Below are positions 1 to 43,448 of a stretch of DNA of 43,448 bases, piece after piece. Position numbers and translations under genes: made by a program. How positions within the stretch are numbered: the first letter of the stretch is position 1; each line of letters begins with the position of its first letter. The notes under the pieces were generated by a model that saw nothing but the letters and a program-made list of their open reading frames with translations, had not been told where the DNA came from and did not search any database. Source of the stretch: Alcaligenaceae bacterium (GTDB lineage: Bacteria; Pseudomonadota; Gammaproteobacteria; Burkholderiales; Burkholderiaceae_B); contig CANCMG010000030.1 in NCBI GenBank assembly GCA_947378965.1, positions 1 to 43,448 of the forward strand, read 5' to 3'.

Positions 1-1
1 G

Positions 2-88
2 TGTTGGTGGCGCAATAGCGACCGGTTACTTAAAACGGTGCTGACGATTGAGTACTACGATCGGCTGGGAGTGCCCCGTCTCTCATAG
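2..88 (+). CDS. Group II intron reverse transcriptase/maturase, C-terminal fragment
   Basis: An open frame enters from the left edge and stops at TAG 86-88, giving 28 residues that begin CWWRNSDRLL and end YYDRLGVPRLS. Tails of this form (aromatic-rich start, LLK..L, a Y(Y/F)..LG motif, end in a small polar stretch) are typical of bacterial group II intron-encoded proteins. These proteins act as reverse transcriptase and splicing maturase. The stop lies 13 bases before the domain V helix, which is the normal arrangement. Only the tail is visible, so intactness of the enzyme is unknown. Confidence 0.65.
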   Translation, partial: CWWRNSDRLLKTVLTIEYYDRLGVPRLS

Positions 89-100
89 CCTCAACCTCTC

Positions 101-170
101 GAACCGCCCGGTGCGGACCCGCATGCCGGGTGGTGTGGCAGGGGCGCAATCAATTATGATTGCCCCCTAT
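101..170 (+). ncRNA. Group II intron domains V and VI
   Basis: Domain V: arms 103-111 (ACCGCCCGG) and 126-134 (CCGGGTGGT) pair over nine positions with one G-U. A two-base TG bulge (124-125) follows on the 3' strand, then a four-pair upper stem (112-115 with 120-123) closed by GACC. This 34-base hairpin with a 2-base bulge is the hallmark of domain V. Domain VI: 141-152 pairs with 157-167 around an ATTA loop, with C145 bulged. I see no clear bulged branch-point A on the 3' strand, so hydrolytic splicing is possible. The tetraloop is not GNRA and the catalytic triad position reads AAC rather than AGC, so subclass is uncertain. Confidence 0.65.
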
Positions 171-290
171 GCCGATCTCCGCAAGTTTAGCGACAATTTG
201 CATGTTTTGACATGACTCCACTATGATGAAACGCCCCTACCTCCCTACCCAGTTGATCCCTCGTTGCTCACAATCCAGCGCAGCTAAAAC

Positions 291-1724
291 ATGCCAAAAA
301 ATTCTTCTAAAAAAATAGACATCACGCCTGCCAATACTTCTAAGGTGCCTTCGTTGCCCCACCTGAGTGCAGAGGCTAGAGCGACTCAGGGCAAGAGCCT
401 GCGCAACAAAGCGCCTCGCAGTGCGCACGCGCAATGGCATGCCCCAAAAAATCGCCCCGATCCAGTCCAGATTCTTTCCGCCTCGAACGTCGGCCGGATT
501 GAGCACCTTGTCCCCATCCGCTTTGGACGCATGGCTCAGTCTCCCTTTGCGTTTTACAGAGGTGCAGCGGCGATCATGGCGTCGGACCTTGCGCAGACAC
601 CCGCGAGCGGCCTGTACGTCCAAGCATGTGGTGATGCGCACCTCATGAATTTTGGTGGATTTGCGACACCAGAAAGAAATATTATTTTTGATATCAATGA
701 TTTAGATGAAACTTTGCCTGCGCCTTTTGAGTGGGATATCAAGCGACTCGCAGCAAGCGTTGTGATCGCAGCCAAGCACGTCGAACTCACGACGAGTGAG
801 GCTGCAGGCATTGTCCTTGATCTTGTGCGTCAATACCGCGAAAAAATGTCTGGCTACGCTCAGATGCGCGCGCTTGATGTTTGGTATGACAAAATTGACT
901 TGCAGCGCTACACAGATCGTTCGACCGACCCAGAAGTCCTCAGACGAGCCCACAAACGTCTGGCCCAACGCATTGAAATAGAGCGGCGTAAGTCACATCC
1001 AGACATTATGTATCCGAAACTCGTTGTCCACGAAGGGGGGACACCAAAAATCAAGGACGAACCTCCGCTGATTTTTCATACATCAGAGCTGCTGATGCCA
1101 GGTGCTCAATCTGACTATGCGACCGTGATTGAGGCCTACAGTCAAACGCTGCCAGAACATGTCCGTATGCTTTTTAATCGTTTTCGCTACTGCGACCTCG
1201 CTCTAAAAGTTGTCGGGGTCGGCAGCGTGGGGACGATGTGTGCTGTGACCTTATTTATGGCGGGAGAAAAGGATCCGCTTTTCCTGCAGGTCAAAGAAGC
1301 AAGACAGTCCGTACTTGAGCCTTACGCTGGTAAAAGTGCCTATGCTAACCAAGGGCAACGTGTAGTGCATGGCCAACGTCTGATTCAAACCGCTTCGGAT
1401 GTATTTTTAGGATGGACGCGCGGTCTCAATGGGCGCGATTTTTACATACGACAACTTCGTGATCTTAAGCTTTCCGCGATCATCGAAGACTGGGATATTG
1501 AAACGCTGCGACTTTACGTAAAAATGTGTGGGCATGCCTTGGCACGTGCGCATGCGCGCTCAGGCGACCCAGCCATGATTTCTGGTTACCTTGGAACAAG
1601 CAAAAGCTTTGATCAGGCGATCGGGGAATTTGCCTCGGCATATGCCGAGCAAAACAGCTTGGACTATCGAGCATTTATTGAGGCGATTCGGCGAGGCAAG
1701 ATCCCAGCTCAAATGGAGGCGTAA
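291..1724 (+). CDS. DUF2252 family protein, kinase-like fold
   Basis: A 477-residue protein of the DUF2252 family (COG4320), which has no settled function. The central part carries GDAHLMNFGGF (residues 114-124), FDINDLDE (133-140) and FEWDIKRLAAS (146-156). The first two resemble the catalytic loop (HGDxHxxN) and metal-binding Asp loop of aminoglycoside-phosphotransferase/protein-kinase-like enzymes, so small-molecule phosphotransfer is a reasonable inference, not shown. The first 50 residues are basic, polar and likely disordered. The start ATG has no good Shine-Dalgarno sequence. The gene stands alone, between the intron end and a hairpin that separates it from the convergent regulator gene. 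Length fits the family. Confidence 0.85.
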   Translation: MPKNSSKKIDITPANTSKVPSLPHLSAEARATQGKSLRNKAPRSAHAQWHAPKNRPDPVQILSASNVGRIEHLVPIRFGRMAQSPFAFYRGAAAIMASDLAQTPASGLYVQACGDAHLMNFGGFATPERNIIFDINDLDETLPAPFEWDIKRLAASVVIAAKHVELTTSEAAGIVLDLVRQYREKMSGYAQMRALDVWYDKIDLQRYTDRSTDPEVLRRAHKRLAQRIEIERRKSHPDIMYPKLVVHEGGTPKIKDEPPLIFHTSELLMPGAQSDYATVIEAYSQTLPEHVRMLFNRFRYCDLALKVVGVGSVGTMCAVTLFMAGEKDPLFLQVKEARQSVLEPYAGKSAYANQGQRVVHGQRLIQTASDVFLGWTRGLNGRDFYIRQLRDLKLSAIIEDWDIETLRLYVKMCGHALARAHARSGDPAMISGYLGTSKSFDQAIGEFASAYAEQNSLDYRAFIEAIRRGKIPAQMEA

Positions 1725-1730
1725 AACAGA

Positions 1731-1763
1731 AGTTGGGGTGATTTTCAGTCAATCACCCCAACT
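1731..1763. terminator. Bidirectional terminator hairpin between convergent genes
   Basis: A perfect 13-base inverted repeat (arms 1731-1743 and 1751-1763, loop TTCAGTC) lies just after the DUF2252 stop and 98 bases beyond the stop of the opposing regulator gene. There is no long T run on the plus strand; a weak T-rich stretch follows on the minus strand. Position and stem strength support a transcription end for both sides. Confidence 0.7.
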
Positions 1764-1861
1764 TGAGCATTACGACACCGAGAATAATAAACGCCAAGTC
1801 GCACACCCGCAGAGTTCGGATGGGTCATCGCTCAGGGCTATATGCTGTGATTCGCTAACGG

Positions 1862-2518
1862 TTAATTTTTCAGCTTACGCGTGGCAATGCCTTCAATCGA
1901 TGCACGATGTTCAATGCAATATCTTGCTAATTCAACCAACGTATTCAAGCCAAGCTTATCCTTCAGGTTGGCTCGATGCCATTTGATTGTTCGAAGAGTG
2001 ACCTGCAGCATCTCTGCAATGTCTTGTTGCTTATGGCCTGCGCCTAGCAATAAAAGTACTTCGGCCTCGCGTTGGCTGATGGGGATATCTATCACCACCT
2101 TTTTATGAATGGCTGGCAGTAAAGACAATTTTATGTCTTCACACTTTTGAAAAAGTGCTAGAAACGTTTCATTTAATTTGTCAACATTAAAGGGCTTAAG
2201 CAAAAAATCAACGGCGCCTCCGCGCCAGGCATCAATAATATCGGCTTGTACTGCATTGCCGCTCATGAAGATCACTGGATAGTCAATGCCCATCAGATGA
2301 AGTTGAGTTTGCAACTCAACGCCGTTCATGCATGGCATTTGAAAGTCGAGCAGCAGGCATGTTGGCACCCCATCTTCAAAGTCAAAGTCGTTGAGTGCTT
2401 TTAGCAAAGCTTCAGCAGACTCAAAATGACTCACTAGATAGTCCTTTGATAGCCAATCAGTCAGGCTTAACCTGAGCGCTGTATCGTCCTCAACAATGAT
2501 TACCCGCATCGCCTTCAT
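1862..2518 (-). CDS. Response regulator, FixJ/NarL type with LuxR HTH
   Basis: A 218-residue two-component response regulator that should act as a DNA-binding transcription factor. The receiver domain (about 4-120) has the acidic pair D11-D12, phospho-acceptor D58 in LLLDFQMP, switch Ser86 in FMSGNA and K108 in LLKPF. The C-terminal LuxR/FixJ-type helix-turn-helix spans about 147-205 (SQREAEVLLLLGAG, then the recognition region around LRTIKWHR). Its ATG overlaps the kinase stop as ATGA, so the two are translationally coupled and should form a cognate pair. An in-frame ATG three codons in is an alternative start. The layout resembles FixLJ-like redox regulation, but no target gene can be named from sequence. 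Confidence 0.92.
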   Translation of the reverse strand: MKAMRVIIVEDDTALRLSLTDWLSKDYLVSHFESAEALLKALNDFDFEDGVPTCLLLDFQMPCMNGVELQTQLHLMGIDYPVIFMSGNAVQADIIDAWRGGAVDFLLKPFNVDKLNETFLALFQKCEDIKLSLLPAIHKKVVIDIPISQREAEVLLLLGAGHKQQDIAEMLQVTLRTIKWHRANLKDKLGLNTLVELARYCIEHRASIEGIATRKLKN

Positions 2519-4011
2519 TGCGTTTTTGTCCCTGCGTGATGTAGTGGCAAGTCAATTTCAAAGATGGCCCCACCGTTGGGATGATTAAACGCGCGTATTT
2601 GACCCTGATGCTTCTCAACAATGATTTTGCTCAGCCACAGACCAACCCCTAAACCATGCTCTTTTGTGGTGTTGTAAAGCTCAAACATAGATGAAAGTAT
2701 TGCGGGTTTGATGCCTGGGCCATTGTCGGCGATGGTGAAGACTGCTGAGTGTTCTCTTTCGCTTAGCGTAAGTGAAATCGATCGATCTTTAACCTCAGCC
2801 TCGCTCAGTGCTTCGCTCGCATTATTAAAAATATTAATCAAAACTTGTTGTAATTGAACGCTGTCGCCAAAGACCACAGGGTCTTTTTGGTATTTGACGA
2901 GTAAAGTGATTTTTTTCAAGTCAAGCGTAGGCTTGATGATTTCAAGAATTTCATTCGTAATGTTTTGAAGATTGATCACTTTAAATTGATCGCTTTTGGC
3001 ACCAAATAATTTTCTAAGATTGTGAACAAGGTCGGCAAGCTTTTCTGACTGAGTACTGATGTCATTCAGCGAGGCAATCAAATGTGAGTTATTTCCGGAT
3101 TCGATTGACTCTCGGCGAGTTGTTGCAGCTCTGAAGGCAATCGTGGTGAGTGGTTGACTGAGTTGATGGGCAAGCGAGCTCGCCAGGGCACTCACGCCGA
3201 TCATGCGATTTGACGCAATGAACCCTTGCAAAAATTGTTGTTTTTCTTCAATTGCCTTAACTAAAGGTTTGTTAAGAAAATTCTCAGAGGGATTATTCGG
3301 GTCTACCCAGGTCATCCGAAACCCAACGAAGCACAAATAACGAAAAGTGCCTACCACCAAATAGATGGCGAACACAATAATTGCCAAGAGAGTTGGCGTC
3401 TCTCTCGGCATGACGGGTGTGCCGATGAAACTTCCGAGCAATCGCAAAAAACCAAAGCCTACCAAGCCTAATTCAAACCAGCCAAAGAGGCGCATAAAAC
3501 CATTCGTCTCCAACAACGGCAGTAATTTGCGTCGACAAAGAAGATAGTTGATGACGAACAGGCAGGTGAGGGTAATGACGTTAACCAGAATCACCATTCG
3601 ATATTCGGTTGGGCTTCTCATTGATTCAAGAACGATGGTGATTAAGCCCAACATTGAAATGGCTAAGATGAACCATCTTCGATCTACCTGCTTGATGATC
3701 GATAGCAGACTAAACAGAATGCAGAGTTCGGCGGCCAAGGCCCCGAAATTTGGGATACCAATTGACGTTGCATTGACGTCAATCAACTGCATGTTGGTTA
3801 GAAATATGGTTGCGCAGGTGATCACCATAGAAAGTTCAGAAAGTAAAAAATAAACCACAGAGGCGTCTAATTTTTTTCTGAACGAGCAGTACAAAATGCT
3901 ACTCGAAATGATCGTGAAGAGAAAGTAGATCAGGCTCAGGACGGCAAACGCATTCATATTCTCAGCATCAAAGAAAACGTCAGAGAAAAAATTTTTTCTA
4001 GGGTAAACCAT
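2515..4011 (-). CDS. Membrane sensor histidine kinase
   Basis: A 498-residue kinase that should sense a signal through its membrane part and phosphorylate the downstream regulator. The N-terminal half (about 20-230) is a series of hydrophobic segments, roughly six or seven spans, with no recognisable periplasmic or PAS domain. The H-box SSLAHQLSQPL puts the phospho-accepting His at 282. The ATPase domain shows N-box LINIFNNASEAL (N397), G1 box DNGPGIKP (D429) and G2 box GLGVGLWLSK (about 453-462). The H-box with Q-L/N-QPL after the His is typical of the FixL-like (HPK4) group. The sensor region is unlike common named sensors, so the ligand is unknown. An ATG at codon 19 is an alternative start. 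Confidence 0.9.
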   Translation of the reverse strand: MVYPRKNFFSDVFFDAENMNAFAVLSLIYFLFTIISSSILYCSFRKKLDASVVYFLLSELSMVITCATIFLTNMQLIDVNATSIGIPNFGALAAELCILFSLLSIIKQVDRRWFILAISMLGLITIVLESMRSPTEYRMVILVNVITLTCLFVINYLLCRRKLLPLLETNGFMRLFGWFELGLVGFGFLRLLGSFIGTPVMPRETPTLLAIIVFAIYLVVGTFRYLCFVGFRMTWVDPNNPSENFLNKPLVKAIEEKQQFLQGFIASNRMIGVSALASSLAHQLSQPLTTIAFRAATTRRESIESGNNSHLIASLNDISTQSEKLADLVHNLRKLFGAKSDQFKVINLQNITNEILEIIKPTLDLKKITLLVKYQKDPVVFGDSVQLQQVLINIFNNASEALSEAEVKDRSISLTLSEREHSAVFTIADNGPGIKPAILSSMFELYNTTKEHGLGVGLWLSKIIVEKHQGQIRAFNHPNGGAIFEIDLPLHHAGTKTQ

Positions 4012-4341
4012 TTAAGGTTTATTTGGCAAAACTGTACCAAAGTACATTTTTATTTCTCATTGAATCCACTATCGTCCCGCGAGTGAGGGAGGCGAGTGCG
4101 GTGTTTTTATGCGTCGTAGGTCTTACCCATCGGTGTCTCAGCAGTTTTATTTATTCTGAATTAAAGATCGACTTTCTGGCAAAGCCTCGAGCAATACGTG
4201 CCCGCAAGGCTAGCGCACACGAGGGCGTAATACCCCTCAAATCATCAACTTTTTTTGTAAGCCGAGCGATGGGTGAATTGAAGCAAACGTTGTTTGGCCC
4301 AGTACTTTCTGCAACAGTTAAATTTTAAATTGGATAGCGAC
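4012..4341. other. Divergent intergenic region, 330 bases
   Basis: Lies between the divergent kinase and phosphoesterase genes, so it should hold promoters for both. It contains a short palindrome at 4033-4046 and several A/T-rich tracts, such as ACTTTTTTTG near 4250. Open frames running through it have no family resemblance and I do not regard them as genes. No convincing sigma70 promoter stood out on either strand. Confidence 0.5.
4033..4046. promoter_or_regulatory. Palindrome upstream of the kinase-regulator operon
   Basis: TGTAC-CAAA-GTACA is a five-base inverted repeat with a four-base centre, about 22 bases before the kinase start codon on the minus strand. Position suits an operator, possibly for autoregulation by the paired regulator. 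This is inference from symmetry and place only. Confidence 0.3.
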
Positions 4342-6009
4342 ATGACAAGCTTTAGCCGTCGAAAGTTTCTTAAAACCACTGCAGCTGGCAGCGCCGCAGC
4401 TGCTCTCGGTAATCCTGCGCTCGCTGAACTCAAAAATGGTTTGTCCAAAGACAACGCGATGGATCATGTGATCTTGGTGCTGTTCGAGAACCGCTCTTTC
4501 GATAATATTTTGGGTTACTTGTATCAGCAGGGTGAGGTGCCGCAATTTGAGGGCGTTGTTGGTAAAAAGCTGAGCAATCCAGTTCCCTCTTGGGCTGAGC
4601 ATAAATCCCCTGATGGCCAGGTCCACTACGGGGTGGCAAGCTCGATGAATTCGCCCACGTCTGATCCAGGTGAAGAATATCCTCATACTCTGACGCAGAT
4701 GTTCAATACCGTCGATGAGCATAATAAATTCAAGATGGGCAAAGATATGGCAGCCCCGTGGAATGCGCCGAAGTCACTCGATGCCATCCCCAATATGCAA
4801 GGCTTTGTCGCCGATTACATCAGCAACTTTACCGCTGATCATCTTCGCCAGCCGACGTATAAAGAATATTCTGAAATCATGACTGGCTTTCTGCCAGAGC
4901 AAATTCCAGTGATTACAGGCTTAGCCAGAGGATTTTCTTGTTTTGATCATTGGTTTTCTGAAGTGCCGTCACAGACGTTTCCGAACCGGTCTTTTTGGGT
5001 GGCGGGTACCTCGTCTGGTTATGTCGTCAATTCGCCGGCCGATAATTTTTTGATAGATAACAAAGCAGAAACAATTTTTAATCGCCTCTCTGAAAAAGGT
5101 AAAACCTGGAAAATTTATGTGGGGCAGCCTGATCCGCTTTCGTTTACAGGGTTGGTGAGTATGCCTGTGCTGCGAAAGTATTTTGCGACCAATATCGTGC
5201 CTTTTTCTGAGTATGAAAAAGACTGTGCGAATGGCACCTTGCCCAATTTTGCCTTTATTGAGCCGCCGCTGGTCAATGGGCATGCTGATTATCATCCCAG
5301 TGCTGGTATGGCCATTATCGCGGGTCAGAACCTAGCGTTAGATCCGCCCTCATCGGTGCTCAGTGGTGAAGTGTATTTGTCTAAGATTTATAACGCTTAC
5401 AAGGCAATGGGCACGAAGCAGGCCGGTGCAAATGTCTTAAATACAACCTTGTTTATTGGTTGGGATGAGCCTGGTGGCACGTACGATCACGTGCCCCCCC
5501 CGCGAGTGCCTGCCCCTGAGGCCTCGGCCCCCAAGGCTCAATATGGTTTTGATTTCACCTTGTCTGGCTACCGAACCCCAGCAGTCATGATCTCGCCGTG
5601 GATTTCTGAAAAGTCCGTGTTCACTCAAGAATTTCGGCATACCTCAATGATTGCGACGTTACGCAAGATCTGGAACTTAGGTCAGCCGTTTACGCAACGT
5701 GATGCAAGCGCTCGAACATTAGAAACCTGTTTCAACTTAAACACGCCACGTGATCCGAGCACTTGGCCCAACATCACAGCTAGGCCTGCCCCCGCTTACG
5801 TTGCACCAGATCCTAACAACCTGGACACGGCCTATTCTGAGTTAGCTCAGGCGATGATTCCTGCTATCGTGACATTCGCGCATCGTACTGGGTACGCGGT
5901 GCCGTCCTTGCCCAAAGATCCAAATGGCAAAATTACCGGCGCTCAAGCCTTAAAGGTTGCCGGTGAGTTTTCGAATGAAATGTTTCCCTTGCTGGCGGCC
6001 AAGAAATAG
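4342..6009 (+). CDS. Tat-exported phosphoesterase (phospholipase C / acid phosphatase AcpA family)
   Basis: A 555-residue member of the PF04185 phosphoesterase family (bacterial phospholipase C, AcpA-type acid phosphatases), which cleaves phosphate mono- or diesters outside the cytoplasm. The N terminus reads FSRRKFLKT followed by an Ala-rich hydrophobic stretch ending near ALA (residue 28), a classic twin-arginine signal. Conserved blocks are DHVILVLFENRSFDN (41-55), PSQTFPNRSFW (about 209-219) and WDEPGGTYDHVPPP (about 374-387). I chose the ATG directly before the Tat signal; an in-frame ATG at 4294 would add 16 residues ahead of the signal and is unlikely. Mono-cistronic, with a strong terminator 110 bases downstream. 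Phospholipase versus phosphatase cannot be decided here. Confidence 0.88.
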   Translation: MTSFSRRKFLKTTAAGSAAAALGNPALAELKNGLSKDNAMDHVILVLFENRSFDNILGYLYQQGEVPQFEGVVGKKLSNPVPSWAEHKSPDGQVHYGVASSMNSPTSDPGEEYPHTLTQMFNTVDEHNKFKMGKDMAAPWNAPKSLDAIPNMQGFVADYISNFTADHLRQPTYKEYSEIMTGFLPEQIPVITGLARGFSCFDHWFSEVPSQTFPNRSFWVAGTSSGYVVNSPADNFLIDNKAETIFNRLSEKGKTWKIYVGQPDPLSFTGLVSMPVLRKYFATNIVPFSEYEKDCANGTLPNFAFIEPPLVNGHADYHPSAGMAIIAGQNLALDPPSSVLSGEVYLSKIYNAYKAMGTKQAGANVLNTTLFIGWDEPGGTYDHVPPPRVPAPEASAPKAQYGFDFTLSGYRTPAVMISPWISEKSVFTQEFRHTSMIATLRKIWNLGQPFTQRDASARTLETCFNLNTPRDPSTWPNITARPAPAYVAPDPNNLDTAYSELAQAMIPAIVTFAHRTGYAVPSLPKDPNGKITGAQALKVAGEFSNEMFPLLAAKK

Positions 6010-6119
6010 AGCGTTTGATTGCCCTGCTGACCTTGTTCTTTAAAACGGGGAAGTATTACCAGTATCCCAAAGTTTTTTAATTTTTTCGAAAATCAAACAA
6101 TCAGCTAGTGCTTGTTGTG

Positions 6120-6150
6120 CCCCCGTCAAGAAATGACGGGGGTTTTTTTT
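6120..6150 (+). terminator. Rho-independent terminator of the phosphoesterase gene
   Basis: A nine-base GC-rich stem (CCCCCGTCA at 6120-6128 with its complement at 6134-6142), a five-base loop and eight T residues (6143-6150). A textbook intrinsic terminator. Confidence 0.93.
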
Positions 6151-6211
6151 GAGCGTGACTTTAAGTCACGTCTAGTAAAAGTACATTTTTACGTGGCTGA
6201 TCATCGTCTTT

Positions 6212-6255
6212 TTGATCTACATCAATTAACAAGAGCTCTATTATTTTTCTATCAT
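6212..6255 (+). promoter_or_regulatory. FNR/Anr-type box with class II promoter
   Basis: TTGAT-CTAC-ATCAA at 6212-6225 matches the FNR/Anr consensus (TTGAT-N4-ATCAA) at every fixed base. A -10-like TATCAT (5 of 6) lies at 6250-6255, placing the expected start near 6260, about 41-43 bases from the centre of the box. That is the spacing of a class II FNR-activated promoter. The first downstream genes encode a small exported protein and a diheme cytochrome c, which fits oxygen-responsive control. A 5' leader of about 170 bases would result. Confidence 0.6.
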
Positions 6256-6381
6256 GACTTAGCATCTTATTTGGTGCATCCTGAACGAATGAAATAGCAA
6301 CTAGATTTTACGACCTCTCATAAATTGTTGAAGAAGGATGAGAGTCAGTCTATTCGTGTCGCTAAATCACCAATGGTATTT

Positions 6382-6407
6382 TTAAAATGATTGGACGATC
6401 ATTTTAA
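6382..6407. promoter_or_regulatory. Interrupted palindrome before the exported-protein gene
   Basis: Perfect ten-base arms (TTAAAATGAT at 6382-6391 and ATCATTTTAA at 6398-6407) flank the six bases TGGACG. The repeat ends 23 bases before the start codon and just upstream of the AAAGGA ribosome-binding site. It could be an operator, or an RNA hairpin in the leader of the FNR-type transcript. No regulator is identified. Confidence 0.45.
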
Positions 6408-6430
6408 GTACGACTCAAAGGATCATCTCT

Positions 6431-6868
6431 ATGAAAACGAAACGACTAGCAATATTGATGTTGTTGGCGATGGTTGCCTTCAATGCTACTGAAAGTGCCT
6501 GGAGTGCCAGCAATGCGTCAGAGGCTAAAGCCCTAAAACAACAAGCGATTTCAATCCCAAAAGCACAAGCGGCAGTTGCCAGTGCCGCTGGATACGAAAT
6601 CAAGAATGTCAACATTGCGTCTACGTTGTATCGGGTGACGATTACAGTCGCCGATGACACATTAAACGACGATCTATCTAAAGATCGTGAGCCAGAGGCA
6701 ACTCAAGCAGCGACTGCTTTTGTGAAAGACATGAGCGGGAAAGCAGAGTTTTCTCAGATCGTCATCATTCACGTGGATTATGTCAGGTCAATAGGAAACA
6801 AAAAAGCGATTGAAGCCTACGAATTCTATAAAACACCTGCTGGTTCGTTTGTCATCCACAAGACTTAA
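6431..6868 (+). CDS. Small exported protein of unknown function
   Basis: A 145-residue protein that I do not recognise. Residues 1-26 look like a Sec signal peptide (KTKR, a hydrophobic core, then SAWSAS), so the mature part is probably periplasmic. The mature part is about 120 residues, mixed alpha/beta in character, with no cysteines, no CxxCH and no lipobox. A good AAAGGA ribosome-binding site lies eight bases before the ATG. It sits 81 bases upstream of a diheme cytochrome c gene on the same strand and behind an FNR-type promoter, so a role next to respiratory electron transfer is possible. That is guilt by association only. Confidence 0.75.
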   Translation: MKTKRLAILMLLAMVAFNATESAWSASNASEAKALKQQAISIPKAQAAVASAAGYEIKNVNIASTLYRVTITVADDTLNDDLSKDREPEATQAATAFVKDMSGKAEFSQIVIIHVDYVRSIGNKKAIEAYEFYKTPAGSFVIHKT

Positions 6869-6949
6869 CACCCAGTTCAGCAGGTGCGACGGTTCGCTAA
6901 GACAAGGCGAATGCGCTTTCTTGGTTAATGATGATTCAATGAGACATCC

Positions 6950-7408
6950 ATGAAACATTTCTTTCTTCTGACTTTGTTATTGCTGCTGTCAACATCAGCA
7001 TCTGCCGACAAAATGGCGATGCTGTCAGATGCGCCAAAATCCTATGACACCGAGTGCGCGAGTTGTCACATGGCTTATCCGCCCGGCGTGTTGGGCCAGA
7101 AGAACTGGCAAAATATTATGTCTGGGCTTGATAAACATTTTGGTACAGATGCGAGTCTTGATTCAAAAACACAAACTGAAATCACGCAGTGGCTGCTAAA
7201 AAATGCCGCAACGCGTCAGAAGTATTCAGCATTAGCACCAGAGAATCGAGCGACTCAAAGCGCTTGGTTTATTCGAGAGCACCGCGAAATAAGCGCCGAG
7301 GTATGGACGAGAGATAGCATTAAGAGTCGCTCTAACTGTATGGCTTGCCACGTTGATGCCATCAAAGGGATCTTTAATGATGATAACGTTCGCATCCCGA
7401 AAAAATGA
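6950..7408 (+). CDS. Periplasmic diheme cytochrome c
   Basis: A 152-residue exported c-type cytochrome. A signal peptide spans about 1-19 (hydrophobic run, then SASA-D). Two heme-binding motifs are present, CASCH (36-40) and CMACH (130-134), one near each end, as in the DHC family of diheme cytochromes (PF09626). Such proteins usually pass electrons from a membrane cytochrome b to periplasmic acceptors and are often found next to cytochrome b561 or SHP genes. Neither is in this window. It probably shares the FNR-type promoter with the gene before it. Ends just before a hairpin shared with the convergent lyase gene. Confidence 0.88.
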   Translation: MKHFFLLTLLLLLSTSASADKMAMLSDAPKSYDTECASCHMAYPPGVLGQKNWQNIMSGLDKHFGTDASLDSKTQTEITQWLLKNAATRQKYSALAPENRATQSAWFIREHREISAEVWTRDSIKSRSNCMACHVDAIKGIFNDDNVRIPKK

Positions 7409-7420
7409 ATACTTCTAACC

Positions 7421-7465
7421 TAGTGTTGTGGTCACCGTTTTTTGTGGTGACCTGATAGGACACTA
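7421..7465. terminator. Bidirectional terminator hairpin
   Basis: Inner arms GGTCACC (7430-7436) and GGTGACC (7446-7452) close a T-rich loop. An outer six-base stem (TAGTGT 7421-7426 with ACACTA 7460-7465) extends it with an internal bulge and reaches the stop codon of the minus-strand lyase. It lies between convergent genes and so fits termination for both. Confidence 0.6.
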
Positions 7466-8335
7466 TTTCTCTTTCGAAAGCAACTCTTGTTCAAAGCTAC
7501 GAATCTTATTCAACCCCAACGCATTATTCGTCTGCTCAAGTGAGGCCATCTTATCGACCCAGGCACGCGAGTCGCCGGTTTTTTTCAAGTCGATCAAAAA
7601 GTCATCAACAGCCTTGATGGTTAGTCTGACGGTACTACTGGGAAACAACGCAATCGCATAGCCCATTTGTTGTAACTCTTGCGCCGAGCGCAGCGGCGTT
7701 AAGCCGGTTTCAGACATGTTGGCTAATAGTGGACCCGGTAGTTCGCGACCGATCAGTTCAAGCTCTTCGAGCGATTGCGGGCCATCCACAAACAGAATAT
7801 CTGCGCCGGCCTGTTTAAATAACAGACAACGATCAAGTGCTTCTTGCATCCCGAGTGGGCCTCTTGCATCGGTACGCGCAACGATCAGTGTGTCTGAATT
7901 ATTGCGAGCCGCGATAGCCGCGCGGATTTTTCTGACGGCAATCTCGCGTGACTCAACAATCTTGTTATCCATATGCCCGCAGCGTTTAGGCCAGGCTTGA
8001 TCTTCAAGCTGGACTGCAGCCACGCCGAGCAACTCCATGCCTCTGACGGTGCGTACGACGTTGGCCACATCGCCATAACCGGTATCGCAGTCAACGATCA
8101 GGGGGATTGTCGTGACGCGTCTGATCGCATGCACTGAATCTTCAATATCGGCGTAGGCAATCAGACCGATATCGGGTTCACCGTAACGTGCCGCCGCTGT
8201 GGCATAGCCGCTGACATACCCAGCCTCAAAGCCGGCGGCCTCGATTTGCCTGAGTTCTATGGGCGAGCCCCCGCCCGGAATCACCATAATCTCAGCGTTT
8301 AAGAGGCGTTTACGTAGGGATTGTGCGGGGCTCAT
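7463..8335 (-). CDS. PEP mutase/isocitrate lyase family lyase (2-methylisocitrate or 2,3-dimethylmalate lyase-like)
   Basis: A 290-residue TIM-barrel enzyme that should cleave a C-C bond of a 2-hydroxy dicarboxylate in the cytoplasm. It shows the Mg-binding DCDTGYGD (82-89), QLEDQ (109-113) and the catalytic-cysteine motif KRCGH (117-121, C119), which separates lyases from PEP mutases. Length matches PrpB and 2,3-dimethylmalate lyase. It is divergent from a LeuC/LeuD-like hydro-lyase pair. The same combination, lyase plus two-subunit aconitase-type hydratase, makes dimethylmaleate to pyruvate plus propionate in nicotinate fermenters, so that role is a good candidate. A methylcitrate-type role is less likely without prpC or prpD nearby. 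Substrate unproven. Confidence 0.85.
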   Translation of the reverse strand: MSPAQSLRKRLLNAEIMVIPGGGSPIELRQIEAAGFEAGYVSGYATAAARYGEPDIGLIAYADIEDSVHAIRRVTTIPLIVDCDTGYGDVANVVRTVRGMELLGVAAVQLEDQAWPKRCGHMDNKIVESREIAVRKIRAAIAARNNSDTLIVARTDARGPLGMQEALDRCLLFKQAGADILFVDGPQSLEELELIGRELPGPLLANMSETGLTPLRSAQELQQMGYAIALFPSSTVRLTIKAVDDFLIDLKKTGDSRAWVDKMASLEQTNNALGLNKIRSFEQELLSKEK

Positions 8336-8473
8336 TGTTTGTCAGTCATTTGTGAGTAATATGCAAATATACTTGACATTTTCTCTGCCTTGAACGGCGA
8401 GGTTGTACGCGTCAATCTAATTCATATACAGGCAGCAGTGGTACGCACGCGGACTGCCTCACTAGGAGATGTC

Positions 8474-9763
8474 ATGGGTTTTACGATGACAGAAAAAATA
8501 TTTGCGGTACATGCTCAATCAGGGCAGGCCCGTGCCGGAGACATTGAGATTCTCACACCAGATGTGGTTCTACTCAACGATACAAGCGGCACGATTACCG
8601 TCGAACAATTAAAAAAGATGGGTGTTGATCGCCTGTTCGACTCAGAAAAAGTCGTCTTGGTGGCTGATCACTTTTCACCGCCAAAAGATGTTACGAGCGC
8701 CGACGCCATTAATTTATTAAGAGGCTTTGGCAATAAGTTTGGGATTAAAAATTTTTACGAATCTGGCCGACATGGTATCGAGCATGCACTGTTACCCGAG
8801 CTTGGTAAGGTCGGCCCTGGCGGGCTGATCTTTGGTGCAGACTCGCATACCTGCACCGCCGGCGCCTTAAACGCCTGCGGGGTAGGGTTCGGCTCGACCG
8901 ACCTGGCGGGTGTGATTGCCACCGGCGAGCTCTGGGTCAAAGTGCCACGCTCGATCAGGGTCGATATGATTGGTCAGCCTGGGCGTTTTGTCACAGGTAA
9001 AGACATCATTTTGAGCTTGATCGCAAAAATCGGTGTCGATGGCGCCTTAAATGCCGCGCTTGAATTTGGTGGCAGTGGTTTGGCAAATCTGAATATCGAC
9101 GAGCGCATGGCCATTGCGAATATGGCCGTCGAGGCGGGTGCCGACACCTGTGTGTTTGAGTATGACGAGCAGGTGGCGCAGTACATCGCACAATCGGGGT
9201 GGGACGCTCGGCAGCCCGTCATGCCCGATCCAGATGCCGACTATCTTGCACGTCACACCATCGATCTGCAGCAGCTAACCCCGTTGGTTGCAGCGCCACC
9301 GTCACCGGCCAATGGCTTACCTGTTGCTCAGGTCGCTGAAACCATCGTGCACCAAGTCTATATAGGAAATTGCTCAAACGGCACCATCACCGACTTGAGG
9401 CAGGCTGCCGAGGTTTTGAAGGGCCAGACGATTGCCCCGACGGTCAGGCTCATTGTTGTGCCCGCCACCAGTGCGATTTATCGGCAAGCGGCACGTGAGG
9501 GCCTGCTCGAGATCTTGTCAGCCGCGGGTGCCGGCATTTCGTTGCCGACTTGTGGCGCGTGTTTTGGTGGCCATATGGGGATCTTGGCAGCGGGCGAAGC
9601 CGCGATCTCTACGACCAACCGAAATTTTAGAGGCCGTATGGGTCACGCTGACGCCAAGGTGTATCTGGCAAATGCCTGGGTGGCCGCCGCTGCAGCCGTT
9701 GCAGGCAAAATTGTTGATCCGCTTAGCGTCGCGCCTCAGGCTGGCAGAAAGGAGCTCGCATGA
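8474..9763 (+). CDS. 3-isopropylmalate dehydratase/aconitase-type large subunit
   Basis: A 429-residue LeuC-like subunit that binds a [4Fe-4S] cluster and hydrates or dehydrates a small di- or tricarboxylate. Cluster ligands are C300 (GNCSNG), C360 and C363 (TCGACFGG); other family blocks are DHFSP (65-69), GADSHTCTAGAL (121-132) and TTNRNFRGRMG (380-390). I start at the ATG behind TAGGAG, which begins MGFTMTEKI as in relatives; the open frame extends 28 codons upstream without family similarity. Overlaps the small-subunit gene by four bases, so subunits are coupled. The divergent lyase and the Bug receptor downstream suggest a catabolic hydratase, such as dimethylmaleate hydratase-like, rather than leucine synthesis. 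The 138 bases before it hold the divergent promoters, with a TTGACA at 8374 but no clear -10. Confidence 0.88.
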   Translation: MGFTMTEKIFAVHAQSGQARAGDIEILTPDVVLLNDTSGTITVEQLKKMGVDRLFDSEKVVLVADHFSPPKDVTSADAINLLRGFGNKFGIKNFYESGRHGIEHALLPELGKVGPGGLIFGADSHTCTAGALNACGVGFGSTDLAGVIATGELWVKVPRSIRVDMIGQPGRFVTGKDIILSLIAKIGVDGALNAALEFGGSGLANLNIDERMAIANMAVEAGADTCVFEYDEQVAQYIAQSGWDARQPVMPDPDADYLARHTIDLQQLTPLVAAPPSPANGLPVAQVAETIVHQVYIGNCSNGTITDLRQAAEVLKGQTIAPTVRLIVVPATSAIYRQAAREGLLEILSAAGAGISLPTCGACFGGHMGILAAGEAAISTTNRNFRGRMGHADAKVYLANAWVAAAAAVAGKIVDPLSVAPQAGRKELA

Positions 9764-10314
9764 GCGGTTCAGTTACCAACAGTTCAATCATGAGCAGCAC
9801 CACCACGAGCAGCGCCACCGCGAACAACACTATACGAAATATCCACCTTTATGGTGCAAACATCGATACCGATGTGATTTTGCCTGGTAAATATCTCAAT
9901 CTGTATACGCCCGAAGAGCTTGGCCCCCACTGCATGGAAGGTCTCGACCCAAGTTTCATCCAGCGAGTACGCCCAGGCGATGTCATCATCGCGGGCAGTA
10001 ACTTTGGAACAGGCTCTTCAAGAGAACATGCCCCGATTGCCATTAAAGCGGCCGGGATCTCGTGCATCATTGCTACGAGCTTTGCCCGCATCTTTTATCG
10101 TAATGCGATCAATATCGGGCTGCCCGTTTTTGAGTGTGCAGAAATCGTTGCTGCAGTCAAAAATGGGGATACGATTGCGGCAGACATTACAAAGGGTTTG
10201 TTTACGGTCAACGGGGTGGCCTTTCAAGCCAAGCCGTTTCCGCCTTACATACAAGCGATTATCGATGCAGGAGGACTTGTTCCTTTTGTTAGCGCCCAAC
10301 TTAAACAGACTTGA
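9760..10314 (+). CDS. 3-isopropylmalate dehydratase/aconitase-type small subunit
   Basis: A 184-residue LeuD-like swivelling subunit, partner of the large subunit. Family marks are IDTDVI (35-40) and GSNFGTGSSREH (79-90). A strong GAAAGGAG site precedes the ATG, which overlaps the previous stop as ATGA. Odd points: residues 2-24 are a Ser/Thr/Asn-rich extension not expected in this family, built from a 15-base tandem repeat (five-residue pentads IMSST, TTSSA, TANNT). The last 15 codons and stop also lie in a 57-base unit that is tandemly repeated downstream. A start nearer residue 25 would remove the extension, but the ribosome-binding site supports the upstream ATG. Confidence 0.88.
   Translation: MSGSVTNSSIMSSTTTSSATANNTIRNIHLYGANIDTDVILPGKYLNLYTPEELGPHCMEGLDPSFIQRVRPGDVIIAGSNFGTGSSREHAPIAIKAAGISCIIATSFARIFYRNAINIGLPVFECAEIVAAVKNGDTIAADITKGLFTVNGVAFQAKPFPPYIQAIIDAGGLVPFVSAQLKQT
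9787..9831 (+). repeat. 15-base tandem repeat inside the small-subunit gene (3 copies)
   Basis: Three in-frame 15-base units (9787-9801, 9802-9816, 9817-9831). Copies 1 and 2 agree at 12 of 15 bases, copies 2 and 3 at 10 of 15. They encode the low-complexity Ser/Thr/Asn segment near the N terminus of the LeuD-like protein. Confidence 0.6.
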
Positions 10315-10439
10315 ATCATTACCAGAGACTTGCTTGTTTCTTTCGTTAACAGGTGACTTAAACAGACTTGAAGCATGACCAGATACTTGCTTGTTCCCTT
10401 CGTCAGCAGGCAATTCAAACAGATTTGAAGCATGACCCA
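10269..10439 (+). repeat. 57-base tandem repeat at the 3' end of the LeuD-like gene (3 copies)
   Basis: Units 10269-10325, 10326-10382 and 10383-10439. The first contains the last 15 codons and the stop of the LeuD-like gene; the next two form most of the spacer before the Bug receptor. The core ACTTAAACAGACTTGAA is nearly unchanged in all. The period is a multiple of three, so the copies keep the gene's reading frame and each repeats a stop codon at the same place (LKQT-stop, LKQT-stop, FKQI-stop). Confidence 0.85.
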
Positions 10440-10482
10440 ATACAGTTACGATTAAAAATCAGAGAATATCTAAGGAAACAAC

Positions 10483-11478
10483 ATGTTAGAAAATTTCATG
10501 AATAATACGCTGCGCACGGCTCTCTCTTTTTTGGGGCTAGCGCTGATTGCCGCCGCTACGCCGGTGTTGGCGCAAAACACGTTTCCAAACAAGTCGATTC
10601 GACTGATTGTGCCTTTCGCCCCAGGCGGCGTTACCGATACAAGCGGTCGCTTGATTGCCGATCAATTATCCCGTCGTATCGGGCAAACCATCATTGTTGA
10701 AAACAAAGCAGGCGCCTCAGGCAATATCGGTGCGGCAATGGTTGCCAACTCAGAGCCCGATGGCTACACCTTGGTGCTTGGCTTTGATGGCACCATCGTG
10801 ATTAACCCGCATGTGTTTACTTCAATGCCTTTAGATACGCTTAAAGATCTGACGCCAGTCGGCAAAATTGGCGAAACCATTTTGATTCTGTTGGCGTATC
10901 CAAACTTCGAAGCGCAAACATTGCAAGAGATTATTGCCCTGTCAAAGCAACCCGGCAAAGTGATTAATTTTGGCTCGTCTGGGGTTGCAAGCCCACAGCA
11001 CATTGCCGTCGAATTGCTCAATCAACAAACCGGCTCAAAACTTGTACACGTTCCGTATAAAGGCGGTGGCCAAGCCATGATCGATGTACAGGCAGGCGTC
11101 ATCCCATTGGTCTTTACCGCGGTGGCTGGCGGCTATACGTATGTCAAAAGTGGCCGGCTTAAAGCGGTTGCCGTGTCAAGCGAAAGACGTGCAGCCTCGT
11201 TACCTGACGTCCCAACCTTTATTGAAAGCGGTATCAAAGACTTTGTGGCAAGCGGCTGGGTAGGCATTTTTGCACCCTCTAAAGTGCCACGCCCAGTGAT
11301 CGACTATCTCAACAAAGAACTTAACGCAGTCTTATCAACGCCTGAAGTGATCGCCAGACTTGATACGCTTGGGATTGAAGCCTCACCCGGCACGCCAGAA
11401 AAATTTAGCAAAGAAATCACCGCTGATTTCAAACGCTATGGCGAAGTGATTAAGGCGGCTGATATTAAAGCGGAATGA
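10483..11478 (+). CDS. Bug/TctC-family periplasmic substrate receptor
   Basis: A 331-residue extracytoplasmic binding protein of the tripartite tricarboxylate transporter (Bug) family. The signal peptide ends near residue 30 (VLA-QN). Family blocks include IRLIVPFAPGGVTDTSGR, ENKAGASGNIGA and the C-terminal region starting near DVPTFIESG. Bug proteins bind carboxylates or related small acids and are very numerous in Burkholderiales. No TctA/TctB membrane partner is in the window, so it must share one elsewhere or act as a sensor, as orphan Bug proteins often do. The start at 10483 has AAGGA six bases before it; an ATG five codons in is an alternative. Probably imports the substrate of the adjacent lyase/hydratase set. 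Confidence 0.9.
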   Translation: MLENFMNNTLRTALSFLGLALIAAATPVLAQNTFPNKSIRLIVPFAPGGVTDTSGRLIADQLSRRIGQTIIVENKAGASGNIGAAMVANSEPDGYTLVLGFDGTIVINPHVFTSMPLDTLKDLTPVGKIGETILILLAYPNFEAQTLQEIIALSKQPGKVINFGSSGVASPQHIAVELLNQQTGSKLVHVPYKGGGQAMIDVQAGVIPLVFTAVAGGYTYVKSGRLKAVAVSSERRAASLPDVPTFIESGIKDFVASGWVGIFAPSKVPRPVIDYLNKELNAVLSTPEVIARLDTLGIEASPGTPEKFSKEITADFKRYGEVIKAADIKAE

Positions 11479-11530
11479 GCACTGCAATTCACTCAGCAAA
11501 CTTGCCAAGCCCACCAACGATAAGATTACA

Positions 11531-11591
11531 CATTCAGTAAGGTTGAGCCTACTGAGTGCTCTAGCGGGTAGGCTATCGCTTAGGCTACCCG
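11531..11591. terminator. Two consecutive hairpins between convergent genes
   Basis: The first hairpin pairs CATTCAGT-A-AGG (11531-11542) with CCTACTGAGTG (11548-11558), with one bulge. The second pairs CGGGTAG (11565-11571) with CTACCCG (11585-11591), directly abutting the stop codon of the minus-strand glycosyltransferase. Together they fill the gap between two convergent genes and are best read as a bidirectional terminator. Confidence 0.6.
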
Positions 11592-13244
11592 TTATTTCAG
11601 ACTTGAGCTAAACCGACGATAAATAGTGAGTACCGGGCTGCCGTCAATGACGATCTCGTAAAACATGGCATAGGCTTGGTCGGGCTGTTCAAATTTAGAG
11701 CCATCAAAAAATCTGTAATTTGTCAAAATATAATCTGACTCGAAATTTTTTGGGTCTAAGATCATTCTCTGGCGCTCTTCAGGCTTAAGCAGCTCAAGCG
11801 CCTGTTGGATTGAGGTGAAGCCGAGCGAACGGATCGTGATGCGTTTGTTATCGTCGTTGGCAAGAATAAATTCAAGCCCCTTCACATCGGTCACGCCCCA
11901 ATAGTCACGCTCAAAGCGACTATGCGATGAAAACAAAGTGATCAAACCATTGAAGTACACATGTTGAAAAGGGTGATTACGAATCATCCAAGTCACGTTA
12001 AATAGGATTTGCAGACTGAAGAGTATCGTCAATAAACCAGCGATAGGGATCCCATACACTTGTTTACTGTTGAGCGCTTGCACGCCGCCTACGCTTAGTA
12101 GGACGATGGCGGGATAAATAAAATAGAGTTGTCGCCAGCCATCGTAAAGTGTCGAATTCAAGAGGATTGCTGCAAATATTGGGCTGCCAGCCACCGCTAA
12201 AAATAAAATATCCTGAAAATGATCGAAGTGTTTTAAATTTTGTACGGGCTGTGAAACGACTTTCACACATAATATGACGACACCAATCGCAAAGCATACA
12301 GAGATCAAGATCGGCGTGGTAAGTGCAATCCACGTTGGTGCATAATGCCAGGGTAAGTTCTTTGCAAAAACATAGTCACCAGCGTAAAGATTAAAATTGT
12401 CCCAACGAAACTGAGACATATTTTTTAGCGCCAGTAAAAAATTGGTGAAAGGGTTTTCCCAAAGCCACGGCCACATTCCGTAGGTGCATAGGGCACAGGT
12501 CACGCCAAAGATAACAGTCAACGTTAAACATGTTCGCATGGTGATCAGGCGAAGACGACTTAGCATCACAAGCATAAAAACCGTCAGCCCAAAAAAAATG
12601 ACTCCGGCAATACGTATGTTGATTGTGAGTGCAATCATGATTGCGTGTAGCAATGCGCTTTGCCAACTGAGTGTCAATCGCAGGCGAGTCAAGGTATACA
12701 GACTTGCCGCGCAACATGCCATCAACACAATATCTTTGCTGTTGTAGAAGGCCTCGCCGTACAGTCTAGGGCTTGTCAAAAGCAAAGTGCTAGCCAAAAG
12801 AGCATAGCCCCAATGACTAAAACGTAATTTTACTGCGTGATATATCGCAATCAGTCCAAGCCAAAAAACAAAAAACGTTAATAAATGCCGAAGTAAGAAT
12901 TGCTGGCGTGAGTCGTTTAACGAAAATAAACGTTCTATAAAAAAAGCTGGTAAATCAAATGCGACACCATAGTCGCGATCGTAATACTCGTTGAGCGGGA
13001 TAGCGAATGTGGATAAGACAGGATCGTTTTTCAGCCAGGTGATATTGAACTTATCAGCGATATAGTTCAAACTCATCCCGCCATTTGTACGGCTTATCAG
13101 TTCGTCCGCCGACATTCCATAATCGGTAAAGGTGGTGACCCCTAATACCAAGATAAAGAGAAAATAAAGCGCTACCATTTGAGAGTGATAACGATCGAGT
13201 AAAGCGCGGTGGTTTTGTAAAATTAAGAAAAAATTCTTTATCAT
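11592..13244 (-). CDS. Polytopic membrane glycosyltransferase, GT-C/ArnT-like
   Basis: A 550-residue membrane protein with about ten or more hydrophobic segments. The first segment is followed by DYGMSADELISR, with the acidic pair in the first outer loop expected for GT-C enzymes that use a polyprenyl-phosphate sugar (PMT/ArnT type). A second loop has YDRDYGVAFDLPAF, followed by the RHLLTFFVFWLG segment typical of the family. The C-terminal 150 residues are mostly soluble. It likely adds a sugar or sugar-like group to an envelope molecule; donor and acceptor are unknown. Monocistronic, and divergent from the reductase gene at 13497 with a 252-base gap. A shared role with its neighbours is not evident. 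Confidence 0.75.
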   Translation of the reverse strand: MIKNFFLILQNHRALLDRYHSQMVALYFLFILVLGVTTFTDYGMSADELISRTNGGMSLNYIADKFNITWLKNDPVLSTFAIPLNEYYDRDYGVAFDLPAFFIERLFSLNDSRQQFLLRHLLTFFVFWLGLIAIYHAVKLRFSHWGYALLASTLLLTSPRLYGEAFYNSKDIVLMACCAASLYTLTRLRLTLSWQSALLHAIMIALTINIRIAGVIFFGLTVFMLVMLSRLRLITMRTCLTLTVIFGVTCALCTYGMWPWLWENPFTNFLLALKNMSQFRWDNFNLYAGDYVFAKNLPWHYAPTWIALTTPILISVCFAIGVVILCVKVVSQPVQNLKHFDHFQDILFLAVAGSPIFAAILLNSTLYDGWRQLYFIYPAIVLLSVGGVQALNSKQVYGIPIAGLLTILFSLQILFNVTWMIRNHPFQHVYFNGLITLFSSHSRFERDYWGVTDVKGLEFILANDDNKRITIRSLGFTSIQQALELLKPEERQRMILDPKNFESDYILTNYRFFDGSKFEQPDQAYAMFYEIVIDGSPVLTIYRRFSSSLK

Positions 13245-13496
13245 CAGGCTGAGTCCAACTGTATGACTTTGGCTTATGGCTTAGTATAGCGTTTGCTGTT
13301 GCTCAATATCCCGTCGAGTCAGCAGCCATTTTTTGTATTCTTTGCGAACCTCTGCCAATCAGCAGCCGATGCGCTCAGACATTAAATTTTGTATGCTCAT
13401 GACGTCTACGTTGTCTTTAACCAAATGCGCGAAGATCTTCCACAGTTTGGTGTACGACCTTTTCAAACCATATATCGTCAGGCAAATGAGGCCAAG

Positions 13497-14552
13497 ATGA
13501 AAAAGAAAGTTGCATTAATTGCCGGCGTCGGTGGAATGTGTGGCGGCAATATGGCTCAATTTTTGCACGCTACTGGTCAGTGGGATGTCATCGGCGTGTC
13601 ACGCGGCAGCCCCGAATTGGGCGAGTGGGTGCGTCACATTGCGGCCGACTTGCTCGATCCGCAACAAACCCAAGAGCGCCTCGTGAATATCGAACATGTC
13701 ACGCACATCTTCTATACGGCATTGCTCACTGGTAAATCCTACGAAGAAGAAAACGATCTCAATACTAGATTAATGCGTAATTTCTTAGATGCCGCTCTGC
13801 CGCAGATTCGCAAGCTCGAGCATATCCATGTGCTCGAAGGCGTTAAATGGTACGGGTATCACAAGGGGGCCTACAAAACGCCCGCGCGCGAGGATGACCC
13901 ACCTTGCAGCAACCCGCCATACTTCTACGAAGAGCAGCACAATTACGTTCTCAAGTGCCAGCAAGGTCAGTCGTGGACTTGGTCGACCACTCGGCCGGGC
14001 GCAGTGTGTGGCTATGCGAACGGCGCACGTATCAACCTGATGATGGTGATCGCGGCTTACGCGACGATCATGAAAGAACTTGGCAAGCCGCTGATATTTC
14101 CGGGTGATGAAGCGACCTATCACGCGCTAACGTTTACGTCTGACGTTGGTATGCTGAATCGGGCGATGCTGTGGGCATCGACCGATCCGCGTGCAGCGAA
14201 TCAGGCTTTCAACATCGGTAACGGCGATGCGTTTCGCTGGCATGACATGTGGCCGCGCATCGCCGCAATGTTTGGTATGCAAGCGGGCCCAGTGAAAACA
14301 ACGTGCCTGGTCGATTTCATGGCAGACAAAGAGCCACTGTGGAGGGATTTGGTTCACCGTCACGGACTCAAGCAGGGAGACCTGTTTCGCCTGGCGCCCT
14401 GGGGTTACGCGGATACCGTCTTCTCGCGTAAATGGGACAACATGATCAGCATGGTAAAGGCCAATCAGTTCGGTTTCACTGAAATGATTGATAGCGAAGC
14501 GATGATGCAACGCATTTTCAACGAGTTTCGAGAGACGCGCATCATTCCGTGA
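13497..14552 (+). CDS. PRISE-like short-chain reductase
   Basis: A 351-residue atypical short-chain dehydrogenase/reductase of the progesterone 5-beta-reductase/iridoid synthase-like (PRISE) type, which reduces activated C=C bonds of enones with NADPH. The nucleotide-binding Gly motif is GVGGMCGGN (10-18). K117 in LEGVKWYG and the Tyr-rich PYFYEEQ (141-147) stand where PRISE enzymes carry the catalytic Lys and Tyr motifs. The start is the ATG behind GAGG; 36 upstream in-frame codons look non-coding. The next genes encode a transketolase and a Baeyer-Villiger-type monooxygenase, so enone reduction followed by ketone oxidation is a possible sequence of steps. Substrate unknown. Confidence 0.8.
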   Translation: MKKKVALIAGVGGMCGGNMAQFLHATGQWDVIGVSRGSPELGEWVRHIAADLLDPQQTQERLVNIEHVTHIFYTALLTGKSYEEENDLNTRLMRNFLDAALPQIRKLEHIHVLEGVKWYGYHKGAYKTPAREDDPPCSNPPYFYEEQHNYVLKCQQGQSWTWSTTRPGAVCGYANGARINLMMVIAAYATIMKELGKPLIFPGDEATYHALTFTSDVGMLNRAMLWASTDPRAANQAFNIGNGDAFRWHDMWPRIAAMFGMQAGPVKTTCLVDFMADKEPLWRDLVHRHGLKQGDLFRLAPWGYADTVFSRKWDNMISMVKANQFGFTEMIDSEAMMQRIFNEFRETRIIP

Positions 14553-14687
14553 AGTGTGTCGCAACCAAGGCCGTTGAATGTTTGATTGCATCGGCGACCG
14601 CATGACCTCAGTCAGTCGTGATTGCTAGTTATTTATCGATTTTAGGTTCAAGTTTTGGTAGGTTCGAGTACGCGGTAATTTTTCTCA

Positions 14688-16679
14688 ATGTCTAATCTGA
14701 ATAAAAAAATGTCTTTAAATCTTGCGAATGCCATACGTTTTCTTTCGATAGATGCCATTGTTCAGGCGCAAGAAGGTCACCAGGGCGTTCCCTTGGGAAT
14801 GGCCGAAATCGCCACTGCGCTGTACACGCGTCATTTAAGATTTGTAGCCAATCAGCCAACCTGGCCTGACCGTGATCGAGTGGTGTTATCGAATGGCCAT
14901 GGGTCGATGTTGCTGTATGCGCTTTTATACCTAACAGGGTACGAGCAGATCTCTTTGGATCAGATTAAACGCTTTCGCGAGTTAGGATCGCATTGCGAAG
15001 GGCATCCCGAAATCAATCAAAGCCATGGCATTGAGGTCACAACAGGCCCACTAGGGCAGGGGATTGCCAATGCGTTTGGCATGGCGATCGCTGAGGCTTA
15101 TCTACGTTCTCGCTTTGGCCAAGATCTTGTCAACCACCATACCTATGCCTTTGTGGGTGATGGTTGTCTGCAAGAAGGCGTGGGCCAAGAGATGATCTCT
15201 TTGGCTGGCCACCTGGCACTTGGAAAGCTCATTCTGCTGTGGGACGACAACCAAATTACTGATGATGGCAGTACGTCGCTTTCGATTAGCGAAGATGTCG
15301 CCGAGCGTTTTCGTGTGGCCCACTGGCATGTGATTGAAGTGGATGGTCATGATCTTGAGGCGGTATCAAACGCAATTGAAATCGCCAAAACTGATCCACG
15401 GCCTTCGTTAATCGCTTGCCGAACAATGATCGCTCGTGGTTTAGCGAGGCTGCAAGGTCAACGTGGTGGCCACAGCGCACGCTTATTCAAAGACGATGCA
15501 GATCTTGCACGAGTAGAACTTGGGTGGTCTCACGCCCCGTTCCACATCCCAGGTGAGGTATTAAGTGTTTGGCGCGCAGCTGGCAAAAGAACTGAGCTCG
15601 AGTATCAAGCCTGGCAAAAGCGTTTAAATGCACTGAGCCAAGCTGAGCGTCGTGAATTCGATCGCGTACTGTCTGGCGAACTTCCTGAGGGCTGGCAAGA
15701 CGTGTTACGCGCGTACGAGCGCGACTCACTTGTTAGCGAGTCGGCCCCCGGCGGCATTTTGATTTCTGCTGAAATCAATGATCGCTTGGCTGAGATACTG
15801 CCTGAGCGAATGGTAGGCTGCGCAGATTTAGAAGCACCCACTAGTCATAAACGTCGGCTCAAAGCCTTTACGGCTCAAGATCATAGCGGTGCCTATCTCC
15901 ATTGCGGGGTGCGTGAGCACGTCATGGGTTCGATGGTCAATGGCATGGCCGCGCACGGCGGCATTATCCCGTTGGCCGTCACGTATCTGGCGTTTGCGGA
16001 TTATGAGCGGCCTGCAATGAGAATGGCCGCCTTGATGAAGCTTCCGGCTAAATTTGTGTTTAGTCATGACTCGATTGGGGTGGGCAAGAATGGCCCGACC
16101 CATCAACCGGTTGAGATCTTAGCCTCGCTGCGTGCGATGCCAAATATGTTGGTGATGCGCCCAGCGGATGCCATCGAGGCTGCTGAGTGCTGGGAAATTG
16201 CGCTTGAACACCGCACGGGCCCCGTTTCGATGGTGTTTGCACGTCAAGCTTTGCCTAGAGTGCGTACTGAACTCAGCTCAGACAATCTATCGAAGCGCGG
16301 CGGCTATATCCTCGCAGAGGCCCTAGGTGGCAAGAGGGCGGTCACGCTATTGGCAACCGGCTCTGAAGTCGCCATCGCAATGGTTGCCAGAGAGCGGTTG
16401 CAGGCTGAGGGTATCTCGACGGCAGTGGTGTCGATGCCTTGCTGTGAGTTATTTGATCAGCAGGATCATGCTTATCGTTCAAAGGTTCTTGGTCTTGAGG
16501 TCGTTAGGGTTGCGATTGAAGCCGCGGTGCGTTTTGGGTGGGATCGCTATCTCGGCGAGCGCGGAGATTTTGTTGGCATGAAAGGTTTTGGTGCCTCGGG
16601 TGGTGCTGAACAGCTGTATGAATATTTCAACATTACAGCTGCTGAGGTTGTAGCGCGTGTAAAACGTTTAGTTGGATAG
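14688..16679 (+). CDS. Divergent transketolase
   Basis: A 663-residue thiamine-diphosphate enzyme of full transketolase length, moving two-carbon ketol units between sugar phosphates. ThDP/Mg features: GHQGVPLG (H31), SNGHGSMLLY (69-78), TTGPLGQG (118-125) and GDGC to DDNQ (158-189). The middle domain has GVREHVMG with the catalytic Glu and HDSIGVGKNGPTHQP. It departs from housekeeping enzymes: the segment usually HPEYGHTPGVE is HPEINQSHGIE, and the segment after ACRT is rewritten (MIARGLARLQGQRGGHS). It is therefore probably a paralogue with a specialised donor or acceptor. The ribosome-binding site is weak. A 45-base near-copy of codons around residues 99-113 occurs at 22988-23032. Confidence 0.9.
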   Translation: MSNLNKKMSLNLANAIRFLSIDAIVQAQEGHQGVPLGMAEIATALYTRHLRFVANQPTWPDRDRVVLSNGHGSMLLYALLYLTGYEQISLDQIKRFRELGSHCEGHPEINQSHGIEVTTGPLGQGIANAFGMAIAEAYLRSRFGQDLVNHHTYAFVGDGCLQEGVGQEMISLAGHLALGKLILLWDDNQITDDGSTSLSISEDVAERFRVAHWHVIEVDGHDLEAVSNAIEIAKTDPRPSLIACRTMIARGLARLQGQRGGHSARLFKDDADLARVELGWSHAPFHIPGEVLSVWRAAGKRTELEYQAWQKRLNALSQAERREFDRVLSGELPEGWQDVLRAYERDSLVSESAPGGILISAEINDRLAEILPERMVGCADLEAPTSHKRRLKAFTAQDHSGAYLHCGVREHVMGSMVNGMAAHGGIIPLAVTYLAFADYERPAMRMAALMKLPAKFVFSHDSIGVGKNGPTHQPVEILASLRAMPNMLVMRPADAIEAAECWEIALEHRTGPVSMVFARQALPRVRTELSSDNLSKRGGYILAEALGGKRAVTLLATGSEVAIAMVARERLQAEGISTAVVSMPCCELFDQQDHAYRSKVLGLEVVRVAIEAAVRFGWDRYLGERGDFVGMKGFGASGGAEQLYEYFNITAAEVVARVKRLVG

Positions 16680-16760
16680 TATAAGAAGACGTCAAAAAGG
16701 TTAAAGTTTAGCGTAATAGTGGTAAGTTCTCGTTAATCATTCATATAACAACAAGCCCAA

Positions 16761-18395
16761 ATGAATCCAAACCACACAGCTAACAACGCCACCGTACCAT
16801 CCCAGAAACTCGATGTGATCATTATCGGAGCCGGTCTGGGTGGCATGTACCAACTGCTTCGGGTTCGAGAGCTTGGCATGTCAGTGCGCGTCATCGAGGC
16901 AGGCGGCGATGTTGGTGGAACCTGGTACTGGAATCGTTACCCAGGGGCGCGGTTTGATTCTGAAAGTTATAGCTACGGTTATTCTTTTTCGAAAGAATTA
17001 CTTCAAGAATGGGAGTGGACTGAGCACTTCGCACCGCAACCCGAAACTCTGCGCTATGCCGGTTTCGTTGCTGATAAATTCAACTTGCGCCAAGATATTC
17101 TTTTCAATCGAAAACTGGTCAGTGCCGAGTGGAACGAAACCACGAGGGATTGGCACTTAACGTTAGATACCGGCGAGCGCATGGTTGCGCAGTTTCTTAT
17201 CACCGCGATTGGGCCGCTGTCTGTGCCGACCCTGCCAAATATTGCAGGCATCAAAGACTATACCGGTATCGCTTGCCACACAGCAAACTGGCCGCATGAA
17301 CCCGTTAGCTTTGCAGGCAAACGCGTCGCGGTATTAGGAACCGGCGCAACCGGTATCCAAACCATTCAAGAGGTTGCTAAAACGGCTGGGCACCTTACCG
17401 TTTTTCAGCGCACCGCTAACTGGAGTGCGCCCTTACACAACGGCCTGATTACGGACGAACAGCAACGCACCATCAAGGCCTCATATTCAGATATCTTCAA
17501 ACGTTGTCACGAAAATGTTTCTGGCTTTCTTCATCATCCTGATCCACGTCGTGGTGTCGATGTGTCAGAGCAAGAACGGAAAGAGCTCTGGGAGAAACTC
17601 TATAAAGAACGCGGTTTCTCTGTTTCAGTTGGAAATTTTCGCGATCTCTTAACAAGTCCGCAAACCAATGCCTGGATGTCAGAGTTTATTGCTGACAAAA
17701 TTCGTCAGCGGGTCAAAGACCCAGTGACTGCCGAAAGACTCATCCCTAAAAACCATGGGTTCGGCACACGTCGTTTGCCTCTTGAAAGTGGTTATTTCGA
17801 GGCGTATAACCAGCCTAATGTTGAACTGGTTGATTTACGTGAGACTCCAATCGAACGAATCACAGCGACAGGGATCAAAACGACAGAGCGTGAGTTTGAG
17901 TTTGACATGATTATCTACGCGACAGGCTTCGACGCACTGACCGGCGCTTACGATCAGATCGACTTTCGCGGCATAGCGGGCCAAACGCTTAAAGACCAAT
18001 GGGCCGCAGGCGCAAAAACCTTTCATGGTTTTCAAAATGCAGGGTTCCCGAATTTGCTGATGATACTGGGGCCAATGGGCGCGTTGGGTAATATTCCCCG
18101 CAGCCTTGAATACAACGTCGAGTGGGTCTCGCAACTACTCGCCTATATGCAAACAAAAAAGCTCTCGCGCGTAGAAGCTAGTGCCGAAAGCGTTGAGGCA
18201 TGGATGGACGTCGTCAAAGCCGCCTCGGTCGGTCTCTTGGCCAATGACGTTGACTCGTGGATGACGGGTGTCAATAAGAACGTCGAGGGTAAGTCGGTGC
18301 GTGTGCTCGCACGTTACGCTGGCTCAGGCCCAGAGTTTCGTGCGCGCTGTGATGCGGTAGCCGCGGGTGGTTATGCCGAACTTGATATTACTTAG
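16761..18395 (+). CDS. Flavin-dependent Baeyer-Villiger-type monooxygenase
   Basis: A 544-residue class B flavoprotein monooxygenase that should insert oxygen next to a carbonyl using FAD and NADPH. Two Rossmann motifs are visible, GAGLGGMY (23-30) and GTGATG (193-198). Between them is the fingerprint FxGxxxHTxxWP as YTGIACHTANWP (167-178, Phe replaced by Tyr). GGTWYWNRYPGARFDSES (52-69) is the usual second block. Size matches cyclohexanone monooxygenase-like enzymes. It follows the transketolase by 81 bases on the same strand, with no clear terminator between, and precedes an AT-rich hairpin. Likely acts on a ketone. Short-chain, cyclic and steroid ketones cannot be told apart from sequence alone. 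Confidence 0.9.
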   Translation: MNPNHTANNATVPSQKLDVIIIGAGLGGMYQLLRVRELGMSVRVIEAGGDVGGTWYWNRYPGARFDSESYSYGYSFSKELLQEWEWTEHFAPQPETLRYAGFVADKFNLRQDILFNRKLVSAEWNETTRDWHLTLDTGERMVAQFLITAIGPLSVPTLPNIAGIKDYTGIACHTANWPHEPVSFAGKRVAVLGTGATGIQTIQEVAKTAGHLTVFQRTANWSAPLHNGLITDEQQRTIKASYSDIFKRCHENVSGFLHHPDPRRGVDVSEQERKELWEKLYKERGFSVSVGNFRDLLTSPQTNAWMSEFIADKIRQRVKDPVTAERLIPKNHGFGTRRLPLESGYFEAYNQPNVELVDLRETPIERITATGIKTTEREFEFDMIIYATGFDALTGAYDQIDFRGIAGQTLKDQWAAGAKTFHGFQNAGFPNLLMILGPMGALGNIPRSLEYNVEWVSQLLAYMQTKKLSRVEASAESVEAWMDVVKAASVGLLANDVDSWMTGVNKNVEGKSVRVLARYAGSGPEFRARCDAVAAGGYAELDIT

Positions 18396-18466
18396 TCTAA
18401 ATTTTTTAGTACTTCTAAGGGATAACACTAGCACGCATTTTCAACTTCAGTCGTACGATAAAGTTG

Positions 18467-18480
18467 TTGATATAGATCAA
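18467..18480 (+). promoter_or_regulatory. FNR/Anr-type box before the sugar ABC operon
   Basis: TTGAT-ATAG-ATCAA matches the consensus at every fixed base and extends to a 16-base palindrome with an outer G/C pair. An A/T-rich -10-like stretch lies 30-36 bases further on (around 18501-18510), giving a predicted start near 18515, about 42 bases from the box centre. The ATCAA half is itself part of a direct repeat, TAGATCAA at 18473-18480 and again at 18484-18491, one helical turn apart. Confidence 0.5.
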
Positions 18481-18486
18481 CCGTAG

Positions 18487-18527
18487 ATCAAGCTTAAGAC
18501 TATTTAAATAAATAAGCTTTGATTTTT
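18487..18527 (+). terminator. AT-rich hairpin with T run after the monooxygenase
   Basis: ATCAAGCTTA (18487-18496) pairs with TAAGCTTTGAT (18513-18523, one bulged T), followed by a short T run. This may end the reductase-transketolase-monooxygenase transcript just upstream of where the next promoter would start. The stem is AT-rich, so efficiency is doubtful. Confidence 0.4.
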
Positions 18528-18585
18528 GTGAAGTGTTGTAACGGCATTAGCTTCGTTCGTTTTCTAACTATCAGGAGACACACTC

Positions 18586-19941
18586 ATGGCTTTAAATGTA
18601 AAATTTTCTCGTCGACGTCTGCTGGCAGGCGCTGCTTCTGCCTCAGCACTATCCATTACCTCACCGTTTATCAGAACTGCACATGCTGCTGGCAGCTTGT
18701 CGATTGGCTTTTGGGATCACTGGGTGCCGGGTGCCAACGATTCTCTCACCAAGCTTTGTAAAGAATGGGGAGAAAAAGAAAAGGTCGATGTCAAAATTGA
18801 TTACATCACCTCGCAGGGGGCCAAACTGCAGCTCACTGCGGTGGCAGAGGCGCAAGCCAAATCCGGCCATGACATTCTTCAACTTACAAGCTGGGATGCA
18901 CCGAACCAGGCCAAGAACCTAGTGCCGGTTGACGACATTGTCGGCGACGCGATAAAAAAGAATGGCAAGGCGATTGACGTCGTAGAGTATCTTGGTAAGG
19001 TCAATGGCTCTTGGATCGGCGTGCCAGCCACCAACGGCAGTCAAGTCAAGGGTCCTTGTGGTCGCATGGATCTTTTAGCGAAACATGCCGGTCTAGATAT
19101 TGTCAAAATGTATCCTGGGGCAGATGGCAAACCAGATAAGGCGTTGCAAGATCAATGGACCTGGGACGCCTTCTTGTTGGCCGCAGAAAAGTGCCACAAA
19201 GGTGGTAACCCTTTTGGTTTAGGACTTGGCCAGACAACGGACTCGGTGGATTGGGTCGGCGCACTCTTTGCAGCCTTTGGTGCGATCTTAGTCGATGCAA
19301 AGGGCAATATCACCGTGAACTCTGATGCCACCAAGCAGGTGCTCGAGTATATGCAGCGCTTGGTGAAGGTGATCCCAGCTGACGTCTTTGCTTGGGACGA
19401 TGCCTCGAATAACAAGTACCTGATCTCGGGCCAAGGTTCGTTGATCATGAACCCCCCCAGCGCTTGGGCTGTCGCAGTCAGGGACAATCCAAAAGTTGCA
19501 GAACAATGCTGGACGTTCCCGTCGCCCAAAGGGGCAAAAGGTCGCTTTGCCCCAGGGTTGCCTTATTTTTGGGGCACCTGGAAATGGTCAAAAAATATCT
19601 CTGCCGCAAAAAGCTTACTCACGCATTTGTCTGACAGAGCCAGCATCGAGAAAATGGTGATTGGTAGCGGTGGCTATGACATCCCTGGTTACTCTGGCCT
19701 GCGTGACTTTAAAACCTGGGCTGAGGTCGGCCCACCTGTCGGTGTCGCTTACAACTACCCACCACGTGGCGAAGAGATTGTGTCGATTGCGGCGGCGCCT
19801 GCGCCTGTTGCGATTGCACAGCAAATTTACGCTCAGGCAACCATGACCAAAATGATTGCCAAGTGCACGCAAGGTGGTGATTCAGTGGCGAAGGCAATTG
19901 GTTGGGCGTCATCTGAGCTTGAAGGCTTCATGCGAACCTAA
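18586..19941 (+). CDS. Carbohydrate-type ABC transporter substrate-binding protein (family 1)
   Basis: A 451-residue extracytoplasmic binding protein for a sugar or sugar-like solute, first gene of a complete importer. The N terminus carries FSRRRLLAG and a hydrophobic stretch ending AHAA (about residue 35), so export by the Tat route is likely. This is unusual but known for this family. The mature protein opens with the sugar-binding signature GSLSIGFWDHWVPGAND and has the usual bilobed length. AGGAG lies eight bases before the ATG. A strong RNA hairpin after the stop probably stabilises this message relative to the permease genes. Preceded by an FNR-type box. Ligand unknown. Confidence 0.9.
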   Translation: MALNVKFSRRRLLAGAASASALSITSPFIRTAHAAGSLSIGFWDHWVPGANDSLTKLCKEWGEKEKVDVKIDYITSQGAKLQLTAVAEAQAKSGHDILQLTSWDAPNQAKNLVPVDDIVGDAIKKNGKAIDVVEYLGKVNGSWIGVPATNGSQVKGPCGRMDLLAKHAGLDIVKMYPGADGKPDKALQDQWTWDAFLLAAEKCHKGGNPFGLGLGQTTDSVDWVGALFAAFGAILVDAKGNITVNSDATKQVLEYMQRLVKVIPADVFAWDDASNNKYLISGQGSLIMNPPSAWAVAVRDNPKVAEQCWTFPSPKGAKGRFAPGLPYFWGTWKWSKNISAAKSLLTHLSDRASIEKMVIGSGGYDIPGYSGLRDFKTWAEVGPPVGVAYNYPPRGEEIVSIAAAPAPVAIAQQIYAQATMTKMIAKCTQGGDSVAKAIGWASSELEGFMRT

Positions 19942-19968
19942 GTTCTAAGTCGGTATGCCATATTGAAC

Positions 19969-20006
19969 GAACATGGTTGTGCGCTTGAGTGCGCACACCA
20001 TGGTTC
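19969..20006 (+). other. Stable RNA hairpin between binding-protein and permease genes
   Basis: A long inverted repeat: GTGCGC (19979-19984) pairs with GCGCAC (19991-19996) around TTGAGT. The stem extends outward through ATGG/CCAT and GAA/TTC with two single-base bulges. There is no T run. Such hairpins after a binding-protein gene commonly protect the upstream mRNA and lower expression of the permease genes. Confidence 0.6.
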
Positions 20007-20041
20007 ACGTATCCGGTTAAAAGTCATTCTGGAAAATTTCA

Positions 20042-20968
20042 ATGCAAAATGACATGACGAGTTTGCAGGGTTCTGCAGCACGCAGACCTACCACCTTGAA
20101 AGTTTTTCTTCGACGCAAGTCAACGGTGGCATTTTTTCTGGCCTTACCCTTGATTGTGCTGGTGACGGCACTTGTCATTTATCCCGCGTTATTTTCGATG
20201 TATCTGGCGACCTTAAATAAATCGATGGAACGGTTTGTTGGTCTGGACAATTTCGTATTCTTGTTCAAGCGTGAAACGTTTTGGATGGTCGTGAAGCAGT
20301 CTTGCCTGTTTGCTGTGACGGCGGTGCTGTTTAAGGCTGCCATTGGTTTTATGCTGGCACATTTTGTGCACACGATCCCTGCCAAAGGCCAGCGCAAGTG
20401 GCGTGGCATGCTGCTAATCCCCTGGGTCATTCCGCCCGCCATGAGTACCTTAGGCTGGTTCTGGTTGTTCGACCCGACCTACAGTGCCTTGAATTGGATT
20501 TTTGTTCGTATCGGCATGGATCCGGTCAATTGGCTCGGAGACCCGTTCTGGGCACGGTTTTCTGTCATTCTCGTCAATGTTTGGTATGGCGCACCTTTCT
20601 TTTTAATTATGTATTTGGCGGCGCTCAAGTCTGTGCCCGAACAATTGTTTGAGGCTGCCTCGATTGATGGCGCAAACTGGTGGCAAAAAATTTGGTACAT
20701 CACGCTACCCATGATGAGAAATATTATTTCTATCACGGTCTTGTTTTCTCTGATCGTCACTTTTTCAAATTTTGATATTGTCCGGATCCTGACCTCAGGC
20801 GGGCCTGTCGACCAAACGCATGTCTTCGCGACGTGGGCCTTCAACCTTGGCATACAAGGTAACGATATCCCCTTAGGCGCAAGCGTTTCGCTGTTTATGC
20901 TTCCAATCTTAGGGATCGCAGCGATATTCATTTTGCGTGGTGTTAACAAACGTGGAAACGAGGCCTAA
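20042..20968 (+). CDS. Carbohydrate ABC transporter permease, MalF-like
   Basis: A 308-residue inner-membrane permease of the binding-protein-dependent (MalF/UgpA) type with about six hydrophobic spans. The cytoplasmic EAA loop reads EAASIDGANWWQKIWYITLP near residues 202-221 and docks with the ATPase. It forms the channel with the MalG-like protein that starts two bases after its stop. The ribosome-binding site is weak; an ATG four codons in is possible. The upstream hairpin suggests lower expression than the binding protein. Confidence 0.92.
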   Translation: MQNDMTSLQGSAARRPTTLKVFLRRKSTVAFFLALPLIVLVTALVIYPALFSMYLATLNKSMERFVGLDNFVFLFKRETFWMVVKQSCLFAVTAVLFKAAIGFMLAHFVHTIPAKGQRKWRGMLLIPWVIPPAMSTLGWFWLFDPTYSALNWIFVRIGMDPVNWLGDPFWARFSVILVNVWYGAPFFLIMYLAALKSVPEQLFEAASIDGANWWQKIWYITLPMMRNIISITVLFSLIVTFSNFDIVRILTSGGPVDQTHVFATWAFNLGIQGNDIPLGASVSLFMLPILGIAAIFILRGVNKRGNEA

Positions 20969-20970
20969 TC

Positions 20971-21879
20971 GTGTCACAACATTCAATCGCAGCGACTAGC
21001 AATGTGGCACCCGTGCAGCACAGCATGCAGCGCAGTAGACGTTGGGCCTTGCTCTGGTCTTATTTTTTTCTGGTGCTTTTTTCAATCTTTTTTTTAATGC
21101 CCCCGATCTACATGCTGATCACTTCACTAAAAGACAGCGGTGAAATTTCAGCAGTGACCAACCCTTGGTGGGTCAATCGCCCAACGTTTGATAATTACCT
21201 GGCGCTGTTTCGCTCAAGTGATTACCTGACATTTTTCAGAAACTCGAGTGTCATTGCTGTGATTGTCGTGATCGTCACGATGTTGATCAGTATCCCCGCT
21301 GCGTTCTCGTTGTCGAGGATGAAGTTTTGGGGGTCGACCACGCTGGCGACCGGCGTCTTTCTGACTTATCTGGTGCCTGATACGCTGTTGTTCATTCCGT
21401 TGTTTAAGATCTTTGCCTTTATCAACCAGCTGACTGGCATCGAGCTGATTAATCATTGGTGGGCGTTAATTATTATTTATCCCACCTTGACCGTGCCTTT
21501 TGCCACTTGGATTTTGATTGCGTATTTTGCTTCGATTCCTAAAGAGCTTGACGAGGCTGCGTTGATTGATGGAGCCGGATATTTTCAGATGCTGACAAAG
21601 ATCTTTATACCGGTTGCGATCCCAGGCATTATCGCAGCCATGATCTTTGCCTTTACCGTGGCTTGGTCTCAATTCTTGTATCCGTTGGCGTTCACAACGT
21701 CATCCGACCAATTGGTGTTGCCGGTCGGGATCGTGACCACACTGATCAAAGGCGATGTCTACAACTGGGGGCAGATTATGGCGGGTGCCTTGTTAGGGGC
21801 TGCACCACCTTTGGTGATCTACGCTTTCTTGATGGATTACTACATTGCCGGGCTGACGGCAGGCGCTACAAAAGGATAA
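20971..21879 (+). CDS. Carbohydrate ABC transporter permease, MalG-like
   Basis: A 302-residue second permease subunit (MalG/UgpE type) with six predicted membrane spans and the EAA loop [20 protein letters not shown] in the second half. The start is GTG, two bases after the previous stop, with a GAGG site at suitable distance, so the two permeases are translated together. The first 25 residues are polar and variable. Four bases separate its stop from the ATPase gene. Confidence 0.92.
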
Positions 21880-21883
21880 TCAA

Positions 21884-22984
21884 ATGGCTCAGGTCAAGTT
21901 GCAGCAACTCGTTAAAAACTATGACGATACGCCGGCGGTGCGCGGTATCGATTTAGAGATAGCCGATAAAGAGTTTTTAGTCTTAGTCGGGCCCTCGGGC
22001 TGCGGCAAAAGTACGACCCTTCGCATGATTGCGGGGTTAGAAGACATTACGAGTGGCGATATCTTGATCGGCGATCACGTGGTAAACGATGTGCCGCCCA
22101 AAGACCGAGACATTGCGATGGTTTTTCAAAACTATGCGCTGTACCCTCATATGACGGTCTTTGAGAATATGTCGTTTGGCTTGCGTCTCAAAAAAGTACC
22201 CAAGCCTCAGATAACAGAGCGCGTCAACGCGGCAGCCAAGATTTTGGATATTACAGAGCTCTTGCAGCGTAAACCCAAACAACTTTCTGGCGGACAACGT
22301 CAACGAGTTGCCATGGGGCGAGCGATTGTCAGAGACCCCAAGGTATTTTTATTTGATGAGCCCTTATCGAATTTAGACGCGAAGCTGCGGGTGCAGATGC
22401 GCACCGAGATTAAACGCGTGCATCAAAAAGTCAAGACAACCACGGTGTATGTCACGCACGATCAGGTCGAGGCGATGACATTGGCCGACAGAGTGGTGGT
22501 CATGAATGCGGGGCGCATTGAGCAAGTCGGTACTCCGCAAGAGCTTTATCATTTTCCGGCGACTAAGTTTGTAGCGGGTTTTATTGGCTCGCCTTCTATG
22601 AATTTCATCCCCTGTAGGCTTGAAGACGGCGCGGGTGAATTGATGGTTCGGTTAAACGATCAAATTGCCTTTGCGGTTCCGCACGAGAAGGCAGCGCGCT
22701 ATCGCGACCATTTGAGCAGCACGTCTTTACTATTTGGACTACGACCTGAACACATCATGGAGCAACGCCCGCACCGTGAGCCCGGACACCATACCTTTGA
22801 AGTCGTGTTAGAGGTGACCGAGCCGATGGGGATGGAGACAATGGTTTACTTCCTGATTCAAGGTGTTGAAGTGTGTGGCAGAGTCAATCCTCTTGCTGGT
22901 GCCCAAGCGGGGCAAGCAATCACCTTAGTTGCAGATCTGACCAATATGCATTTAATAGACGAGGTGACTGGAAAAGTGCTTTGA
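21884..22984 (+). CDS. Carbohydrate ABC transporter ATPase, MalK/UgpC-like
   Basis: A 366-residue ATP-binding subunit that powers the importer. Walker [11 protein letters not shown]-loop [13 protein letters not shown], signature [15 protein letters not shown], Walker [13 protein letters not shown] and the switch His in [10 protein letters not shown] are intact. A C-terminal OB/TOBE region (about 235-366) is typical of the MalK/UgpC group, which serves several sugar systems. Good AAAGGA site. It is the last gene of the operon; behind the stop lie a transketolase-like relic and a tandem repeat array instead of a terminator. Confidence 0.93.
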
Positions 22985-22986
22985 CG

Positions 22987-23032
22987 CTAGGTTCAAATTG
23001 CGAAGAGCATCCCGAAATTAATCAAAGGCATG
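22987..23032 (+). pseudogene. Transketolase gene relic
   Basis: Bases 22988-23032 match the transketolase gene at 14983-15027 at 39 of 45 positions. In the matching frame it reads LGSNCEEHPEINQRHA, against LGSHCEGHPEINQSHG in the intact enzyme. Three of the six differences are synonymous, as if the piece came from a homologous coding gene before it decayed. It begins three bases after the ATPase stop and runs into the 14-base repeat array. No other part of a transketolase is visible here. Confidence 0.7.
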
Positions 23033-23039
23033 CTGACGT

Positions 23040-23165
23040 AATCAACGCTTAGCAATCAACGCTTAGCAATCAACGCTTAGCAATGAATGATTAACAATGA
23101 ACGCTTAGCAATGAACGATTAGCAATGAACGATTAACAATGAACGATTAACAATGAACGATTCGA
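23040..23165. repeat. 14-base tandem repeat array (9 copies)
   Basis: Nine consecutive 14-base units from 23040, three AATCAACGCTTAGC followed by variants of AATGAACGATTAAC. The last unit and a half encode the final residues and stop of the minus-strand cupin gene (IVHC-stop). Most of the array repeats that gene's 3' end across the spacer between convergent genes. A gradient of change runs along the array: the copies far from the cupin gene share the CAACGCTTAGC form. Confidence 0.9.
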
Positions 23166-23779
23166 TCAAAGTATTCTGTTCTTAAGGTACCTCTTGGCTT
23201 TGTTGCTTCGGTCTCGTCCCAAGGGATAAAGGTCGATTTGCCATGCAAAGCAACTGGCAGCACCATTGCCCGTACAAAACCACTATGGGGGGCAATGTTA
23301 CGACCAATGACAGGGTCATGTCCGGTTTCAAACCAAGCGTCACCTTGATCGAGTCTACGCACTTCGTCACCGATCTCTGCCACTATCCGACCCTCATACA
23401 GGCGCCTGATGCCAGGGCCCTTGTGTCCGTGTTTTGGCGTTTCAAACGCTGGCGAGAACTCTACTCGATCTAGTCTGAAAACTACATGGTTTGCGTCTTC
23501 GAGCCCGACATCGTTAGACATAATGCAATGCAAGCGCTGTTCGGCTGTCATGGCTGCCAGCGTTTGGCGAGATAATTCAAAGGCCCACACCTCAGCGGCA
23601 CCTTCAAGTGTCAAGGCGGTTTCGGTGAACAGGCAAGCCAAGCTAGTTAAGGTGTGAACTGTACCGTCGGGTTGGGTCAGCGTGAGCGAGCCCGCACGAA
23701 GAAACAAGGCTCGTACAGCCGCCGGCCACAACACTTGTGCATTCGTTTCAAGGTGGTGTTCAAACAGAGATAAACGCAT
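23147..23779 (-). CDS. Cupin-domain protein
   Basis: A 210-residue soluble protein, best read as a cupin. The C-terminal half has the first cupin motif around FETPKHGHKGPGIRRLYEG and a second around DAWFETGHDP, with His residues suited to bind a metal. The N-terminal half may be a degenerate second barrel. Such proteins are isomerases, oxygenases or lyases acting on small molecules, or sensors; I cannot choose. It is the last gene of the ten-gene minus run, seven bases after the DppC-like permease. Its last codons form the terminal unit of a 14-base tandem array, so the C terminus may have been reset by slippage. Confidence 0.7.
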   Translation of the reverse strand: MRLSLFEHHLETNAQVLWPAAVRALFLRAGSLTLTQPDGTVHTLTSLACLFTETALTLEGAAEVWAFELSRQTLAAMTAEQRLHCIMSNDVGLEDANHVVFRLDRVEFSPAFETPKHGHKGPGIRRLYEGRIVAEIGDEVRRLDQGDAWFETGHDPVIGRNIAPHSGFVRAMVLPVALHGKSTFIPWDETEATKPRGTLRTEYFDRIVHC

Positions 23780-23786
23780 AAAAATA

Positions 23787-24617
23787 TCAGCCCTTGCCGA
23801 GCCGCTCCTGCAGTGAACGCCCCAACACCATCACAGCCAGCGAAGAGGCTAATAAAAACAGACCTGGCCAAAGTGAAATCCACCAGGCATTCAGGATGAA
23901 GTTTTTTCCTTGCTCTAAGATTGAACCCCAGTCTGGTGTTGGCGGCGCAACGCCAAGCCCCAGAAAGCCCAGGGCAGACTCAATCTGCAGCGCCAGCGGA
24001 AACAAAATCACGTATTGCGTCAAGATCACTGGCAGCACATTGGGCGTTACTTCTTTCACCAAAATATGCCATTCGCTAAACCCCAGCGAGCGTGAGGCCT
24101 CAACATAGGTGCGATTATTTTCACTGATGGCGCCCGCGCGTGCAATCCGAAAAAACATGGGCAAATACACGAGCGACAAGGCCAAGACGAGATGATCCGC
24201 GCCCGGCCCCAAAATCCCAGTAATCACCACACCTGCAATGATCGGAGGGAAGGTCAGGATCACGTCGAGCAACCTCGATAAGATCATATCGATTAAGCCA
24301 CCTGCGAAGCCTGACATTAACCCGAGCGCACTGCCAAGCAAAGCAGAGATCAATAACGCACCAGCGACTAAGCCTAAGGTCACGCGTGTGCCGTAAATCA
24401 CTCTGGCAAAGAGATCTCGCCCAACGTCATCGGTGCCAAACCAGTGCGCCATAGACGGCGGTTGTAAGGCACGAGTTGGATTCAGTGCGATGGGCGACTG
24501 CTGTGCAATCAGTTCAGGCATCACAATGACCGCTGCAAAAAAACATAACAGACATAGACTAGCCCACCTTGCCGGTGAAGAGTTCATGACCCGATGCCAC
24601 GTTTGAGTGAGGCTCAT
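23787..24617 (-). CDS. Peptide/opine-type ABC transporter permease, DppC-like
   Basis: A 276-residue inner-membrane permease of the DppC/OppC family. Family marks are the segment HWFGTDDVGRDLFARVIYG after the first span and the EAA loop (EASRSLGFSEWHILVKEVTP). I start at the ATG that overlaps the DppB-like stop (ATGA, four bases). The frame is open for 111 further codons upstream, but that part lies out of frame within the DppB-like gene and has no permease character. Forms the channel with the DppB-like subunit and is energised by the two ATPases upstream in the run. Confidence 0.9.
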   Translation of the reverse strand: MSLTQTWHRVMNSSPARWASLCLLCFFAAVIVMPELIAQQSPIALNPTRALQPPSMAHWFGTDDVGRDLFARVIYGTRVTLGLVAGALLISALLGSALGLMSGFAGGLIDMILSRLLDVILTFPPIIAGVVITGILGPGADHLVLALSLVYLPMFFRIARAGAISENNRTYVEASRSLGFSEWHILVKEVTPNVLPVILTQYVILFPLALQIESALGFLGLGVAPPTPDWGSILEQGKNFILNAWWISLWPGLFLLASSLAVMVLGRSLQERLGKG

Positions 24618-25567
24618 TTGCGCAACCTGGGGTCGATTAAGCCATACAACAGATCTATCAAGAGGTTGATGCTGATGGCAATACAGGCGACAAAAAGAAG
24701 GGCCCCTTGAACCACTGGGTAGTCGCGACCTTGAATCGCTGACAGAATTAAGCGACCTAGGCCGGGTAAAGAGAAAAGCGATTCGATGATGACTGTGCCA
24801 CCCAAAATCTGGATCAGAATCAAGCCCATAAAGGTCACGACAGGGATCAGAACGTTTCTCAAGACATGTTTGAAATAAATGAGGGTCGGACTGAGTCCCT
24901 TTGCTGTCAAGGCTCTGACATAGTCGCGCCTTAATTGGTCGACCATGCACTCTCGCACAAAATGGCTATAGGCAGCAGCCTGCAACAAAGACAGACTGAG
25001 CACAGGAAGCAGCACGATTTCTAGATTGTCTTTGAGATTCTCAGTCATTGACGCATAGGCAAAGGGGGGAGACCAGCCTAGCGTTGCCGAGACCCCCACT
25101 AACAACATTAAACCGACCCAAAACACCGGTGCCGATAAACCGATGAGATTAAACCCCTGAATCACAGCATCCACCCGTGAGCCTTCACAAATGCCCGCCA
25201 AAATACCAAGTGGTACGCCCACTAACGTGGCAATCAACAGCGTCAACAACGCCAACTCAGCCGTGACTGAAAAGGCATCTAGGATCAGGGAAACAACTGA
25301 TCTGCCTTGATACCAGCTCACGCCTAAGTTGCCTTGCGCTACCTGCGCAAGCCAGTCAAAGAACTGCTCATACACAGGGCGATCCAAACCAAAAAAAGCA
25401 CGTAAAGCCTGGGTGGCAACCGGATCGCTGGTCTGGCCCAGCATTTGTCCTACGATGTCGCCAGGCACACAATGAATAATGACGAACACAGCCAAAGACG
25501 ACAGAAAAATGCCCAGCAAGGCACTGACCATTTTCTGTAGAAATAGATGAAGAATCACATTACTCAA
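24614..25567 (-). CDS. Peptide/opine-type ABC transporter permease, DppB-like
   Basis: A 317-residue permease of the DppB/OppB family with about six spans. After the first span comes the family block HCVPGDIVGQMLG, and the EAA loop RDYVRALTAKGLSPTLIYFKHVLRN lies in the C-terminal half. The start is uncertain: the longest frame begins with TTG at 25567, but AAGG lies only two bases before it. GTG at 25558 has better spacing and ATG at 25531 is also possible. A three-copy 40-base tandem repeat occupies the gap to the upstream binding-protein gene and may affect coupling. Confidence 0.9.
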   Translation of the reverse strand: MSNVILHLFLQKMVSALLGIFLSSLAVFVIIHCVPGDIVGQMLGQTSDPVATQALRAFFGLDRPVYEQFFDWLAQVAQGNLGVSWYQGRSVVSLILDAFSVTAELALLTLLIATLVGVPLGILAGICEGSRVDAVIQGFNLIGLSAPVFWVGLMLLVGVSATLGWSPPFAYASMTENLKDNLEIVLLPVLSLSLLQAAAYSHFVRECMVDQLRRDYVRALTAKGLSPTLIYFKHVLRNVLIPVVTFMGLILIQILGGTVIIESLFSLPGLGRLILSAIQGRDYPVVQGALLFVACIAISINLLIDLLYGLIDPRLRK

Positions 25568-25580
25568 AGCCTTGACATAA

Positions 25581-25700
25581 AAATCTCATTGCAGTGAAGC
25601 GACTGAATTTGGTGCTCACGAAAGCTTACTGCAGTGAAGCTGCTCAATTTGGTGTCCACGAAAACTTATTGCAGTGAAGCAACTCAATTTGGTACCCAGG
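25581..25700. repeat. 40-base tandem repeat at the 3' end of the binding-protein gene (3 copies)
   Basis: Units 25581-25620, 25621-25660 and 25661-25700, each with GCAGTGAAGC followed by AATTTGGT at fixed positions. The last unit holds the final codons and stop (VPN-stop) of the minus-strand binding protein; the other two fill the spacer before the DppB-like gene. Confidence 0.9.
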
Positions 25701-27261
25701 TTTTGATCAGGCCGAAATACCAGCCGGTTGGATGTTGTTGATGGTTTTGGACACGGGCACCCTCTACCGTCAAGAGATCAGCCGAAAACATCATGATCGT
25801 CGGAACACTTTGGGCAAGTTGCTTCTGAAAGTTATTGTAAATTTCGCGACGTTTGGCGTAGTCCGACTCTTCACGACCTTGATCCAGTAAAGCGCTGGCT
25901 TGCTCGTTTTTCCAGTTACGGAAGTCTGCGCCAAGCGGGGCCGCTCTAAAGTGCCTGTAATACAGCAGGCTAGGATCTGGCGAGGCAGGCCAGTCGTTAA
26001 AGGTAAAGCCCATCTGTTTGTTTTGAAAATTACGCACCCAGACACCAAGTTCTAGTTTCTTGATATTGACACGAATGCCGATCTTCTTAAGTTGTTCAGC
26101 GATCGTGATGGCTGCCGGATCCATCCAGTCATAGGTAATGATGGTCGTCAGATCAAGCTCAAAGCCGTTTGGGTAACCCGCCTCAGCTAAGAGTTTGCGA
26201 GCGGTGTCTAAGTCGACTTTCTGATTGGGTGTTTGATCAAGTGGTAAGCCCCAACGCGCCTGCATGCCTGCAACCATTGTGCCGATCACCTGCCCATAGC
26301 CCGCAATTGAGGCTTGCATGACTTCGTTTTTATCGATTGCAAGGGCAATCGCGCGTCTGACTCGCTCGTCTGTGAGTAGCGGATTCTCTGACCCCAGATC
26401 AATACTTTTTTGATTCATTGACGGGGTCCGAATCAACTTTAACCCCTTCACCTTGGTCAGTTGCTCAGTATCTTGCGGGCGAGTGAAAATAGCCATATCG
26501 ATTCGAGCATTGGTCGCTGCCACCGCCATCGCTGCCGAATTTGGCATGAACGCAAAGGTGACTTCGTCTAGATGCGGCAAGCCTTTTTGCCAATAATCCT
26601 TGAACTTTTCAAAGACCAAAACCGAATTTTGGCGAAACTGCTTAAGTTTGAAAGGACCTGTACCCACAGAGACTTGATTCAGTTTTGCTTTCGCGTCTGG
26701 TGTCGCAAAGTAATCTTTCGGAATGACGCCACCATAGCGATGGGTCAGTGTCATCGGCAACAAACCATTGCGACTCGATAACGTAAAAATCACCGTATCG
26801 TCATCGGGTGCAGAGATCGACGCTACGGTTGAAAGATCACCCGCACCGGGTGAGCCATTTTTAGAATCACGCAAGTAGTCATAGCTGTACTTGACATCGG
26901 CCGCTGTCATCGTTTGACCGGTATGAAACTTTACCCCTTGACGCAACTTGAAGGTGTAGGTCAAACCATCGGCGGATTGGGTATAACTTTGTGCCAGCAA
27001 AGGAACGGCTTCGCCCGAGGCGCCTTCGTAAAACAAACCTTGATACGAAAGAACTGTTACACGTATTCTGGCGTCTGCGCCCTGGTGGTAGGGATCCAGT
27101 GAAGGCGGTTCAGTCAAAGAACCAATCGTGAGTTTCCCGCCAGACTTTCCTGTGGGGTCCGATTTTCCGTAAAGCGCATCGTCTTGCGCCCATGTCACCG
27201 TTGAGATTGCAGCCACCAACAAAAGGGCTGACAGTTGCCTAATCCATTTAGAAAAAGTCAT
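25684..27261 (-). CDS. ABC transporter substrate-binding protein, family 5 (DppA-like)
   Basis: A 525-residue extracytoplasmic binding protein of the peptide/nickel/opine family (SBP_bac_5). A Sec signal peptide ends near residue 25 (STVTWA-Q). The mature start KLTIGSLTEPPSLDPYHQ is the family signature. The usual three-lobed length is kept. Family members carry di- and oligopeptides, opines, glutathione, acylated amino acids or sugar oligomers. The enzymes in the same run (mandelate-racemase-type, alpha/beta hydrolase, RidA) argue against a simple peptide and for an acidic or N-acylated ligand. The C-terminal codons form one unit of a tandem repeat. Confidence 0.92.
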   Translation of the reverse strand: MTFSKWIRQLSALLLVAAISTVTWAQDDALYGKSDPTGKSGGKLTIGSLTEPPSLDPYHQGADARIRVTVLSYQGLFYEGASGEAVPLLAQSYTQSADGLTYTFKLRQGVKFHTGQTMTAADVKYSYDYLRDSKNGSPGAGDLSTVASISAPDDDTVIFTLSSRNGLLPMTLTHRYGGVIPKDYFATPDAKAKLNQVSVGTGPFKLKQFRQNSVLVFEKFKDYWQKGLPHLDEVTFAFMPNSAAMAVAATNARIDMAIFTRPQDTEQLTKVKGLKLIRTPSMNQKSIDLGSENPLLTDERVRRAIALAIDKNEVMQASIAGYGQVIGTMVAGMQARWGLPLDQTPNQKVDLDTARKLLAEAGYPNGFELDLTTIITYDWMDPAAITIAEQLKKIGIRVNIKKLELGVWVRNFQNKQMGFTFNDWPASPDPSLLYYRHFRAAPLGADFRNWKNEQASALLDQGREESDYAKRREIYNNFQKQLAQSVPTIMMFSADLLTVEGARVQNHQQHPTGWYFGLIKTWVPN

Positions 27262-27306
27262 AGAAGCTCTCTGTCTTGTTAAGTTATTAAAAAACTGTCG
27301 CGACGC

Positions 27307-27768
27307 TTAAGGCTTGAGCGCAAACACAAACTCGATCTCGACTGGCACGCTGCGCGGTAACTCAGCAACCCCAACCGCCGAGCGTGCGTGCTGGCCTGCT
27401 TGTGCAAAGATTTCGAGCATCAAGTTTGAGGCGCCATCAATCACACGCGGTTGGTTCACGAACCCGCTGGCAGAGGCCACAAAACCAGTCAGCTTGATCA
27501 CGCGTGCAATTCGATCCAAAGACCCGAGCTCAGACTTGAGAACACTGAGCGCGTTGAGCACGCACAGTCGGGCGGCCTCTTGCCCTTGCTCTAACGAGAC
27601 TTCCGCCCCTAGCTTGCCCTGCGGCAAACTGCCATCCAGGCGCCAGGGCAACTGACCAGACACCCAAGCAAGACCAGCCTCGCACACAACAGGCACATAA
27701 GCAAAAGCCGGACTTTTAGGCTCGGGCAACACCAAGCCAAGTTCATTTAATCTGCCTTCTATACTCAT
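27307..27768 (-). CDS. RidA/YjgF-family protein
   Basis: A 153-residue member of the Rid family, which hydrolyses reactive enamine/imine intermediates or acts in related amidohydrolase steps. The N terminus has the LPEPKSPAFAYVPVV block of the YjgF-like subgroup with a 150-residue length. The C terminus ends RSAVGVAELPRSVPVEIEFVF, where the second Arg matches the substrate-carboxylate-binding Arg of RidA. Its ATG overlaps the previous stop by one base (TAATG). In this operon an imine or enamine intermediate is thus a likely product, for instance after oxidation or elimination on a nitrogen compound. Confidence 0.88.
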   Translation of the reverse strand: MSIEGRLNELGLVLPEPKSPAFAYVPVVCEAGLAWVSGQLPWRLDGSLPQGKLGAEVSLEQGQEAARLCVLNALSVLKSELGSLDRIARVIKLTGFVASASGFVNQPRVIDGASNLMLEIFAQAGQHARSAVGVAELPRSVPVEIEFVFALKP

Positions 27769-28703
27769 TACAAAACCCCTTTTGATTCGTTGATCAAGTC
27801 AAGCAATGTCTCTGTTAAGTCGTAGCGCTGTCGCCAACCGGTTTCACGCTCTAATAAAGCCTGGCTAACCAGAGGGTACACAATATCCGCAGGTGTAACG
27901 TTCGCGCGTGCACGAAAGCCCGGCACGAGCTCTGTTAAGGTTTGAATGATGTCTGGGTAACTGGTGGTAAAGCCCGAGACGTTATAGAGCGGTGACAGTG
28001 TTGCTCTGTGATCCAATAACGTCTGCACTAAGCCCCCTATATCTTTGACATTCATTGCATCAAAAGAATGAAAGGGTACAGACAAGGTCTTGCTCTCTAA
28101 GCCTAACGCCTGGCGCACCAAATCACCGACACTGGCTGCTGCACCGCGATACCACAAACCCACCCCTAGCATCAACGGAATACGCAGGCCAGTGACCTGC
28201 AACCCCTCTCGTTGGCGATAGAAAGCGGCGATCTCTTCAGTCAGCACTTTACTTAACCCATAGTGCACCAGAGGCCGCTTAGGCGCGCCTTCGTCTAGCC
28301 GCTGACCTGGTGAAAGCTCAGCGCCAAACACCACCGTAGAGCTGGTCCAGAGCACGCGCTGAATGCGGTGCCGTACACACGACTCGAGCAGATTTTGAAA
28401 TCCTAAAACATTGACCCGCATCATGGTGTGTGGATCGATTTCACCAGAACGCGTTAAGCCGTTCGTCTCAGAAGAAAAAGACGCCAAGTGTACGACTGCG
28501 CTTGGTTGGAGTTGCTTGATAACCTCATCGAGCAGAGTTTGCTCTTCGATCGAGGCTATTGTTTGTGTAGCCCCTGCAGGTAACTCAACCAGGCTGTCAG
28601 GGCCAAACACATGCACCTGCCGTCCGCTGGCTAAGAGGTGCCGAACCACTGCCGCCCCAACAAAGCCGCGGCCTCCGGTCACCAAGATGCTGTCACGACT
28701 CAT
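27768..28703 (-). CDS. NAD(P)-dependent epimerase/dehydratase family (extended SDR)
   Basis: A 311-residue extended short-chain dehydrogenase. The nucleotide site is TGGRGFVGAAVVRHL at the N terminus (Gly motif at about 9-15). The catalytic Tyr and Lys stand in VHYGLSKVLTEE (YxxxK). Related enzymes include nucleotide-sugar epimerases, uronate dehydrogenase and 3-beta-hydroxysteroid-type dehydrogenases. With no nucleotide-sugar context and a catabolic operon, dehydrogenation or epimerisation of an acid substrate is more likely. Coupled to the RidA gene by a one-base overlap. The first nine or so codons are part of a three-copy tandem repeat that stretches upstream to the end of the DppF-like gene. 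Confidence 0.88.
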   Translation of the reverse strand: MSRDSILVTGGRGFVGAAVVRHLLASGRQVHVFGPDSLVELPAGATQTIASIEEQTLLDEVIKQLQPSAVVHLASFSSETNGLTRSGEIDPHTMMRVNVLGFQNLLESCVRHRIQRVLWTSSTVVFGAELSPGQRLDEGAPKRPLVHYGLSKVLTEEIAAFYRQREGLQVTGLRIPLMLGVGLWYRGAAASVGDLVRQALGLESKTLSVPFHSFDAMNVKDIGGLVQTLLDHRATLSPLYNVSGFTTSYPDIIQTLTELVPGFRARANVTPADIVYPLVSQALLERETGWRQRYDLTETLLDLINESKGVL

Positions 28704-28795
28704 GCTTTGCCCTCAGGGTCGCAGGGATGCTGTTCACGACTCATGCCTGAGACTCCAGCCACAAGGATGCCGTCACAATCATTCTACGGCCTCAG
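28677..28795. repeat. About 40-base tandem repeat bridging two gene ends (3 copies)
   Basis: Units of 40, 41 and 38 bases start at 28677, 28717 and 28758. On the minus strand unit 1 is the start of the epimerase gene (ATGAGTCGTGACAGCATC). Unit 2 repeats it, including a second ATG, within the spacer. Unit 3 contains the stop of the DppF-like gene. The copies share the core around GATGC-TG-TCACGACTCAT. Confidence 0.75.
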
Positions 28796-29810
28796 CTGTT
28801 AAAGCAAGATCGTCGCGCAGGCACGCGACTAAACGACCGGCGCCCAAATCTTTTAAGACTGGAACCTCTACCTCACATTTTGGCAAAACATACGGACATC
28901 TCGTACGAAAGACACAGCCACTTGGGGGATTGATCGGGCTTGGGATTTCACCTTTGAGCATCACGCGATCGGCTTTTTTCTTATGCGCCTGAGGTGCGGC
29001 CGCCAAAAGCCCTGCAGTGTAAGGATGCAGAGGCGAGGTATAGAGCTCACGCGTCGGAGCGATTTCCATCACTCGCCCTAAATACATCACCATCACTCTG
29101 TCTGCCATGACCTCGACCACGCTAAGGTCGTGAGAAATAAAAATCATGGTCAGTCCTAGATCTGACTGTAGCGTGCGTAACAACGACAACACCCCCGCCT
29201 GCACCGACACATCGAGGGCAGAGACTGGTTCATCTGCGACGAGTAAGCGTGGATTAACAGCCAGCGCACGCGCAATGGCAATTCTTTGTCGCTGTCCACC
29301 AGAAAATTCTCGAGGCCAACGCGCAGCAGCCTCGGCTGGCATCCCTACTAGCCTTAATAACTCTGCCACTCTGTTCTGCCGATCGTTGCGGTCACGTTGA
29401 CCATGCAACTCAAGCACCTCTTCGAGCGCTGCTCCGACCTTTCGACGAGGATTTAAACTTGCGAAAGGGTCTTGAAATACCATCTGCATGTCACTTCGCA
29501 ATTTAAGCAACGCCCGCGACGACAACAAAGAGATATCCTGACCATTGAAGTAAATCTTGCCAGCACTTGACTCTATCAGCCTTAACACCAGGCGACCTAG
29601 GGTCGACTTACCTGAACCAGACTCACCCACCAGGCCAAGTACTTCGCCCTCAGTCACGTCAAACGAAATTTTCTCGACTGCACGTAGCGTTGGGCCACGG
29701 CGCCAACCTTCTCTGGGTAAGGTAAAGTCTTTCGAAATATCCACCACGCGCAGCAAAGAATATTGCGGCAAGAGTTTGGCGTTCTGTTGCGGTGTGAACG
29801 GCTGTGTCAT
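28779..29810 (-). CDS. Peptide/opine-type ABC transporter ATPase, DppF-like
   Basis: A 343-residue ATP-binding subunit. Walker A GESGSGKST, signature FSGGQRQRIAIARAL, Walker B LLVADEPVSALD and the switch His in FISHDLSVVE are intact. The C terminus has the oligopeptide-family Cys block (GCVFRTRCPYVLPKC). In DppD/OppD-type subunits this block can hold an iron-sulfur cluster. I start at the ATG 19 bases after the DppD-like stop; 60 further in-frame codons upstream lie inside that gene and are not coding. The start MTQPFTPQQ has only a weak ribosome-binding site. Confidence 0.9.
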   Translation of the reverse strand: MTQPFTPQQNAKLLPQYSLLRVVDISKDFTLPREGWRRGPTLRAVEKISFDVTEGEVLGLVGESGSGKSTLGRLVLRLIESSAGKIYFNGQDISLLSSRALLKLRSDMQMVFQDPFASLNPRRKVGAALEEVLELHGQRDRNDRQNRVAELLRLVGMPAEAAARWPREFSGGQRQRIAIARALAVNPRLLVADEPVSALDVSVQAGVLSLLRTLQSDLGLTMIFISHDLSVVEVMADRVMVMYLGRVMEIAPTRELYTSPLHPYTAGLLAAAPQAHKKKADRVMLKGEIPSPINPPSGCVFRTRCPYVLPKCEVEVPVLKDLGAGRLVACLRDDLALTAEAVE

Positions 29811-29829
29811 GACTGACTTAGGTTGCCTT

Positions 29830-30930
29830 TCACGAGAGTTCACGCCAACGATCACAGCGCACGCTCTGCGCCTCTGCGATCGTCTGCAAGGCAATGCTGT
29901 GGTCATGACAAGCCTCTTGCTGGTATTGGCAACGGGGCGCAAACCTGCAGCCTTGCAGCAATCCAACCACTTCGGGTGGGCGACCCTCAATCGGTTTCAT
30001 CACTCGGTCATCGGGCCCATCATCCCGATAGTGTCGCACCGGCCTACAAGCAAGCAGGGCGCGCGTGTAGGGATGCTGAGGTTGTTCAATGACCTGAGCA
30101 ACCGTGCCATGTTCAACAATTTGCCCAGCATACATTACGATCACTGCATCGGCGATTTGTGCGACTAGGCCTAAGTCGTGAGTGATAAATAACAACGCCA
30201 TACCGTATTTGGACTGCAGCTCAGCGAGCAAACTCATCATCTGCGCCTGAATGGTCACGTCCAGCGCAGTGGTCGGCTCATCCGCAATCAACAATCTAGG
30301 CTGACAGGCCAGCGTGATAGCCAGCATGACTCTTTGACGCATACCGCCCGACAGTTGATGCGGATAAGCCTTCAGACGCCTTTGTGCATCTGCAATCCCG
30401 ACGTCTTCAAGCAACTGTATCGCCAATTGATTTGCATCTTGCTCTGGCTGATGCAGTCGAAGCGTTTCACGTAATTGCGAACCGATCGTGAAGACCGGAT
30501 TTAAACTTGCGCCCGGGTCTTGAAAGACAAAACCGATCTCTGACCCACGAATCTTTTGTAAGTCAGTGGGGCGTAAAGATAACAAGTCGCGCACCTGCCC
30601 AACACGATTGCGCCACAAAGCCTGGCCAGATAACTTGACTTGATCGCCTCGGTTAAATAGCCTTAAGATACTTAAGGCCGTGACGGATTTGCCGCTGCCA
30701 GACTCTCCGACCAGTGCCACGGTTTGCCCAGCGGCAATAGAAAACGATACCCCTGTCACGACGCAGTTTTCTTTACCCCCAACAGCAAAGATCGTCTTGA
30801 GTTCTCGAAGTTCGAGCAGCGCTTCGCCCTGAGTCGGGCGACTGACCGCTTTTAGTTCTTGAAGTTCGAGCAGCGCTTCGCCTCGAGTCGGGCGACTGAC
30901 CGCTTTTGTTGATTCAGCGACGTCAAGCAC
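29830..30930 (-). CDS. Peptide/opine-type ABC transporter ATPase, DppD-like
   Basis: A 366-residue ATP-binding subunit, partner of the DppF-like protein. Walker A GESGSGKS, signature LSGGMRQRVMLAITLA, Walker B LLIADEPTTALD and the switch His in FITHDLGLVA are present, plus the C-terminal Cys block GCRFAPRCQYQQEAC. The start is GTG. The N terminus is odd: an 18-residue unit, KAVSRPTRGEALLELQEL, occurs twice in a row with two substitutions, encoded by a 54-base direct repeat. Normal family members have only the second copy's equivalent, so this is a recent in-frame insertion ahead of the ATPase fold and probably tolerated. Confidence 0.9.
   Translation of the reverse strand: MLDVAESTKAVSRPTRGEALLELQELKAVSRPTQGEALLELRELKTIFAVGGKENCVVTGVSFSIAAGQTVALVGESGSGKSVTALSILRLFNRGDQVKLSGQALWRNRVGQVRDLLSLRPTDLQKIRGSEIGFVFQDPGASLNPVFTIGSQLRETLRLHQPEQDANQLAIQLLEDVGIADAQRRLKAYPHQLSGGMRQRVMLAITLACQPRLLIADEPTTALDVTIQAQMMSLLAELQSKYGMALLFITHDLGLVAQIADAVIVMYAGQIVEHGTVAQVIEQPQHPYTRALLACRPVRHYRDDGPDDRVMKPIEGRPPEVVGLLQGCRFAPRCQYQQEACHDHSIALQTIAEAQSVRCDRWRELS
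30800..30907. repeat. 54-base in-frame direct repeat in the DppD-like gene (2 copies)
   Basis: Units 30800-30853 and 30854-30907 agree at 51 of 54 bases and lie within the first 45 codons of the minus-strand gene. The high identity makes this the youngest-looking of the gene-end duplications in the window. Confidence 0.95.
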
Positions 30931-30954
30931 GTATCAGTCATCCACTGTTGAGCG

Positions 30955-32097
30955 TTAGGTAATACGAAACTCAGCTAAGGCATCCGGATCAATATCAATT
31001 CCTAAGCCCAGACCTTGCGGGACAGTCACGTAGCCATTGATTGCGAGCAAAGGGTCTCGTAACAGTCGCTCTTTGAGTGGATTCTTGCCAATATCGTATT
31101 CGACCAGTGTCGGGGTGGGATCGTTACTGCTATGCGGGTAATTTGAAAGTGAGGCTACCCAATGTACGGCAGCAGCCAGCCCAACCGGCCCACCCCAGAC
31201 GTGTGGCGACACTCTTAAATGGGCACTTGAACAAAGCTCGCCGATAAAGCGTGCCACACTCAAGCCGCCAGCCAAAGATAAGTCTGGTTGCAACACATCC
31301 ACCAGGCGCTCTTCAACGAGTCGACGAAAATCAAAGGTCTCGTACAGGGCCTCGCCAGTAGCCAGCGGAATCGGCGCTTTTTGTTTGAGTTCAGCGTAGC
31401 CACGCCAATCTTGCGGCGCTAAAGGCTCTTCATACCAACCAATGTTGTAGGGCGCGATTCTGCGCATGCTCTCAAGCGCCTGATCCACGGTGTAATTGCC
31501 GTTACCGTCCACCGTCAACACGGCTTGATCGCCAATAATGCTACGAGCCAGTTTGACCCGCTCGGCATCCTCTGCCGGATGTCTGCCAATCTTGATTTTG
31601 AAGGCAGGAAACCCACTGTTAGCGTGCGGCTCGAGCTGTCTGGCCAAGGCCGCCTGCTGATCCGCTTCAAGGGTGAAATAGCCACCCGAAGCGTACACGG
31701 GGACTTGTGTTCGCTGTCGGCCACCGATCAAGTCACAGACCGAAACCCCAAGGCCCTTACCGATCGCATCGTGGCTGGCAATATCGATTCCACTGAACAG
31801 CGCAATCATCTGGTTTTGCGTGCCGAGATGATAGTTTTTAGCCAGAATCAATTGCTGGACACCACGCTGCGCGTAGAGACTTTGGTCGATGAAGTACGGT
31901 CGAATAATATCCAGGTAGGCGGCGCATACCTTTGGGGGACCCCAAGCCTCACCAATGCCAGTGATGCCAGAATCGGTCTCGACAAAAATTAACGAGCAAC
32001 CTCTTTTCGAGGTAAGACCCCTGGCCATCCCATAGGCTTGGCTTTCGGGTAACGAGGCTTCAAGCCCGATGATCCGGATATCTCTAATTTTTGTCAT
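30955..32097 (-). CDS. Mandelate racemase-subgroup enolase-superfamily enzyme
   Basis: A 380-residue enolase-superfamily enzyme that removes the proton next to a carboxylate with Mg2+. Residues line up with mandelate racemase almost number for number: KIK at 167-169, metal ligands D197, E223 and E249, and the His-Asp dyad D272 (QPDLS) and H299 (SPHVWGG). The dyad places it in the MR subgroup (acid-sugar dehydratases, mandelate or related racemases) rather than the muconate or dipeptide-epimerase subgroup. It lies between the alpha/beta hydrolase and the transporter genes. The substrate is likely a 2-hydroxy or sugar acid, or an aromatic hydroxy acid, released or imported by this operon. Confidence 0.9.
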   Translation of the reverse strand: MTKIRDIRIIGLEASLPESQAYGMARGLTSKRGCSLIFVETDSGITGIGEAWGPPKVCAAYLDIIRPYFIDQSLYAQRGVQQLILAKNYHLGTQNQMIALFSGIDIASHDAIGKGLGVSVCDLIGGRQRTQVPVYASGGYFTLEADQQAALARQLEPHANSGFPAFKIKIGRHPAEDAERVKLARSIIGDQAVLTVDGNGNYTVDQALESMRRIAPYNIGWYEEPLAPQDWRGYAELKQKAPIPLATGEALYETFDFRRLVEERLVDVLQPDLSLAGGLSVARFIGELCSSAHLRVSPHVWGGPVGLAAAVHWVASLSNYPHSSNDPTPTLVEYDIGKNPLKERLLRDPLLAINGYVTVPQGLGLGIDIDPDALAEFRIT

Positions 32098-32121
32098 TGG
32101 TGAAGGTTCCGTTTAGCCCGG

Positions 32122-32997
32122 TTAAACATTTCGCTTAGCCATTCTCAAGATTGCACGCAGCACATCGCTATCCAAGTCCAAGTACTGATCAATAATACTG
32201 AAATGATTAAAGCCTGGTGAGACAGCAACGCCCGGATCACCACCATGACGGTGCAAGTGGTGTGCATAGCGATAGGATTGATCGATGAATTGCCAGGGTT
32301 CGCGTCCGCCAGCAATAATTTGCGTGGGGCAAAGAATCAAGGGTGGTTGTCTTTCGTAGTCATGTCGCGCAATCTGCTCTGTCGTCAGATGCAGCTCAGC
32401 ATTGACAGACGTCAAAACGGCTGGTGCTGGGTCGTAGATGCCACTGATCAGCGTTGCAGCCTTGAGCAGTTGTGCAGGCAGGCCATACGCCGTCCAGTCA
32501 GTTGCCAAGGCTGCAGCCCCCAAGTGTGCGCCAGCCGAATGTCCGGACAGGGTGAGTTGCTCAGGGTCACCGCCATAGGTGGCAATATTGCGTGCAGTCC
32601 AGGCGATCGCCTCAAGCGCTGACTTAACGACCCCGTCAAGATTCACCTCGGGGCATAACGCATAATTCGCAATAACCGTGCAGATCCCTGCCTGATTTAA
32701 GGGTGTGGCGATATAGGCAAAGTTTGCTTTGTCTTGGGTGCGCCAATAACCACCATGAAAGAAAATATGAACAGGCGCGTTAGGTTGAGCCACTGGATAA
32801 ATATCGAGTGTGTGTAGTTTGGCACTGCCGTACTTAACATCTGCCACGCGCGTCGGGCAAGCCAAAGCGATTTCATTTGGCTTGTCTCGCAGTGCTCGGT
32901 ACTTGGCAAACTCGGGGACTGCCTTTTGCGGATTGTAGTGATACTCATGTTCTTCTGGGCTTAAGCCGTGCCAGAGACGAAGTGCTTCTGCTTGCAT
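32122..32997 (-). CDS. Alpha/beta hydrolase, HGGxW type (arylformamidase-like)
   Basis: A 291-residue soluble esterase/amidase and probably the first gene of the minus operon. It has the oxyanion-hole motif HGGYW (81-85), typical of arylformamidases (N-formylkynurenine formamidase-like) and related carboxylesterases, nucleophile S154 in GHSAG, and a C-terminal His in FNHFSII. The N-terminal YxYNPQKAVPEF region is also usual in this group. I start at the ATG behind AGGGTGG; an in-frame ATG 11 codons earlier lacks such a site. Likely hydrolyses an ester or N-formyl/N-acyl bond to feed the racemase-type enzyme. No kynurenine-pathway gene is nearby, so the named role is not claimed. Confidence 0.85.
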   Translation of the reverse strand: MQAEALRLWHGLSPEEHEYHYNPQKAVPEFAKYRALRDKPNEIALACPTRVADVKYGSAKLHTLDIYPVAQPNAPVHIFFHGGYWRTQDKANFAYIATPLNQAGICTVIANYALCPEVNLDGVVKSALEAIAWTARNIATYGGDPEQLTLSGHSAGAHLGAAALATDWTAYGLPAQLLKAATLISGIYDPAPAVLTSVNAELHLTTEQIARHDYERQPPLILCPTQIIAGGREPWQFIDQSYRYAHHLHRHGGDPGVAVSPGFNHFSIIDQYLDLDSDVLRAILRMAKRNV

Positions 32998-33128
32998 TGA
33001 TAGCCACCCTAAAAAACAACCCTTGCACAAGGCGATGCCTTTGCGTAAAGAGGTGCTAAACAGCGATGAACCGTCACCCTAACTATTTGGGCGCGTCCTT
33101 TGTCTTTATCGTTTTTTTTTGCTGATTC

Positions 33129-33157
33129 AATTTACTGCCTCGCTATTGCAAAGTCAA
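33129..33157 (-). promoter_or_regulatory. Candidate sigma70 promoter for the minus-strand operon
   Basis: On the minus strand TTGACT (-35, 5 of 6) is followed after exactly 17 bases by TAAATT (-10, 4 of 6). Transcription would start about 125 bases before the alpha/beta hydrolase ATG. Confidence 0.5.
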
Positions 33158-33220
33158 CAGGCGGGCTTGCGTGCGGAGTTCTAAGTTCAAGCGCCGCCGA
33201 CCGTTAGGCTGCTCTTCTGG

Positions 33221-33249
33221 TTGACAGTTTCTGCAATTCAAAATAACCT
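33221..33249 (+). promoter_or_regulatory. Candidate promoter for the liv operon
   Basis: A perfect -35 TTGACA at 33221-33226 is followed after 17 bases by a poor -10 (TAACCT, 3 of 6), about 55 bases before the LivK-like start. The weak -10 suggests dependence on an activator. Confidence 0.4.
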
Positions 33250-33305
33250 CAAACGTGAATCGATTTTTGAAAAGAGTCTGAAAAGGCCATATTGGAGGAG
33301 CCCAT

Positions 33306-34511
33306 ATGAATACGATCGCTCGTGCGGTTTGTGGTTTTGTTTTAAGCGTGGCTGGGCTGACAGCCTCGGCGCAACAGCAGGGCGTCACCGCTGACAATAT
33401 TTTAATTGGTGCCTTTGGGCCGATTACTGGGCCGGCGGCCTACATTGGGCTGGCGGGCCGTGATGGCATGAACCTTGCGATCAAAGAGATTAATGCCGCT
33501 GGCGGGATTAACGGTCGTAAATTATCATCCGCCTTTGAAGATGACGCCCACTCGCCCACCAGAGGCTTGGCCGCAGCTAAAAAACTGATTGAACAAGACA
33601 AAGTCTTTATGTTGATGTCAGTCGGTGGTAGTAACGCAACGGCCGGCACGATTGACTATGTGCGCGATAGCAAGTTGATTATGTATGTGTCGATTGCTTC
33701 AGTGCCACAAGTGACCTGGCCTTTCGCTAAAAATATGTTTCGTGGCGGCACGACCGAATCGGCTCGCTACGGTGAGCTCTACGCTGAGTTTCTCTCCACT
33801 CACTTTAAAACCAAAAAAATCGGAATCATGAGTGGCCGGGAGGAGTATCCGCGCAACGAGGGTGACGCGACGGTGACCAAGTTAAAAGACTGGTTTGGCC
33901 TTGCACCGGTGGCGCGAGTTGAGTTCAATATTGGCGATAAAGATTTCACGCCACAGCTGGTGCAAATGCAAAAAGCTGGCCCAGATGTCATCGCCTTTTT
34001 AGGAAATCCGGCAGAGGCAGCGATTGCCATGCGTCAGGCTAAAGAGCTTGGCCTGAAGCAGCCCTTTTTTGTCGGTAGCAATATGGTTGACCCCGCACTG
34101 GTGTTAGCCGCACGTACTTCGGCAGAAGGGGTAACAGGCTTTTCATTAATTCCGTTATTGCCTGGCTCAAAGAACCCCGACATGGTGAAGTGGCAAGAGT
34201 CTTGGAAAAAAGAGTATCCAAGCGCACCTGCTGGTCGTCCCAATAACTTTGACGTGATGGCCTATGCTGATATGTATGTCGTGGCCGATGCGATGAAACG
34301 TGCCGGCAAAGACCTGACAACCGATAGCATGATTGCGTCTTTAGAAGCCACCAAAGACTTCAGCGTCGGAGCGATTGCGACCAAGCGCACCTTCTCGACC
34401 AAGCACCATATTGGTAACCTGACCTTAGTGCCCATGATTGTGCAAAATGGCGCTTGGGAGCCAGTCACCTGGAGTAGTTCGCGTCAAAGTGATATTTTGA
34501 ATCGCTACTAA
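33306..34511 (+). CDS. Branched-chain amino acid-type ABC substrate-binding protein (LivK-like)
   Basis: A 401-residue type I binding protein of the LivK/Leu-Ile-Val family. A Sec signal ends near residue 22 (LTASA-QQ). The mature N terminus has GVTADNILIGAFGPITGPAA and the typical INAAGGINGRK. Members of this family in catabolic clusters often bind aromatic acids, amides or urea rather than amino acids. A strong GGAGG site precedes the ATG. First gene of a run of at least nine genes that includes amidohydrolase, acyl-CoA synthetase and HyuAB. Ligand likely the compound those enzymes degrade. Confidence 0.92.
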   Translation: MNTIARAVCGFVLSVAGLTASAQQQGVTADNILIGAFGPITGPAAYIGLAGRDGMNLAIKEINAAGGINGRKLSSAFEDDAHSPTRGLAAAKKLIEQDKVFMLMSVGGSNATAGTIDYVRDSKLIMYVSIASVPQVTWPFAKNMFRGGTTESARYGELYAEFLSTHFKTKKIGIMSGREEYPRNEGDATVTKLKDWFGLAPVARVEFNIGDKDFTPQLVQMQKAGPDVIAFLGNPAEAAIAMRQAKELGLKQPFFVGSNMVDPALVLAARTSAEGVTGFSLIPLLPGSKNPDMVKWQESWKKEYPSAPAGRPNNFDVMAYADMYVVADAMKRAGKDLTTDSMIASLEATKDFSVGAIATKRTFSTKHHIGNLTLVPMIVQNGAWEPVTWSSSRQSDILNRY

Positions 34512-34531
34512 CGCGCTCGCAGCGTCATACG

Positions 34532-35407
34532 ATGACAATCACGCTTGCGTTTCAGTTGGCGATTGCAGGGGTCAGTGTCGGAAGCATTTATGCTCTCGTG
34601 GCACTGGCCATTGTGATTCCCTTTAAGTCATCGGGTGTACTTAATTTTGCACAGGGCGAGGTCGTCACGTTTGGTGCCTATGCCGCCTTGGTGTTAACAC
34701 AACTCGCGCTCCCGTATTCGGTGGTGGTGTTAGGTGTTGTGGTGCTGGGTGGGGTGGGGGGCATTGTGGCCGAACGTCTGCTGATTCGGCCAATCGTTCA
34801 GGCACCTGAGTTCACATTAGTGATGGCGACCTTTGCGATTGGCCTGCTGATTAAAGGTCTGATTTCGCTGAAGTTTGGCGATAGTGCGGCGTCGCTCGAC
34901 AGCCCCTTTGATCCAGAGCCACTTCTGGCCTTCGGCTTGAGATTTAATCTGACCTCGCTTTGGATCTTGGCGTGCACCACGTTCGTGACTCTTAGCGTCA
35001 TTGGTTTTTTTAAATATACAAAAATGGGTAAGGCCATGCGAGCCGTTTCGGTGAACGCCGAGGCGTCCAGACTGATGGGCATCAAAGTGAGTTCTGTGTA
35101 TCGCTGGGCCTGGGGGATCAGCACAGCCATCGGTGCATTGTCTGGTTTGCTTGTGGCGCCCTTGATTGGTATCAATCCTGAAATTGGCCACTTAATACTA
35201 AGAGGCCTGCTTGCCGCAGTGATTGGTGGCTTCACCAGCATCGCGGGTGCGGTGTTTGGTGGTATTGCGGTCGGCTTAATCGAAACATTTTCTGGTGTGT
35301 TGATCGGTAGTACCTTTAAAAATCTCGTGCCTTTTCTGTTATTGATGTTGCTGCTGTTCTTCAGGCCACACGGCCTGTTTGGTGCGGCTGAAGCGAAAAG
35401 AGTCTAA
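34532..35407 (+). CDS. Branched-chain-type ABC permease (LivH-like)
   Basis: A 291-residue inner-membrane permease with about eight hydrophobic spans. It opens with AGVSVGSIYALVALAI and NFAQGEVVTFGAYAAL, the standard LivH signatures. The Val/Gly-rich third span is encoded by a low-complexity GGT/GTG stretch. Pairs with the LivM-like subunit, whose likely start follows four bases after its stop. Confidence 0.92.
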   Translation: MTITLAFQLAIAGVSVGSIYALVALAIVIPFKSSGVLNFAQGEVVTFGAYAALVLTQLALPYSVVVLGVVVLGGVGGIVAERLLIRPIVQAPEFTLVMATFAIGLLIKGLISLKFGDSAASLDSPFDPEPLLAFGLRFNLTSLWILACTTFVTLSVIGFFKYTKMGKAMRAVSVNAEASRLMGIKVSSVYRWAWGISTAIGALSGLLVAPLIGINPEIGHLILRGLLAAVIGGFTSIAGAVFGGIAVGLIETFSGVLIGSTFKNLVPFLLLMLLLFFRPHGLFGAAEAKRV

Positions 35408-35411
35408 ACGC

Positions 35412-36374
35412 ATGAAGATTTCTCCAGCAACCTGGTTTGGCGTAGTGGCTGTTGGCGCTTTCGCGATCGCTGGGTCGTTTATGGGAAGCTACCCCATTTA
35501 TCTATTGAGCTTGGCGATGATAAACATCATCTCAGCGCTAGGGCTCAACTTATTGACAGGCAACTCTGGGCAAATTTCACTTTGCCACTCGTCTTTTATG
35601 GCGCTTGGTGCCTACGTTTCGTCGCTGCTGACTTCGATGTTAGGGCTGCCCTTCTGGGTGGCGATTCCGTGTGCAGTGTTGATTGCCGCGTGTCTTGGCA
35701 CCTTGTTGAGTCTGCCCACCAGACGTCTGCGCGGAATCTATCTGGCCTTGGCGACCTTGGGATTTTTGCAACTGGTGCAGATTACGCTCGAAGAAATGTC
35801 CGAGCTGACAGGCGGGGTACGTGGCTTGAAAGTCCCGCAACCCACTGTCTTTGAGGGCCAGCCTCTTAATTATTATTCGATCTATCTGGTGGTGTTGGTG
35901 GTGTGTGGACTGTCGATTTTAGTGACACGAAATTTGCTGGCCTCGCGGATTGGGCGCGAACTGAATGCTGTCCGCACCAGTCCGCATGCTTCGCAAGCAC
36001 TTGGTGTGTCGGTAGATCGCGTCAAGTTGATTGCTTTCGCGCTAGCGGCGGGCTATGCAGGACTTGCTGGCGGCTTACTCGCCGTAGTGGTTGGGTTTAT
36101 TGATCCGAATGAATTCGGTGTCTCGGCGGCGCTTAAGCAAATCACTTTTATTGTGGTGGGTGGCTTAGGATCGGTCATGGGTTCTGTGCTTGGTGCGACC
36201 GTGTTGTCTGCGCTGCCTGAACTATTACGACCCGTTAAAGAATACAGTGACGTGATTTATGCGCTCATCCTTTTGGGGTTTTTGATCTTTGTGCCGCGGG
36301 GCTTAGCCGCTTCGCTTGAGCTCTTTGTCTTGAGCCTAATACGCAAGCGGGTCTGGCGCAAAAAATTATCATGA
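35412..36374 (+). CDS. Branched-chain-type ABC permease (LivM-like)
   Basis: A 320-residue permease with about nine spans and the LivM signatures GLNLLTGNSGQISLCHSSF and GVRGLKVP. I chose the ATG at 35412, just after the LivH-like stop; an in-frame GTG at 35379 inside that gene would add 11 charged residues. The cytoplasmic segment GVSVDRVKLIAFALAAGYAGLAGG contacts the ATPases. Its stop overlaps the LivG-like start as ATGA. Confidence 0.92.
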   Translation: MKISPATWFGVVAVGAFAIAGSFMGSYPIYLLSLAMINIISALGLNLLTGNSGQISLCHSSFMALGAYVSSLLTSMLGLPFWVAIPCAVLIAACLGTLLSLPTRRLRGIYLALATLGFLQLVQITLEEMSELTGGVRGLKVPQPTVFEGQPLNYYSIYLVVLVVCGLSILVTRNLLASRIGRELNAVRTSPHASQALGVSVDRVKLIAFALAAGYAGLAGGLLAVVVGFIDPNEFGVSAALKQITFIVVGGLGSVMGSVLGATVLSALPELLRPVKEYSDVIYALILLGFLIFVPRGLAASLELFVLSLIRKRVWRKKLS

Positions 36375-37150
36375 CCTTACCTCGCTTAACGCTCGAAAAA
36401 ATTGCCGTACGTTTTGGTGGGCTGATCGCCGTGCGCGATCTGTCTCTATCGCTTGCGCCCGGAGAAATCCGCGGCTTGATTGGCCCAAACGGGGCAGGCA
36501 AGACAACCGCCGTGAACGCGATTTCTGGTGTCGTACCCATCGAACAGGGTCGTATTTTTCTCGATGGCGATGATGTTTCTGGGCTGGCCCCCCACGAGCT
36601 CAGCCGAAAAGGGATTGCGCGTACGTTTCAACATGTCGAAGCCTTTGGTGATATGACCGTGTTAGAGAACGTGATGATTGGAGTCGCCAGACACGCGCCC
36701 GTTTCGTTATGGTCTGCCGCGGTCGGCACCCCCTTTGCGCGTCGCACTGAGTTGGCCTACCGGAAAGATGCGCTAGATATTTTGAAGTTATTTGAACTTG
36801 AAGGCTATCAAGATACGGTCGCTTCTGAGCTACCCTTTGGTCTGCTAAAGCGCATGGATTTGGCTCGTGCCTTGGCCTCACGTCCTAAAATATTGTTGCT
36901 CGATGAGCCAACGTCGGGCATGAGCGAAAGTGAAGCTGATCGTGCGATTCAAGCGGTTCGGCGACTGGCTGAGCAATTTTCTATGACGCTGTTAGTGATT
37001 GAGCACAACATGCGTGTGATGATGGCGCTCGCTGATGTCGTCACCGTCATGCAACAAGGTGCGGTGATCGCTGAGGGGACGCCGCACGAGATCCAAAACG
37101 ACCCCGTCGTCATTGCTGCGTATTTAGGTGACGAAGATGCCGACGCTTGA
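36371..37150 (+). CDS. Branched-chain-type ABC ATPase (LivG-like)
   Basis: A 259-residue ATP-binding subunit. Walker A is GPNGAGKTT (38-46), Walker B ILLLDEPTSGM, switch His in VIEHNMRVM. The ABC signature is degenerate: where LivG normally has LSYGQQRRLE this protein has LPFGLLKRMD. The paired LivF-like subunit keeps a perfect signature, so the heterodimer still has one canonical site. Overlaps LivM by four bases and LivF by 14. Confidence 0.9.
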   Translation: MTLPRLTLEKIAVRFGGLIAVRDLSLSLAPGEIRGLIGPNGAGKTTAVNAISGVVPIEQGRIFLDGDDVSGLAPHELSRKGIARTFQHVEAFGDMTVLENVMIGVARHAPVSLWSAAVGTPFARRTELAYRKDALDILKLFELEGYQDTVASELPFGLLKRMDLARALASRPKILLLDEPTSGMSESEADRAIQAVRRLAEQFSMTLLVIEHNMRVMMALADVVTVMQQGAVIAEGTPHEIQNDPVVIAAYLGDEDADA

Positions 37151-37856
37151 AATCAACTCGCTGACCTCTGGTTACTCAAACATACCGGTCTTGAAAGAGA
37201 TCTCGTTAACGGTTCCCGAACATAGTATTGTCGGGATATTGGGTGCGAATGGTGCGGGCAAAAGCGCATTGTTACGCGCCATCTCCGCTTTGAACCCTGT
37301 ACACAGCGGCAGCATTCAGTTTGACGGCGTTGAACTTGGCGCAATGACTGCCGAGCGGGTCGTGGGTGAGGGCGTGATCCAAGTCCCTCAAGGACGTTTG
37401 TTATTCGGTTCGATGAGTGTGCGTGAAAACCTCGAACTCGGTGCGTTTTTGCAAACAGACCGCGCCTTTATCCGTGAGCGTCTGGCTCACGTCTGTCATC
37501 TGTTTCCGGTATTGGCCGAGCGCGCGAATCAGGCTGCGGCCTACTTGTCTGGTGGCGAGCAGCAGATGCTCGCGGTGGGGCGGGCCTTGATGTCGAAACC
37601 CAGATTGCTTTTGCTCGACGAGCCCTCGCTTGGCCTTGCACCAAAGATTTTTGACTTGATCCTCGACAAGCTCAAAGACATCCATGCGGCAGGCGCTTCA
37701 ATTTTGATTGCCGAGCAAAACGCTCGCAAAGTATTACGTTTTGCACAGTATTGCTATGTCTTACAAAATGGCAGTATTGCCTTTCACGGCACCACTGAAT
37801 CACTCAAGAATGACGTTCGCATTGAGCAATCTTACCTAGGGGCAGTAACAAAATGA
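37137..37856 (+). CDS. Branched-chain-type ABC ATPase (LivF-like)
   Basis: A 239-residue ATP-binding subunit with Walker A GANGAGKS, signature LSGGEQQMLAVGRAL and Walker B LLLLDEPSLGLAP. The ATG at 37137 has AGGTGA six bases before it, inside the end of the LivG-like gene; an in-frame GTG at 37128 is the longer alternative. Overlaps the next gene by four bases (ATGA), so the amidohydrolase is translationally coupled to the transporter. Confidence 0.92.
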   Translation: MPTLEINSLTSGYSNIPVLKEISLTVPEHSIVGILGANGAGKSALLRAISALNPVHSGSIQFDGVELGAMTAERVVGEGVIQVPQGRLLFGSMSVRENLELGAFLQTDRAFIRERLAHVCHLFPVLAERANQAAAYLSGGEQQMLAVGRALMSKPRLLLLDEPSLGLAPKIFDLILDKLKDIHAAGASILIAEQNARKVLRFAQYCYVLQNGSIAFHGTTESLKNDVRIEQSYLGAVTK

Positions 37857-38710
37857 AATTGATCGATATCCACTCACACTGGGGCACCAAGCGCGGTTAT
37901 GCCTTGCAAGACGAGGCTGAGTTGGCGCAGCAAAAGGCGACCTGGAACTCGCAGCCCAGCTATCATACCGAGGCTGAAATGGCGGCCTATTTTCGCCAAA
38001 CTGGGGTTCGGGCGATTCTCGATTTTGGCTATACAAAATATATTCCTTTAAGTCAGGCGAAAGCCATTCATGATTATGGTTTTGAAACGCAGCGTGCCCA
38101 TCCGCAAGAAATTATTGGTCATTGGGTTCACATCGACCCCCACACCGGTATTGAAGGGGTTCGCGAATTAAGACGTTGTATTGATCAGGCGCCAGGCTTT
38201 ATCGGCTTTGCTGTGTCGGGCTCGGGAAGCGGGCCCGCCTCTGACCCAATTTGGGCGCCCTTTTACGAGTTGTGCACAAGCGCAAAAATCCCTGTGCTGA
38301 TTTTTGTTGGGACAACAGGGCTTGGGGCGGGGTTGCCTGGCGGCAATGGCATCATTCTTGATCACTGTCATCCGCGTCATCTTGATGAGGTGGCAGCAAA
38401 AAATCCCGACATGACAATTGTGGCAGCTCGTCCGGGCTGGCCCTGGCAGGCTGAAACGCTTGCCGTACTGCTGCACAAACGCAATATTTGGTACGAATTG
38501 CACGGCTGGTCGCCTAAGTATCATCAACCCGATTTACAACACGACATCTCGCGCAGATTGCGTGACCGTGTCATGTTTGGGGCGGATTATCCCCTTTTTA
38601 CCTATGAACGACTGATTGATGACTGGAAGAAATGTGGTTACACCCAAGAGGTGCTTGACCACGTGTTTCATCTGAACGCCGAGAGATTTCTTGAGTCGGT
38701 GAAACGTTAA
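37853..38710 (+). CDS. Amidohydrolase-superfamily protein (Amidohydro_2)
   Basis: A 285-residue TIM-barrel protein of the ACMSD/Amidohydro_2 group (PF04909), acting as hydrolase or decarboxylase on small acids. Metal motif HSH at 7-9, a later His-rich DHCHPRH and the C-terminal metal Asp in FGADYP are seen. The segment that in many relatives reads AHPGWPW is AARPGWPW, so a usual metal-binding or catalytic His is Arg. Some subgroups do carry Arg there, so activity may be retained with a changed centre. Coupled to LivF by ATGA. The last nine codons and stop form the first unit of a four-copy 58-base tandem repeat. Confidence 0.85.
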   Translation: MKLIDIHSHWGTKRGYALQDEAELAQQKATWNSQPSYHTEAEMAAYFRQTGVRAILDFGYTKYIPLSQAKAIHDYGFETQRAHPQEIIGHWVHIDPHTGIEGVRELRRCIDQAPGFIGFAVSGSGSGPASDPIWAPFYELCTSAKIPVLIFVGTTGLGAGLPGGNGIILDHCHPRHLDEVAAKNPDMTIVAARPGWPWQAETLAVLLHKRNIWYELHGWSPKYHQPDLQHDISRRLRDRVMFGADYPLFTYERLIDDWKKCGYTQEVLDHVFHLNAERFLESVKR

Positions 38711-38912
38711 GACAACCGTAAATGGCTGAAGCTTGCAAGAGAGATTTCTTGAGTCGGTGAAGCGTTAAGACAACCGTAAATGACTGAAGTTTTCAAGAGA
38801 GATTTCTTGGGTCGGTTAAACGTTAAGACAACCGTAAATGACTGAAGCTTGCAAGAGCGATTTCTTGAGTCGGTGAAACGTTAAGACATCCGTAAAAAAC
38901 TGAAGCGCTCAA
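38681..38912 (+). repeat. 58-base tandem repeat at the 3' end of the amidohydrolase gene (4 copies)
   Basis: Units start at 38681, 38739, 38797 and 38855. The first holds the last nine codons and TAA of the amidohydrolase. All contain GATTTCTTG, CGTTAAGACA and a CTGAAG block at fixed distances, with only a few differences per copy. They fill almost the whole 252-base gap before the acyl-CoA synthetase gene. There are no spacers, so this is not a CRISPR array. Confidence 0.95.
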
Positions 38913-38962
38913 GATTGTTGGCGCTGCTGAGCGATCGTTGAATTTTTGAGAGGTAGCCTTGC

Positions 38963-40576
38963 ATGATTGAAATACCTAGACCACCAACTGCTGAGTTGAT
39001 CGCGCACTACGAGGGGTTAGGCTATTGGGGCGAACGAACCTTTGGCGATATTTTAGAGTCGCGCGCGCTGCAGTCGCCTGACCGAGAGGTGATTGCCGAC
39101 GAGCATCGGCGCATCACTTATGGTGGTCTATACGGCGAGGTAAAAAGGTTCGCTGAGTTTTTGCGTCGCAAAGGTGTCAAAAAGGGCGATGTGGTGACGC
39201 TTCAGTTGCCGAATCGAATTGAATTTGCCGTTGTCTTCTTCTCACTTGAATTGATTGGTGCGGTCGCCAATAAGATTAGTGCTGACTTCAGAAAAACCGA
39301 GGTTGAATATATTCTTCGCTTTTCAGAGTCAAAGGCCTATATCTGTGCAGAAGAATTTAAAGGATTTAAATTTTTAGATATGGTGCAAGAGCTTCGACCA
39401 AGCTTGCCCGCGCTTGCTTTGGTTGTGTGCGTCGACAATGTTGACCGCGCGGGCGTTGAGAGCTTCGCCAAGGTTGTTGATGCAACCCCTGAAATCGCGC
39501 TTGAAAATCGCGTGCGTATGTCTGCGTTAGATGTCATGCGAATGTGTTTTACCTCTGGCACAACCGGCAATCCGAAAGGTGTCTTGCATTGTTTTAATAC
39601 AACGCTTTGGACCGCTGGCTTATTCAATCGCGAACTGGCTGTCACCGAAAACGAAGTGATGCTCGGATTTTTGCCTGTTGGCTTAAATTGGGGCTACATG
39701 AATTTGGTGCAAACGGTGATTGCAGGCTGTCGCATCGTGCTAGTCGAAAAATTTTCGCCTAAGGCCATTCTTGAATTGATCGAAAAAGAAAAAATTAGTT
39801 ACATCGCCACGCCACCCGCCGCGATCGTGGCCTTACTCAATACGCCTGAGTTAAGTATCCAAGGCATGGCCTCATTACGTTTGATGGTGACCGGAGGCGC
39901 TTCGGCGGCGGTCGAAACAATCAAAGATTTTCAGTCTAGAATCCCTGGCGCCAAGCTTGTTGAGTTGTATGGCATGCTCGAAACTGGGTTTCACACGATT
40001 ACAGGTCTGGATCAAGATCCTTTAAAGGTGAATGGCACAGTCGGAAAGTGCATGCCATCAATGGGGCTACGCATCATTGATGATGAGGGCAAAGACGTAC
40101 CATACGGAGAGATTGGCGAGATTGCCGCTGCCGGACCAGCGATTCATTTGGGTTATTTAAATAACCCACAAGTGAATCGCGAAAGTTTTACCGAGGATGG
40201 CTGGTTTCGCACAGGCGATCTGGGTCAGTTCGTCGATCAAGAGGGTAATCTGCGTATCTCTGGGCGTAAAAAAGAGATTATTAATCGTGGCGGAAAAAAA
40301 TATTTTCCGCGTGAAATCGAAGAATTGCTCTACGAGCATCCCAGTCTTTTACAAGTGGCCGTGGTTGGCAAACCCGATTTGAGATTGGGTGAAAAAAACT
40401 GCCTGTGTGCTGTGATCAAACCGGGTGCGCAATTTACCCTTGAAGACGCCGTTGAGTTTTTAAAAGGCCGTGTTGCCGACTATAAGTTGCCTGAAGAGTT
40501 AGTGGTCTTTGCTGAGCTGCCCATGACGCCAACTGGAAAAATTCGACGCCCCGCGCTGGTCGCCCTTGTGTCGTGA
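38963..40576 (+). CDS. AMP-forming acyl-CoA synthetase/ligase
   Basis: A 537-residue adenylate-forming enzyme that should activate a carboxylic acid with ATP and CoA. P-loop-like TSGTTGNPKG (197-206), YGMLETG, then the hinge region GWFRTGDLGQ and SGRKKEIINRGGKK, and the C-terminal catalytic Lys in TPTGKIRRP (K526), all intact. Closest in feel to the cyclohexanecarboxylate/long-chain/2,3-dihydroxybenzoate-type ligases. It lies between the amidohydrolase and HyuA, so the acid may be the product of either. GAGAGG precedes the ATG by about ten bases. Substrate cannot be read from the sequence. Confidence 0.9.
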   Translation: MIEIPRPPTAELIAHYEGLGYWGERTFGDILESRALQSPDREVIADEHRRITYGGLYGEVKRFAEFLRRKGVKKGDVVTLQLPNRIEFAVVFFSLELIGAVANKISADFRKTEVEYILRFSESKAYICAEEFKGFKFLDMVQELRPSLPALALVVCVDNVDRAGVESFAKVVDATPEIALENRVRMSALDVMRMCFTSGTTGNPKGVLHCFNTTLWTAGLFNRELAVTENEVMLGFLPVGLNWGYMNLVQTVIAGCRIVLVEKFSPKAILELIEKEKISYIATPPAAIVALLNTPELSIQGMASLRLMVTGGASAAVETIKDFQSRIPGAKLVELYGMLETGFHTITGLDQDPLKVNGTVGKCMPSMGLRIIDDEGKDVPYGEIGEIAAAGPAIHLGYLNNPQVNRESFTEDGWFRTGDLGQFVDQEGNLRISGRKKEIINRGGKKYFPREIEELLYEHPSLLQVAVVGKPDLRLGEKNCLCAVIKPGAQFTLEDAVEFLKGRVADYKLPEELVVFAELPMTPTGKIRRPALVALVS

Positions 40577-40684
40577 CCCCCTTTTGTATTAAATGCCAGT
40601 TACGCAACAAACGGCACCGTCACAACGCTGATGACCGATTTGCGAGAAGTCGTTCAAAACCATTAACCGCCTTGGAGATCACCT

Positions 40685-42784
40685 GTGTCTGAATGGTCGA
40701 TTAGTATTGATATTGGCGGTACCTTTACTGACGTCGTAGCGCTCGACTATTCGGCGGGTAAGCTTTTTAGCATGAAGCTTTTGACCACGCACGGGGATCC
40801 TGCTCAGGCAGTGACTGATGGCGTAAAAAATCTCATCAAGACGTGCAAAATCCATCCCTCAGACATTAAGCGCGTTGTTCATGCGACGACACTCTTTACG
40901 AACGCCCTGATTGAGCGTCGCGCGACCGGTACCGGAATGTTAATCAACCGGGGCTTCAAAGATATTATCGAAATCGGTAATGAGAGAAAATTTGATCTGT
41001 ATGATTTGAGTATTGAACGAGCGCCGGTACTGGTACCCCGCAACCTGCGCGAAGAGATCTCTGGGCGCCTCGATTCAAAGGGCAATGAACTTGAGCCATT
41101 GAATGAACAAGACGTTGTGTCTGCCGTCTCTAAGTTAGCGGCTTTAGGCGTGAATTCAATTGCAGTCTGTCTGTTGCACTCGTATGCCTTTGCTGGTCAT
41201 GAGCAAACTGTCGCGCAATGGATTCATCGTTTCTTTCCTCAAATGGAAGTCACACTCTCTTCAGATGTGGCACCAGTGATTCGCGAGTTTGAAAGAATTT
41301 CGACGACGCTTGCTAATGCCTATATCAAACCGATGGCGAGTCGCTATCTGACAGCGCTTGAGCAGGGTCTGATCAGCTTAGGGATTGAATGTGGCGTTCT
41401 CATGATGCTCTCTAATGGCGGCTTATCGCATATTTCGCAGGCGAAGCGTAATCCAATTGATTTACTTGAGTCTGGGCCCGCCGCCGGCGCGATTTCGGCA
41501 GCGCATTACGGAAAGCGTGATAATTTTTCTAATCTGCTTGCCTTTGATATGGGCGGGACAACCGCCAAGCTGAGTCTGATCGAGAATGGTCAGCCGTCGA
41601 TTGCCTTCTCCTTTGAGGTCGCGCGTCGCAAGCGTTTTGCCGAAGGAAGTGGGCTGCCCATTCGTATTACGACTGTGGATTTGATTGAGATCGGAGCCGG
41701 TGGAGGCAGCATCGCTTATCAGGATCAACTTGGCTTGCTTAAAGTTGGCCCCATCAGCGCAGGGTCAGAGCCGGGGCCAGCCTGTTATGGTCTTGGTGGG
41801 GTTAAGCCTACTGTCACGGACGCCAATTTGATTCTTGGCTATCTTAACCCTGATTATTTTGCAGGTGGAACGCTCTCTATTTATCCAACAAAAGCGACCG
41901 AGGCGCTTGAGCAGATCAGTCGCTCACTTGGCTGTAGCCTGATTGATACCGCCTGGGGTATTCATGACGTGGTCGCTGAAAGCATGGCGGGCGCTGCACG
42001 TGTCCACGTCGCTGAACGTGGACGGGATCCAAGGGATTTTGTCTTGGTGTGTACAGGCGGTGGTGGCCCCCTACATGCTTATTACGTTGCCCAAAAGATC
42101 GGCGTTCGAAAGATTATCTGCCCCCCAGCAGCAGGTGTTGCTTCAGCATATGGCTTGCTGATGGCTTCAGCGCGTTCAGATCGCTCACGCACGCTAAATT
42201 TCAAAATGTCCTCGAATTCGCTTGAGGTGCTTGAAGAGGCCTACCATGCCTTAGAAGTCGAGGCTCGGTTGTCACTAGAAACGCTGTCGCAAACGTTCGG
42301 TCCAATTTCACTGACGCGGCAGACGGATGGTCGCTTTGTGGGGCAGGGGTTTAATCTTTCGGTGAAGTTGCCCGATGGTCCCTATATTGACGGCGTGGGT
42401 GACTCAAAAGAGAATATTCGTATCAAGCTCGTGCAAGCGTTTGAAGAGGCTTACAGAGAAAAGTTTGGACGCACCCCTCCCGATGTACAAGTGGAGTTTG
42501 TCAATGTGCGTGTCTCAGGAGAGGCACCGCCGCATAAGCAGTTTGTTCCCGAATTATTAAGAGCCGGACAAGCTGTCGAGCCCAAGGGCTATAGGCAGGT
42601 CTATTTTAGAGAGTCTGATAGCTATCAGACGACTCCAATCTATGAGCGTTCAGCGCTCTTAGTGGGCTTTTCTGAAACGGGGCCCTTATTGATTGAGGAT
42701 GTCAGCTCCTCACTTGTTGTTGGTCCGAAAGGTAGTGTCGAGCAGCTCGCCAGCGGCAATTTAGTCATTACGATTAAGGACTAA
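40685..42784 (+). CDS. Hydantoinase/oxoprolinase/ketone carboxylase subunit A (HyuA-like)
   Basis: A 699-residue protein of the HyuA family, an actin-fold ATPase that phosphorylates an amide or enolate oxygen. DIGGTFTDVV (9-18) and FDMGGTTAKL (287-296) are the two phosphate-binding blocks, with GAGGGSIA further on. The family covers N-methylhydantoinase A, 5-oxoprolinase and the large subunits of acetone and acetophenone carboxylases. The GTG start has a GGAG site. It is followed by a HyuB-type gene five bases on. With an AMP ligase next to it, the acetophenone-carboxylase-plus-CoA-ligase plan is a close parallel, but a hydantoin or lactam route fits equally. Confidence 0.88.
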   Translation: MSEWSISIDIGGTFTDVVALDYSAGKLFSMKLLTTHGDPAQAVTDGVKNLIKTCKIHPSDIKRVVHATTLFTNALIERRATGTGMLINRGFKDIIEIGNERKFDLYDLSIERAPVLVPRNLREEISGRLDSKGNELEPLNEQDVVSAVSKLAALGVNSIAVCLLHSYAFAGHEQTVAQWIHRFFPQMEVTLSSDVAPVIREFERISTTLANAYIKPMASRYLTALEQGLISLGIECGVLMMLSNGGLSHISQAKRNPIDLLESGPAAGAISAAHYGKRDNFSNLLAFDMGGTTAKLSLIENGQPSIAFSFEVARRKRFAEGSGLPIRITTVDLIEIGAGGGSIAYQDQLGLLKVGPISAGSEPGPACYGLGGVKPTVTDANLILGYLNPDYFAGGTLSIYPTKATEALEQISRSLGCSLIDTAWGIHDVVAESMAGAARVHVAERGRDPRDFVLVCTGGGGPLHAYYVAQKIGVRKIICPPAAGVASAYGLLMASARSDRSRTLNFKMSSNSLEVLEEAYHALEVEARLSLETLSQTFGPISLTRQTDGRFVGQGFNLSVKLPDGPYIDGVGDSKENIRIKLVQAFEEAYREKFGRTPPDVQVEFVNVRVSGEAPPHKQFVPELLRAGQAVEPKGYRQVYFRESDSYQTTPIYERSALLVGFSETGPLLIEDVSSSLVVGPKGSVEQLASGNLVITIKD

Positions 42785-42789
42785 TTTTT

Positions 42790-43448
42790 ATGAATCAGAC
42801 CAAGACATCTACGCAAGCAGGTCGAGCTGCTGATCCAATTTTTTTAGAAGTATTTTGGACACGTGTGCGATCCATTGCTGATGAAGCGGCCAAGCTCATC
42901 ATCAGGACTTCGTTTTCAACACTTTCGACCGAGGCCAATGACTTTGCGGTGGTTGTGACAGATTCTCAAGGAAGAGCTTTAGCAGAAAACAGCGGAAGTA
43001 TTCCGTCGTTTATAGGAACATTACCTCGAACAGTCAGGGCAGCAATGTCTGTGATTGGTGTCAATGAGATGCGCCCGGGGGATATCTACATCACCAACAA
43101 TCCCTGGATTGGAACGGGACATCTTAACGATGTGTGCCTGGTCAAACCAATTTTTCACCTCGATAAGCTGATTGGTTTTGCTGCGACAGCGGTACATGTG
43201 CCAGATATTGGCGGAAAAATTTGGTCGGTCGATGCCCGTGAGCTGTACGAAGAGGGTTTTCATATACCGATCATGCGGTTTTTAAGGGAAGGAAAGCCCG
43301 ACGATAGTTTGATTACACTGATCAAGACGAATGTTCGCACGCCAGAGCAGACGGTTGGCGATATCTGGTCTCAGGTTGGTGCCGTAGAGCTTGTGGCAGA
43401 CAGGCTGAGTGACGTGTTGCAAGAGTATGCACTCGACGGTGTCGATGA
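42790..43448 (+). CDS. Hydantoinase/oxoprolinase/ketone carboxylase subunit B (HyuB-like), cut by the window end
   Basis: An open frame of 219 codons runs from ATG 42790 off the right edge. It matches the N-terminal half of HyuB proteins: FWTRVRSIADEAAKLIIRTSFS, ANDFAVVVTD, then DIYITNNPWIGTGHLNDV, the conserved NDP(W)xGGTHxxD-like region with the metal-binding His and Asp. AAGGA overlaps the end of the HyuA-like gene, so the pair should be co-translated and form the heteromeric enzyme. Full-length relatives have 500-600 residues, so over half lies outside the window. Confidence 0.88.
   Translation, partial: MNQTKTSTQAGRAADPIFLEVFWTRVRSIADEAAKLIIRTSFSTLSTEANDFAVVVTDSQGRALAENSGSIPSFIGTLPRTVRAAMSVIGVNEMRPGDIYITNNPWIGTGHLNDVCLVKPIFHLDKLIGFAATAVHVPDIGGKIWSVDARELYEEGFHIPIMRFLREGKPDDSLITLIKTNVRTPEQTVGDIWSQVGAVELVADRLSDVLQEYALDGVD

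Follow-up and report, generated by a model that had tools for sequence, protein, structure and literature searches.

The window and its arrays

The window, a stretch of 43,448 nt, is contig C30 of the genome G000, a 4.50-Mb assembly in 189 contigs, which was compared with 31 congeners. Congeners match parts of the contig at 81-92% DNA identity, and the contig is binned in a bacterial genome. The repeats of the window (Table 1) lie in or next to an aconitase-C-like gene, which is followed, after the 57-nt array, by a TctC gene (10483-11478), a cupin-like gene (its Cupin_2 match is under the Pfam cut-off), an SBP_bac_5 gene with its permease, an epimerase-like gene (27768-28703), ABC genes and an amidohydrolase gene. 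For the operon at 23-33 kb, the matches listed include no close one in the genus. Five of the seven repeats fall in the longer unmatched stretch given in the last line of the table.

Table 1. Tandem repeats of the window and the stretch unmatched among congeners
Position	Strand	Feature	Location or basis
9772..9841	+	15-nt array (TRF 9792-9823, score 50) in an in-frame N-terminal insertion	gene 9760-10314, aconitase-C-like
10269..10437	+	57-nt array (TRF 10297-10437, score 198)	3' end of gene 9760-10314, then spacer
23040..23162	-	14-nt array, 8.8 copies, score 169	from the spacer across the stop (23147) of gene 23147-23779 (cupin-like)
25590..25698	-	40-nt array, score 155	across the stop (25684) of SBP_bac_5 gene 25684-27261
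28677..28800	-	degenerate repeat of about 40 nt	shuffle test and exact-repeat search
30800..30907	-	54-nt (18-codon) in-frame duplication (TRF 30800-30907, score 195)	N-terminal part of ABC gene 29830-30930
38681..38906	+	58-nt array, 3.9 copies, score 382	unit 1 is the amidohydrolase 3' end with the stop (38710)
22985..40636	.	stretch without a match of at least 85% DNA identity among the matches listed, 31 congeners	best 9 candidates per genome scored

The preliminary description had counted seven arrays and placed one unit of each on the start or stop of a gene. TRF, run on the window at a minimum score of 30 and repeated at a score of at least 50, finds six of the seven. The missing one, at 28677, is absent even at score 30 and is degenerate. 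It extends over two gene ends, the epimerase-like gene's start at 28703 and an ABC gene's stop at 28779. With unit limits drawn by eye and 500 shuffles, the value for its units 1 and 2 is 35, where the shuffles go no higher than 19, and that for units 1 and 3 is 25, where they go no higher than 20, while units 2 and 3 do not exceed the shuffles (16 against 23); the region also contains a 13-nt exact repeat, 41 nt apart. The 15-nt array noted at 9787 is marginal and by its score alone could be due to chance. A set of 40 Markov-1 random windows contained nine arrays in total (score at least 50, period at least 10), or about 0.2 per window. The insertion that carries this array is missing in L115, L116, L117, L120 and L119 (the last of which aligned less exactly) and is found in L112 and L113; the cut of L114 ends outside the stretch.

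The gene-end position is borne out by the stop contained in the arrays at 10297, 23040, 25590 and 38681, and by the start together with the neighbour's stop in the repeat at 28677. The remaining two arrays, at 9787 and 30800, are wholly coding, at a distance from the start of about 27-32 and 23 nt, respectively. Unit 1 of the 57-nt array is the 3' end of gene 9760-10314 including its stop (10314), and the other units are in the spacer. The duplication at 30800 consists of two copies with zero excess length. At a score of at least 50 the left 9.7 kb of the window is free of arrays, as had been described, and so is the middle of every gene in the window. The latter does not extend to the genome, where internal arrays make up 44 of 148 at a period of at least 10 and 16 of 71 at a period of at least 30.

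Density and spread in the genome

The genome-wide sample comprises 1.303 Mb of G000 in pieces of 44 of the 189 contigs, the window included. It contains 1137 called genes with a coding share of 88.6% and a median spacer of 64 nt; gene starts are those of a simple in-house caller, so that counts at stops are firmer than spacer lengths and counts at starts. Arrays were counted with TRF at a period of at least 10 nt, which is the search floor, and a score of at least 50, and of overlapping TRF rows the lower-scoring one was left out. All p values are single-test figures, and several tests were made on the same arrays.

The sample holds the 148 arrays mentioned above, of which the 71 with a period of at least 30 correspond to 54.5 per Mb. 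At the same period, two arrays are present in 301 kb of the congener G004 (6.6 per Mb) and one in 386 kb of the congener G014 (2.6 per Mb), the density in G000 being 8-fold (p=6.6e-5) and 21-fold (p=3e-7) higher, respectively. G036, a member of the same family, has five such arrays in 400 kb, all of them intergenic, and the seven loci L004-L010 have none in 143 kb. The samples of G010 (1 in 60 kb), G007 (1 in 40 kb), G018 (0 in 60 kb) and G006 (0 in 40 kb) are small, too little to call low. For periods of 10-29 the contrast is weaker, with 59 arrays per Mb in G000, 40 in G004, 10 in G014 and 90 in G036.

The arrays had been described as unrelated in sequence and of different ages, and both points hold in the larger sample. 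Among 105 arrays with a period of at least 20 no related pair of units was found, and for one of the 105 the 1.3 Mb contains a similar stretch at another place. TRF identity between copies ranges from 67 to 100% in the arrays with a period of at least 30.

Arrays are present in 33 of the 44 pieces, a spread that makes a mixed bin an improbable source. A hot spot on a single contig was likewise rejected: C13 has eight arrays, and the dispersion across the 44 pieces gives p=0.14. The idea that arrays are enriched in acquired DNA was prompted by the position of five window arrays in the unmatched stretch and by a 9.6-kb query from C13 with five arrays, for which there are just 32-34-nt matches, in four of 10 congeners. 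Core-like blocks, that is those with at least 80% identity to the relatives' sequence compared, hold seven arrays in 132 kb and the sequence elsewhere holds 64 in 1.171 Mb (p=1), which does not bear this idea out.

Reading frame and chance placement

The 71 arrays with a period of at least 30 divide into 16 internal to genes, 28 spanning a gene end and 27 intergenic, against 55.8, 10.8 and 4.3 expected from uniform placement. The period of all 16 internal arrays is divisible by three, as it is in 39 of the 44 internal arrays with a period of at least 10. Among the non-internal arrays with a period of at least 30, this is true of 15 of 55. The long internal arrays also lean towards the ends of genes, five of the 16 starting or ending within 25 nt of a terminus, which would fit a tolerance of additions at protein ends.

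In the placement test the arrays were reduced to one copy and a random unit, with the same lengths, was dropped on the genome. The gene-end share of the non-internal arrays is 28 of 55 against 42% expected (p=0.22) at a period of at least 30, and 12 of 49 against 23% (p=0.74) at periods of 10-29. The share is therefore that of random placement in sequence that tolerates duplications, and the anchoring is mostly the geometry of short spacers. Given this agreement and the in-frame arrays inside genes, the proposal that gene ends as such are targeted is not supported. Divergent spacers are depleted (15 of 104 arrays, 30.6 expected). Convergent spacers contain six arrays with a period of at least 30 against 6.7 expected, and 18 with a period of at least 10 against 12.4.

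Excess at stop codons

A bias towards stops of about two-fold is left over after geometry. Within 10 nt of a stop lie 51 of the 104 non-internal arrays, against 25.6 expected, and within 10 nt of a start lie 16 of the 104, against 27.3. The boundaries of the arrays peak at -30..+19 of the stop (48 of 104, 24.1 expected), and those on the start side number 17 against 25.5 (p=0.05). The gene-end preference for which a genome-wide test had been suggested is thus modest at stops and absent at starts. Long spacers may hide uncalled genes, which would raise the counts expected far from stops. This caveat is partly answered by the arrays within 150 nt of a stop, of which 48 of 79 are at -30..+19 against 34.1 expected (p=0.002), and by co-directional spacers of up to 120 nt, where 29 of 34 arrays are near the stop against 19.9 expected.

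Leaving out the 40, 80 or 120 nt that precede starts does not remove the stop excess; outside the 40-nt zone, 31 of 68 arrays are near a stop against 15.4 expected. The zone upstream of starts, taken whole, has no depletion of arrays. Among co-directional arrays with copies at least 88% alike the excess is not significant (16 of 36, 11.5 expected, p=0.11), and the stop shares of young and old arrays, 16 of 36 and 22 of 35, do not differ significantly (Fisher p=0.16). The stop is included in 34 of the 104 non-internal arrays and in 31 of these 34 it is held by the first unit, a position that does not support the birth of stop codons by frameshift. The excess may be due to longer recognisability of arrays with one coding copy, to a bias of formation at 3' ends or to selection for spacing.

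The same loci in relatives

The 3' junction of gene 9760-10314 is common to eight congener loci (L118, which does not reach the junction, was excluded from the alignment). The extra copies at this junction range from none, in L117 and L119, to several, in L114 and L120, and the copies in L115 agree closely with each other (94%). In the stretch between the SBP_bac_5 and permease genes at 25.6 kb, the distance between aligned blocks in G000 exceeds that in the homologous loci L002-L005 by 55-70 nt. The called spacers are 58-67 nt in these loci and 116-152 nt in G000, where the length is set by the choice of the permease start. At 28.7 kb a gap of 75 nt separates two genes of G000 whose counterparts overlap, the overlap being 17 nt in L004 and L005 and 8 nt in L003. 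All three loci are in accord with the earlier suggestion of a process that lengthens spacers. In the ABC gene 29830-30930 the duplicated N-terminal residues are lacking in L004 and L005. Proteins 69-70% identical to the amidohydrolase, encoded in L122, L123 and L125, end without an array, and an ATG overlaps the stop; the downstream gene in these three loci differs from that in G000.

Seven long arrays lie in blocks that can be aligned to the sequence of relatives, and G000 is longer at six of them. At five of the six (C15:36272, C18:8431, C18:14870, C37:5090 and C30:10297) the relative is without an array; at the sixth, C18:17878, its array is one copy shorter than that of G000. At C80:15848 the relative has a similar array, for which the cut did not settle the copy number. 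On C15 the copy nearer the gene is conserved in the relative, and the additional one has diverged. Each array duplicates local sequence, and we infer that the extra copies are gains in G000 and not losses in the relatives.

Founding step and candidate causes

The bluntness of the duplications was counted in the 47 arrays that remain after exclusion of those with indels, an identity below 85% or a period below 18. They comprise 23 two-copy arrays and 24 with at least three copies. The length of the two-copy arrays minus two periods is -1 to +1 nt in 14 of the 23, -2 or -3 nt in five and +5 to +11 nt in four. Simulated blunt duplications have a chance homology of zero in 56% of cases, one in 27%, two in 11%, and three or more in 6%. 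The two-copy arrays resemble these simulated events, and most of them thus began with no homology that could be detected. Those with 5-11 nt extra number four, more than the roughly 1.3 expected from blunt events alone. The arrays with at least three copies are a mixture with near-integer and fractional ends.

Several candidate causes of a raised rate were searched for in the genus. Ku (PF02735) has no match in the 32 genomes, the B. subtilis control being positive, and classical end joining is therefore unlikely; a Ku-dependent pathway was rejected. ExoI (SbcB) has no match in any of the 32 genomes either, and its loss, being common to all of them, cannot alone account for an excess confined to a single species. 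For the PolA 5' exonuclease a loss is not supported, as G000 has a match in an open frame of 916 aa, and loss of RecJ was rejected on a G000 match above the cut-off.

A search with TIGR01051 found a single type IA topoisomerase in each of the 32 genomes, and every one of these matches scored below the cut-off. Over the aligned part, about 700 of 965 residues, the G000 enzyme differs from that of the low-array genome G004 at few places, and no G000-specific change is seen in this part of the only type IA topoisomerase found. The G000 enzyme has an arginine four residues ahead of the D of ADWLVG, as do those of G004 and G014. Placed by eye, this arginine may be the counterpart of R168 of topA; two motif patterns gave no match. 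The search and the alignment with G004 and G014 give no support to a topA mutator allele. No rate-raising lesion was found among Ku, ExoI, PolA, RecJ and the type IA topoisomerase.

Origin of the arrays

The best reading of these results, which we regard as fairly probable, is frequent de novo short tandem duplication combined with a filter of purifying selection. At many unrelated sites, segments mostly of 10-60 nt would be copied de novo in head-to-tail order, in most cases with no homology at their flanks, and some arrays would later gain copies. Inside genes nearly only in-frame events would persist, the frame-breaking ones being likely to destroy the gene. A duplication in a spacer or at a gene end would keep the frame, the first copy retaining the stop or the last copy retaining the start. 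Since spacers are short, a surviving duplication of 40-60 nt would often cover a gene end, and both the apparent anchoring and the lengthening of spacers would follow from the filter. Selection, not targeting, would in this case make most of the pattern, the gene-end position being chiefly survivorship with the roughly two-fold stop bias added to it. Formation is presumably faster in G000, rather than loss slower. The genome would then exemplify a way for selection to give random duplications the look of anchoring at gene ends and to lengthen spacers, and its density of about 55 arrays per Mb, graded divergence and near relatives provide natural breakpoints for the study of repeat origin.

Several observations count against the filter reading. 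They are the stop excess, the convergent spacers, which are promoter-free and not enriched in arrays with a period of at least 30, the failure to find a lesion, and the zone upstream of starts, which is not depleted overall.

The peak of boundaries at the stop and the lack of an excess at starts would be expected if duplication had a mechanistic target in the 3' ends of genes, where translation ends and untranslated RNA lies exposed; nicks, R-loops or a stalled polymerase are examples of such a cause. Such targeting is rather unlikely. Among co-directional arrays with the most similar copies the excess is not significant, although young and old arrays do not differ significantly, and in-frame arrays exist in the middle of genes; in addition, stop-spanning arrays may stay recognisable longer because one of their copies is coding and conserved. 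It is possible, if doubtful, that the lineage is a natural duplication mutator of long standing. In it the replication or topology machinery would make blunt tandem duplications of tens of nt, at 8-21 times the load of two congeners and with a real preference for translation stops, and spacers would be built from copies of gene 3' ends.

Bacterial minisatellites, or VNTRs, consist of tandem units of variable copy number, as do the arrays of G000, which differ from them in their high genome-wide density, low copy number and birth mostly without homology. Ordinary slipped-strand or recombinational duplication between short direct repeats, amounting to a normal VNTR load, would account for the four two-copy arrays with 5-11 nt extra and for the fractional ends of several of the 24 multi-copy arrays, and it fits the later changes of copy number. 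As the origin of the arrays it is nevertheless unlikely, as the homology in most two-copy arrays is no greater than in simulated blunt events and the density is many times that of G004 and G014. The arrays are known from the assembly alone, a draft in many contigs, but artefacts of assembly are very improbable: most copies are several per cent apart, and relatives also have the arrays at 10297, C18:17878 and C80:15848, there with a different copy number or divergence.

MIRUs share a family sequence and are said to be mobile. The excerpted text of PMC12548453 describes them as short repeats overlapping gene ends, a position which the arrays resemble. The arrays differ from them in having no shared sequence among the 105 compared, and where relatives are comparable (the 10297 junction and C15) the unit is the adjoining gene end. 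The insertion of a dispersed MIRU-like family at gene ends was accordingly rejected and has next to no probability.

Relation to published repeat systems

The searches made in an open-access library yielded, in titles and the beginnings of abstracts, no account of short tandem duplications at gene ends on a bacterial chromosome. The closest patterns in print are those of the tandem repeats on Borg extrachromosomal elements and of the topA R168C mutator in E. coli. According to the part of PMC9879509 considered here, Borg tandem repeats are unique per locus and formed independently, those in ORFs have lengths divisible by three, and about half are either intergenic or begin with a unit inside a gene end. 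The arrays of G000 agree with this description in their unrelated units, in the in-frame periods of internal arrays and in the first unit that carries the stop, and in both systems close relatives differ in their arrays. However, the Borg repeats as described in that text are perfect and have at least three units, whereas few arrays of G000 are perfect and most have 2-4 copies, 23 of the 47 measured having two. Borg units are A-rich, whereas the non-coding part of the G000 arrays has no marked A bias (0.286, against 0.268 in all non-coding sequence). Borg repeats have flanking partial repeats, whereas 19 of the 23 two-copy arrays extend at most 1 nt beyond two periods. Borgs, finally, are elements of Methanoperedens, and the arrays of G000 are in a bacterial genome.

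In the excerpted text of PMC6954433, the topA R168C mutator forms head-to-tail short duplications de novo and independently of existing repeats; the authors call it unknown how repeats arise de novo. Independence from pre-existing repeats is also true of most two-copy arrays of G000. The duplications differ in length, those recorded in galK being 2-19 bp in that text and those of G000 10-80, where 10 is the search floor.

Topoisomerase, exonuclease and array cluster

A topA mutator allele and loss of ExoI were considered as possible causes of the high duplication load in the source genome. With the topA model TIGR01051, the source genome and its 31 congeners each yield a single type IA topoisomerase, and in all 32 the score falls below the cut-off. 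The sequence resembles topoisomerase III, so topoisomerase I proper may be absent from the genus. The C-terminal family of ExoI, PF08411, has no match in any of the 32 genomes of the genus; among 14 control genomes, E. coli alone gives one.

Arrays with a period of at least 30 are most numerous, among the 44 pieces of the source genome, on contig C13, where 8 of them, located at 5867-35399, fall within a 40-kb piece. The chance of a maximum of 8 arrays in one of 44 pieces is about 3%.

Other features of the window

The 17.6-kb stretch has no DNA identity of at least 85% among the matches listed for the 31 congeners, and a stop codon (22984) lies within 3 nt of its left edge. The two 45-nt stretches are 87% alike, and another genome, G013, carries a similar stretch (91%).

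Positions of the features discussed
Feature	Position	Context
45-nt stretch, first member	window 22988-23032	in spacer adjoining the 14-nt array
45-nt stretch, second member	window 14983-15027	within transketolase gene
17.6-kb stretch	window 22985-40636	oligopeptide-type ABC operon, amidohydrolase, AMP-binding enzyme
Type IA topoisomerase of the source genome	contig C164 (locus L220)	TIGR01051 match, below cut-off
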